DNA of 64,000 bases from Arenicola marina (taxonomy: Eukaryota > Annelida > Polychaeta > Arenicolidae). A model generated the notes under the pieces. It was not told where the DNA came from. It was given only the letters and a program-made list of their open reading frames with translations, and ran no database searches. The stretch lies in contig OZ025248.1 in assembly GCA_964019135.1 (NCBI GenBank), positions 10,113,574 through 10,177,573 on the forward strand, in the 5' to 3' direction. Shown here piece by piece: positions 1 to 64,000 of the stretch (the stretch's first letter is position 1; each line of letters begins with the position of its first letter). Both the position numbers and the translations under genes were made by a program.

Positions 1-15
1 ACGAGTGCCAGACAG
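1..15 (+). CDS. 3' tail of an EGF exon cut by the window start
   Basis: The first 15 bases match the end of every other exon in the array: the codons for Asn-Glu-Cys-Gln-Thr in the array frame plus the first base of the next Asp codon. A GTGAGT donor follows at 16-21. Confidence 0.9.
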
Positions 16-3000
16 GTGAGTTGGAGTTTGGTGGCAAATAAGACCTTTTCCGGCGTAGCGTGTAACCTTAGACAGCAATAACGATGGAATACCTCTCCCC
101 AGATGCACCATTTGCTCATCGTATATTGTTGATGAAGTAGAAAGCAAAGTTATGAATTGTAAATGTTCAGCTTGAGTGGATCTGAGAAGACGAATGACCC
201 TAGTGATTGGTGAAGTGACCGGAGTGGTGACGTGCAGTCATGAGCTAATGGTGATCATTAATTGTGTCTGGCTTCTGTTTTCAGATTTTGACGAATGCGC
301 CAGCAACCCATGCCAAAATGGTGGCACGTGTACTGACGCGGTGAATGGCTACTCATGTGCTTGTGTTGCTGGTTACGTAGACAACGAGTGCCAGACAGGT
401 GAGTTGGAGTATGGTGGCAAATAAGACATTTTCCGGCGTAGCGCGTAACCTTAGACAGCAATAACGATGGAATACCTCTCCCCAGATGCACCATTTGCTC
501 ATCGTATATTGTTGATGAAGTAGAAAGCGAAGTTATGAATTGTAAATGTTTAGCTTGAGTGCATCTGAGAAGACGAATGACCCTAGTGATTGGTGAATTG
601 ACCGGAGTAGTGACGTGCTGTCCTGAGCTAATGGTGATCATTAATTGTGTCTGGCTTGTGTTTTCAGATTTCGACGAATGCGCCAGCAACCCATGCCAAA
701 ATGGTGGCACGTGTACTGACGCGGTGAACGGCTACTCATGTGCTTGTGTTGCTGGTTACGTAGACAACGAGTGCCAGACAGGTGAGTTGGAGTTTGGTGG
801 CAAATAAGACCTTTTCCGGCGTAGCGTGTGACCTTAGACAGCAATAACGATGGAATACCTCTCCCCAGATGCACCATTGGCTCATCGTATATCGTTGATG
901 AAGTAGAAAGCAAAGTTATGAATTGTAAATGTTCAGCTTGAGTGCATCTGAGAAGACGAATGACCCTAGGGATTGCTGAAGTGACCGGAGTAGTGACGTG
1001 CTGTCATAAGCTAATGGCGATCATTAATTGTGTCTGGCTTGTGTTTTCAGATTTCGACGAATGCGCCAGCAACCCATGCCAAAATGGTGGCACGTGTACT
1101 GACGCGGTGAATGGCTACTCATGTGCTTGTGTTGCTGGTTACGTAGACAACGAGTGCCAGACAGGTGAGTTGGAGTTTGGTGGCAAATAAGACCTTTTCC
1201 GGCGTAGCGCGTGACCTTAGACAGCAATAACGAGGGAATACCTCTCCCCAGATGCACCATTTGCTCATCGTATATTGTTGATGAAGTAGAAAGCAAAGTT
1301 ATGAATTGTAAATGTTCAGCTTGAGTGCTTCTGAGAAGACGAATGACCCTAGTGATTGCTGAAGTGACCGGAGTAGTGACGTGTTGCCATGAGCTAATGG
1401 TGATCATTAATTGTGTCTGGCTTGTGTTTTCAGATTTCGACGAATGCGCCAGCAACCCATGCCAAAATGGTGGCACGTGTACTGACGCGGTGAACGGCTA
1501 CTCATGTGCTTGTGTTGCTGGTTACGTAGACAACGAGTGCCAGACAGGTGAGTTGGAGTTTGGTGGCAAATAAGACCTTTTCCGGCGTAGCGCGTGACCT
1601 TAGACATCAATAACGATGGAATACCTCTCCCCAGATGCACCATTTGCTCATCGTATATTGTTGATGAAGTAGAAAGCAAAGTTATGAATTGTAAATGTTC
1701 AGCTTGAGTGCATCTGACAAGACGAATGACCCTAGTGATTGCTGAAGTGACCGGAGTGGTGACGTGCAGTCATGAGCTAATGGTGATCATTAATTGTGTC
1801 TGGCTTCTGTTTTCAGATTTTGACGAATGCGCCAGCAACCCATGCCAAAATGGTGGCACGTGTACTGACACGGTGAATGGCTACTCATGTGCTTGTGTTG
1901 CTGGTTACGTAGACAACGAGTGCCAGACAGGTGAGTTGGAGTTTGGTGGCAAATAAGACCTTTTCCGGCGTAGCGCGTGACCTTAGACAGCAATAACGAT
2001 GGAATACCTCTCCCCAGATGCACCATTTGCTCATCGTATATCGTTGATGAAGTAGAAAGCAAAGTTATGAATTGTAAATGTTCAGCTTGAGTGCATCTGA
2101 GAAGACGAATGACCCTAGGGATTGCTGAAGTGACCGGAGTAGTGACGTGCTGTCATAAGCTAATGGCGATCATTAATTGTGTCTGGCTTGTGTTTTCAGA
2201 TTTCGACGAATGCGCCAGCAACCCATGCCAAAATGGTGGCACGTGTACTGACGCGGTGAATGGCTACTCATGTGCTTGTGTTGCTGGTTACGTAGACAAC
2301 GAGTGCCAGACAGGTGAGTTGGAGTTTGGTGGCAAATAAGACCTTTTCCGGCGTAGCGCGTGACCTTAGACAGCAATAACGATGGAATACCTCTCCCCAG
2401 ATGCACCATTTGCTCATCGTATATTGTTGATGAAGTAGAAAGCAAAGTTATGAATTGTAAATGTTCAGCTTGAGTGCATCTGAGAAGACGAATGACCCTA
2501 GTGATTGCTGAAGTGACCGGAGTAGTGACGTGTTGCCATGAGCTAATGGTGATCATTAATTGTGTCTGGCTTGTGTTTTCAGATTTCGACGAATGCGCCA
2601 GCAACCCATGCCAAAATGGTGGCACGTGTACTGACGCGGTGAACGGCTACTCATGTGCTTGTGTTGCTGGTTACGTAGACAACGAGTGCCAGACAGGTGA
2701 GTTGGAGTTTGGTGGCAAATAAGACCTTTTCCGGCGTAGCGCGTGACCTTAGACAGCAATAACGATGGAATACCTCTCCCCAGATGCACCATTTGCTCAT
2801 CGTATATTGTTGATGAAGTAGAAAGCAAAGTTATGAATTGTAAATGTTCAGCTTGAGTGCATCTGAGAAGACGAATGACCCTAGTGATTGCTGAAGCGAC
2901 CGGAGTAGTGACGTGTTGCCATGAGCTAATGGTGATCATTAATTGTGTCTGGCTTGTGTTTTCAGATTTCGACGAATGCGCCAGCAACCCATGCCAAAAT

Positions 3001-6000
3001 GGTGGCACGTGTACTGACGCGGTGAACGGCTACTCATGTGCTTGTGTTGCTGGTTACGTAGACAACGAGTGCCAGACAGGTGAGTTGGAGTTTGGTGGCA
3101 AATAAGACCTTTTCCGGCGTAGCGCGTGACCTTAGACAGCAATAACGATGGAATACCTCTCCCCAGATGCACCATTGGCTCATCGTATATCGTTGATGAA
3201 GTAGAAAGCAAAGTTATGAATTGTAAATGTTCAGCTTGAGTGCATCTGAGAAGACGAATGACCCTAGGGATTGCTGAAGTGACCGGAGTAGTGACGTGCT
3301 GTCATAAGCTAATGGCGATCATTAATTGTGTCTGGCTTGTGTTTTCAGATTTCGACGAATGCGCCAGCAACCCATGCCAAAATGGTGGCACGTGTACTGA
3401 CGCGGTGAATGGCTACTCATGTGCTTGTGTTGCTGGTTACGTAGACAACGAGTGCCAGACAGGTGAGTTGGAGTTTGGTGGCAAATAAGACCTTTTCCGG
3501 CGTAGCGCGTGACCTTAGACAGCAATAACGAGGGAATACCTCTCCCCAGATGCACCATTTGCTCATCGTATATTGTTGATGAAGTAGAAAGCAAAGTTAT
3601 GAATTGTAAATGTTCAGCTTGAGTGCATCTGAGAAGACGAATGACCCTAGTGATTGCTGAAGTGACCGGAGTAGTGACGTGCTGTCATGAGCTAATGGTG
3701 ATCATTAATTGTGTCTGGCTTGTGTTTTCAGATTTCGACGAATGCGCCAGCAACCCATGCCAAAATGGTGGCACGTGTACTGACGCGGTGAATGGCTACT
3801 CATGTGCTTGTGTTGCTGGTTACGTAGACAACGAGTGCCAGACAGGTGAGTTTGAGTTTGGTGTCAAATAAGACCTTTTCAGGCGTAGCGCGTGACCTTA
3901 GACAGCAATAACGATGGAATACCTCTCCCCAGATGCACCATTTACTCATCGTATATTGTTGATGAAGTAGAAAGCAAAGTTATGAATTGTAAATGTTCAG
4001 CTTGAGTGCATCTGAGAAGACGAATGACCCTAGTGATTGCTGAAGTGACCGGAGTAGTGACGTGTTGCCATGAGCTAATGGTGATCATTAATTGTGTCTG
4101 GCTTGTGTTTTCAGATTTCGACGAATGCGCCAGCAACCCATGCCAAAATGGTGGCACGTGTACTGACGCGGTGAACGGCTACTCATGTGCTTGTGTTGCT
4201 GGTTACGTAGACAACGAGTGCCAGACAGGTGAGTTGGAGTTTGGTGGCAAATAAGACCTTTTCCGGCGTAGCGCGTGACCTTAGACAGCAATAACGATGG
4301 AATACCTCTCCCCAGATGCACCATTTGCTCATCGTATATTGTTGATGAAGTAGAAAGCAAAGTTATGAATTGTAAATGTTCAGCTTGAGTGCATCTGAGA
4401 AGACGAATGACCCTAGTGATTGCTGAAGTGACCGGAGTAGTGACGTGTTGCCATGAGCTAATGGTGATCATTAATTGTGTCTGGCTTGTGTTTTCAGATT
4501 TCGACGAATGCGCCAGCAACCCATGCCAAAATGGTGGCACGTGTACTGACGCGGTGAACGGCTACTCATGTGCTTGTGTTGCTGGTTACGTAGACAACGA
4601 GTGCCAGACAGGTGAGTTGGAGTTTGGTGGCAAATAAGACCTTTTCCGGCGTAGCGCGTGACCTTAGACAGCAATAACGATGGAATACCTCTCCCCAGAT
4701 GCACAATTGGCTCATCGTATATCGTTGATGAAGTAGAAAGCAAAGTTATGAATTGTAAATGTTCAGCTTGAGTGGATCTGAGAAGACGAATGACCCTAGT
4801 GATTGGTGAAGTGACCGGAGTAGTGACGTCCAGTCATGAGCTAATGGTGATCATTAATTGTGTCTGGCTTGTGTTTTCAGATTTCGACGAATGCGCCAGC
4901 AACCCATGCCAAAATGGTGGCACGTGTACTGACACGGTGAATGGCTACTCATGTGCTTGTGTTGCTGGTTACGTAGACAACGAGTGCCAGACAGGTGAGT
5001 TGGAGTATGGTGGCAAATAAGACATTTTCCGGCGTAGCGCGTAACCTTAGACAGCAATAACGATGGAATACCTCTCCCCAGATGCACCATTTGCTCATCG
5101 TATATTGTTGATGAAGTAGAAAGCGAAGTTATGAATTGTAAATGTTTAGCTTGAGTGCATCTGAGAAGACGAATGACCCTAGTGATTGGTGAATTGACCG
5201 GAGTAGTGACGTGCTGTCATGAGCTAATGGTGATCATTAATTGTGTCTGGCTTGTTTTTTCAGATTTCGACGAATGCGCCAGCAACCCATGCCAAAATGG
5301 TGGCACGTGTACCGACGCGGTGAATGGCTACTCATGTGCTTGTGTTGCTGGTTACGTAGACAACGAGTGCCAGACAAGTGAGTTGGAGTTTGGTGGCAAA
5401 TAAGACCTTTTCCGGCGTAGCACGTGACCTTAGACAGCAATAACGATGGAATACCTCTCCCCAGGTGCACCATTTGCTCATCGTATATTGTTGATGAAGT
5501 AGAAAGCAAAGTTATGAATTGTAAATGTTCAGCTTGAGTGCATCTGAGAAGACGAATGACCCTAGTGATTGGTGAAGTGACCGGAGTAGTGACGTCCTGT
5601 TATGAGCTAATGGTGATCATTAATTGTGTCTGGCTTGTGTTTTCAGATTTCGACGAATGCGCCAGCAACCCATGCCAAAATGGTGGCACCTGTACTGACG
5701 CGGTGAATGGCTACTCATGTGCTTGTGTTGCTGGTTACGTAGACAACGAGTGCCAGACAGGTGAGTTGGAGTTTGGTGGCAAATAAGACCTTTTCCGGCG
5801 TAGCGTGTAACCTTAGACAGCAATAACGATGGAATACCTCTCCCCAGATGCACCATTTGCTCATCGTATATTGTTGATGAAGTAGAAAGCAAAGTTATGA
5901 ATTGTAAATGTTCAGCTTGAGTGGATCTGAGAAGACGAATGACCCTAGTGATTGGTGAAGTGACCGGAGTGGTGACGTGCAGTCATGAGCTAATGGTGAT

Positions 6001-9000
6001 CATTAATTGTGTCTGGCTTCTGTTTTCAGATTTTGACGAATGCGCCAGCAACCCATGCCAAAATGGTGGCACGTGTACTGACGCGGTGAATGGCTACTCA
6101 TGTGCTTGTGTTGCTGGTTACGTAGACAACGAGTGCCAGACAGGTGAGTTGGAGTATGGTGGCAAATAAGACATTTTCCGGCGTAGCGCGTAACCTTAGA
6201 CAGCAATAACGATGGAATACCTCTCCCCAGATGCACCATTTGCTCATCGTATATTGTTGATGAAGTAGAAAGCGAAGTTATGAATTGTAAATGTTTAGCT
6301 TGAGTGCATCTGAGAAGACGAATGACCCTAGTGATTGGTGAATTGACCGGAGTAGTGACGTGCTGTCCTGAGCTAATGGTGATCATTAATTGTGTCTGGC
6401 TTGTGTTTTCAGATTTCGACGAATGCGCCAGCAACCCATGCCAAAATGGTGGCACGTGTACTGACGCGGTGAACGGCTACTCATGTGCTTGTGTTGCTGG
6501 TTACGTAGACAACGAGTGCCAGACAGGTGAGTTGGAGTTTGGTGGCAAATAAGACCTTTTCCGGCGTAGCGTGTGACCTTAGACAGCAATAACGATGGAA
6601 TACCTCTCCCCAGATGCACCATTTGCTCATCGTATATCGTTGATGAAGTAGAAAGCAAAGTTATGAATTGTAAATGTTCAGCTTGAGTGCATCTGAGAAG
6701 ACGAATGACCCTAGGGATTGCTGAAGTGACCGGAGTAGTGACGTGCTGTCATAAGCTAATGGCGATCATTAATTGTGTCTGGCTTGTGTTTTCAGATTTC
6801 GACGAATGCGCCAGCAACCCATGCCAAAATGGTGGCACGTGTACTGACGCGGTGAATGGCTACTCATGTGCTTGTGTTGCTGGTTACGTAGACAACGAGT
6901 GCCAGACAGGTGAGTTGGAGTTTGGTGGCAAATAAGACCTTTTCCGGCGTAGCGCGTGACCTTAGACAGCAATAACGATGGAATACCTCTCCCCAGATGC
7001 ACCATTTGCTCATCGTATATTGTTGATGAAGTAGAAAGCAAAGTTATGAATTGTAAATGTTCAGCTTGAGTGCTTCTGAGAAGACGAATGACCCTAGTGA
7101 TTGCTGAAGTGACCGGAGTAGTGACGTGTTGCCATGAGCTAATGGTGATCATTAATTGTGTCTGGCTTGTGTTTTCAGATTTCGACGAATGCGCCAGCAA
7201 CCCATGCCAAAATGGTGGCACGTGTACTGACGCGGTGAACGGCTACTCATGTGCTTGTGTTGCTGGTTACGTAGACAACGAGTGCCAGACAGGTGAGTTG
7301 GAGTTTGGTGGCAAATAAGACCTTTTCCGGCGTAGCGCGTGACCTTAGACATCAATAACGATGGAATACCTCTCCCCAGATGCACCATTTGCTCATCGTA
7401 TATTGTTGATGAAGTAGAAAGCAAAGTTATGAATTGTAAATGTTCAGCTTGAGTGCATCTGACAAGACGAATGACCCTAGTGATTGCTGAAGTGACCGGA
7501 GTGGTGACGTGCAGTCATGAGCTAATGGTGATCATTAATTGTGTCTGGCTTCTGTTTTCAGATTTTGACGAATGCGCCAGCAACCCATGCCAAAATGGTG
7601 GCACGTGTACTGACACGGTGAATGGCTACTCATGTGCTTGTGTTGCTGGTTACGTAGACAACGAGTGCCAGACAGGTGAGTTGGAGTTTGGTGGCAAATA
7701 AGACCTTTTCCGGCGTAGCGCGTGACCTTAGACAGCAATAACGATGGAATACCTCTCCCCAGATGCACCATTTGCTCATCGTATATCGTTGATGAAGTAG
7801 AAAGCAAAGTTATGAATTGTAAATGTTCAGCTTGAGTGCATCTGAGAAGACGAATGACCCTAGGGATTGCTGAAGTGACCGGAGTAGTGACGTGCTGTCA
7901 TAAGCTAATGGCGATCATTAATTGTGTCTGGCTTGTGTTTTCAGATTTCGACGAATGCGCCAGCAACCCATGCCAAAATGGTGGCACGTGTACTGACGCG
8001 GTGAATGGCTACTCATGTGCTTGTGTTGCTGGTTACGTAGACAACGAGTGCCAGACAGGTGAGTTGGAGTTTGGTGGCAAATAAGACCTTTTCCGGCGTA
8101 GCGCGTGACCTTAGACAGCAATAACGATGGAATACCTCTCCCCAGATGCACCATTTGCTCATCGTATATTGTTGATGAAGTAGAAAGCAAAGTTATGAAT
8201 TGTAAATGTTCAGCTTGAGTGCATCTGAGAAGACGAATGACCCTAGTGATTGCTGAAGTGACCGGAGTAGTGACGTGTTGCCATGAGCTAATGGTGATCA
8301 TTAATTGTGTCTGGCTTGTGTTTTCAGATTTCGACGAATGCGCCAGCAACCCATGCCAAAATGGTGGCACGTGTACTGACGCGGTGAACGGCTACTCATG
8401 TGCTTGTGTTGCTGGTTACGTAGACAACGAGTGCCAGACAGGTGAGTTGGAGTTTGGTGGCAAATAAGACCTTTTCCGGCGTAGCGCGTGACCTTAGACA
8501 GCAATAACGATGGAATACCTCTCCCCAGATGCACCATTTGCTCATCGTATATTGTTGATGAAGTAGAAAGCAAAGTTATGAATTGTAAATGTTCAGCTTG
8601 AGTGCATCTGAGAAGACGAATGACCCTAGTGATTGCTGAAGCGACCGGAGTAGTGACGTGTTGCCATGAGCTAATGGTGATCATTAATTGTGTCTGGCTT
8701 GTGTTTTCAGATTTCGACGAATGCGCCAGCAACCCATGCCAAAATGGTGGCACGTGTACTGACGCGGTGAACGGCTACTCATGTGCTTGTGTTGCTGGTT
8801 ACGTAGACAACGAGTGCCAGACAGGTGAGTTGGAGTTTGGTGGCAAATAAGACCTTTTCCGGCGTAGCGCGTGACCTTAGACAGCAATAACGATGGAATA
8901 CCTCTCCCCAGATGCACCATTGGCTCATCGTATATCGTTGATGAAGTAGAAAGCAAAGTTATGAATTGTAAATGTTCAGCTTGAGTGCATCTGAGAAGAC

Positions 9001-12000
9001 GAATGACCCTAGGGATTGCTGAAGTGACCGGAGTAGTGACGTGCTGTCATAAGCTAATGGCGATCATTAATTGTGTCTGGCTTGTGTTTTCAGATTTCGA
9101 CGAATGCGCCAGCAACCCATGCCAAAATGGTGGCACGTGTACTGACGCGGTGAATGGCTACTCATGTGCTTGTGTTGCTGGTTACGTAGACAACGAGTGC
9201 CAGACAGGTGAGTTGGAGTTTGGTGGCAAATAAGACCTTTTCCGGCGTAGCGCGTGACCTTAGACAGCAATAACGAGGGAATACCTCTCCCCAGATGCAC
9301 CATTTGCTCATCGTATATTGTTGATGAAGTAGAAAGCAAAGTTATGAATTGTAAATGTTCAGCTTGAGTGCATCTGAGAAGACGAATGACCCTAGTGATT
9401 GCTGAAGTGACCGGAGTAGTGACGTGCTGTCATGAGCTAATGGTGATCATTAATTGTGTCTGGCTTGTGTTTTCAGATTTCGACGAATGCGCCAGCAACC
9501 CATGCCAAAATGGTGGCACGTGTACTGACGCGGTGAATGGCTACTCATGTGCTTGTGTTGCTGGTTACGTAGACAACGAGTGCCAGACAGGTGAGTTTGA
9601 GTTTGGTGTCAAATAAGACCTTTTCAGGCGTAGCGCGTGACCTTAGACAGCAATAACGATGGAATACCTCTCCCCAGATGCACCATTTACTCATCGTATA
9701 TTGTTGATGAAGTAGAAAGCAAAGTTATGAATTGTAAATGTTCAGCTTGAGTGCATCTGAGAAGACGAATGACCCTAGTGATTGCTGAAGTGACCGGAGT
9801 AGTGACGTGTTGCCATGAGCTAATGGTGATCATTAATTGTGTCTGGCTTGTGTTTTCAGATTTCGACGAATGCGCCAGCAACCCATGCCAAAATGGTGGC
9901 ACGTGTACTGACGCGGTGAACGGCTACTCATGTGCTTGTGTTGCTGGTTACGTAGACAACGAGTGCCAGACAGGTGAGTTGGAGTTTGGTGGCAAATAAG
10001 ACCTTTTCCGGCGTAGCGCGTGACCTTAGACAGCAATAACGATGGAATACCTCTCCCCAGATGCACCATTTGCTCATCGTATATTGTTGATGAAGTAGAA
10101 AGCAAAGTTATGAATTGTAAATGTTCAGCTTGAGTGCATCTGAGAAGACGAATGACCCTAGTGATTGCTGAAGTGACCGGAGTAGTGACGTGTTGCCATG
10201 AGCTAATGGTGATCATTAATTGTGTCTGGCTTGTGTTTTCAGATTTCGACGAATGCGCCAGCAACCCATGCCAAAATGGTGGCACGTGTACTGACGCGGT
10301 GAACGGCTACTCATGTGCTTGTGTTGCTGGTTACGTAGACAACGAGTGCCAGACAGGTGAGTTGGAGTTTGGTGGCAAATAAGACCTTTTCCGGCGTAGC
10401 GCGTGACCTTAGACAGCAATAACGATGGAATACCTCTCCCCAGATGCACAATTGGCTCATCGTATATCGTTGATGAAGTAGAAAGCAAAGTTATGAATTG
10501 TAAATGTTCAGCTTGAGTGCATCTGAGAAGACGAATGACCCTAGGGATTGCTGAAGTGACCGGAGTAGTGACGTGCTGTCATAAGCTAATGGCGATCATT
10601 AATTGTGTCTGGCTTGTGTTTTCAGATTTCGACGAATGCGCCAGCAACCCATGCCAAAATGGTGGCACGTGTACTGACGCGGTGAATGGCTACTCATGTG
10701 CTTGTGTTGCTGGTTACGTAGACAACGAGTGCCAGACAGGTGAGTTGGAGTTTGGTGGCAAATAAGACCTTTTCCGGCGTAGCGCGTGACCTTAGACAGC
10801 AATAACGATGGAATACCTCTCCCCAGATGCACCATTTGCTCATCGTATATTGTTGATGAATTAGAAAGCAAAGTTTTGAATTGTAAATGTTCAGCTTGAG
10901 TGCATCTGAGAAGACGAATGACCCTAGTGATTGCTGAAGTGACCGGAGTAGTGACGTGCTGTCATGAGCTAATGGTGATCATTAATTGTGTCTGGCTTGT
11001 GTTTTCAGATTTCGACGAATGCGCCAGCAACCCATGCCAAAATGGTGGCACGTGTACTGACGCGGTGAATGGCTACTCATGTGCTTGTGTTGCTGGTTAC
11101 GTAGACAACGAGTGCCAGACAGGTGAGTTTGAGTTTGGTGTCAAATAAGACCTTTTCAGGCGTAGCGCGTGACCTTAGACAGCAATAACGATGGAATACC
11201 TCTCCCCAGATGCACCATTTACTCATCGTATATTGTTGATGAAGTAGAAAGCAAAGTTATGAATTGTAAATGTTCAGCTTGAGTGCATCTGAGAAGACGA
11301 ATGACCCTAGTGATTGCTGAAGTGACCGGAGTAGTGACGTGTTGCCATGAGCTAATGGTGATCATTAATTGTGTCTGGCTTGTGTTTTCAGATTTCGACG
11401 AATGCGCCAGCAACCCATGCCAAAATGGTGGCACGTGTACTGACGCGGTGAACGGCTACTCATGTGCTTGTGTTGCTGGTTACGTAGACAACGAGTGCCA
11501 GACAGGTGAGTTGGAGTTTGGTGGCAAATAAGGCCTTTTCCGGCGTAGCGCGTGACCTTAGACAGCAATAACGATGGAATACCTCTCCCCAGATACACCA
11601 TTTGCTCATCGTCTATCGTTGATGAAGTAGAAAGCAAAGTTATGAATTGTAAATGTTCAGCTTGAGTGCATCTGAGAAGACGAATGACCCTAGTGATTGC
11701 TGAAGTAACCGGAGTAGTGACGTGCTGTCATAAGCTAATGGCGATCATTAATTGGGTCTGGCTTGTGTGTTCAGATTTCGACGAATGCGCCAGCAACCCA
11801 TGCCAAAATGGTGGCACGTGTACTGACGCGGTGAATGGCTACTCATGTGCTTGTGTTGCTGGTTACGTAGACAACGAGTGCCAGACAGGTGAGTTGGAGT
11901 TTGGTGGCAAATAAGACCTTTTCCGGCGTAGCGCGTGACCTTAGACAGCAATAACGATGGAATACCTCTCCCCAGATGCACCATTTGCTCATCGTATATT

Positions 12001-15000
12001 GTTGATGAAGTAGAAAGCGAAGTTATGAATTGTAAATGTTTAGCTTGAGTGCATCTGAGAAGACGAATGACCCTAGTGATTGGTGAATTGACCGGAGTAG
12101 TGACGTGCTGTCATGAGCTAATGGTGATCATTAATTGTGTCTGGCTTGTGTTTTCAGATTTCGACGAATGCGCCAGCAACCCATGCCAAAATGGTGGCAC
12201 ATGTACTGACGCGGTGAATGGCTACTCATGTGCTTGTGTTGCTGGTTACGTAGACAACGAGTGCCAGACAGGTGAGTTTGAGTTTGGTGTCAAATAAGAC
12301 CTTTTCCGGCGTAGCGCGTGACCTTAGACAGCAATAACGATGGAATACCTCTCCCGAGATGCACCATTTGCTCATCGTATATTGTTGATGAAGTAGAAAG
12401 CAAAGTTATGAATTGTAAATGTTCAGCTTGAGTGCATCTGAGAAGACGAATGACCCTAGTGATTGCTGAAGTGACCGGAGTAGTGACGTCCTGTTATGAG
12501 CTAATGGTGATCATTAATTGTGTCTGGCTTGTGTTTTCAGATTTCGACGAATGCGCCAGCAACCCATGCCAAAATGGTGGCACCTGTACTGACGCGGTGA
12601 ATGGCTACTCATGTGCTTGTGTTGCTGGTTACGTAGACAACGAGTGCCAGACAGGTGAGTTTGAGTTTGGTGTCAAATAAGACCTTTTCCGGCGTAGCGC
12701 GTAACCTTAGACAGCAATAACGATGGAATACCTCTCCCCAGATGCACCATTTGCTCATCGTATATTGTTGATGGAGTAGAAAGCAAAGTTATGAATTGTA
12801 AATGTTCAGCTTGAGTGCATCTGAGAAGACGAATGACCCTAGTGATTGCTGAAGTGACCGGAGTAGTGACGTGTTGCCATGAGCTAATGGTGATCATTAA
12901 TTGTGTCTGGCTTGTGTTTTCAGATTTCGACGAATGCGCCAGCAACCCATGCCAAAATGGTGGCACGTGTACTGACGCGGTGAACGGCTACTCATGTGCT
13001 TGTGTTGCTGGTTACGTAGACAACGAGTGCCAGACAGGTGAGTTGGAGTTTGGTGGCAAATAAGACCTTTTCCGGCGTAGCGCGTGACCTTAGACAGCAA
13101 TAACGATGGAATACCTCTCCCCAGATGCACCATTTGCTCATCGTATTTTGTTGATGAAGTAGAACGCAAAGTTATGAATTGTAAATGTTCAGCTTGAGTG
13201 CATCTGAGAAGACGAATGACCCTAGTGATTGCTGAAGTGACCGGAGTAGTGACGTGTTGCCATGAGCTAATGGCGATCATTAATTGTGTCTGGCTTGTGT
13301 TTTCAGATTTCGACGAATGCGCCAGCAACCCATGCCAAAATGGTGGCACGTGTACTGACGCGGTGAACGGCTACTCATGTGCTTGTGTTGCTGGTTACGT
13401 AGACAACGAGTGCCAGACAGGTGAGTTGGAGTTTGGTGGCAAATAAGACCTTTTCCGGCGTAGCGCGTGACCTTAGACAGCAATAACGATGGAATACCTC
13501 TCCCCAGATGCACCATTTGCTCATCGTATATTGTTGATGAACTAGAAAGCAAAGTTATGAATTGTAAATGTTCAGCTTGAGTGCATCTGAGAAGACGAAT
13601 GACCCTAGTGATTGCTGAAGTGACCGGAGTAGTGACGTGTTGCCATGAGCTAATGGTGATCATTAATTGTGTCTGGCTTGTGCTTTCAGATTTCGACGAA
13701 TGCGCCAGCAACCCATGCCAAAATGGTGGCACGTGTACTGACGCGGTGAACGGCTACTCATGTGCTTGTGTTGCTGGTTACGTAGACAACGAGTGCCAGA
13801 CAGGTGAGTTGGAGTTTGGTGGCAAATAAGGCCTTTTCCGGCGTAGCGCGTGACCTTAGACAGCAATTACGATGGAATACCTCTCCCCAGATGCACCATT
13901 TGCTCATCGTGTATCGTTGATGAAGTAGAAAGCAAAGTTATGAATTGTAAATGTTCAGCTTGAGTGCATCTGAGAAGACGAATGACCCTAGTGATTGCTG
14001 AAGTGACCGGAGTAGTGACGTCCTGTTATGAGCTAATGGTGATCATTAATTGTGTCTGGCTTGTGTTTTCAGATTTCGACGAATGCGCCAGCAACCCATG
14101 CCAAAATGGTGGCACCTGTACTGACGCGGTGAATGGCTACTCATGTGCTTGTGTTGCTGGTTACGTAGACAACGAGTGCCAGACAGGTGAGTTTGAGTTT
14201 GGTGGCAAATAAGACCTTTTCCGGCGTAGCGCGTGACCTTAGACAGCAATAACGATGGAATACCTCTCCCCAGATGCACCATTTGCTCATCGTATGTTGT
14301 TGATGAACTAGAAAGCAAAGTTATGAATTGTAAATGTTCAGCTTGAGTGCATCTGAGAAGACGAATGACCCTAGTGATTGGTGAAGTGACCGGAGTAGTG
14401 ACGTGTTGCCATGAGCTAATGGTGATCATTAATTGTGTCTGGCTTGTGTTTTCAGATTTCGACGAATGCGCCAGCAACCCATGCCAAAATGGTGGCACGT
14501 GTACTGACGCGGTGAACGGCTACTCATGTGCTTGTGTTGCTGGTTACGTAGACAACGAGTGCCAGACAGGTGAGTTTGAGTTTGGTGGCAAATAAGGCCT
14601 TTTCCGGCGTAGCGCGTGACCTTAGACAGCAATAACGATGGAATACCTCTCCCCAGATGCACCATTTGCTCATCGTGTATCGTTGATGAAGTAGAATACA
14701 AAGTTATGAATTGTAAATGTTCCGCTTGAGTGCATCTGAGAAGACGAATGACCCTAGTGATTGCTGAAGTAACCGGAGTAGTGACGTGCTGTCATAAGCT
14801 AATGGCGATCATTAATTGTGTCTGGCTTGTGTGTTCAGATTTCGACGAATGCGCCAGCAACCCATGCCAAAATGGTGGCACGTGTACTGACGCGGTGAAC
14901 GGCTACTCATGTGCTTGTGTTGCTGGTTACGTAGACAACGAGTGCCAGACAGGTGAGTTGGAGTATGGTGGCAAATAAGACATTTTCCGGCGTAGCGCGT

Positions 15001-18000
15001 AACCTTAGACAGCAATAACGATGGAATACCTCTCCCCAGATGCACCATTTGCTCATCGTATATTGTTGATGAAGTAGAAAGCGAAGTTATGAATTGTAAA
15101 TGTTTAGCTTGAGTGCATCTGAGAAGACGAATGACCCTAGTGATTGGTGAATTGACCGGAGTAGTGACGTGCTGTCATGAGCTAATGGTGATCATTAATT
15201 GTGTCTGGCTTGTGTTTTCAGATTTCGACGAATGCGCCAGCAACCCATGCCAAAATGGTGGCACGTGTACTGACGCGGTGAATGGCTACTCATGTGCTTG
15301 TGTTGCTGGTTACGTAGACAACGAGTGCCAGACAGGTGAGTTTGAGTTTGGTGTCAAATAAGACCTTTTCCGGCGTAGCGCGTGACCTTAGACAGCAATA
15401 ACGATGGAATACCTCTCCCGAGATGCACCATTTGCTCATCGTATATTGTTGATGAAGTAGAAAGCAAAGTTATGAATTTTAAATGTTCAGCTTGAGTGCA
15501 TCTGAGAAGACGAATGACCCTAGTGATTGCTGAAGTGACCGGAGTAGTGACGTCCTGTTATGAGCTAATGGTGATCATTAATTGTGTCTGGCTTGTGTTT
15601 TCAGATTTCGACGAATGCGCCAGCAACCCATGCCAAAATGGTGGCACCTGTACTGACGCGGTGAATGGCTACTCATGTGCTTGTGTTGCTGGTTACGTAG
15701 ACAACGAGTGCCAGACAGGTGAGTTTGAGTTTGGTGTCAAATAAGACCTTTTCCGGCGTAGCGCGTAACCTTAGACAGCAATAACGATGGAATACCTCTC
15801 CCCAGATGCACCATTTGCTCATCGTATATTGTTGATGGAGTAGAAAGCAAAGTTATGAATTGTAAATGTTCAGCTTGAGTGCATCTGAGAAGACGAATGA
15901 CCCTAGTGATTGCTGAAGTGACCGGAGTAGTGACGTGTTGCCATGAGCTAATGGTGATCATTAATTGTGTCTGGCTTGTGTTTTCAGATTTCGACGAATG
16001 CGCCAGCAACCCATGCCAAAATGGTGGCACGTGTACTGACGCGGTGAACGGCTACTCATGTGCTTGTGTTGCTGGTTACGTAGACAACGAGTGCCAGACA
16101 GGTGAGTTGGAGTTTGGTGGCAAATAAGACCTTTTCCGGCGTAGCGCGTGACCTTAGACAGCAATAACGATGGAATACCTCTCCCCAGATGCACCATTTG
16201 CTCATCGTATATTGTTGATGAAGTAGAACGCAAAGTTATGAATTGTAAATGTTCAGCTTGAGTGCATCTGAGAAGACGAATGACCCTAGTGATTGCTGAA
16301 GTGACCGGAGTAGTGACGTGTTGCCATGAGCTAATGGCGATCATTAATTGTGTCTGGCTTGTGTTTTCAGATTTCGACGAATGCGCCAGCAACCCATGCC
16401 AAAATGGTGGCACGTGTACTGACGCGGTGAACGGCTACTCATGTGCTTGTGTTGCTGGTTACGTAGACAACGAGTGCCAGACAGGTGAGTTGGGGTTTGG
16501 TGGCAAATAAGGCCTTTTCCGGCGTAGCGCGTGACCTTAGACAGCAATAACGATGGAATACCTCTCCCCAGATGCACCATTTGCTCATCGTGTATCGTTG
16601 ATGAAGTAGAAAGCAAAGTTATGAATTGTAAATGTTCAGCTTGAGTGCATCTGAGAAGACGAATGACCCTAGTGATTACTGAAGTGACCGGAGTAGTGAC
16701 GTCCTGTTATGAGCTAATGGTGATCATTAATTGTGTCTGGCTTGTGTTTTCAGATTTCGACGAATGCGCCAGCAACCCATGCCAAAATGGTGGCACCTGT
16801 ACTGACGCGGTGAATGGCTACTCATGTGCTTGTGTTGCTGGTTACGTAGACAACGAGTGCCAGACAGGTGAGTTTGAGTTTGGTGTCAAATAAGACCTTT
16901 TCCGGCGTAGCGCGTGACCTTAGACAGCAATAACGATGGAATACCTCTCCCCAGATGCACCATTTGCTCATCGTATATTGTTGATGAAGTAGAAAGCAAA
17001 GTTATGAATTGTAAATGTTCAGCTTGAGTGCATCTGAGAAGACGAATGACCCTAGTGATTGCTGAAGTGACCGGAGTAGTGACGTGTTGCCATGAGCTAA
17101 TGGTGATCATTAATTGTGTCTGGCTTGTGCTTTCAGATTTCGACGAATGCGCCAGCAACCCATGCCAAAATGGTGGCACGTGTACTGACGCGGTGAACGG
17201 CTACTCATGTGCTTGTGTTGCTGGTTACGTAGACAACGAGTGCCAGACAGGTGAGTTTGAGTTTGGTGGCAAATAAGGCCTTTTCCGGCGTAGCGCGTGA
17301 CCTTAGACAGCAATAACGATGGAATACCTCTCCCCAGATGCACCATTTGCTCATCGTATATTGTTGATGAAGTGGAACGCAAAGTTATGAATTGTAAATG
17401 TTCAGCTTGAGTGCATCTGAGAAGACGAATGACCCTAGTGATTGGTGAATTGACCGGAGTAGTGACGTGCTGTCATGAGCTAATGGTGATCATTAATTGT
17501 GTCTGGCTTGTGTTTTCAGATTTCGACGAATGCGCCAGCAACCCATGCCAAAATGGTGGCACGTGTACTGACGCGGTGAACGGCTACTCATGTGCTTGTG
17601 TTGCTGGTTACGTAGACAACGAGTGCCAGACAGGTGAGTTTGAGTTTGGTGGCAAATAAGACCTTTTCCGGCGTAGCGCGTGACCTTAGACAGCAATAAC
17701 GATGGAATACCTCTCCCCAGATGCACCATTTGCTCATCGTATATTGTTGATGAAGTAGAAAGCGAAGTTATGAATTGTAAATGTTCAGCTTGAGTGCATC
17801 TGAGAAGACGAATGACCCTAGTGATTGCTGAAGTGACCGGAGTAGTGACGTGCTGTCATAAACTAATGGCGATCATTAATTGTGTCTGGCTTGTGTTTTC
17901 AGATTTCGACGAATGCGCCAGCAACCCATGCCAAAATGGTGGCACGTGTACTGACGCGGTGAATGGCTACTCATGTGCTTGTGTTGCTGGTTACGTAGAC

Positions 18001-21000
18001 AACGAGTGCCAGACAGGTGAGTTGGAGTTTGGTGGCAAAAAAGACCTTTTCCGGCGTAGCGCGTGACCTTAGACAGCAATAACGATGGAATACCTCTCCC
18101 CAGATGCACCATTTGCTCATCGTATATTGTTGATGAAGTAGAAAGCAAAGTTATGAATTGTAAATGTTCAGCTTGAGTGCATCTGAGAAGACGAATGACC
18201 CTAGTGATTGCTGAAGTGCCCGGAGTAGTGACGTGCTGTCATAAGCTAATGGCGATCATTAATTGTGTCTGGCTTGTGTTTTCAGATTTCGACGAATGCG
18301 CCAGCAACCCATGCCAAAATGGTGGCACGTGTACTGACGCGGTGAACGGCTACTCATGTGCTTGTGTTGCTGGTTACGTAGACAACGAGTGCCAGACAGG
18401 TGAGTTTGAGTTTGGTGGCAAATAAGACCTTTTCCGGCGTAGCGCGTGACCTTAGACAGCAATAACGATGGAATACCTCTCCCCAGATGCACCAATGGCT
18501 CATCGTATATCGTTGATGAAGTAGAAAGCAAAGTTATGAATTGTAAATGTTCAGCTTGAGTGCATCTGAGAAGACGAATGACCCTAGTGATTGCTGAAGT
18601 GACCGGAGTAGTGACGTGCTGTCATAAACTAATGGCGATCATTAATGGTGTCTGGCTTGTGTTTTCAGATTTCGACGAATGCGCCAGCAACCCATGCCAA
18701 AATGGTGGCACGTGTACTGACGCGGTGAATGGCTACTCATGTGCTTGTGTTGCTGGTTACGTAGACAACGAGTGCCAGACAGGTGAGTTGGAGTTTGGTG
18801 GCAAATAAGACCTTTTCCGGCGTAGCGCGTGACTTTAGACAGCAATAACGATGGAATACCTCTCCCCAGATGCACCATTTGCTCATCGTATATTGTTGAT
18901 GAAGTAGAAAGCAAAGTTATGAATTGTAAATGTTCAGCTTGAGTGCATCTGAGAAGACGAATGACCCTAGTGATTGCTGAAGTGACCGGAGAAGTGACGT
19001 CCTGTTATGAGCTAATGGTGATCATTAATTGTGTCTGGCTTGTGTTTTCAGATTTCGACGAATGCGCCAGCAACCCATGCCAAAATGGTGGCACCTGTAC
19101 TGACGCGGTGAATGGCTACTCATGTGCTTGTGTTGCTGGTTACGTAGACAACGAGTGCCAGACAGGTGAGTTTGAGTTTGGTGGCAAATAAGACCTTTTC
19201 CGGCGTAGCGCGTGACCTTAGACAGCAATAACGATGGAATACCTCTCCCCAGATGCACCATTTGCTCATCGTATAATGTTGATGAAGTAGAAAGCAAAGT
19301 TATGAATTGTAAATGTTCAGCTTGAGTGCATCTGAGAAGACGAATGACCCTAGTGATTGGTGAAGTGACCGGAGTAGTGACGTCCTGTTATGAGCTAATG
19401 GTGATCATTAATTGTGTCTGGCTTGTGTTTTCAGATTTCGACGAATGCGCCAGCAACCCATGCCAAAATGGTGGCACGTGTACTGACGCGGTGAACGGCT
19501 ACTCATGTGCTTGTGTGGCTGGTTACGTAGACAACGAGTGCCAGACAGGTGAGTTGGAGTTTGGTGGCAAATAAGACTTTCCCGGCGTGGCGTGTAACCT
19601 TAGACAGCAATAACGATGGAATACCTCTCCCCAGATGCACCATTTGCTCATCGTATATTGTTGATGAAGTAGAAAGCAAAGTTATGAATTGTAAATGTTC
19701 AGCTTGAGTGGATCTGAGAAGACGAATGACCCTAGTGATTGGTGAATTGACCGGAGTAGTGACGTGCTGTCATGAGCTAATGGTGATCATTAATTGTGTC
19801 TGGCTTGTTTTTTCAGATTTCGACGAATGCGCCAGCAACCCATGCCAAAATGGTGGCACGTGTACCGACGCGGTGAATGGCTACTCATGTGCTTGTGTTG
19901 CTGGTTACGTAGACAACGAGTGCCAGACAAGTGAGTTGGAGTTTGGTGGCAAATAAGACCTTTTCCGGCGTAGCACGTGACCTTAGACAGCAATAACGAT
20001 GGAATACCTCTCCCCAGGTGCACCATTTGCTCATCGTATATTGTTGATGAAGTAGAAAGCAAAGTTATGAATTGTAAATGTTCAGCTTGAGTGCATCTGA
20101 GAAGACGAATGACCCTAGTGATTGGTGAAGTGACCGGAGTAGTGACGTCCTGTTATGAGCTAATGGTGATCATTAATTGTGTCTGGCTTGTGTTTTCAGA
20201 TTTCGACGAATGCGCCAGCAACCCATGCCAAAATGGTGGCACCTGTACTGACGCGGTGAATGGCTACTCATGTGCTTGTGTTGCTGGTTACGTAGACAAC
20301 GAGTGCCAGACAGGTGAGTTGGAGTTTGGTGGCAAATAAGACCTTTTCCGGCGTAGCGTGTAACCTTAGACAGCAATAACGATGGAATACCTCTCCCCAG
20401 ATGCACCATTTGCTCATCGTATATTGTTGATGAAGTAGAAAGCAAAGTTATGAATTGTAAATGTTCAGCTTGAGTGGATCTGAGAAGACGAATGACCCTA
20501 GTGATTGGTGAAGTGACCGGAGTGGTGACGTGCAGTCATGAGCTAATGGTGATCATTAATTGTGTCTGGCTTCTGTTTTCAGATTTTGACGAATGCGCCA
20601 GCAACCCATGCCAAAATGGTGGCACGTGTACTGACGCGGTGAATGGCTACTCATGTGCTTGTGTTGCTGGTTACGTAGACAACGAGTGCCAGACAGGTGA
20701 GTTGGAGTATGGTGGCAAATAAGACATTTTCCGGCGTAGCGCGTAACCTTAGACAGCAATAACGATGGAATACCTCTCCCCAGATGCACCATTTGCTCAT
20801 CGTATATTGTTGATGAAGTAGAAAGCGAAGTTATGAATTGTAAATGTTTAGCTTGAGTGCATCTGAGAAGACGAATGACCCTAGTGATTGGTGAATTGAC
20901 CGGAGTAGTGACGTGCTGTCCTGAGCTAATGGTGATCATTAATTGTGTCTGGCTTGTGTTTTCAGATTTCGACGAATGCGCCAGCAACCCATGCCAAAAT

Positions 21001-24000
21001 GGTGGCACGTGTACTGACGCGGTGAACGGCTACTCATGTGCTTGTGTTGCTGGTTACGTAGACAACGAGTGCCAGACAGGTGAGTTGGAGTTTGGTGGCA
21101 AATAAGACCTTTTCCGGCGTAGCGTGTGACCTTAGACAGCAATAACGATGGAATACCTCTCCCCAGATGCACCATTGGCTCATCGTATATCGTTGATGAA
21201 GTAGAAAGCAAAGTTATGAATTGTAAATGTTCAGCTTGAGTGCATCTGAGAAGACGAATGACCCTAGGGATTGCTGAAGTGACCGGAGTAGTGACGTGCT
21301 GTCATAAGCTAATGGCGATCATTAATTGTGTCTGGCTTGTGTTTTCAGATTTCGACGAATGCGCCAGCAACCCATGCCAAAATGGTGGCACGTGTACTGA
21401 CGCGGTGAATGGCTACTCATGTGCTTGTGTTGCTGGTTACGTAGACAACGAGTGCCAGACAGGTGAGTTGGAGTTTGGTGGCAAATAAGACCTTTTCCGG
21501 CGTAGCGCGTGACCTTAGACAGCAATAACGAGGGAATACCTCTCCCCAGATGCACCATTTGCTCATCGTATATTGTTGATGAAGTAGAAAGCAAAGTTAT
21601 GAATTGTAAATGTTCAGCTTGAGTGCTTCTGAGAAGACGAATGACCCTAGTGATTGCTGAAGTGACCGGAGTAGTGACGTGTTGCCATGAGCTAATGGTG
21701 ATCATTAATTGTGTCTGGCTTGTGTTTTCAGATTTCGACGAATGCGCCAGCAACCCATGCCAAAATGGTGGCACGTGTACTGACGCGGTGAACGGCTACT
21801 CATGTGCTTGTGTTGCTGGTTACGTAGACAACGAGTGCCAGACAGGTGAGTTGGAGTTTGGTGGCAAATAAGACCTTTTCCGGCGTAGCGCGTGACCTTA
21901 GACATCAATAACGATGGAATACCTCTCCCCAGATGCACCATTTGCTCATCGTATATTGTTGATGAAGTAGAAAGCAAAGTTATGAATTGTAAATGTTCAG
22001 CTTGAGTGCATCTGACAAGACGAATGACCCTAGTGATTGCTGAAGTGACCGGAGTGGTGACGTGCAGTCATGAGCTAATGGTGATCATTAATTGTGTCTG
22101 GCTTCTGTTTTCAGATTTTGACGAATGCGCCAGCAACCCATGCCAAAATGGTGGCACGTGTACTGACACGGTGAATGGCTACTCATGTGCTTGTGTTGCT
22201 GGTTACGTAGACAACGAGTGCCAGACAGGTGAGTTGGAGTATGGTGGCAAATAAGACATTTTCCGGCGTAGCGCGTAACCTTAGACAGCAATAACGATGG
22301 AATACCTCTCCCCAGATGCACCATTTGCTCATCGTATATTGTTGATGAAGTAGAAAGCGAAGTTATGAATTGTAAATGTTTAGCTTGAGTGCATCTGAGA
22401 AGACGAATGACCCTAGTGATTGCTGAAGTGACCGGAGTAGTGACGTGTTGCCATGAGCTAATGGTGATCATTAATTGTGTCTGGCTTGTGTTTTCAGATT
22501 TCGACGAATGCGCCAGCAACCCATGCCAAAATGGTGGCACGTGTACTGACGCGGTGAACGGCTACTCATGTGCTTGTGTTGCTGGTTACGTAGACAACGA
22601 GTGCCAGACAGGTGAGTTGGAGTTTGGTGGCAAATAAGGCCTTTTCCGGCGTAGCGCGTGACCTTAGACAGCAATAACGATGGAATACCTCTCCCCAGAT
22701 ACACCATTTGCTCATCGTCTATCGTTGATGAAGTAGAAAGCAAAGTTATGAATTGTAAATGTTCAGCTTGAGTGCATCTGAGAAGACGAATGACCCTAGT
22801 GATTGCTGAAGTAACCGGAGTAGTGACGTGCTGTCATAAGCTAATGGCGATCATTAATTGGGTCTGGCTTGTGTGTTCAGATTTCGACGAATGCGCCAGC
22901 AACCCATGCCAAAATGGTGGCACGTGTACTGACGCGGTGAATGGCTACTCATGTGCTTGTGTTGCTGGTTACGTAGACAACGAGTGCCAGACAGGTGAGT
23001 TGGAGTTTGGTGGCAAATAAGACCTTTTCCGGCGTAGCGCGTGACCTTAGACAGCAATAACGATGGAATACCTCTCCCCAGATGCACCATTTGCTCATCG
23101 TATATTGTTGATGAAGTAGAAAGCGAAGTTATGAATTGTAAATGTTTAGCTTGAGTGCATCTGAGAAGACGAATGACCCTAGTGATTGGTGAATTGACCG
23201 GAGTAGTGACGTGCTGTCATGAGCTAATGGTGATCATTAATTGTGTCTGGCTTGTGTTTTCAGATTTCGACGAATGCGCCAGCAACCCATGCCAAAATGG
23301 TGGCACATGTACTGACGCGGTGAATGGCTACTCATGTGCTTGTGTTGCTGGTTACGTAGACAACGAGTGCCAGACAGGTGAGTTTGAGTTTGGTGTCAAA
23401 TAAGACCTTTTCCGGCGTAGCGCGTGACCTTAGACAGCAATAACGATGGAATACCTCTCCCGAGATGCACCATTTGCTCATCGTATATTGTTGATGAAGT
23501 AGAAAGCAAAGTTATGAATTGTAAATGTTCAGCTTGAGTGCATCTGAGAAGACGAATGACCCTAGTGATTGCTGAAGTGACCGGAGTAGTGACGTCCTGT
23601 TATGAGCTAATGGTGATCATTAATTGTGTCTGGCTTGTGTTTTCAGATTTCGACGAATGCGCCAGCAACCCATGCCAAAATGGTGGCACCTGTACTGACG
23701 CGGTGAATGGCTACTCATGTGCTTGTGTTGCTGGTTACGTAGACAACGAGTGCCAGACAGGTGAGTTTGAGTTTGGTGTCAAATAAGACCTTTTCCGGCG
23801 TAGCGCGTAACCTTAGACAGCAATAACGATGGAATACCTCTCCCCAGATGCACCATTTGCTCATCGTATATTGTTGATGGAGTAGAAAGCAAAGTTATGA
23901 ATTGTAAATGTTCAGCTTGAGTGCATCTGAGAAGACGAATGACCCTAGTGATTGCTGAAGTGACCGGAGTAGTGACGTGTTGCCATGAGCTAATGGTGAT

Positions 24001-27000
24001 CATTAATTGTGTCTGGCTTGTGTTTTCAGATTTCGACGAATGCGCCAGCAACCCATGCCAAAATGGTGGCACGTGTACTGACGCGGTGAACGGCTACTCA
24101 TGTGCTTGTGTTGCTGGTTACGTAGACAACGAGTGCCAGACAGGTGAGTTGGAGTTTGGTGGCAAATAAGACCTTTTCCGGCGTAGCGCGTGACCTTAGA
24201 CAGCAATAACGATGGAATACCTCTCCCCAGATGCACCATTTGCTCATCGTATTTTGTTGATGAAGTAGAACGCAAAGTTATGAATTGTAAATGTTCAGCT
24301 TGAGTGCATCTGAGAAGACGAATGACCCTAGTGATTGCTGAAGTGACCGGAGTAGTGACGTGTTGCCATGAGCTAATGGCGATCATTAATTGTGTCTGGC
24401 TTGTGTTTTCAGATTTCGACGAATGCGCCAGCAACCCATGCCAAAATGGTGGCACGTGTACTGACGCGGTGAACGGCTACTCATGTGCTTGTGTTGCTGG
24501 TTACGTAGACAACGAGTGCCAGACAGGTGAGTTGGAGTTTGGTGGCAAATAAGACCTTTTCCGGCGTAGCGCGTGACCTTAGACAGCAATAACGATGGAA
24601 TACCTCTCCCCAGATGCACCATTTGCTCATCGTATATTGTTGATGAACTAGAAAGCAAAGTTATGAATTGTAAATGTTCAGCTTGAGTGCATCTGAGAAG
24701 ACGAATGACCCTAGTGATTGCTGAAGTGACCGGAGTAGTGACGTGTTGCCATGAGCTAATGGTGATCATTAATTGTGTCTGGCTTGTGCTTTCAGATTTC
24801 GACGAATGCGCCAGCAACCCATGCCAAAATGGTGGCACGTGTACTGACGCGGTGAACGGCTACTCATGTGCTTGTGTTGCTGGTTACGTAGACAACGAGT
24901 GCCAGACAGGTGAGTTGGAGTTTGGTGGCAAATAAGGCCTTTTCCGGCGTAGCGCGTGACCTTAGACAGCAATTACGATGGAATACCTCTCCCCAGATGC
25001 ACCATTTGCTCATCGTGTATCGTTGATGAAGTAGAAAGCAAAGTTATGAATTGTAAATGTTCAGCTTGAGTGCATCTGAGAAGACGAATGACCCTAGTGA
25101 TTGCTGAAGTGACCGGAGTAGTGACGTCCTGTTATGAGCTAATGGTGATCATTAATTGTGTCTGGCTTGTGTTTTCAGATTTCGACGAATGCGCCAGCAA
25201 CCCATGCCAAAATGGTGGCACCTGTACTGACGCGGTGAATGGCTACTCATGTGCTTGTGTTGCTGGTTACGTAGACAACGAGTGCCAGACAGGTGAGTTT
25301 GAGTTTGGTGGCAAATAAGACCTTTTCCGGCGTAGCGCGTGACCTTAGACAGCAATAACGATGGAATACCTCTCCCCAGATGCACCATTTGCTCATCGTA
25401 TGTTGTTGATGAACTAGAAAGCAAAGTTATGAATTGTAAATGTTCAGCTTGAGTGCATCTGAGAAGACGAATGACCCTAGTGATTGGTGAAGTGACCGGA
25501 GTAGTGACGTGTTGCCATGAGCTAATGGTGATCATTAATTGTGTCTGGCTTGTGTTTTCAGATTTCGACGAATGCGCCAGCAACCCATGCCAAAATGGTG
25601 GCACGTGTACTGACGCGGTGAACGGCTACTCATGTGCTTGTGTTGCTGGTTACGTAGACAACGAGTGCCAGACAGGTGAGTTTGAGTTTGGTGGCAAATA
25701 AGGCCTTTTCCGGCGTAGCGCGTGACCTTAGACAGCAATAACGATGGAATACCTCTCCCCAGATGCACCATTTGCTCATCGTGTATCGTTGATGAAGTAG
25801 AATACAAAGTTATGAATTGTAAATGTTCCGCTTGAGTGCATCTGAGAAGACGAATGACCCTAGTGATTGCTGAAGTAACCGGAGTAGTGACGTGCTGTCA
25901 TAAGCTAATGGCGATCATTAATTGTGTCTGGCTTGTGTGTTCAGATTTCGACGAATGCGCCAGCAACCCATGCCAAAATGGTGGCACGTGTACTGACGCG
26001 GTGAACGGCTACTCATGTGCTTGTGTTGCTGGTTACGTAGACAACGAGTGCCAGACAGGTGAGTTGGAGTATGGTGGCAAATAAGACATTTTCCGGCGTA
26101 GCGCGTAACCTTAGACAGCAATAACGATGGAATACCTCTCCCCAGATGCACCATTTGCTCATCGTATATTGTTGATGAAGTAGAAAGCGAAGTTATGAAT
26201 TGTAAATGTTTAGCTTGAGTGCATCTGAGAAGACGAATGACCCTAGTGATTGGTGAATTGACCGGAGTAGTGACGTGCTGTCATGAGCTAATGGTGATCA
26301 TTAATTGTGTCTGGCTTGTGTTTTCAGATTTCGACGAATGCGCCAGCAACCCATGCCAAAATGGTGGCACGTGTACTGACGCGGTGAATGGCTACTCATG
26401 TGCTTGTGTTGCTGGTTACGTAGACAACGAGTGCCAGACAGGTGAGTTTGAGTTTGGTGTCAAATAAGACCTTTTCCGGCGTAGCGCGTGACCTTAGACA
26501 GCAATAACGATGGAATACCTCTCCCGAGATGCACCATTTGCTCATCGTATATTGTTGATGAAGTAGAAAGCAAAGTTATGAATTTTAAATGTTCAGCTTG
26601 AGTGCATCTGAGAAGACGAATGACCCTAGTGATTGCTGAAGTGACCGGAGTAGTGACGTCCTGTTATGAGCTAATGGTGATCATTAATTGTGTCTGGCTT
26701 GTGTTTTCAGATTTCGACGAATGCGCCAGCAACCCATGCCAAAATGGTGGCACCTGTACTGACGCGGTGAATGGCTACTCATGTGCTTGTGTTGCTGGTT
26801 ACGTAGACAACGAGTGCCAGACAGGTGAGTTTGAGTTTGGTGTCAAATAAGACCTTTTCCGGCGTAGCGCGTAACCTTAGACAGCAATAACGATGGAATA
26901 CCTCTCCCCAGATGCACCATTTGCTCATCGTATATTGTTGATGGAGTAGAAAGCAAAGTTATGAATTGTAAATGTTCAGCTTGAGTGCATCTGAGAAGAC

Positions 27001-30000
27001 GAATGACCCTAGTGATTGCTGAAGTGACCGGAGTAGTGACGTGTTGCCATGAGCTAATGGTGATCATTAATTGTGTCTGGCTTGTGTTTTCAGATTTCGA
27101 CGAATGCGCCAGCAACCCATGCCAAAATGGTGGCACGTGTACTGACGCGGTGAACGGCTACTCATGTGCTTGTGTTGCTGGTTACGTAGACAACGAGTGC
27201 CAGACAGGTGAGTTGGAGTTTGGTGGCAAATAAGACCTTTTCCGGCGTAGCGCGTGACCTTAGACAGCAATAACGATGGAATACCTCTCCCCAGATGCAC
27301 CATTTGCTCATCGTATATTGTTGATGAAGTAGAACGCAAAGTTATGAATTGTAAATGTTCAGCTTGAGTGCATCTGAGAAGACGAATGACCCTAGTGATT
27401 GCTGAAGTGACCGGAGTAGTGACGTGTTGCCATGAGCTAATGGCGATCATTAATTGTGTCTGGCTTGTGTTTTCAGATTTCGACGAATGCGCCAGCAACC
27501 CATGCCAAAATGGTGGCACGTGTACTGACGCGGTGAACGGCTACTCATGTGCTTGTGTTGCTGGTTACGTAGACAACGAGTGCCAGACAGGTGAGTTGGG
27601 GTTTGGTGGCAAATAAGGCCTTTTCCGGCGTAGCGCGTGACCTTAGACAGCAATAACGATGGAATACCTCTCCCCAGATGCACCATTTGCTCATCGTGTA
27701 TCGTTGATGAAGTAGAAAGCAAAGTTATGAATTGTAAATGTTCAGCTTGAGTGCATCTGAGAAGACGAATGACCCTAGTGATTACTGAAGTGACCGGAGT
27801 AGTGACGTCCTGTTATGAGCTAATGGTGATCATTAATTGTGTCTGGCTTGTGTTTTCAGATTTCGACGAATGCGCCAGCAACCCATGCCAAAATGGTGGC
27901 ACCTGTACTGACGCGGTGAATGGCTACTCATGTGCTTGTGTTGCTGGTTACGTAGACAACGAGTGCCAGACAGGTGAGTTTGAGTTTGGTGTCAAATAAG
28001 ACCTTTTCCGGCGTAGCGCGTGACCTTAGACAGCAATAACGATGGAATACCTCTCCCCAGATGCACCATTTGCTCATCGTATATTGTTGATGAAGTAGAA
28101 AGCAAAGTTATGAATTGTAAATGTTCAGCTTGAGTGCATCTGAGAAGACGAATGACCCTAGTGATTGCTGAAGTGACCGGAGTAGTGACGTGTTGCCATG
28201 AGCTAATGGTGATCATTAATTGTGTCTGGCTTGTGCTTTCAGATTTCGACGAATGCGCCAGCAACCCATGCCAAAATGGTGGCACGTGTACTGACGCGGT
28301 GAACGGCTACTCATGTGCTTGTGTTGCTGGTTACGTAGACAACGAGTGCCAGACAGGTGAGTTTGAGTTTGGTGGCAAATAAGGCCTTTTCCGGCGTAGC
28401 GCGTGACCTTAGACAGCAATAACGATGGAATACCTCTCCCCAGATGCACCATTTGCTCATCGTATATTGTTGATGAAGTGGAACGCAAAGTTATGAATTG
28501 TAAATGTTCAGCTTGAGTGCATCTGAGAAGACGAATGACCCTAGTGATTGGTGAATTGACCGGAGTAGTGACGTGCTGTCATGAGCTAATGGTGATCATT
28601 AATTGTGTCTGGCTTGTGTTTTCAGATTTCGACGAATGCGCCAGCAACCCATGCCAAAATGGTGGCACGTGTACTGACGCGGTGAACGGCTACTCATGTG
28701 CTTGTGTTGCTGGTTACGTAGACAACGAGTGCCAGACAGGTGAGTTTGAGTTTGGTGGCAAATAAGACCTTTTCCGGCGTAGCGCGTGACCTTAGACAGC
28801 AATAACGATGGAATACCTCTCCCCAGATGCACCATTTGCTCATCGTATATTGTTGATGAAGTAGAAAGCGAAGTTATGAATTGTAAATGTTCAGCTTGAG
28901 TGCATCTGAGAAGACGAATGACCCTAGTGATTGCTGAAGTGACCGGAGTAGTGACGTGCTGTCATAAACTAATGGCGATCATTAATTGTGTCTGGCTTGT
29001 GTTTTCAGATTTCGACGAATGCGCCAGCAACCCATGCCAAAATGGTGGCACGTGTACTGACGCGGTGAATGGCTACTCATGTGCTTGTGTTGCTGGTTAC
29101 GTAGACAACGAGTGCCAGACAGGTGAGTTGGAGTTTGGTGGCAAAAAAGACCTTTTCCGGCGTAGCGCGTGACCTTAGACAGCAATAACGATGGAATACC
29201 TCTCCCCAGATGCACCATTTGCTCATCGTATATTGTTGATGAAGTAGAAAGCAAAGTTATGAATTGTAAATGTTCAGCTTGAGTGCATCTGAGAAGACGA
29301 ATGACCCTAGTGATTGCTGAAGTGCCCGGAGTAGTGACGTGCTGTCATAAGCTAATGGCGATCATTAATTGTGTCTGGCTTGTGTTTTCAGATTTCGACG
29401 AATGCGCCAGCAACCCATGCCAAAATGGTGGCACGTGTACTGACGCGGTGAACGGCTACTCATGTGCTTGTGTTGCTGGTTACGTAGACAACGAGTGCCA
29501 GACAGGTGAGTTTGAGTTTGGTGGCAAATAAGACCTTTTCCGGCGTAGCGCGTGACCTTAGACAGCAATAACGATGGAATACCTCTCCCCAGATGCACCA
29601 ATGGCTCATCGTATATCGTTGATGAAGTAGAAAGCAAAGTTATGAATTGTAAATGTTCAGCTTGAGTGCATCTGAGAAGACGAATGACCCTAGTGATTGC
29701 TGAAGTGACCGGAGTAGTGACGTGCTGTCATAAACTAATGGCGATCATTAATGGTGTCTGGCTTGTGTTTTCAGATTTCGACGAATGCGCCAGCAACCCA
29801 TGCCAAAATGGTGGCACGTGTACTGACGCGGTGAATGGCTACTCATGTGCTTGTGTTGCTGGTTACGTAGACAACGAGTGCCAGACAGGTGAGTTGGAGT
29901 TTGGTGGCAAATAAGACCTTTTCCGGCGTAGCGCGTGACTTTAGACAGCAATAACGATGGAATACCTCTCCCCAGATGCACCATTTGCTCATCGTATATT

Positions 30001-33000
30001 GTTGATGAAGTAGAAAGCAAAGTTATGAATTGTAAATGTTCAGCTTGAGTGCATCTGAGAAGACGAATGACCCTAGTGATTGCTGAAGTGACCGGAGAAG
30101 TGACGTCCTGTTATGAGCTAATGGTGATCATTAATTGTGTCTGGCTTGTGTTTTCAGATTTCGACGAATGCGCCAGCAACCCATGCCAAAATGGTGGCAC
30201 CTGTACTGACGCGGTGAATGGCTACTCATGTGCTTGTGTTGCTGGTTACGTAGACAACGAGTGCCAGACAGGTGAGTTTGAGTTTGGTGGCAAATAAGAC
30301 CTTTTCCGGCGTAGCGCGTGACCTTAGACAGCAATAACGATGGAATACCTCTCCCCAGATGCACCATTTGCTCATCGTATAATGTTGATGAAGTAGAAAG
30401 CAAAGTTATGAATTGTAAATGTTCAGCTTGAGTGCATCTGAGAAGACGAATGACCCTAGTGATTGGTGAAGTGACCGGAGTAGTGACGTCCTGTTATGAG
30501 CTAATGGTGATCATTAATTGTGTCTGGCTTGTGTTTTCAGATTTCGACGAATGCGCCAGCAACCCATGCCAAAATGGTGGCACGTGTACTGACGCGGTGA
30601 ACGGCTACTCATGTGCTTGTGTGGCTGGTTACGTAGACAACGAGTGCCAGACAGGTGAGTTGGAGTTTGGTGGCAAATAAGACTTTCCCGGCGTGGCGTG
30701 TAACCTTAGACAGCAATAACGATGGAATACCTCTCCCCAGATGCACCATTTGCTCATCGTATATTGTTGATGAAGTAGAAAGCAAAGTTATGAATTGTAA
30801 ATGTTCAGCTTGAGTGGATCTGAGAAGACGAATGACCCTAGTGATTGGTGAATTGACCGGAGTAGTGACGTGCTGTCATGAGCTAATGGTGATCATTAAT
30901 TGTGTCTGGCTTGTTTTTTCAGATTTCGACGAATGCGCCAGCAACCCATGCCAAAATGGTGGCACGTGTACCGACGCGGTGAATGGCTACTCATGTGCTT
31001 GTGTTGCTGGTTACGTAGACAACGAGTGCCAGACAAGTGAGTTGGAGTTTGGTGGCAAATAAGACCTTTTCCGGCGTAGCACGTGACCTTAGACAGCAAT
31101 AACGATGGAATACCTCTCCCCAGGTGCACCATTTGCTCATCGTATATTGTTGATGAAGTAGAAAGCAAAGTTATGAATTGTAAATGTTCAGCTTGAGTGC
31201 ATCTGAGAAGACGAATGACCCTAGTGATTGGTGAAGTGACCGGAGTAGTGACGTCCTGTTATGAGCTAATGGTGATCATTAATTGTGTCTGGCTTGTGTT
31301 TTCAGATTTCGACGAATGCGCCAGCAACCCATGCCAAAATGGTGGCACCTGTACTGACGCGGTGAATGGCTACTCATGTGCTTGTGTTGCTGGTTACGTA
31401 GACAACGAGTGCCAGACAGGTGAGTTGGAGTTTGGTGGCAAATAAGACCTTTTCCGGCGTAGCGTGTAACCTTAGACAGCAATAACGATGGAATACCTCT
31501 CCCCAGATGCACCATTTGCTCATCGTATATTGTTGATGAAGTAGAAAGCAAAGTTATGAATTGTAAATGTTCAGCTTGAGTGGATCTGAGAAGACGAATG
31601 ACCCTAGTGATTGGTGAAGTGACCGGAGTGGTGACGTGCAGTCATGAGCTAATGGTGATCATTAATTGTGTCTGGCTTCTGTTTTCAGATTTTGACGAAT
31701 GCGCCAGCAACCCATGCCAAAATGGTGGCACGTGTACTGACGCGGTGAATGGCTACTCATGTGCTTGTGTTGCTGGTTACGTAGACAACGAGTGCCAGAC
31801 AGGTGAGTTGGAGTATGGTGGCAAATAAGACATTTTCCGGCGTAGCGCGTAACCTTAGACAGCAATAACGATGGAATACCTCTCCCCAGATGCACCATTT
31901 GCTCATCGTATATTGTTGATGAAGTAGAAAGCGAAGTTATGAATTGTAAATGTTTAGCTTGAGTGCATCTGAGAAGACGAATGACCCTAGTGATTGGTGA
32001 ATTGACCGGAGTAGTGACGTGCTGTCCTGAGCTAATGGTGATCATTAATTGTGTCTGGCTTGTGTTTTCAGATTTCGACGAATGCGCCAGCAACCCATGC
32101 CAAAATGGTGGCACGTGTACTGACGCGGTGAACGGCTACTCATGTGCTTGTGTTGCTGGTTACGTAGACAACGAGTGCCAGACAGGTGAGTTGGAGTTTG
32201 GTGGCAAATAAGACCTTTTCCGGCGTAGCGTGTGACCTTAGACAGCAATAACGATGGAATACCTCTCCCCAGATGCACCATTGGCTCATCGTATATCGTT
32301 GATGAAGTAGAAAGCAAAGTTATGAATTGTAAATGTTCAGCTTGAGTGCATCTGAGAAGACGAATGACCCTAGGGATTGCTGAAGTGACCGGAGTAGTGA
32401 CGTGCTGTCATAAGCTAATGGCGATCATTAATTGTGTCTGGCTTGTGTTTTCAGATTTCGACGAATGCGCCAGCAACCCATGCCAAAATGGTGGCACGTG
32501 TACTGACGCGGTGAATGGCTACTCATGTGCTTGTGTTGCTGGTTACGTAGACAACGAGTGCCAGACAGGTGAGTTGGAGTTTGGTGGCAAATAAGACCTT
32601 TTCCGGCGTAGCGCGTGACCTTAGACAGCAATAACGAGGGAATACCTCTCCCCAGATGCACCATTTGCTCATCGTATATTGTTGATGAAGTAGAAAGCAA
32701 AGTTATGAATTGTAAATGTTCAGCTTGAGTGCTTCTGAGAAGACGAATGACCCTAGTGATTGCTGAAGTGACCGGAGTAGTGACGTGTTGCCATGAGCTA
32801 ATGGTGATCATTAATTGTGTCTGGCTTGTGTTTTCAGATTTCGACGAATGCGCCAGCAACCCATGCCAAAATGGTGGCACGTGTACTGACGCGGTGAACG
32901 GCTACTCATGTGCTTGTGTTGCTGGTTACGTAGACAACGAGTGCCAGACAGGTGAGTTGGAGTTTGGTGGCAAATAAGACCTTTTCCGGCGTAGCGCGTG

Positions 33001-36000
33001 ACCTTAGACATCAATAACGATGGAATACCTCTCCCCAGATGCACCATTTGCTCATCGTATATTGTTGATGAAGTAGAAAGCAAAGTTATGAATTGTAAAT
33101 GTTCAGCTTGAGTGCATCTGACAAGACGAATGACCCTAGTGATTGCTGAAGTGACCGGAGTGGTGACGTGCAGTCATGAGCTAATGGTGATCATTAATTG
33201 TGTCTGGCTTCTGTTTTCAGATTTTGACGAATGCGCCAGCAACCCATGCCAAAATGGTGGCACGTGTACTGACACGGTGAATGGCTACTCATGTGCTTGT
33301 GTTGCTGGTTACGTAGACAACGAGTGCCAGACAGGTGAGTTGGAGTATGGTGGCAAATAAGACATTTTCCGGCGTAGCGCGTAACCTTAGACAGCAATAA
33401 CGATGGAATACCTCTCCCCAGATGCACCATTTGCTCATCGTATATTGTTGATGAAGTAGAAAGCGAAGTTATGAATTGTAAATGTTTAGCTTGAGTGCAT
33501 CTGAGAAGACGAATGACCCTAGTGATTGGTGAATTGACCGGAGTAGTGACGTGCTGTCCTGAGCTAATGGTGATCATTAATTGTGTCTGGCTTGTGTTTT
33601 CAGATTTCGACGAATGCGCCAGCAACCCATGCCAAAATGGTGGCACGTGTACTGACGCGGTGAACGGCTACTCATGTGCTTGTGTTGCTGGTTACGTAGA
33701 CAACGAGTGCCAGACAGGTGAGTTGGAGTTTGGTGGCAAATAAGACCTTTTCCGGCGTAGCGCGTGACCTTAGACAGCAATAACGATGGAATCCCCAGAT
33801 GCACCATTTGCTCATCGTATATCGTTGATGAAGTAGAAAGCAAAGTTATGAATTGTAAATGTTCAGCTTGAGTGCATCTGAGAAGACGAATGACCCTAGG
33901 GATTGCTGAAGTGACCGGAGTAGTGACGTGCTGTCATAAGCTAATGGCGATCATTAATTGTGTCTGGCTTGTGTTTTCAGATTTCGACGAATGCGCCAGC
34001 AACCCATGCCAAAATGGTGGCACGTGTACTGACGCGGTGAATGGCTACTCATGTGCTTGTGTTGCTGGTTACGTAGACAACGAGTGCCAGACAGGTGAGT
34101 TGGAGTTTGGTGGCAAATAAGACCTTTTCCGGCGTAGCGCGTGACCTTAGACAGCAATAACGATGGAATACCTCTCCCCAGATGCACCATTTGCTCATCG
34201 TATATTGTTGATGAAGTAGAAAGCAAAGTTATGAATTGTAAATGTTCAGCTTGAGTGCATCTGAGAAGACGAATGACCCTAGTGATTGCTGAAGTGACCG
34301 GAGTAGTGACGTGTTGCCATGAGCTAATGGTGATCATTAATTGTGTCTGGCTTGTGTTTTCAGATTTCGACGAATGCGCCAGCAACCCATGCCAAAATGG
34401 TGGCACGTGTACTGACGCGGTGAACGGCTACTCATGTGCTTGTGTTGCTGGTTACGTAGACAACGAGTGCCAGACAGGTGAGTTGGAGTTTGGTGGCAAA
34501 TAAGACCTTTTCCGGCGTAGCGCGTGACCTTAGACAGCAATAACGATGGAATACCTCTCCCCAGATGCACCATTTGCTCATCGTATATTGTTGATGAAGT
34601 AGAAAGCAAAGTTATGAATTGTAAATGTTCAGCTTGAGTGCATCTGAGAAGACGAATGACCCTAGTGATTGCTGAAGCGACCGGAGTAGTGACGTGTTGC
34701 CATGAGCTAATGGTGATCATTAATTGTGTCTGGCTTGTGTTTTCAGATTTCGACGAATGCGCCAGCAACCCATGCCAAAATGGTGGCACGTGTACTGACG
34801 CGGTGAACGGCTACTCATGTGCTTGTGTTGCTGGTTACGTAGACAACGAGTGCCAGACAGGTGAGTTGGAGTTTGGTGGCAAATAAGACCTTTTCCGGCG
34901 TAGCGCGTGACCTTAGACAGCAATAACGATGGAATACCTCTCCCCAGATGCACCATTGGCTCATCGTATATCGTTGATGAAGTAGAAAGCAAAGTTATGA
35001 ATTGTAAATGTTCAGCTTGAGTGCATCTGAGAAGACGAATGACCCTAGGGATTGCTGAAGTGACCGGAGTAGTGACGTGCTGTCATAAGCTAATGGCGAT
35101 CATTAATTGTGTCTGGCTTGTGTTTTCAGATTTCGACGAATGCGCCAGCAACCCATGCCAAAATGGTGGCACGTGTACTGACGCGGTGAATGGCTACTCA
35201 TGTGCTTGTGTTGCTGGTTACGTAGACAACGAGTGCCAGACAGGTGAGTTGGAGTTTGGTGGCAAATAAGACCTTTTCCGGCGTAGCGCGTGACCTTAGA
35301 CAGCAATAACGAGGGAATACCTCTCCCCAGATGCACCATTTGCTCATCGTATATTGTTGATGAAGTAGAAAGCAAAGTTATGAATTGTAAATGTTCAGCT
35401 TGAGTGCATCTGAGAAGACGAATGACCCTAGTGATTGCTGAAGTGACCGGAGTAGTGACGTGCTGTCATGAGCTAATGGTGATCATTAATTGTGTCTGGC
35501 TTGTGTTTTCAGATTTCGACGAATGCGCCAGCAACCCATGCCGAAATGGTGGCACGTGTACTGACGCGGTGAATGGCTACTCATGTGCTTGTGTTGCTGG
35601 TTACGTAGACAACGAGTGCCAGACAGGTGAGTTTGAGTTTGGTGTCAAATAAGACCTTTTCAGGCGTAGCGCGTGACCTTAGACAGCAATAACGATGGAA
35701 TACCTCTCCCCAGATGCACCATTTACTCATCGTATATTGTTGATGAAGTAGAAAGCAAAGTTATGAATTGTAAATGTTCAGCTTGAGTGCATCTGAGAAG
35801 ACGAATGACCCTAGTGATTGCTGAAGTGACCGGAGTAGTGACGTGTTGCCATGAGCTAATGGTGATCATTAATTGTGTCTGGCTTGCGTTTTCAGATTTC
35901 GACGAATGCGCCAGCAACCCATGCCAAAATGGTGGCACGTGTACTGACGCGGTGAACGGCTACTCATGTGCTTGTGTTGCTGGTTACGTAGACAACGAGT

Positions 36001-39000
36001 GCCAGACAGGTGAGTTGGAGTTTGGTGGCAAATAAGACCTTTTCCGGCGTAGCGCGTGACCTTAGACAGCAATAACGATGGAATACCTCTCCCCAGATGC
36101 ACCATTTGCTCATCGTATATTGTTGATGAAGTAGAAAGCAAAGTTATGAATTGTAAATGTTCAGCTTGAGTGCATCTGAGAAGACGAATGACCCTAGTGA
36201 TTGCTGAAGTGACCGGAGTAGTGACGTGTTGCCATGAGCTAATGGTGATCATTAATTGTGTCTGGCTTGTGTTTTCAGATTTCGACGAATGCGCCAGCAA
36301 CCCATGCCAAAATGGTGGCACGTGTACTGACGCGGTGAACGGCTACTCATGTGCTTGTGTTGCTGGTTACGTAGACAACGAGTGCCAGACAGGTGAGTTG
36401 GAGTTTGGTGGCAAATAAGACCTTTTCCGGCGTAGCGCGTGACCTTAGACAGCAATAACGATGGAATACCTCTCCCCAGATGCACCATTGGCTCATCGTA
36501 TATCGTTGATGAAGTAGAAAGCAAAGTTATGAATTGTAAATGTTCAGCTTGAGTGCATCTGAGAAGACGAATGACCCTAGGGATTGCTGAAGTGACCGGA
36601 GTAGTGACGTGCTGTCATAAGCTAATGGCGATCATTAATTGTGTCTGGCTTGTGTTTTCAGATTTCGACGAATGCGCCAGCAACCCATGCCAAAATGGTG
36701 GCACGTGTACTGACGCGGTGAATGGCTACTCATGTGCTTGTGTTGCTGGTTACGTAGACAACGAGTGCCAGACAGGTGAGTTGGAGTTTGGTGGCAAATA
36801 AGACCTTTTCCGGCGTAGCGCGTGACCTTAGACAGCAATAACGAGGGAATACCTCTCCCCAGATGCACCATTTGCTCATCGTATATTGTTGATGAAGTAG
36901 AAAGCAAAGTTATGAATTGTAAATGTTCAGCTTGAGTGCATCTGAGAAGACGAATGACCCTAGTGATTGCTGAAGTGACCGGAGTAGTGACGTGCTGTCA
37001 TGAGCTAATGGTGATCATTAATTGTGTCTGGCTTGTGTTTTCAGATTTCGACGAATGCGCCAGCAACCCATGCCAAAATGGTGGCACGTGTACTGACGCG
37101 GTGAATGGCTACTCATGTGCTTGTGTTGCTGGTTACGTAGACAACGAGTGCCAGACAGGTGAGTTTGAGTTTGGTGTCAAATAAGACCTTTTCAGGCGTA
37201 GCGCGTGACCTTAGACAGCAATAACGATGGAATACCTCTCCCCAGATGCACCATTTACTCATCGTATATTGTTGATGAAGTAGAAAGCAAAGTTATGAAT
37301 TGTAAATGTTCAGCTTGAGTGCATCTGAGAAGACGAATGACCCTAGTGATTGCTGAAGTGACCGGAGTAGTGACGTGTTGCCATGAGCTAATGGTGATCA
37401 TTAATTGTGTCTGGCTTGTGTTTTCAGATTTCGACGAATGCGCCAGCAACCCATGCCAAAATGGTGGCACGTGTACTGACGCGGTGAACGGCTACTCATG
37501 TGCTTGTGTTGCTGGTTACGTAGACAACGAGTGCCAGACAGGTGAGTTGGAGTTTGGTGGCAAATAAGGCCTTTTCCGGCGTAGCGCGTGACCTTAGACA
37601 GCAATAACGATGGAATACCTCTCCCCAGATACACCATTTGCTCATCGTCTATCGTTGATGAAGTAGAAAGCAAAGTTATGAATTGTAAATGTTCAGCTTG
37701 AGTGCATCTGAGAAGACGAATGACCCTAGTGATTGCTGAAGTAACCGGAGTAGTGACGTGCTGTCATAAGCTAATGGCGATCATTAATTGGGTCTGGCTT
37801 GTGTGTTCAGATTTCGACGAATGCGCCAGCAACCCATGCCAAAATGGTGGCACGTGTACTGACGCGGTGAATGGCTACTCATGTGCTTGTGTTGCTGGTT
37901 ACGTAGACAACGAGTGCCAGACAGGTGAGTTGGAGTTTGGTGGCATATAAGACCTTTTCCGGCGTAGCGTGTAACCTTAGACAGCAATAACGATGGAATA
38001 CCTCTCCCCAGATGCACCATTTGCTCATCGTATATTGTTGATGAAATAGAAAGCAAAGTTATGAATTGTAAATGTTCAGCTTGAGTCGATCTGAGAAGAC
38101 GAATGATCCTAGTGATTGGTGAAGTGAGCGGAGTAGTGACGTGCTGTCATGAGCTAATGGTGATCATTAATTGTGTCTGGCTTGTGTTTTCAGATTTTGA
38201 CGAATGCGCCAGCAACCCATGCCAAAATGGTGGCACGTGTACTGACGCGGTGAATGGCTACTCATGTGCTTGTGTTGCTGGTTACGTAGACAACGAGTGC
38301 CAGACAGGTGAGTTGGAGTTTGGTGGCAAATAAGACCTTTTCCGGCGTAGCGCGTGACCTTAGACAGCAATAACGAGGGAATACCTCTCCCCAGATGCAC
38401 CATTTGCTCATCGTATATTGTTGATGAAGTAGAAAGCAAAGTTATGAATTGTAAATGTTCAGCTTGAGTGCATCTGAGAAGACGAATGACCCTAGTGATT
38501 GCTGAAGTGACCGGAGTAGTGACGTGTTGCCATGAGCTAATGGTGATCATTAATTGTGTCTGGCTTGTGTTTTCAGATTTCGACGAATGCGCCAGCAACC
38601 CATGCCAAAATGGTGGCACGTGTACTGACGCGGTGAACGGCTACTCATGTGCTTGTGTTGCTGGTTACGTAGACAACGAGTGCCAGACAGGTGAGTTGGA
38701 GTTTGGTGGCAAATAAGGCCTTTTCCGGCGTAGCGCGTGACCTTAGACAGCAATAACGATGGAATACCTCTCCCCAGATACACCATTTGCTCATCGTCTA
38801 TCGTTGATGAAGTAGAAAGCAAAGTTATGAATTGTAAATGTTCAGCTTGAGTGCATCTGAGAAGACGAATGACCCTAGTGATTGCTGAAGTAACCGGAGT
38901 AGTGACGTGCTGTCATAAGCTAATGGCGATCATTAATTGGGTCTGGCTTGTGTGTTCAGATTTCGACGAATGCGCCAGCAACCCATGCCAAAATGGTGGC

Positions 39001-42000
39001 ACGTGTACTGACGCGGTGAATGGCTACTCATGTGCTTGTGTTGCTGGTTACGTAGACAACGAGTGCCAGACAGGTGAGTTGGAGTTTGGTGGCATATAAG
39101 ACCTTTTCCGGCGTAGCGTGTAACCTTAGACAGCAATAACGATGGAATACCTCTCCCCAGATGCACCATTTGCTCATCGTATATTGTTGATGAAATAGAA
39201 AGCAAAGTTATGAATTGTAAATGTTCAGCTTGAGTCGATCTGAGAAGACGAATGATCCTAGTGATTGGTGAAGTGAGCGGAGTAGTGACGTGCTGTCATG
39301 AGCTAATGGTGATCATTAATTGTGTCTGGCTTGTGTTTTCAGATTTTGACGAATGCGCCAGCAACCCATGCCAAAATGGTGGCACGTGTACTGACGCGGT
39401 GAATGGCTACTCATGTGCTTGTGTTGCTGGTTACGTAGACAACAAGTGCCAGACAGGTGAGTTGGAGTTTGGTGGCAAATAAGACCTTTTCCGGCGTAGC
39501 GCGTGACCTTAGACAGCAATAACGAGGGAATACCTCTCCCCAGATGCACCATTTGCTCATCGTATATTGTTGATGAAGTAGAAAGCAAAGTTATGAATTG
39601 TAAATGTTCAGCTTGAGTGCATCTGAGAAGACGAATGACCCTAGTGATTGCTGAAGTGACCGGAGCAGTGACGTGTTGCCATGAGCTAATGGTGATCATT
39701 AATTGTGTCTGGCTTGTGTTTTCAGATTTCGACGAATGCGCCAGCAACCCATGCCAAAATGGTGGCACGTGTACTGACGCGGTGAACGGCTACTCATGTG
39801 CTTGTGTTGCTGGTTACGTAGACAACGAGTGCCAGACAGGTGAGTTCGAGTTTGGTGGCAAATAAGACCTTTTCCGGCGTAGCGCGTGACCTTAGACAGC
39901 AATAACGATGGAATACCTCTCCCCAGATGCACCATTGGCTCATCGTATATCGTTGATGAAGTAGAAAGCAAAGTTATGAATTGTAAATGTTCAGCTTGAG
40001 TGCATCTGAGAAGACGAATGACCCTAGGGATTGCTGAAGTGACCGGAGTAGTGACGTGCTGTCATAAGCTAATGGCGATCATTAATTGTGTCTGGCTTGT
40101 GTTTTCAGATTTCGACGAATGCGCCAGCAACCCATGCCAAAATGGTGGCGCGTGTACTGACGCGGTGAATGGCTACTCATGTGCTTGTGTTGCTGGTTAC
40201 GTAGACAACGAGTGCCAGACAGGTGAGTTGGAGTTTGGTGGCAAATAAGACCTTTTCCGGCGTAGCGCGTGACCTTAGACAGCAATACGAGGGAATACCT
40301 CTCCCCAGATGCACCATTTGCTCATCGTATATTGTTGATGAAGTAGAAAGCAAAGTTATGAATTGTAAATGTTCAGCTTGAGTGCATCTGAGAAGACGAA
40401 TGACCCTAGTGATTGCTGAAGTGACCGGAGTAGTGACGTGCTGTCATGAGCTAATGGTGATCATTAATTGTGTCTGGCTTGTGTTTTCAGATTTCGACGA
40501 ATGCGCCAGCAACCCATGCCAAAATGGTGGCACGTGTACTGACGGGGTGAATGGCTACTCATGTGCTTGTGTTGCTGGTTACGTAGACAACGAGTGCCAG
40601 ACAGGTGAGTTTGAGTTTGGTGTCAAATAAGACCTTTTCAGGCGTAGCGCGTGACCTTAGACAGCAATAACGATGGAATACCTCTCCCCAGATGCACCAT
40701 TTACTCATCGTATATTGTTGATGAAGTAGAAAGCAAAGTTATGAATTGTAAATGTTCAGCTTGAGTGCATCTGAGAAGACGAATGACCCTAGTGATTGCT
40801 GAAGTGACCGGAGTAGTGACGTGTTGCCATGAGCTAATGGTGATCATTAATTGTGTCTGGCTTGTGTTTTCAGATTTCGACGAATGCGCCAGCAACCCAT
40901 GCCAAAATGGTGGCACGTGTACTGACGCGGTGAACGGCTACTCATGTGCTTGTGTTGCTGGTTACGTAGACAACGAGTGCCAGACAGGTGAGTTGGAGTT
41001 TGGTGGCAAATAAGACCTTTTCCGGCGTAGCGCGTGACCTTAGACAGCAATAACGATGGAATACCTCTCCCCAGATGCACCATTTGCTCATCGTCTATCG
41101 TTGATGAAGTAGAAAGCAAAGTTATGAATTGTAAATGTTCAGCTTGAGTGCATCTGAGAAGACGAATGACCCTAGTGATTGCTGAAGTAACCGGAGTAGT
41201 GACGTGCTGTCATAAGCTAATGGCGATCATTAATTGGGTCTGGCTTGTGTGTTCAGATTTCGACGAATGCGCCAGCAACCCATGCCAAAATGGTGGCACG
41301 TGTACTGACGCGGTGAATGGCTACTCATGTGCTTGTGTTGCTGGTTACGTAGACAACGAGTGCCAGACAGGTGAGTTGGAGTTTGGTGGCATATAAGACC
41401 TTTTCCGGCGTAGCGTGTAACCTTAGACAGCAATAACGATGGAATACCTCTCCCCAGATGCACCATTTGCTCATCGTATATTGTTGATGAAATAGAAAGC
41501 AAAGTTATGAATTGTAAATGTTCAGCTTGAGTCGATCTGAGAAGACGAATGACCCTAGTGATTGGTGAAGTGAGCGGAGTAGTGACGTGCTGTCATGAGC
41601 TAATGGTGATCATTAATTGTGTCTGGCTTGTGTTTTCAGATTTTGACGAATGCGCCAGCAACCCATGCCAAAATGGTGGCACGTGTACTGACACGGTGAA
41701 TGGCTACTCATGTGCTTGTGTTGCTGGTTACGTAGACAACGAGTGCCAGACAGGTGAGTTGGAGTATGGTGGCAAATAAGACATTTTCCGGCGTAGCGCG
41801 TAATCTTAGACAGCAATAACGATGGAATACCTCTCCCCAGATGCACCATTTGCTCATCGTATATTGTTGATGAAGTAGAAAGCGAAGTTATGAATTGTAA
41901 ATGTTTAGCTTGAGTGCATCTGAGAAGACGAATGACCCTAGTGATTGCTGAAGTGACCGGAGTAGTGACGTGCTGTCATGAGCTAATGGTGATCATTAAT

Positions 42001-45000
42001 TGTGTCTGGCTTGTGTTTTCAGATTTCGACGAATGCGCCAGCAACCCATGCCAAAATGGTGGCACGTGTACTGACGCGGTGAACGGCTACTCATGTGCTT
42101 GTGTTGCTGGTTACGTAGACAACGAGTGCCAGACAGGTGAGTTGGAGTTTGGTGGCAAATAAGACCTTTTCCGGCGTAGCGCGTGACCTTAGACAGCAAT
42201 AACGATGGAATACCTCTGCCCAGATGCACCATTGGCTCATCGTATATCGTTGATGAAGTAGAAAGCAAAGTTATGAATTGTAAATGTTCAGCTTGAGTGC
42301 ATCTGAGAAGACGAATGACCCTAGTGATTGCTGAAGTGACCGGAGTAGTGACGTGCTGTCATAAGCTAATGGCGATCATTAATTGTGTCTGGCTTGTGTT
42401 TTCAGATTTCGACGAATGCGCCAGCAACCCATGCCAAAATGGTGGCACGTGTACTGACGCGGTGAATGGCTACTCATGTGCTTGTGTTGCTGGTTACGTA
42501 GACAACGAGTGCCAGACAGGTGAGTTCGAGTTTGGTGGCAAATAAGACCTTTTCCGGCGTAGCGCGTGACCTTAGACAGCAATAACGATGGAATACCTCT
42601 CCCCAGATGCACCATTTGCTCATCGTATATTGTTGATGAACTAGAAAGCAAAGTTATGAATTGTAAATGTTCAGCTTGAGTGCATCTGAGAAGACGAATG
42701 ACCCTAGTGATTGCTGAAGTGACCGGAGTAGTGACGTGTTGCCATGAGCTAATGGTGATCATTAATTGTGTCTGGCTTGTGTTTTCAGATTTCGACGAAT
42801 GCGCCAGCAACCCATGCCAAAATGGTGGCACGTGTACTGACGCTGTGAACGGCTACTCATGTGCTTGTGTTGCTGGTTACGTAGACAACGAGTGCCAGAC
42901 AGGTGAGTTCGAGTTTGGTGGCAAATAAGGCCTTTTCCGGCGTAGCGCGTGACCTTAGACAGCAATAACGATGGAATACCTCTCCCCAGATGCACCATTT
43001 GCTCATCGTCTATCGTTGATGAAGTAGAAAGCAAAGTTATGAATTGTAAATGTTCAGCTTGAGTGCATCTGAGAAGACGAATGACCCTAGTGATTGCTGA
43101 AGTAACCGGAGTAGTGACGTGCTGTCATAAGCTAATGGCGATCATTAATTGTGTCTGGCTTGTGTGTTCAGATTTCGACGAATGCGCCAGCAACCCATGC
43201 CAAAATGGTGGCACGTGTACTGACGCGGTGAATGGCTACTCATGTGCTTGTGTTGCTGGTTACGTAGACAACGAGTGCCAGACAGGTGAGTTGGAGTTTG
43301 GTGGCATATAAGACCTTTTCCGGCGTAGCGTGTAACCTTAGACAGCAATAACGATGGAATACCTCTCCCCAGATGCACCATTTGCTCATCGTATATTGTT
43401 GATGAAGTAGAAAGCAAAGTTATGAATTGTAAATGTTCAGCTTGAGTCGATCTGAGAAGACGAATGACCCTAGTGATTGGTGAAGTGAGCGGAGTAGTGA
43501 CGTCCAGTCATGAGCTAATGGTGATCATTAATTGTGTCTGGCTTGTGTTTTCAGATTTTGACGAATGCGCCAGCAACCCATGCCAAAATGGTGGCACGTG
43601 TACTGACACGGTGAACGGCTACTCATGTGCTTGTGTTGCTGGTTACGTAGACAACGAGTGCCAGACAGGTGAGTTGGAGTATGGTGGCAAATAAGACATT
43701 TTCCGGCGTAGCGCGTAACCTTAGACAGCAATAACGATGGAATACCTCTCCCCAGATGCACCATTTGCTCATCGTATATTGTTGATGAAGTAGAAAGCGA
43801 AGTTATGAATTGTAAATGTTTAGCTTGAGTGCATCTGAGAAGACGAATGACCCTAGTGATTGCTGAAGTGACCGGAGTAGTGACGTGCTGTCATGAGCTA
43901 ATGGTGATCATTAATTGTGTCTGGCTTGTGTTTTCAGATTTCGACGAATGCGCCAGCAACCCATGCCAAAATGGTGGCACGTGTACTGACGCGGTGAACG
44001 GCTACTCATGTGCTTGTGTTGCTGGTTACGTAGACAACGAGTGCCAGACAGGTGAGTTGGAGTTTGGTGGCAAATAAGACCTTTTCCGGCGTAGCGCGTG
44101 ACCTTAGACAGCAATAACGATGGAATACCTCTGCCCAGATGCACCATTGGCTCATCGTATATCGTTGATGAAGTAGAAAGCAAAGTTATGAATTGTAAAT
44201 GTTCAGCTTGAGTGCATCTGAGAAGATGAATGACCCTAGTGATTGCTGAAGTGACCGGAGTAGTGACGTGCTGTCATAAGCTAATGGCGATCATTAATTG
44301 TGTCTGGCTTGTGTTTTCAGATTTCGACGAATGCGCCAGCAACCCATGCCAAAATGGTGGCACGTGTACTGACGCGGTGAACGGCTACTCATGTGCTTGT
44401 GTTGCTGGTTACGTAGACAACGAGTGCCAGACAGGTGAGTTGGAGTTTGGTGGCAAATAAGACCTTTTCCCGCGTAGCGCGTGACCTTAGACAGCAATAA
44501 CGATGGAATACCTCTCCCCAGATGCACCATTTGCTCATCGTATATTGTTGATGAAGTAGAAAGCAAAGTTATGAATTGTAAATGTTCAGCTTGAGTGCAT
44601 CTGAGAAGACGAATGACCCTAGTGATTGCTGAAGTGACCGGAGTAGTGACGTGTTGCCATGAGCTAATGGTGATCATTAATTGTGTCTGGCTTGTGTTTT
44701 CAGATTTCGACGAATGCGCCAGCAACCCATGCCAAAATGGTGGCACGTGTACTGACGCGGTGAACGGCTACTCATGTGCTTGTGTTGCTGGTTACGTAGA
44801 CAACGAGTGCCAGACAGGTGAGTTGGAGTTTGGTGGCAAATAAGACCTTTTTCCGGCGTAGCGCGTGACCTTAGACAGCAATAACGATGGAATACCTCTC
44901 CCCAGATGCACCATTTGCTCATCGTATATTGTTGATGAAGTAGAAAGCAAAGTTATGAGTTGTAGATGTTCAGCTTGAGTGCATCTGAGCAGACGAATGA

Positions 45001-48000
45001 CCCTAGTGATTGCTGAAGTGACCGGAGTAGTGACGTGTTGCCATGAGCTAATGGTGATCATTAATTGTGTCTGGCTTGTGTTTTCAGATTTCGACGAATG
45101 CGCCAGCAACCCATGCCAAAATGGTGGCACGTGTACTGACGCGGTGAATGGCTACTCATGTGCTTGTGTTGCTGGTTACGTAGACAACGAGTGCCAGACA
45201 GGTGAGTTGGAGTATGGTGGCAAATAAGACATTTTCCGGCGTAGCGCGTAACCTTAGACAGCAATAACGATGGAATACCTCTCCCCAGATGCACCATTTG
45301 CTCATCGTATATTGTTGATGAAGTAGAAAGCGAAGTTATGAATTGTAAATGTTTAGCTTGAGTGCATCTGAGAAGACGAATGACCCTAGTGATTTGTGAA
45401 TTGACCGGAGTAGTGACGTGCTGTCATGAGCTAATGGTGATCATTAATTGTGTCTGGCTTGTGTTTTCAGATTTTGACGAATGCGCCAGCAACCCATGCC
45501 AAAATGGTGGCACGTGTACTGACGCGGTGAACGGCTACTCATGTGCTTGTGTTGCTGGTTACGTAGACAACGAGTGCCAGACAGGTGAGTTGGAGTTTGG
45601 TGGCAAATAAGACCTTTTCCGGCGTAGAGCGTGACCTTAGACAGCAATAACGATGGAATACCTCTGCCCAGATGCACCATTGGCTCATCGTATATCGTTG
45701 ATGAAGTAGAAAGCAAAGTTATGAATTGTAAATGTTCAGCTTGAGTGCATCTGAGAAGACGAATGACCCTAGTGATTTGTGAATTGACCGGAGTAGTGAC
45801 GTGCTGTCATGAGCTAATGGTGATCATTAATTGTGTCTGGCTTGTGTTTTCAGATTTTGACGAATGCGCCAGCAACCCATGCCAAAATGGTGGCACGTGT
45901 ACTGACGCGGTGAATGGCTACTCATGTGCTTGTGTTGCTGGTTACGTAGACAACGAGTGCCAGACAGGTGAGTTGGAGTTTGGTGGCAAATAAGACCTTT
46001 TCCCGCGTAGCGCGTGACCTTAGACAGCAATAACGATGGAATACCTCTCCCCAGATGCACCATTTGCTCATCGTATATTGTTGATGAACTAGAAAGCAAA
46101 GTTATGAATTGTAAATGTTCAGCTTGAGTGCATCTGAGAAGACGAATGACCCTAGTGATTGCTGAAGTGACTGGAGTAGTGACGTGTTGCCATGAGCTAA
46201 TGGTGATCATTAATTGTGTCTGGCTTGTGTTTTCAGATTTCCACGAATGCGCCAGCAACCCATGCCAAAATGGTGGCACGTGTACTGACGCGGTGAACGG
46301 CTACTCATGTGCTTGTGTTGCTGGTTACGTAGACAACGAGTGCCAGACAGGTGAGTTGGAGTTTGGTGGCAAATAAGGCCTTTTCCGGCGTAGCGCGTGA
46401 CCTTAGACAGCAATAACGATGGAATACCTCTCCCCAGATGCACCATTTGCTCATCGTCTATCGTTGATGAAGTAGAAAGCAAAGTTATGAATTGTAAATG
46501 TTCAGCTTGAGTGCATCTGAGAAGACGAATGACCCTAGTGATTGCTGAAGTAACCGGAGTAGTGACGTGCTGTCATAAGCTAATGGCGATCATTAATTGT
46601 GTCTGGCTTGTGTGTTCAGATTTCGACGAATGCGCCAGCAACCCATGCCAAAATGGTGGCACGTGTACTGACGCGGTGAATGGCTACTCATGTGCTTGTG
46701 TTGCTGGTTACGTAGACAACGAGTGCCAGACAGGTGAGTTGGAGTTTGGTGGCATATAAGACCTTTTCCGGCGTAGCGTGTAACCTTAGACAGCAATAAC
46801 GATGGAATACCTCTCCCCAGATGCACCATTTGCTCATCGTATATTGTTGATGAAGTAGAAAGCAAAGTTATGAATTGTAAATGTTCAGCTTGAGTCGATC
46901 TGAGAAGACGAATGACCCTAGTGATTGGTGAAGTGAGCGGAGTAGTGACGTCCAGTCATGAGCTAATGGTGATCATTAATTGTGTCTGGCTTGTGTTTTC
47001 AGATTTTGACGAATGCGCCAGCAACCCATGCCAAAATGGTGGCACGTGTACTGACACGGTGAACGGCTACTCATGTGCTTGTGTTGCTGGTTACGTAGAC
47101 AACGAGTGCCAGACAGGTGAGTTGGAGTATGGTGGCAAATAAGACATTTTCCGGCGTAGCGCGTAACCTTAGACAGCAATAACGATGGAATACCTCTCCC
47201 CAGATGCACCATTTGCTCATCGTATATTGTTGATGAAGTAGAAAGCGAAGTTATGAATTGTAAATGTTTAGCTTGAGTGCATCTGAGAAGACGAATGACC
47301 CTAGTGATTTGTGAATTGACCGGAGTAGTGACGTGCTGTCATGAGCTAATGGTGATCATTAATTGTGTCTGGCTTGTGTTTTCAGATTTTGACGAATGCG
47401 CCAGCAACCCATGCCAAAATGGTGGCACGTGTACTGACGCGGTGAACGGCTACTCATGTGCTTGTGTTGCTGGTTACGTAGACAACGAGTGCCAGACAGG
47501 TGAGTTGGAGTTTGGTGGCAAATAAGACCTTTTCCGGCGTAGAGCGTGACCTTAGACAGCAATAACGATGGAATACCTCTGCCCAGATGCACCATTGGCT
47601 CATCGTATATCGTTGATGAAGTAGAAAGCAAAGTTATGAATTGTAAATGTTCAGCTTGAGTGCATCTGAGAAGACGAATGACCCTAGTGATTTGTGAATT
47701 GACCGGAGTAGTGACGTGCTGTCATGAGCTAATGGTGATCATTAATTGTGTCTGGCTTGTGTTTTCAGATTTTGACGAATGCGCCAGCAACCCATGCCAA
47801 AATGGTGGCACGTGTACTGACGCGGTGAACGGCTACTCATGTGCTTGTGTTGCTGGTTACGTAGACAACGAGTGCCAGACAGGTGAGTTGGAGTTTGGTG
47901 GCAAATAAGACCTTTTCCGGCGTAGAGCGTGACCTTAGACAGCAATAACGATGGAATACCTCTGCCCAGATGCACCATTGGCTCATCGTATATCGTTGAT

Positions 48001-51000
48001 GAAGTAGAAAGCAAAGTTATGAATTGTAAATGTTCAGCTTGAGTGCATCTGAGAAGACGAATGACCCTAGTGATTGCTGAAGTGACCGGAGTAGTGACGT
48101 GCTGTCATAAGCTAATGGCGATCATTAATTGTGTCTGGCTTGTGTTTTCAGATTTCGACGAATGCGCCAGCAACCCATGCCAAAATGGTGGCACGTGTAC
48201 TGACGCGGTGAATGGCTACTCATGTGCTTGTGTTGCTGGTTACGTAGACAACGAGTGCCAGACAGGTGAGTTGGAGTTTGGTGGCAAATAAGACCTTTTC
48301 CCGCGTAGCGCGTGACCGTAGACAGCAATAACGATGGAATACCTCTCCCCAGATGCACCATTTGCTCATCGTATATTGTTGATGAAGTAGAAAGCAAAGT
48401 TATGAATTGTAAATGTTCAGCTTGAGTGCATCTGAGAAGACGAATGACCCTAGTGATTGCTGAAGTGACCGGAGTAGTGACGTGTTGCCATGAGCTAATG
48501 GTGATCATTAATTGTGTCTGGCTTGTGTTTTCAGATTTCGACGAATGCGCCAGCAACCCATGCCAAAATGGTGGCACGTGTACTGACGCGGTGAACGGCT
48601 ACTCATGTGCTTGTGTTGCTGGTTACGTAGACAACGAGTGCCAGACAGGTGAGTTGGAGTTTGGTGGCAAATAAGACCTTTTCCGGCGTAGCGCGTGACC
48701 TTAGACAGCAATAACGATGGAATACCTCTCCCCAGATGCACCATTTGCTCATCGTATATTGTTGATGAAGTAGAAAGCAAAGTTATGAATTGTAAATGTT
48801 CAGCTTGAGTGCATCTGAGAAGACGAATGACCCTAGTGATTGCTGAAGTGACCGGAGTAGTGACGTGTTGCCATGAGCTAATGGTGATCATTAATTGTGT
48901 CTGGCTTGTGTTTTCAGATTTCGACGAATGCGCCAGCAACCCATGCCAAAATGGTGGCACGTGTACTGACGCGGTGAATGGCTACTCATGTGCTTGTGTT
49001 GCTGGTTACGTAGACAACGAGTGCCAGACAGGTGAGTTGGAGTTTGGTGGCAAATAAGACCTTTTCCGGCGTAGCGTGTAACCTTAGACAGCAATAACGA
49101 TGGAATACCTCTCCCCAGGTGCACCATTTGCTCATCGTATATTGTTGATGAAGTAGAAAGCAAAGTTATGAATTGTAAATGTTCAGCTTGAGTGCATCTG
49201 AGAAGACGAATGACCCTAGTGATTGGTGAAGTGACCGGAGTGGTGACGTGCAGTCATGAGCTAATGGTGATCATTAATTGTGTCTGGCTTGTGTTTTCAG
49301 ATTTTGACGAATGCGCCAGCAACCCATGCCAAAATGGTGGCACGTGTACTGACACGGTGAATGGCTACTCATGTGCTTGTGTTGCTGGTTACGTAGACAA
49401 CGAGTGCCAGACAGGTGAGTTGGAGTATGGTGGCAAATAAGACATTTTCCGGCGTAGCGCGTAACCTTAGACAGCAATAACGATGGAATACCTCTCCCCA
49501 GATGCACCATTTGCTCATCGTATATTGTTGATGAAGTAGAAAGCGAAGTTATGAATTGTAAATGTTTAGCTTGAGTGCATCTGAGAAGACGAATGACCCT
49601 AGTGATTGGTGAATTGACCGGAGTAGTGACGTGCTGTCCTGAGCTAATGGTGATCATTAATTGTGTCTGGCTTGTGTTTTCAGATTTCGACGAATGCGCC
49701 AGCAACCCATGCCAAAATGGTGGCACGTGTACTGACGCGGTGAACGGCTACTCATGTGCTTGTGTTGCTGGTTACGTAGACAACGAGTGCCAGACCGGTG
49801 AGTTGGAGTTTGGTGGCAAATAAGACCTTTTCCGGCGTAGCGCGTGACCTTAGACAGCAATAACGATGGAATACCTCTCCCCAGATGCACCATTTGCTCA
49901 TCGTATATCGTTGATGAAGTAGAAAGCAAAGTTATGAATTGTAAATGTTCAGCTTGAGTGCATCTGAGAAGACGAATGACCCTAGGGATTGCTGAAGTGA
50001 CCGGAGTAGTGACGTGCTGTCATAAGCTAATGGCGATCATTAATTGTGTCTGGCTTGTGTTTTCAGATTTCGACGAATGCGCCAGCAACCCATGCCAAAA
50101 TGGTGGCACGTGTACTGACGCGGTGAATGGCTACTCATGTGCTTGTGTTGCTGGTTACGTAGACAACGAGTGCCAGACAGGTGAGTTGGAGTTTGGTGTC
50201 AAATAGGACCTTTTCAGGCGTAGCGCGTGACCTTAGACAGCAATAACGATGGAATACCTCTCCCCAGATGCACCATTTACTCATCGTATATTGTTGATGA
50301 AGTAGAAAGCAAAGTTATGAATTGTAAATGTTCAGCTTGAGTGCATCTGAGAAGACGAATGACCCTAGTGATTGCTGAAGTGACCGGAGTAGTGACGTGT
50401 TGCCATGAGCTAATGGTGTTCATTAATTGTGTCTGGCTTGTGTTTTCAGATTTCGACGAATGCGCCAGCAACCCATGCCAAAATGGTGGCACGTGTACTG
50501 ACGCGGTGAATGGCTACTCATGTGCTTGTGTTGCTGGTTACGTAGACAACGAGTGCCAGACAGGTGAGTTGGAGTTTGGTGGCAAATAAGACCTTTTCCG
50601 GCGTAGCGCGTGACCTTAGACAGCAATAACGATGGAATACCTCTCCCCAGATGCACCATTTGCTCATCGTATATTGTTGATGAAGTAGAAAGCAAAGTTA
50701 TGAATTGTAAATGTTCAGCTTGAGTGCATCTGAGAAGACGAATGACCCTAGTGATTGCTGAAGTGACCGGAGTAGTGACGTGTTGCCATGAGCTAATGGT
50801 GATCATTAATTGTGTCTGGCTTGTGTTTTCAGATTTCGACGAATGCGCCAGCAACCCATGCCAAAATGGTGGCACGTGTACTGACGCGGTGAACGGCTAC
50901 TCATGTGCTTGTGTTGCTGGTTACGTAGACAACGAGTGCCAGACAGGTGAGTTGGAGTTTGGTGGCAAATAAGACCTTTTCCGGCGTAGCGCGTGACCTT

Positions 51001-54000
51001 AGACAGCAATAACGATGGAATACCTTTCTCCAGATGCACCATTGGCTCATCGTATATCGTTGATGAAGTAGAAAGCAAAGTTATGAATTGTAAATGTTCA
51101 GCTTGAGTGCATCTGAGAAGACGAATGACCCTAGGGATTGCTGAAGTGACCGGAGTAGTGACGTGCTGTCATAAGCTAATGGCGATCATTAATTGTGTCT
51201 GGCTTGTGTTTTCAGATTTCGACGAATGCGCCAGCAACCCATGCCAAAATGGTGGCACGTGTACTGACACGGTGAATGGCTACTCATGTGCTTGTGTTGC
51301 TGGTTACGTAGACAACGAGTGCCAGACAGGTGAGTTGGAGTATGGTGGCAAATAAGACATTTTCCGGCGTAGCGCGTAACCTTAGACAGCAATAACGATG
51401 GAATACCTCTCCCCAGATGCACCATTTGCTCATCGTATATTGTTGATGAAGTAGAAAGCGAAGTTATGAATTGTAAATGTTTAGCTTGAGTGCATCTGAG
51501 AAGACGAATGACCCTAGTGATTGCTGAAGTGACCGGAGTAGTGACGTGCTGTCATGAGCTAATGGTGATCATTAATTGTGTCTGGCTTGTGTTTTCAGAT
51601 TTCGACGAATGCGCCAGCAACCCATGCCAAAATGGTGGCACGTGTACTGACGCGGTGAACGGCTACTCATGTGCTTGTGTTGCTGGTTACGTAGACAACG
51701 AGTGCCAGACAGGTGAGTTGGAGTTTGGTGGCAAATAAGACCTTTTCCGGCGTAGCGCGTGACCTTAGACAGCAATAACGATGGAATACCTCTGCCCAGA
51801 TGCACCATTGGCTCATCGTATATCGTTGATGAAGTAGAAAGCAAAGTTATGAATTGTAAATGTTCAGCTTGAGTGCATCTGAGAAGACGAATGACCCTAG
51901 TGATTGCTGAAGTGACCGGAGTAGTGACGTGCTGTCATAAGCTAATGGCGATCATTAATTGTGTCTGGCTTGTGTTTTCAGATTTCGACGAATGCGCCAG
52001 CAACCCATGCCAAAATGGTGGCACGTGTACTGACGCGGTGAATGGCTACTCATGTGCTTGTGTGGCTGGTTACGTAGACAACGAGTGCCAGACAGGTGAG
52101 TTGGAGTTTGGTGGCAAATAAGACCTTTTCCCGCGTAGCGCGTGACCTTAGACAGCAATAACGATGGAATACCTCTCCCCAGATGCACCATTTGCTCATC
52201 GTATATTGTTGATGAACTAGAAAGCAAAGTTATGAATTGTAAATGTTCAGCTTGAGTGCATCTGAGAAGACGAATGACCCTAGTGATTGCTGAAGTGACT
52301 GGAGTAGTGACGTGTTGCCATGAGCTAATGGTGATCATTAATTGTGTCTGGCTTGTGTTTTCAGATTTCGACGAATGCGCCAGCAACCCATGCCAAAATG
52401 GTGGCACGTGTACTGACGCGGTGAACGGCTACTCATGTGCTTGTGTTGCTGGTTACGTAGACAACGAGTGCCAGACAGGTGAGTTGGAGTTTGGTGGCAA
52501 ATAAGGCCTTTTCCGGCGTAGCGCGTGACCTTAGACAGCAATAACGATGGAATACCTCTCCCCAGATGCACCATTTGCTCATCGTCTATCGTTGATGAAG
52601 TAGAAAGCAAAGTTATGAATTGTAAATGTTCAGCTTGAGTGCATCTGAGAAGACGAATGACCCTAGTGATTGCTGAAGTAACCGGAGTAGTGACGTGCTG
52701 TCATAAGCTAATGGCGATCATTAATTGTGTCTGGCTTGTGTGTTCAGATTTCGACGAATGCGCCAGCAACCCATGCCAAAATGGTGGCACGTGTACTGAC
52801 GCGGTGAATGGCTACTCATGTGCTTGTGTTGCTGGTTACGTAGACAACGAGTGCCAGACAGGTGAGTTGGAGTTTGGTGGCATATAAGACCTTTTCCGGC
52901 GTAGCGTGTGACCTTAGACAGCAATAACGATGGAATACCTCTCCCCAGATGCACCATTTGCTCATCGTATATTGTTGATGAAGTAGAAAGCAAAGTTATG
53001 AATTGTAAATGTTCAGCTTGAGTCGATCTGAGAAGACGAATGACCCTAGTGATTGGTGAAGTGAGCGGAGTAGTGACGTCCAGTCATGAGCTAATGGTGA
53101 TCATTAATTGTGTCTGGCTTGTGTTTTCAGATTTTGACGAATGCGCCAGCAACCCATGCCAAAATGGTGGCACGTGTACTGACACGGTGAACGGCTACTC
53201 ATGTGCTTGTGTTGCTGGTTACGTAGACAACGAGTGCCAGACAGGTGAGTTGGAGTATGGTGGCAAATAAGACATTTTCCGGCGTAGCGCGTAACCTTAG
53301 ACAGCAATAACGATGGAATACCTCTCCCCAGATGCACCATTTGCTCATCGTATATCGTTGATGAAGTAGAAAGCGAAGTTATGAATTGTAAATGTTTAGC
53401 TTGAGTGCATCTGAGAAGACGAATGACCCTAGTGATTTGTGAATTGACCGGAGTAGTGACGTGCTGTCATGAGCTAATGGTGATCATTAATTGTGTCTGG
53501 CTTGTGTTTTCAGATTTTGACGAATGCGCCAGCAACCCATGCCAAAATGGTGGCACGTGTACTGACGCGGTGAACGGCTACTCATGTGCTTGTGTTGCTG
53601 GTTACGTAGACAACGAGTGCCAGACAGGTGAGTTGGAGTTTGGTGGCAAATAAGACCTTTTCCCGCGTAGCGCGTGACCGTAGACAGCAATAACGATGGA
53701 ATACCTCTCCCCAGATGCACCATTTGCTCATCGTATATTGTTGATGAAGTAGAAAGCAAAGTTATGAATTGTAAATGTTCAGCTTGAGTGCATCTGAGAA
53801 GACGAATGACCCTAGTGATTGCTGAAGTGACCGGAGTAGTGACGTGTTGCCATGAGCTAATGGTGATCATTAATTGTGTCTGGCTTGTGTTTTCAGATTT
53901 CGACGAATGCGCCAGCAACCCATGCCAAAATGGTGGCACGTGTACTGACGCGGTGAACGGCTACTCATGTGCTTGTGTTGCTGGTTACGTAGACAACGAG

Positions 54001-57000
54001 TGCCAGACAGGTGAGTTGGAGTTTGGTGGCAAATAAGACCTTTTCCGGCGTAGCGCGTGACCTTAGACAGCAATAACGATGGAATACCTCTCCCCAGATG
54101 CACCATTTGCTCATCGTATATTGTTGATGAAGTAGAAAGCAAAGTTATGAATTGTAAATGTTCAGCTTGAGTGCATCTGAGAAGACGAATGACCCTAGTG
54201 ATTGCTGAAGTGACCGGAGTAGTGACGTGTTGCCATGAGCTAATGGTGATCATTAATTGTGTCTGGCTTGTGTTTTCAGATTTCGACGAATGCGCCAGCA
54301 ACCCATGCCAAAATGGTGGCACGTGTACTGACGCGGTGAATGGCTACTCATGTGCTTGCGTTGCTGGTTACGTAGACAACGAGTGCCAGACAGGTGAGTT
54401 GGAGTTTGGTGGCAAATAAGACCTTTTCCGGCGTAGCGTGTAACCTTAGACAGCAATAACGATGGAATACCTCTCCCCAGATGCACCATTTGCTCATCGT
54501 ATATTGTTGATGAAGTAGAAAGCAAAGTTATGAATTGTAAATGTTCAGCTTGAGTGGATCTGAGAAGACGAATGACCCTAGTGATTGGTGAAGTGACCGG
54601 AGTGGTGACGTGCAGTCATGAGCGAATGGTGATCATTAATTGTGTCTGGCTTCTGTTTTCAGATTTTGACGAATGCGCCAGCAACCCATGCCAAAATGGT
54701 GGCACGTGTACTGACGCGGTGAATGGCTACTCATGTGCTTGTGTTGCTGGTTACGTAGACAACGAGTGCCAGACAGGTGAGTTGGAGTATGGTGGCAAAT
54801 AAGACATTTTCCGGCGTAGCGCGTGACCTTAGACAGCAATAACGATGGAATACCTCTCCCCAGATGCACCATTTGCTCATCGTATATTGTTGATGAAGTA
54901 GAAAGCGAAGTTATGAATTGTAAATGTTTAGCTTGAGTGCATCTGAGAAGACGAATGACCCTAGTGATTGGTGAATTGACCGGAGTAGTGACGTGCTGTC
55001 CTGAGCTAATGGTGATCATTAATTGTGTCTGGCTTGTGTTTTCAGATTTCGACGAATGCGCCAGCAACCCATGCCAAAATGGTGGCACGTGTACTGACGC
55101 GGTGAACGGCTACTCATGTGCTTGTGTTGCTGGTTACGTAGACAACGAGTGCCAGACAGGTGAGTTGGAGTTTGGTGGCAAATAAGACCTTTTCCGGCGT
55201 AGCGCGTGACCTTAGACAGCAATAACGATGGAATACCTCTCTCCAGATGCACCATTGGCTCATCGTATATCGTTGATGAAGTAGAAAGCAAAGTTATGAA
55301 TTGTAAATGTTCAGCTTGAGTGCATCTGAGAAGACGAATGACCCTAGGGATTGCTGAAGTGACCGGAGTAGTGACGTGCTGTCATAAGCTAATGGCGATC
55401 ATTAATTGTGTCTGGCTTGTGTTTTCAGATTTCGACGAATGCGCCAGCAACCCATGCCAAAATGGTGGCACGTGTACTGACTCGGTGAATGGCTACTCAT
55501 GTGCTTGTGTTGCTGGTTACGTAGACAACGAGTGCCAGACAGGTGAGTTGGAGTTTGGTGGCAAATAAGACCTTTTCCGGCGTAGCGCGTGACCTTAGAC
55601 AGCAATAACGAGGGAATACCTCTCCCCAGATGCACCATTTGCTCATCGTATATTGTTGATGAAGTAGAAAGCAAAGTTATGAATTGTAAATGTTCAGCTT
55701 GAGTGCATCTGAGAAGACGAATGACCCTAGTGATTGCTGAAGTGACCGGAGTAGTGACGTGCTGTCATGAGCTAATGGTGATCATTAATTGTGTCTGCCT
55801 TGTGTTTTCAGATTTCGACGAATGCGCCAGCAACCCATGCCAAAATGGTGGCACGTGTACTGACGCGGTGAATGGCTACTCATGTGCTTGTGTTGCTGGT
55901 TACGTAGACAACGAGTGCCAGACAGGTGAGTTTGAGTTTGGTGTCAAATAAGACCTTTTCAGGCGTAGCGCGTGACCTTAGACAGCAATAACGATGGAAT
56001 ACCTCTCCCCAGATGCACCATTTGCTCATCGTATATTGTTGATGAAGTAGAAAGCAAAGTTATGAATTGTAAATGTTCAGCTTGTGTGCTTCTGAGAAGA
56101 CGAATGACCCTAGTGATTGCTGAAGTGACCGGAGTAGTGACGTGCTGTCATGAGCTAATGGTGATCATTAATTGTGTCTGGCTTGTGTTTTCAGATTTCG
56201 ACGAATGCGCCAGCAACCCATGCCAAAATGGTGGCACGTGTACTGACGCGGTGAATGGCTACTCATGTGCTTGTGTTGCTGGTTACGTAGACAACGAGTG
56301 CCAGACAGGTGAGTTTGAGTTTGGTGTCAAATGAGACCTTTTCAGGCGTAGCGCGTGACCTTAGACAGCAATAACGATGGAATACCTCTCCCCAGATGCA
56401 CCATTTGCTCATCGTATATTGTTGATGAAGTAGAAAGCAAAGTTATGAATTGTAAATGTTCAGCTTGAGTGCATCTGAGAAGACGAATGACCCTAGTGAT
56501 TGCTGAAGTGACCGGAGTAGTGACGTGTTGCCATGAGCTAATGGTGATCATTAATTGTGTCTGGCTTGTGTTTTCAGATTTCGACGAATGCGCCAGCAAC
56601 CCATGCCAAAATGGTGGCACGTGTACTGACGCGGTGAACGGCTACTCATGTGCTTGTGTTGCTGGTTACGTAGACAACGAGTGCCAGACAGGTGAGTTGG
56701 AGTTTGGTGGCAAATAAGACCTTTTCCGGCGTAGCGCGTGACCTTAGACATCAATAACGATGGAATACCTCTCCCCAGATGCACCATTTGCTCATCGTAT
56801 ATTGTTGATGAAGTAGAAAGCAAAGTTATGAATTGTAAATGTTCAGCTTGAGTGCATCTGAAAAGACGAATGACCCTAGTGATTGCTGAAGTGACCGGAG
56901 TAGTGACGTGTTGCCATGAGCTAATGGTGATCATTAATTGTGTCTGGCTTGTGTTTTCAGATTTCGACGAATGCGCCAGCAACCCATGCCAAAATGGTGG

Positions 57001-57074
57001 CACGTGTACTGACGCGGTGAATGGCTACTCATGTGCTTGTGTTGCTGGTTACGTAGACAACGAGTGCCAGACAG
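1..57074 (+). CDS. Exon array of a giant multi-EGF protein (149 complete calcium-binding EGF modules, partial at both ends)
   Basis: The spliced product would be a secreted or membrane-anchored extracellular rod of tandem calcium-binding EGF modules, 149 x 38 = 5662 residues in this window. Complete exons start at 285+383k (k=0-50), 19817+383k (0-28), 30923+383k (0-7), 33981+383k (0-16), 40491+383k (0-11) and 45088+383k (0-31); each is 114 bp. Each module has residues DFDEC (calcium site), CASNPC (O-glucose consensus CxSxPC), CQNGGTC (O-fucose consensus), [10 protein letters not shown] (beta-hydroxylation consensus) and cysteines at 5, 10, 16, 25, 27 and 36. Asp1 is split by the phase-1 intron. 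Eleven exons carry Thr for Ala19 (starts 1817, 4881, 7562, 22115, 33221, 41640, 43555, 47003, 49301, 51216, 53131). No signal peptide, membrane exon or other domain is visible, so the family (fibropellin-like, Notch-like or other) is open. A non-expressed satellite derived from such a gene is the alternative. Confidence 0.85.
285..398 (+). CDS. First complete EGF exon, reference module for the array
   Basis: This 114-bp exon is preceded by a TTTTCAG acceptor ending at 284 and followed by GTGAGT at 399. Both introns are phase 1, so the exon can be added, skipped or repeated without changing frame. It encodes 38 residues, counting the Asp shared with the previous exon. The six cysteines have EGF spacing (gaps of 4, 5, 8, 1 and 8 residues), which predicts disulfides 1-3, 2-4 and 5-6. 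The Asp-x-Asp-Glu-Cys start and the Asp/Tyr pair between cysteines 3 and 4 are the standard calcium-binding signature. The two-residue linker (Gln-Thr) before the next Asp is short, as in rigid fibrillin-type tandem modules. The O-GlcNAc consensus between cysteines 5 and 6 is not met, since Val-Asp replaces Ser/Thr-Gly. Confidence 0.9.
399..667 (+). other. Reference intron of the array (269 bp, phase 1)
   Basis: The intron runs from GTGAGT to TTTTCAG. Two branch-point candidates fit the yUnAy pattern: CTAAT about 36 bases and TTAAT about 23 bases before the acceptor. The polypyrimidine tract is weak (a TTGTGTTTT-type stretch). Read on from the exon, the frame hits a stop after about 11 residues (…GluLeuGluTyrGlyGlyLys, then TAA), so retention of any one intron would truncate the protein. 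Mid-intron, CTCTCCCCAG followed by ATG looks like a second acceptor. No RNA gene or inserted element is seen in this or other introns. Confidence 0.8.
5264..5377 (+). CDS. EGF exon with changed last base (AG to AA at the donor)
   Basis: This is a standard module except that the final exon base is A, giving ACAA before GTGAGT instead of ACAG. The base is also the first of the split codon at the head of the next module, so the next module would start Asn-Phe-Asp-Glu-Cys rather than Asp. Asn is tolerated at this calcium position in other cbEGF domains. Loss of the terminal G normally weakens a donor. The exon also has ACC for Thr17, a synonymous change. Confidence 0.8.
5746..10519 (+). repeat. 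Higher-order repeat A, copy 2
   Basis: This is the second copy of the block that begins at or before base 1. Parts of it were used again later: units around 5155-7700 recur at 19708-22254 (offset 14,553) and 30814-33360, and units around 7836-11914 recur at 33872-37950 (offset 26,036). Confidence 0.85.
11666..16500 (+). repeat. Nested 8-unit repeat inside the 29-unit block (offset 3,064 bp)
   Basis: Units from about 11666 to 13440 resemble units from about 14730 to 16500 in order. Both contain TGTGTTCAG acceptors, the CCCGAG variant (near 12354 and 15418) and the GATGGAGTAG variant (near 12771 and 15835). The copies differ in detail, so this exchange is older than the 11,106-bp duplication that carries it twice. 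Confidence 0.75.
19817..19930 (+). CDS. EGF exon with changed last base, second copy
   Basis: It carries the same terminal A and the same ACC Thr17 codon as the exon at 5264. It sits in the same local order of units, so it is a block-copied version and not an independent mutation. Confidence 0.8.
22382..33487 (+). repeat. 29-unit, 11,106-bp duplication, copy 2
   Basis: This is the direct tandem neighbour of the block at 11276. Matching continues 41 bases past the nominal end, to 33528, where G faces C at 22423. Translations of all three frames on both strands over the two copies show no difference that I could find. Confidence 0.9.
30923..31036 (+). CDS. EGF exon with changed last base, third copy
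   Basis: It is identical in its diagnostic changes to the exon at 19817, from which it is displaced by 11,106 bp. It belongs to the second copy of the large 29-unit duplication. Confidence 0.8.
33872..37950 (+). repeat. Re-used block of about 11 units from 7836-11914
   Basis: Unit order and markers (GAAGCGACC at 34675, TTTACTC near 35724, the final units with TGTGTTCAG) match 7836-11914 at an offset of 26,036 bp. That equals 68 units minus the 8 bases lost between them. Some bases differ, including Arg11 at 35542, so this copy is older than the 11,106-bp duplication. Confidence 0.75.
35513..35626 (+). CDS. EGF exon variant Gln11 to Arg
   Basis: Codon 35542-35544 is CGA, so the O-fucose loop reads Cys-Arg-Asn-Gly-Gly-Thr-Cys. 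The fucosylated Thr and its consensus remain. The matching exon 26,036 bp to the left (start 9477) has Gln, so the change arose after that block was copied. Confidence 0.8.
37319..39616 (+). repeat. Three-unit tandem duplication (2 x 1,149 bp)
   Basis: Units starting at 37319, 37702 and 38085 recur at 38468, 38851 and 39234. Each triplet carries the CCCCAGATACACC variant, the GGCATATAAG intron variant, the GATGAAATAG variant and the GAGTCGATC/GAATGATCC pair. Only a few bases, such as the Lys35 codon at 39444, separate the copies. Confidence 0.8.
39343..39456 (+). CDS. EGF exon variant Glu35 to Lys
   Basis: Codon 39444-39446 is AAG, placing Lys just before cysteine 6. The sister exon 1149 bp to the left (start 38194) has Glu, so this is a young private change and a charge reversal. 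Confidence 0.8.
40109..40222 (+). CDS. EGF exon variant Thr15 to Ala (lost O-fucose acceptor)
   Basis: Codon 40150-40152 is GCG, so the loop between cysteines 2 and 3 reads Gln-Asn-Gly-Gly-Ala. This is the only complete module in the array that I see without the Ser/Thr needed for POFUT1-type O-fucosylation. The following intron lacks one base (near 40287), so both changes mark this unit. Confidence 0.8.
40491..40604 (+). CDS. EGF exon variant Ala19 to Gly
   Basis: Codon 40544-40546 is GGG. Gly at this place (ThrAspGlyValAsnGly) is common in fibropellin and Notch EGF modules of other animals, so the change is probably mild. Confidence 0.8.
42680..53404 (+). repeat. Three-unit block present three times (starts near 42680, 46128, 52256)
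   Basis: The same trio of units (GTCTATCG intron variant, GGCATATAAG intron variant, GAGTCGATC with GACGTCCAG) appears near 42680-43828, 46128-47276 and 52256-53404, at offsets of 3,448 and 6,128 bp. Units with the GATTTGTGAATTG variant follow the second and third trio and also occur near 45362 and 45745. A further pair, 48426-49191 and 53788-54553, is offset by 5,362 bp. Confidence 0.75.
46237..46350 (+). CDS. EGF exon variant Asp3 to His (calcium site altered)
   Basis: Codon 46242-46244 is CAC, giving Asp-Phe-His-Glu-Cys at the module start. The third residue of the calcium motif is normally Asp or Asn, so this module probably binds calcium poorly. The related exons in the same block at 42789 and 52365 keep Asp. 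Confidence 0.8.
55429..55542 (+). CDS. EGF exon variant Ala19 to Ser
   Basis: Codon 55482-55484 is TCG. The change sits in the loop between cysteines 3 and 4, next to the hydroxylated Asp, and does not touch a key residue. Confidence 0.8.
56961..57074 (+). CDS. Last complete EGF exon before the assembly gap
   Basis: This is a standard module with a normal acceptor before 56961 and a GTGAGT donor at 57075. The intron after it runs 164 bases and is then lost in the run of N at 57239. The array therefore probably continues beyond the gap and is not shown to end here. Confidence 0.85.
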
Positions 57075-57238
57075 GTGAGTTGGAGTTTGGTGGCAAATAA
57101 GACCTTTTCCGGCGTAGCGTGTAACCTTAGACAGCAATAACGATGGAATACCTCTCCCCAGGTGCACCATTTGCTCATCGTATATTGTTGATGAAGTAGA
57201 AAGCAAAGTTATGAATTGTAAATGTTCAGCTTGAGTGC

Positions 57239-57438
57239 NNNNNNNNNNNNNNNNNNNNNNNNNNNNNNNNNNNNNNNNNNNNNNNNNNNNNNNNNNNNNN
57301 NNNNNNNNNNNNNNNNNNNNNNNNNNNNNNNNNNNNNNNNNNNNNNNNNNNNNNNNNNNNNNNNNNNNNNNNNNNNNNNNNNNNNNNNNNNNNNNNNNNN
57401 NNNNNNNNNNNNNNNNNNNNNNNNNNNNNNNNNNNNNN
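57239..57438. other. Assembly gap of 200 N
   Basis: Exactly 200 undetermined bases separate the EGF array from unrelated sequence. A round number suggests a placeholder, not a measured length. Repeats stand on both sides, which explains why the assembler stopped. Confidence 0.97.
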
Positions 57439-57520
57439 AGACCTAACATCTTACCCCTGCCCTGGGAAGTAGCCCCAGACCTAACATCTTACCCCTGCCC
57501 TGGGAAGTAGCCCCAGACCT
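57439..57520 (+). repeat. 38-bp tandem repeat cut by the gap
   Basis: Two full units (57439-57476 and 57477-57514) and six bases of a third are visible. The unit begins AGACCTAACATC and ends GTAGCCCC. The copies are identical, so a longer satellite may lie in the gap. Confidence 0.9.
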
Positions 57521-57965
57521 TAAAGTATGATGTCGAGTAAATCAATGCTATTTACACATCAGGACGTTTTGCGGTATAAAACACGACAGAATGACGCAGT
57601 ATATACACATGGAGTGAGCTTGTCTTGGAGGAGAATAATGTGTATGTTCGATCGAATACGGGACCGTTGTGCGGTAGCCAATGGGAAGCCGGGGCGCGTC
57701 TGACGTCATAGATTAAGGAACTGATGTACTCGAATTATTTCATAGCGTTCTCGGGAGTTGCGCAGATAATGTCCTAAATGATATGACGCGTCCACAAGTG
57801 GAAAAAAAATCGATAGCCCGTTAATTTTAAAACCCTAAGTATAGGCACCAATGTCAAACTGGTTTTCTTTCTCCCTTCACTTCCTTTTCGAGGCCGACGT
57901 ACACATATCGGCCCCAGTATTGATACAGCACGGCGTCGATCCTCCCACCCCACCCTTTCACACCG
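57521..57965. other. Unique sequence right of the gap, no gene seen
   Basis: This is mixed-composition, non-repetitive DNA with no exon-like EGF sequence and no long open frame. It holds a TATAAAA at 57575-57581 and the CCAAT/CRE pair listed separately. I see no terminal exon of the EGF gene here. Confidence 0.5.
57678..57708 (+). promoter_or_regulatory. CCAAT box plus palindromic CRE, possible promoter element
   Basis: AGCCAATGGG (CCAAT at 57678-57682) fits the NF-Y site well. A perfect CRE palindrome, TGACGTCA, lies at 57701-57708, with a GC-rich stretch between. This grouping is common just upstream of animal start sites. The TATA-like sequence at 57575 lies on the wrong side for a + strand promoter, and no following gene is identified. 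Confidence 0.4.
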
Positions 57966-58620
57966 CCCCCCCCCCCAAACACCGGGAACTCCCAAGGAAC
58001 CAATCCTCAAAGTCGTTACAAGGTCAAATCAGGGTCAACAAGAAGAACTGGCGTCTGGTGGAGCGTGAGAAAACGGTGGCCCGTCACTAAGTGGTACGTT
58101 GTGGGCTGTCCGTCTATCTATTCAGCCCGGCATGCGATCGGCCTGGCCGTCGATTCAGCCCGGGATGGATAGGAGGTTACAATTGTATTTACATCCATCC
58201 CCTTGTCTCTGAGTGGGGTTGGGTTTGGCGGTGGCCAGAGCCGTGTCAACACGAACCCCTCCCTCCTCGTCCGTCCCCTTTCTCCCTAGGTCCCCCTCTC
58301 CCCCTCTCTCGCTACCCCCCCCCCCCCGCCGTCACCGTGTCAACCACCCCCCGACTCCAGTAGCAGCCCGTGATTGCATTCAGGTCGTAATGGGATGGGA
58401 GTCAGACCGCTGGCTCACGCGCCCCTTGCCTCCCACCCGCGCACCCCTTGCCTCCCACCCGCGCACCCCTCGCCCCCCGCGTGCCCCTCGCCCTGGTTGT
58501 CTGGACACAATCCTCCCCGACCCCACCCCTAGCACCCCCTCATCCTCCCCCAGCTCCTTCTCCCACCGTCACCCCACCCTTATACAGGGACATTGTCTTT
58601 ACACAACGTGGGTCTCCTCC
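57966..58620 (+). repeat. C-rich low-complexity stretch
   Basis: Pure C runs occur at 57966-57976 (11) and 58315-58327 (13), among many CCCC and CCTCCC blocks. G-runs are nearly absent on this strand here. Open frames through it are proline-rich by composition and show no domain. Confidence 0.75.
58422..58475 (+). repeat. 22-bp tandem repeat, about 2.5 copies
   Basis: CCCCTTGCCTCCC with a CGCGCA tail starts at 58422 and again at 58444, and a degenerate part starts at 58466. Confidence 0.7.
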
Positions 58621-58645
58621 ACCCTTGTTATGGTATGTGTACCTT

Positions 58646-60220
58646 GGGGGGGGGGGGGGGGGTGGAGTGAGGCGGGGCATGAGCGGAGGAGGGGTTTGTT
58701 CTATATCGGACACGGGTTGGGAGGGTGACTGGTATTAGGTGGTGGGGTGGGATTAGGGCTGGGGTACTGGGGTGGGGGATAGGTGGGAGGGGTGTGGTGT
58801 TCCATGGGCTGACATTTTGACGGGATTGCAGTGCGAGGTATGAGAGGTGGGTGATGGGTTGGGGGGGGGGGTCATGGAATAGGCGGTCGGTGAGGGAGGG
58901 GGGGGGGGTGGAGGTAGGTATCGTTGATGGCCTATTTGCGTCGGCAGAGAATATACAAGCCAGATTCTCCCCCCCCCCCCGCACCCCACCCCCCCCCCCC
59001 GCCAGCTCCCCGGGATTGGGTATATGGCGTTGGCCGGGGTGGCGTCGTGTGTGTGAACGTGGGGGGGGGGGGGAGGGGGGCGGGTGTGCCCGGGGTAACG
59101 TGAAGGCGGGCGGGGGTGGACTCCATCATATCGTGGCTCTCAGCTTAGCGTAAATCTCGTGGGGCCAGGGCCCGTGTCTTACTGCTTATACGGGCGTCAA
59201 ATGCTAGACGCGGATGAAGGAATAGATATTTCTCTTGTGGTCAAGGAGTCCAATGGATTTCTATTGTCCATACGAGCCGCTGGGCGCTGCCGCCTGCCGA
59301 CTGGGTAGGGGGGGGGGGGCGGGGTAGGTCTTAGCGGCGCTGTTTTTATGTAGAGGTGGTGCGTCGGCGGCCAGGGTCGGGGGGGGGGGCACACAGTGGG
59401 GCGGGTAGCTCGGTAGGCCTTGAGTAGGTCTCTCTGAGGGGCTTAGTATGGGATTGTCCCTACCCGGCGCCGTCCGCGACGGAACAAGGAACCCGGCGCG
59501 CAAGGCCTGGGGGGAGGTGGGAGGGGGGGCTACAGGGATGGAGGGGAGGGTAGTATAGGGTATATATGGGTGCGGCTGTGGAAGCGGTTGCAGCCCTTAA
59601 CTAGGGCGGGACCGACCTTGGCAAGGACGTAGGGTAGGATGGGTGTGGGTGTTGGGGGTAGGGGGGGGGGTCTATTTCTCTGGGAGTGTTCCACCCGGAC
59701 GCTGGTTTTCGGAGAGACGTACGGCGCGGATGTGACGTCACAGGAGTGACGTAGTGCGTGACGTAGACAGCTCGGCGTCGGTCGGCTACTGAGTGTGGCG
59801 TACGGCTTAAATCCATAGTGACAGATGTGTAGTCATGGCTAGCAATCATTGCAACGCCGGCTTGGTTGGGGGGGGGGGAGAGAGGGGCAACGGAACGGGG
59901 TGACTGCTGGCTCAAGGTGGTCAGCCTTGGGGCTGAGGGTGGAGGGGTGGGGAGCGCTAAGGTGGGGATGAGACCCGGAGAATGGGGTCGTGATGCGAGA
60001 TGGGAAGATTAACTCCGTGGCGGACCCCGCCATCTCTGGATGAGATACCTCCCCGAGACCTGCTGTCACACTGCCTGGTTGGCGCTGGCCAGGCCGCGCA
60101 TGCCGACTCACGTCCTAAATGCTTAGTATGGCGGCAAATAGCTTTGGTCTGAATCTCGAGTCATGTTTACTAATGGCAATAGGGAGGGCAGGGGGGGCGG
60201 GGGGGGGGGGGAGAAGGGGA
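58646..60220 (+). repeat. G-run-rich low-complexity stretch
   Basis: G runs of 10 or more occur at 58646-58662 (17), 58861-58871, 58898-58908, 59061-59073, 59308-59319, 59379-59389, 59661-59670, 59868-59878 and near 60199-60211. Two 12-base C runs (58969-58980, 58989-59000) break the pattern. No coding gene is evident; the glycine- or proline-rich open frames follow base composition. Closely spaced G-runs could form G-quadruplexes. Confidence 0.75.
59733..59766 (+). promoter_or_regulatory. Cluster of three CRE-like sites
   Basis: A full TGACGTCA at 59733-59740 is followed by TGACGTAG at 59747-59754 and again at 59759-59766. Three CRE/ATF-type sites within 34 bases, in otherwise G-rich DNA, suggest an enhancer or promoter element. 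No gene next to it is recognised. Confidence 0.35.
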
Positions 60221-60727
60221 GAGGGATGAAAGGCGAATTGGATGCCGACTGACAGACTGGGTCACTTCTTAACATGGACCACTTCCCACTTGTTGTATCT
60301 GTGTCCCCGGGCTTGTCCTTGAAACCATATGAAATACTCGCAAGGCGGGAACAAAGTTGAAAACACCGCATTAATGAAGTCTCGTAATTGCGCCATTTCG
60401 CCCTATCGCTTCATAATGACTTGTCCTTTACTTAACGCCTAGATTATCCCTCCGGATATGCGGCCAGCCAATGAAAATACACACGGCGAGTAAATGCCGA
60501 ATTAACCAATGGCAACATTCTTTTCATTTGTTGGTTGTGTGATACCGAGATCGGTAATGCTTTTGGTGTGTTATGCCACATTTGTGGACACGTGTCAGGG
60601 CGCGGACCTGTTGATCCTCAAGTCACCCTGTATTCCGACTGCGCCATGGGCTCAGGGGTGAAGACACATCGACGGCTTTTTGGCAACACACGACTACAAA
60701 AACTACCTTGCACTCCTCATCGGAACG
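60221..60727. other. Unassigned spacer with two CCAAT boxes
   Basis: This is ordinary-composition DNA with no recognisable gene. CCAAT boxes lie at 60468-60472 (in CCAGCCAATGAAA) and 60506-60510 (in ACCAATGGCAAC), 38 bp apart. The open frame after them (from 60535) runs into the minisatellite of the next element and has no known domain. Confidence 0.4.
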
Positions 60728-60751
60728 CTACTGTGGCCCATAGGTACAAAG

Positions 60752-61273
60752 TAGCTGCGCTCTGCAAATCAGAGCTGCTCTCTGCAAAACAGAGCTGCTC
60801 TCTGTAAATCAGAGCTGCGCTCTGCAAACCAGAGATGCTCCCTGCAAATCAGAGCTGCGCGCTAAAGCGGCGCAGCGAGGAGTTCTCTATAGACCATATA
60901 AATAATTTTTGAGCTGTGCCCTTCAAATCAGAGCTGCGCAATGCAATCAGAGCTGCGCCCTGCATTTCAGAGCTGCGCCCCGCAATCAGAGCTGCGCCCT
61001 GCATTTCAGAGCTGCGCTTTGCAGTCAGAGCTGCGCCCTGCAATCAGAGCTGCGCCCTGCAAATCAGAGCTGCGCCCTGCCAATCAGAGCTGCCCCCTGC
61101 AATCAGAGCTGCGCCCTGCATTTCAGAGCTGCGCTTTGCAGTCAGAGCTGCGACCTGGATATCAGAGCTGCGCCCTGCAAATCAGAGCTGCGCGCAGCAA
61201 ATCAGACCTGTGCCCTGCAATTTGGAGCTGCAGCCTGCATTTTGGAGCTGCGCCCTGCATTTTGGAACTGCGC
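60752..61273 (+). repeat. Left minisatellite of the fold-back element, about 23 copies
   Basis: The unit is 19-20 bp, of the form GCAAATCAGAGCTGCGCCCT, and some copies read GCATTTCAGAGCTGCG. The last three copies drift to TTTGGAGCTGC. A unique stretch at about 60861-60910, containing TATAAATA at 60897, interrupts the array. Open frames such as the one from 60909 are translations of the repeat and not genes. Confidence 0.9.
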
Positions 61274-62710
61274 TGGAACTGGAACTGAAATAAGTCGGTC
61301 GGTACGCAAGTGGTTTGCCAAGCAACAGGGCCCGTGTTTACAAACATTCCTTATAAGGAAAACAATATATTTGCTTAAGTAAAAAGAAATTACTCCGTAA
61401 GAAATTTACCAGAGAACCGTTTCACAAACATTCACAAGTAAATTAAGTCCTACACAAGTAAATTCTCAAGCAAATTCCTTATGCGAGATCGCGAGTTTTG
61501 CAAATGTGCGTTGCCTAATAAGCTTAATGGCGAAATAGTCATAGAATTGTTAACATTTAGCAAATATTTCCCTACGCAAAGCCAGGCAAAGGCTATAAGT
61601 TAGGATCTTTATCTTGGAGATGAACAAACAAACAGCTTTGCAGGAAATGATTGGGTTCATTCCTAAAGCCGATTCAAATAAGGATTTATATAGATTTATG
61701 TAATCCGGGGCCTGTTTCCTACAACTGTTTAGATCTATAAAAAAAACTGTAATTGTAAAGATATAAGCCCCCATTGCCCCAGTCATGACATAGATTGTAT
61801 GCATTTTTACAAAGTTTAACGTAACACAAGGCTAGACTACACTTGCATTTGCCGATTTAATCCATTTAATTATCTAATCCACCTCCGCAAGCTGGCAGGC
61901 GAAACAACGGGCAAGTCTATATACAGATATCTATAGTATGGATATGACGAACACACTGCGCTACACTGTGGCGCTGGGTCAGTCGGCATAACCATTAACA
62001 TTTTGTACGTGGCTATGACGTCAATTAAAGAAATAAACAATACAATGTTACAAAGATCATGAGTGCACCTCACGCGCATCACTTGGCTTTGTCATCAAGG
62101 GGTGGGGGATCCCTACCTATTCGATTGCTAGTAAATTTAGCGTGTCAATTCCACATAACAATCCATATCAAATGCTGAAGTTTCAGGGAAATCGAAGCGA
62201 CACATTTTTTTACAGTATCATTAAAATAAAGATGCGCATGTAATTGTAAGACTCGTCGAGACGATGTTTTTGTCGTCGTAATACCTTGAATTAGTCGCGC
62301 TTCATAGGCAACAACAGAATAACTGCCCGTTCGATTTGATAATATTTGGCATGTCACTTGTTTATGACCATTCCTATCAAATTTTCTGCGAAATCGAAGC
62401 GACAGTTTCTTCGTAGATCTCTAGTCGTTGAAATAATATTGCTATCTGGAATCACAGGATTGGAGAGTAGAAAAGAGAAACATGTTGGTAAATTTGTAAT
62501 ATTTCTGAAGTTCAATCTAAAATTAATATGGCCAACTCACAGTAAATGTTATTTGCTTACATTGTAATGCTGCAGGTATGAATTGCAAACAAACAGGGTC
62601 TACTGAGGGTAAGGGCTCCCCTTCCCCAATATAACACCCACCCAAGGCGATAACTCGCTAAAGCCAGGTCAGATATTAATTACGGAGTGACCCCCGCACG
62701 GGCGTGGCTC
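61274..62710. other. AT-rich core of the fold-back element, no gene seen
   Basis: No long open frame or known protein motif is present. A perfect CRE palindrome, TGACGTCA, occurs at 62016-62023. Two related segments contain GAAATCGAAGCGACA at 62188-62202 and 62390-62404, each preceded by similar TATCAAAT text, so the core holds an old direct duplication about 202 bp apart. Confidence 0.5.
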
Positions 62711-63140
62711 TGAAATGCAGAGCGCAGCTCAGATTTGCACAGCGCAGCTCTGATTTGCAGGGCGCAGCTCTTAATTTGCAGAGCGCAGCTCAAAATTGCA
62801 GGGCGCAGCTCTGATTGCAGGGCGCAACTTTGATTGCAGGGCGCAGCTCAGATTGCAGGGCGCAGCTCTGATTGCAGGGCGCAGCTCAGATTGCAGGACG
62901 CAGCTCTAATTGCAGGGCGCAGCTCTGATTGCAGGGCGCAGCTCCGATTTGCAGGGCGCAGCTCCGATTTGCAGGGCGCAGTTCTGATTTGCAGGGCGCA
63001 GCTCAGATTGCAGGGCGCAGCTCTGATTGCAGAGCGCAGCTCTGATTGCAGAGCGCAGCTCTGATTGCAGGGCGCAGCTCTGATTTGCAGGGCGCAGCTC
63101 CGATTTGCAGGGCGCAGTTCTGATTTGCAGGGCGCAGCTA
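62711..63140 (-). repeat. Right minisatellite of the fold-back element, about 22 copies
   Basis: On the + strand the unit reads GCAGGGCGCAGCTCTGATT, the reverse complement of the left array's unit. Copies vary at CTCTG, CTCAG and CTCCG. Short direct blocks are duplicated inside (the CTCCG-then-GTTCTG order near 62940-63000 recurs near 63088-63125). Confidence 0.9.
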
Positions 63141-63164
63141 CTTTGTACCTATGGGCCACAGTAG

Positions 63165-63321
63165 AACGCTGATGATGCCTTGTCTCTGTGGACATATGTC
63201 TCAGTGCTAATGCTTCCCAAATATCGCCCTTTTTTGTCTCTATCATACGCGGGGACATTACATACCCATATACGACCCTTTTCATTCTGGACCCCGTTGT
63301 TGTCATTTGCATTTTGAGCCC
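63165..63321. other. Short unique spacer between the element and the terminal minisatellite
   Basis: This is unique sequence with no gene recognised. Confidence 0.4.
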
Positions 63322-64000
63322 ATACCGTCAGACATACTGTCAGACATACTGTCAGACTTACTGTCAGACTTACTGTCAGACATACTGTCAGACTTACCGT
63401 CAGACATACCGTCATACAATACCGTCAGACATACAGTCAGCCATACTGTCAGACATACTATAAGACAAATTGTCGGACATAGTGTCAGACATACTCTGAC
63501 ATACTGTCAGACATACTGTGACAAGATGTCAGACATACCGTCAGACATACTGTGAGACATACTGTGAGACATACTGTCAGACCTACTGTCAGATATACTG
63601 TCAGACATGATCTGAGACATGCAGTCGGCCATATTGTCAGGCATACTATAAGACAAATTGTCGGACATAGTGTCAGACATACTGTCAGACATACTGTGTC
63701 ATCGTCAAACATACTGTCAGACATACTGTCAGACATACTTGTCAGACACTTATCAGACACTTGTCAGACACACTTGTCTGACACTGTCGGACATACTGTC
63801 AGACATACTGTGAGACATACGGTGGCATACTGTCAGACATGCTGTGACATTGTCAGACTCACTGTCAGACATACGTCAGACACACTTCTCAGACACACTG
63901 TCAGACATATTGTCAGACGTACGGTGACATACTCTCAGACACACTGGTCAGACATACTGTCAGACGTACGGTGACATACTCTCAGACACACTGGTCAGAC
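63322..64000 (+). repeat. 12-bp-based minisatellite (ACTGTCAGACAT type), runs off the window
   Basis: The basic unit is ACTGTCAGACAT with many substitutions and small length changes. Two levels of higher order are visible. A block around 63434-63500 recurs about 188 bp later (63622-63690). A 47-bp unit starting GTCAGACGTACGG at 63912 repeats at 63959. Open frames rich in Ser-Asp-Ile-Leu or Gln-Thr-Tyr-Cys are repeat translations. Confidence 0.9.

What the first reader, a model, noticed from the sequence alone, without database searches (positions are those of the whole stretch)
1..57238. At least 149 near-identical EGF exons in one uninterrupted array
The sequence shows 149 complete 114-bp exons, all + strand, all with phase-1 GT-AG borders and a 383-bp period. 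Notch has about 36 EGF modules and fibrillin about 43 calcium-binding ones. The Drosophila Dumpy protein has around 300, but these are not near-identical exon copies. If transcribed as one gene, this window alone gives a rod of 5662 residues, roughly 0.4 micrometre long at fibrillin-like spacing (inference). It would be an unusual giant adhesive or matrix protein whose length is set by tandem DNA amplification.
Basis: partly seen in the sequence, partly recalled or inferred. Interest (0 to 1): 0.8.

Follow-up and report, generated by a model that had tools for sequence, protein, structure and literature searches.

The report
Giant gene of 631 EGF exons
An animal gene, probably from an annelid worm, carries hundreds of nearly identical copies of one small protein-coding exon, which look selected to stay functional and would make one of the longest chain-like cell-surface proteins known if they are all joined.

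Summary
The window has exactly 149 complete 114-bp EGF exons, but it shows only a slice. In the 867-Mb assembly the same 383-bp unit runs from C1:10048739 to C1:10335329: 319 exons before the window's 200-N gap and, by spacing, 312 after a second gap. Of these 631 I read 427.

The 44.5-kb contig between the gaps is misplaced. It carries middle exons of an ELKS/CAST-type gene whose ends lie at C1:15.49-15.52 Mb, and the array breaks at unit position 278 and resumes at 279.

The exons look translated. All 427 lack stops and indels and keep six cysteines and AG/GT borders. Nonsynonymous variants are depleted 3-fold (0.24 per site; synonymous 0.81, intron 0.73; p=1e-9).

The array sits in a gene: an EGF exon upstream; downstream EGF-type exons, a NIDO exon, more EGF-type exons, TSP1 and a transmembrane exon. 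So a membrane-anchored giant (about 26,000 residues if every exon is used) is more likely than a secreted glue. No RNA evidence was available. Closest kinds: LPA KIV-2 coding VNTR, Dumpy, MUC4 (AMOP and VWD tested, not met).

The parts
1..57238 (+). Window slice of the 383-bp EGF exon array (149.5 units); the whole array runs C1:10048739-10335329, interrupted in the assembly by a misplaced contig
1..15 (+). 3' end of an array exon cut by the window start
   Evidence: it is completed upstream
285..398 (+). First complete 114-bp array exon in the window (phase 1/1), [38 protein letters not shown]
56961..57074 (+). Last (149th) complete array exon in the window
57075..57238 (+). First 164 bases of the intron of that unit (unit positions 115-278); the remaining 105 bases (positions 279-383) lie at C1:10215731-10215835 beyond the misplaced contig
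   Evidence: 278 + 105 = 383, 6 mismatches to the consensus unit
57239..57438 (.). 200-N scaffold gap
57439..64000 (.). Start of a 44,519-base contig that most likely does not belong here (part of an ELKS/CAST-type gene region whose other exons lie at C1:15.49-15.52 Mb)

Best explanation
The array is the expanded middle of one very large protein-coding gene in an animal, probably an annelid. A single phase-1, 114-bp exon for a calcium-binding, Notch-type EGF module, together with its 269-bp intron, was tandemly amplified to about 631 copies. Because the exon is 114 bp and phase 1 at both ends, any number of copies can be added, lost or skipped without breaking the frame, so unequal crossing-over homogenises and resizes the array while selection removes copies that damage the module (amplification and constraint: shown from sequence; the crossing-over mechanism: inferred). 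The array is flanked upstream by at least one more EGF exon (and perhaps a signal-peptide exon) and downstream by EGF-type exons, a NIDO exon, more EGF-type exons, a TSP1 exon and a transmembrane exon. The product would be a membrane-anchored surface protein whose outer part is a rod of up to 631 near-identical Ca2+-binding EGF modules carrying POFUT1- and POGLUT1-type sugar sites (23,978 residues from the array, about 26,000 in all; roughly 1.7 micrometres if straight at the recalled fibrillin-like 2.7 nm per module). I think it most likely works as a very long cell-surface brush or tether, in the way the repeat region of a transmembrane mucin does, with length set by copy number. That function is inference.
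For: Count and continuity: 427 of 631 exons were read and all are intact; all 27 minority-pattern hits in block 2 are in register to within 2 bases; 6 of 6 probes between 10280001 and 10330001 are array. Translation: over 423 units, site-allele variants are nonsynonymous 22 (0.243 per site), synonymous 19 (0.814), intron 196 (0.729), Fisher p=1e-9 for nonsynonymous against intron. With the intron's own mutation spectrum 65.6 nonsynonymous variants are expected and 22 seen (0 of 20,000 simulations as low), 9.8 cysteine losses expected and 0 seen, 3.6 stops expected and 0 seen, while 19 synonymous are seen against 18.9 expected. Synonymous sites vary like intron, so the constraint is on the protein. 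The donor hexamer has 0 variants at 6 sites. Gene context: upstream EGF exon C1:10047994-10048104; in the 3' chain 27 of 34 exon segments are phase 1/1; 18 of 25 EGF-type segments there pass a curated Pfam EGF-type cut-off; NIDO 27.2 bits against a cut-off of 25 and TSP1 E=1.4e-13; transmembrane exon with mean hydropathy 2.94 over 20 residues, joined to three preceding exons without a stop. A single repeat scores 41.8 bits for EGF against a cut-off of 21.5; closest solved relatives are Delta-like 1 and Notch1 (three joined copies).
Against: No RNA or protein evidence of any kind. The gene model has weak joints: the junction from the NIDO exon to the next gives a stop as I modelled it, the acceptor of the NIDO exon was not found, and five other segments are not phase 1 at the 5' side, so exons are missing or misplaced in the model. 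NIDO is only just above cut-off and partial, and the locus is not among the listed rows of the genome search for NIDO, a capped list whose weakest row scores 36.7 bits. 7 of 25 EGF-type segments in the 3' chain pass no cut-off. A single array repeat is just below the EGF_CA cut-off (25.2 against 27). The signal-peptide exon is one of two candidates in a scan of 50 kb, 18 kb upstream, with LINE-type ORFs in between. 15 of 22 nonsynonymous variants are singletons, which could mean recent variants not yet removed, base errors, or weaker constraint on single copies. Splicing more than 600 consecutive identical introns has no precedent I know of.
Confidence: 0.7

Rival explanations
1. The exons are coding and spliced, but transcripts use only a variable subset (exon skipping, or several start and end sites), so proteins are much shorter than the genomic array and length isoforms are the point.
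For: All 427 exons read are symmetric (114 bp, phase 1/1), so skipping is always in frame; in Dumpy all but one internal exon are divisible by 3 and blocks such as exons 35 to 50 are skipped (passages of PMC2930355).
Against: The donor hexamer is invariant (0 variants at 6 sites over 423 units) and all exons read look equally intact, with no sign of a preferred subset.
Confidence: 0.35
2. Secreted matrix or adhesive rod, with a fibrillin- or byssus-like role.
For: EGF modules occur in mussel plaque protein Pvfp-5 (structure match 7qab, E=3.6e-11) and in Macrostomum ap1 glue proteins (passages of PMC8621496).
Against: A transmembrane exon ends the 3' chain.
Confidence: 0.2
3. A satellite-like array of dead exons: an amplified piece of a gene that is no longer translated.
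For: 97% identity, a rigid 383-bp period and a 28-unit tandem duplication are what satellites show.
Against: Protein-level constraint: 22 nonsynonymous variants against 65.6 expected; 0 stops, 0 exon indels, 0 cysteine losses in 427 exons.
Confidence: 0.04
4. The array is real but its length is inflated or deflated by the assembly.
For: A 28-unit run is duplicated exactly 29 units apart (C1:10124965 and 10136071), and the scaffold around it holds one likely misplacement.
Against: 219 distinct units among 423; no run of 3 or more identical units is shared between the 318 units of block 1 and the first 81 of block 2, so that part of block 2 is not a copy of block 1.
Confidence: 0.25

Closest known systems
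[quoted passage not shown]
   Same: Highly homologous, intron-bearing coding units in tandem within one gene, resized by copy number; up to 70% of the protein (start of abstract and passages of PMC11462820).
   Different: Kringle, not EGF; two exons per 5.6-kb unit and 1 to about 40 units, against one exon per 383-bp unit and about 631 units.
Drosophila Dumpy
   Same: Giant extracellular protein with more than 300 EGF repeats; all but one internal exon divisible by 3 (passages of PMC2930355).
   Different: [quoted passage not shown] 78 coding exons for more than 300 EGF repeats, so not one module per exon (inference); about half as many EGF modules.
MUC4-type transmembrane mucin
   Same: A long tandem-repeat outer region, then NIDO, then EGF, then a transmembrane segment (passages of PMC5354666 and PMC9080433).
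   Different: The repeat is an EGF exon with an intron, not a Ser/Thr-rich stretch; AMOP not found at the locus and VWD not found.
Notch and Delta-like EGF arrays
   Same: Closest solved EGF sequences; same Ca2+-binding and O-fucose/O-glucose motifs.
   Different: Dozens of diverged modules, no near-identical array, no NIDO (recalled).

Membership tests
EGF-like domain (PF00008) | Six cysteines with EGF spacing; profile score above cut-off | tested here: met
   One repeat: EGF 41.8 bits (cut-off 21.5), hEGF 35.2 (cut-off 29.3); spacing 427 of 427 (the 0 of 427 was an error in my pattern)
Calcium-binding EGF (PF07645) | Profile score above cut-off | tested here: inconclusive
   One repeat 25.2 bits, below the cut-off of 27; three joined copies 49.1 bits, above it
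Calcium-binding EGF (PF07645) | Ca2+ ligands [DN]-x-[DN]-[EQ]-C and [DN]-x4-[FY] (pattern recalled) | tested here: met
   424 of 427 and 427 of 427
Notch-type glycosylated EGF | O-fucose site C2-x4-[ST]-C3 (passages of PMC11990869) | tested here: met
   425 of 427
Notch-type glycosylated EGF | O-glucose site C1-x-S-x-[PA]-C2 (pattern recalled) | tested here: met
   427 of 427
Notch-type glycosylated EGF | O-GlcNAc (EOGT) site (pattern recalled; found on some EGF modules only) | tested here: not met
   0 of 427
MUC4-type transmembrane mucin | NIDO domain | tested here: met
   27.2 bits against cut-off 25, partial (profile 100-152 of 186); not among the listed rows of the capped genome search
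MUC4-type transmembrane mucin | AMOP domain | tested here: not met
   No Pfam match to the segment; the genome search for PF03782 gives 7 matches at E up to 10, none at this locus
MUC4-type transmembrane mucin | VWD domain | tested here: not met
   No VWD match to the segments scanned; only C8-3_MUC4 at E 0.068 and 0.25, below cut-off
MUC4-type transmembrane mucin | Transmembrane segment near the C-terminus | tested here: met
   Hydropathy only; no topology predictor was available
Coding VNTR of intron-bearing units (LPA KIV-2 type) | Frame-neutral, near-identical coding units in tandem under protein-level constraint | tested here: met
Coding VNTR of intron-bearing units (LPA KIV-2 type) | Copy number varies between alleles or individuals | not testable with these tools
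   One assembly only

The most novel reading that the evidence does not exclude
A single gene with about 631 consecutive, near-identical EGF exons is transcribed and spliced whole, giving a membrane-anchored protein of about 26,000 residues, which would have the longest run of near-identical EGF modules of any animal protein I know of. Its length would be an evolvable, probably polymorphic trait set by satellite-like crossing-over under protein-level selection.
Probability: 0.5. Interest if true: 0.85.

Novelty: new variant of a known kind. Interest (0 to 1): 0.72.

Why it matters
It is an extreme natural case of a coding repeat in which DNA behaves like a satellite while the copies stay under protein-level selection. 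That makes two open questions testable in one locus: how far tandem exon amplification can stretch a protein, and how a cell splices hundreds of identical exons in order. It also shows how such loci mislead scaffolding: an ELKS/CAST-type gene appears split in this assembly because its contig was dropped into the array.

Tried and rejected
Rejected: 'natural 3' end at 57238' (unit positions 278 and 279 face each other across the two gaps; foreign gene in between). Rejected: block 2 as a haplotype copy of block 1 (318 units of block 1 against the first 81 of block 2). Rejected: dead satellite. Rejected: full MUC4 membership; I first read AMOP and VWD into the 3' exons by eye, but profile searches did not bear that out. 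Led nowhere: structure prediction of the NIDO exon (mean pLDDT 31.4, not used); the solved-structure search with it (one match at E=0.17, taken as chance); ARAGORN, which read the mitochondrial locus with the bacterial code (0 genes); Rfam on the window at gathering scores (0 matches); a first signal-peptide scan with too strict a pattern (0 candidates). An EGF-spacing pattern was mistyped (0 of 427); one search repeats it correctly (427 of 427). Paper searches for a gene with hundreds of near-identical EGF exons: I saw the listings and starts of abstracts of 15 of 70 papers, 7 of 7, 1 of 1, 7 of 7, 10 of 649 and 6 of 6, and no title or abstract start names such a gene. This is weak evidence of absence.

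Full report
CHECK OF THE OBSERVATION. Tandem Repeats Finder sees one array over window 1-57238: period 383, 149.5 copies, 97% matches, no indels. I found 149 complete 114-bp exons, first at 285-398, last at 56961-57074, all on the + strand. Every one has AG before and GT after, and reads without a stop when the last G of one exon is joined to the next. Within the window, 148 units with a full intron have mean pairwise identity 97.2% (exon 98.9%, intron 96.5%), and 85 of the 148 are distinct.

THE ARRAY IS LARGER THAN THE WINDOW. The window is G000:C1:10113574-10177573 of an 867-Mb, 762-contig assembly. The array begins at C1:10048739 and runs without interruption for 319 exons to the 200-N gap at C1:10170812-10171011, which is window 57239-57438. 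A 44,519-base contig follows, then a second 200-N gap, and then the same unit on the same strand from C1:10215731 to C1:10335329. Spacing gives 312 exons in this second block, of which I read 108 (82 + 13 + 13). The unread part is supported by 6 of 6 probes of 400 bases between 10280001 and 10330001 (the 14 probes from 10340001 on are not array) and by 27 of 27 block-2 hits of a minority-variant pattern in register to within 2 bases. That pattern has 51 hits in the whole genome, all forward and all in this array, with 0 for its reversed control. Total: 631 exons, 427 of them read; array length 241,672 bases.

THE GAP IS PROBABLY A SCAFFOLDING ERROR. The left block ends at unit position 278 and the right block starts at 279; together they make a 383-base unit with 6 mismatches to the consensus. 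A chance fit would be about 1 in 383. The genome search for the Cast (ELKS) family gives 25 matches. The seven best are four inside this contig, profile positions 285-612 (one with a stop codon read through), and three on the other strand at C1:15.52-15.49 Mb, positions 1-71, 128-213 and 710-758, which bracket them. The other 18, on other chromosomes, are weaker (E 3.6e-6 to 0.0096) and may be other coiled coils. So the contig most likely belongs about 5.3 Mb away, and window 57439-64000 has nothing to do with the array. I could not fetch the stretch where its home gap should be.

ARE THE EXONS TRANSLATED? Among 427 exons there are 21 distinct peptides, 373 of them identical. None has a stop or an indel, all keep six cysteines and EGF spacing. 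The 22 of 423 unit lengths that differ from 383 therefore differ in the intron. Over 423 full units I counted each site-allele once: 22 nonsynonymous (0.243 per site), 19 synonymous (0.814), 196 intron (0.729); nonsynonymous against intron p=1e-9, synonymous against intron p=0.56. Drawing exon variants from the intron's own mutation spectrum predicts 65.6 nonsynonymous, 9.8 cysteine losses, 3.6 stops and 18.9 synonymous; observed are 22, 0, 0 and 19. The window alone shows the same: 8 nonsynonymous, 9 synonymous, 97 intron, p=2.6e-6. The splice donor hexamer has no variant at its 6 sites. Against this reading: 15 of the 22 nonsynonymous variants are singletons, compared with 63 of 196 in introns (p=0.0017) and 7 of 19 synonymous (p=0.063). 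I read that as young variants not yet removed, but base errors would look alike. Units are related by duplication, so these p-values treat variants as more independent than they are.

IS IT AN ASSEMBLY EXPANSION? 219 of 423 units are distinct; no run of three or more identical units is shared between the 318 units of block 1 and the first 81 of block 2. Block 1 does hold a 28-unit run repeated 29 units further on (C1:10124965 and 10136071), either a recent duplication or a local error. At the 5' edge 12 of the 14 units of length 384 in block 1 lie between C1:10049888 and 10057942, and the last exon, C1:10335330-10335443, is array-like in its first half only (by eye). Distinct edges around a homogeneous middle are what unequal crossing-over leaves (inference).

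THE GENE AROUND IT. One EGF exon lies 0.6 kb upstream, C1:10047994-10048104 (EGF 39.3 bits). A scan of 50 kb upstream for a signal-peptide exon with a phase-1 donor gave 2 candidates; the better one is C1:10029864-10029918, MATLLLVLLCYSIVTTVE. Downstream I modelled 34 exon segments (1,843 core residues) between C1:10335330 and 10365505, with borders chosen by a simple splice score that was not forced to any phase; 27 of 34 are phase 1/1. In order: 6 EGF-type segments (4 pass a curated Pfam EGF-type cut-off), a NIDO exon (PF06119, 27.2 bits, cut-off 25), 3 segments with no family above cut-off, 19 EGF-type segments (14 pass), a TSP1 exon (E=1.4e-13), and four last segments that join without a stop and end in a hydrophobic helix. 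Weak joints: the NIDO acceptor was not found, the next junction gives a stop as modelled, and the TSP1-to-next junction is out of phase. A search with the NIDO exon's protein finds only itself in the genome at E up to 0.001; a search with the NIDO family finds 156 matches, and this weak one is not among the rows listed.

WHAT EACH MODULE LOOKS LIKE. One repeat matches EGF well above cut-off (41.8 bits, cut-off 21.5) but is just below the EGF_CA cut-off (25.2, cut-off 27); three joined copies pass both. The closest solved structures by sequence are Delta-like 1 and Notch1. Calcium ligands are kept in 424 and 427 of 427, the O-fucose site in 425, the O-glucose site in 427, the O-GlcNAc site in 0. 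The O-fucose consensus is from PMC11990869 (passages); the other patterns are recalled.

ORGANISM. No name is given. On mitochondrial contig C762 I read by eye nd3, nd2, cox1, a short stretch that looks like tRNA-Asn, then cox2, in the invertebrate code. As recalled, that order is typical of annelids. ARAGORN, with the bacterial code, did not find the tRNA, so this is a lead only.

MECHANISM. Shown: amplification, homogeneity, frame-neutral units, protein-level constraint, and in-phase neighbouring exons. Inferred: transcription and full splicing, resizing by unequal crossing-over, calcium-stiffened rod, membrane anchoring, and a brush or tether role. If all exons are used the array gives 23,978 residues and the protein about 26,000. 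At a recalled 2.7 nm per module the straight rod would be about 1.7 micrometres.

COMPARISON. By architecture of the DNA the nearest is the LPA KIV-2 coding VNTR (1 to about 40 units of 5.6 kb; start of abstract and passages of PMC11462820). By size and content it is Dumpy (more than 300 EGF repeats, 78 coding exons; passages of PMC2930355). By order of domains it recalls MUC4 (passages of PMC5354666 and PMC9080433), but two of MUC4's defining domains were tested and not met, so I do not file it there. Giant repetitive glue proteins of flatworms exist (Mlig-ap2, 14,794 residues, with repeats of 255 residues; passages of PMC8621496). I call the present gene a new variant of a known kind: an intron-bearing coding VNTR, at a scale I have not seen described.

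VERDICT. Real, much larger than reported, very probably coding; function unproven; worth long-read RNA.

Noticed in passing
window 57439-64000; C1:10171012-10215530: A 44.5-kb contig holding middle exons of an ELKS/CAST-type gene is scaffolded into the EGF array; the gene's other exons lie at C1:15.489-15.521 Mb on the other strand.
   Followed up: partly
window 60753-61259 and 62707-63139: Two arrays of a 19-20 bp repeat, AGCTGCGCCCTGCAAATCAG and its reverse complement, face each other about 1.4 kb apart, like a fold-back element.
   Followed up: no
C1:10179965-10189524: About 181 copies of a 53-bp tandem repeat, 94% match, inside the misplaced contig; it may be why the contig was hard to place.
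   Followed up: no
C1:70.15-70.48 Mb, C1:71.39-71.48 Mb, C11:30.0 Mb, C9:25.1-25.4 Mb (L058 is a 1.2-kb sample of the first): Other clustered EGF exons (capped list). In L058 four exons of a different EGF module stand 329-338 bp apart and are 90-97% identical, against 98.9% in the 383-bp array.
   Followed up: partly
C6:24.2-31.9 Mb: More than a hundred of the listed matches to NIDO (exon by exon, capped list) lie here, mostly in regular clusters, suggesting a large tandem family of NIDO genes.
   Followed up: no
C1:10036150-10041622 (+) and C1:10046581-10047882 (-): Open frames that look like LINE endonuclease and reverse transcriptase, upstream of the first EGF exon (named by eye).
   Followed up: no
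C1:10020197-10025808: A tandem repeat with long open frames in several frames (RATELSPPRQPCEAGPQSFHRPANLARQGH...), probably non-coding.
   Followed up: no
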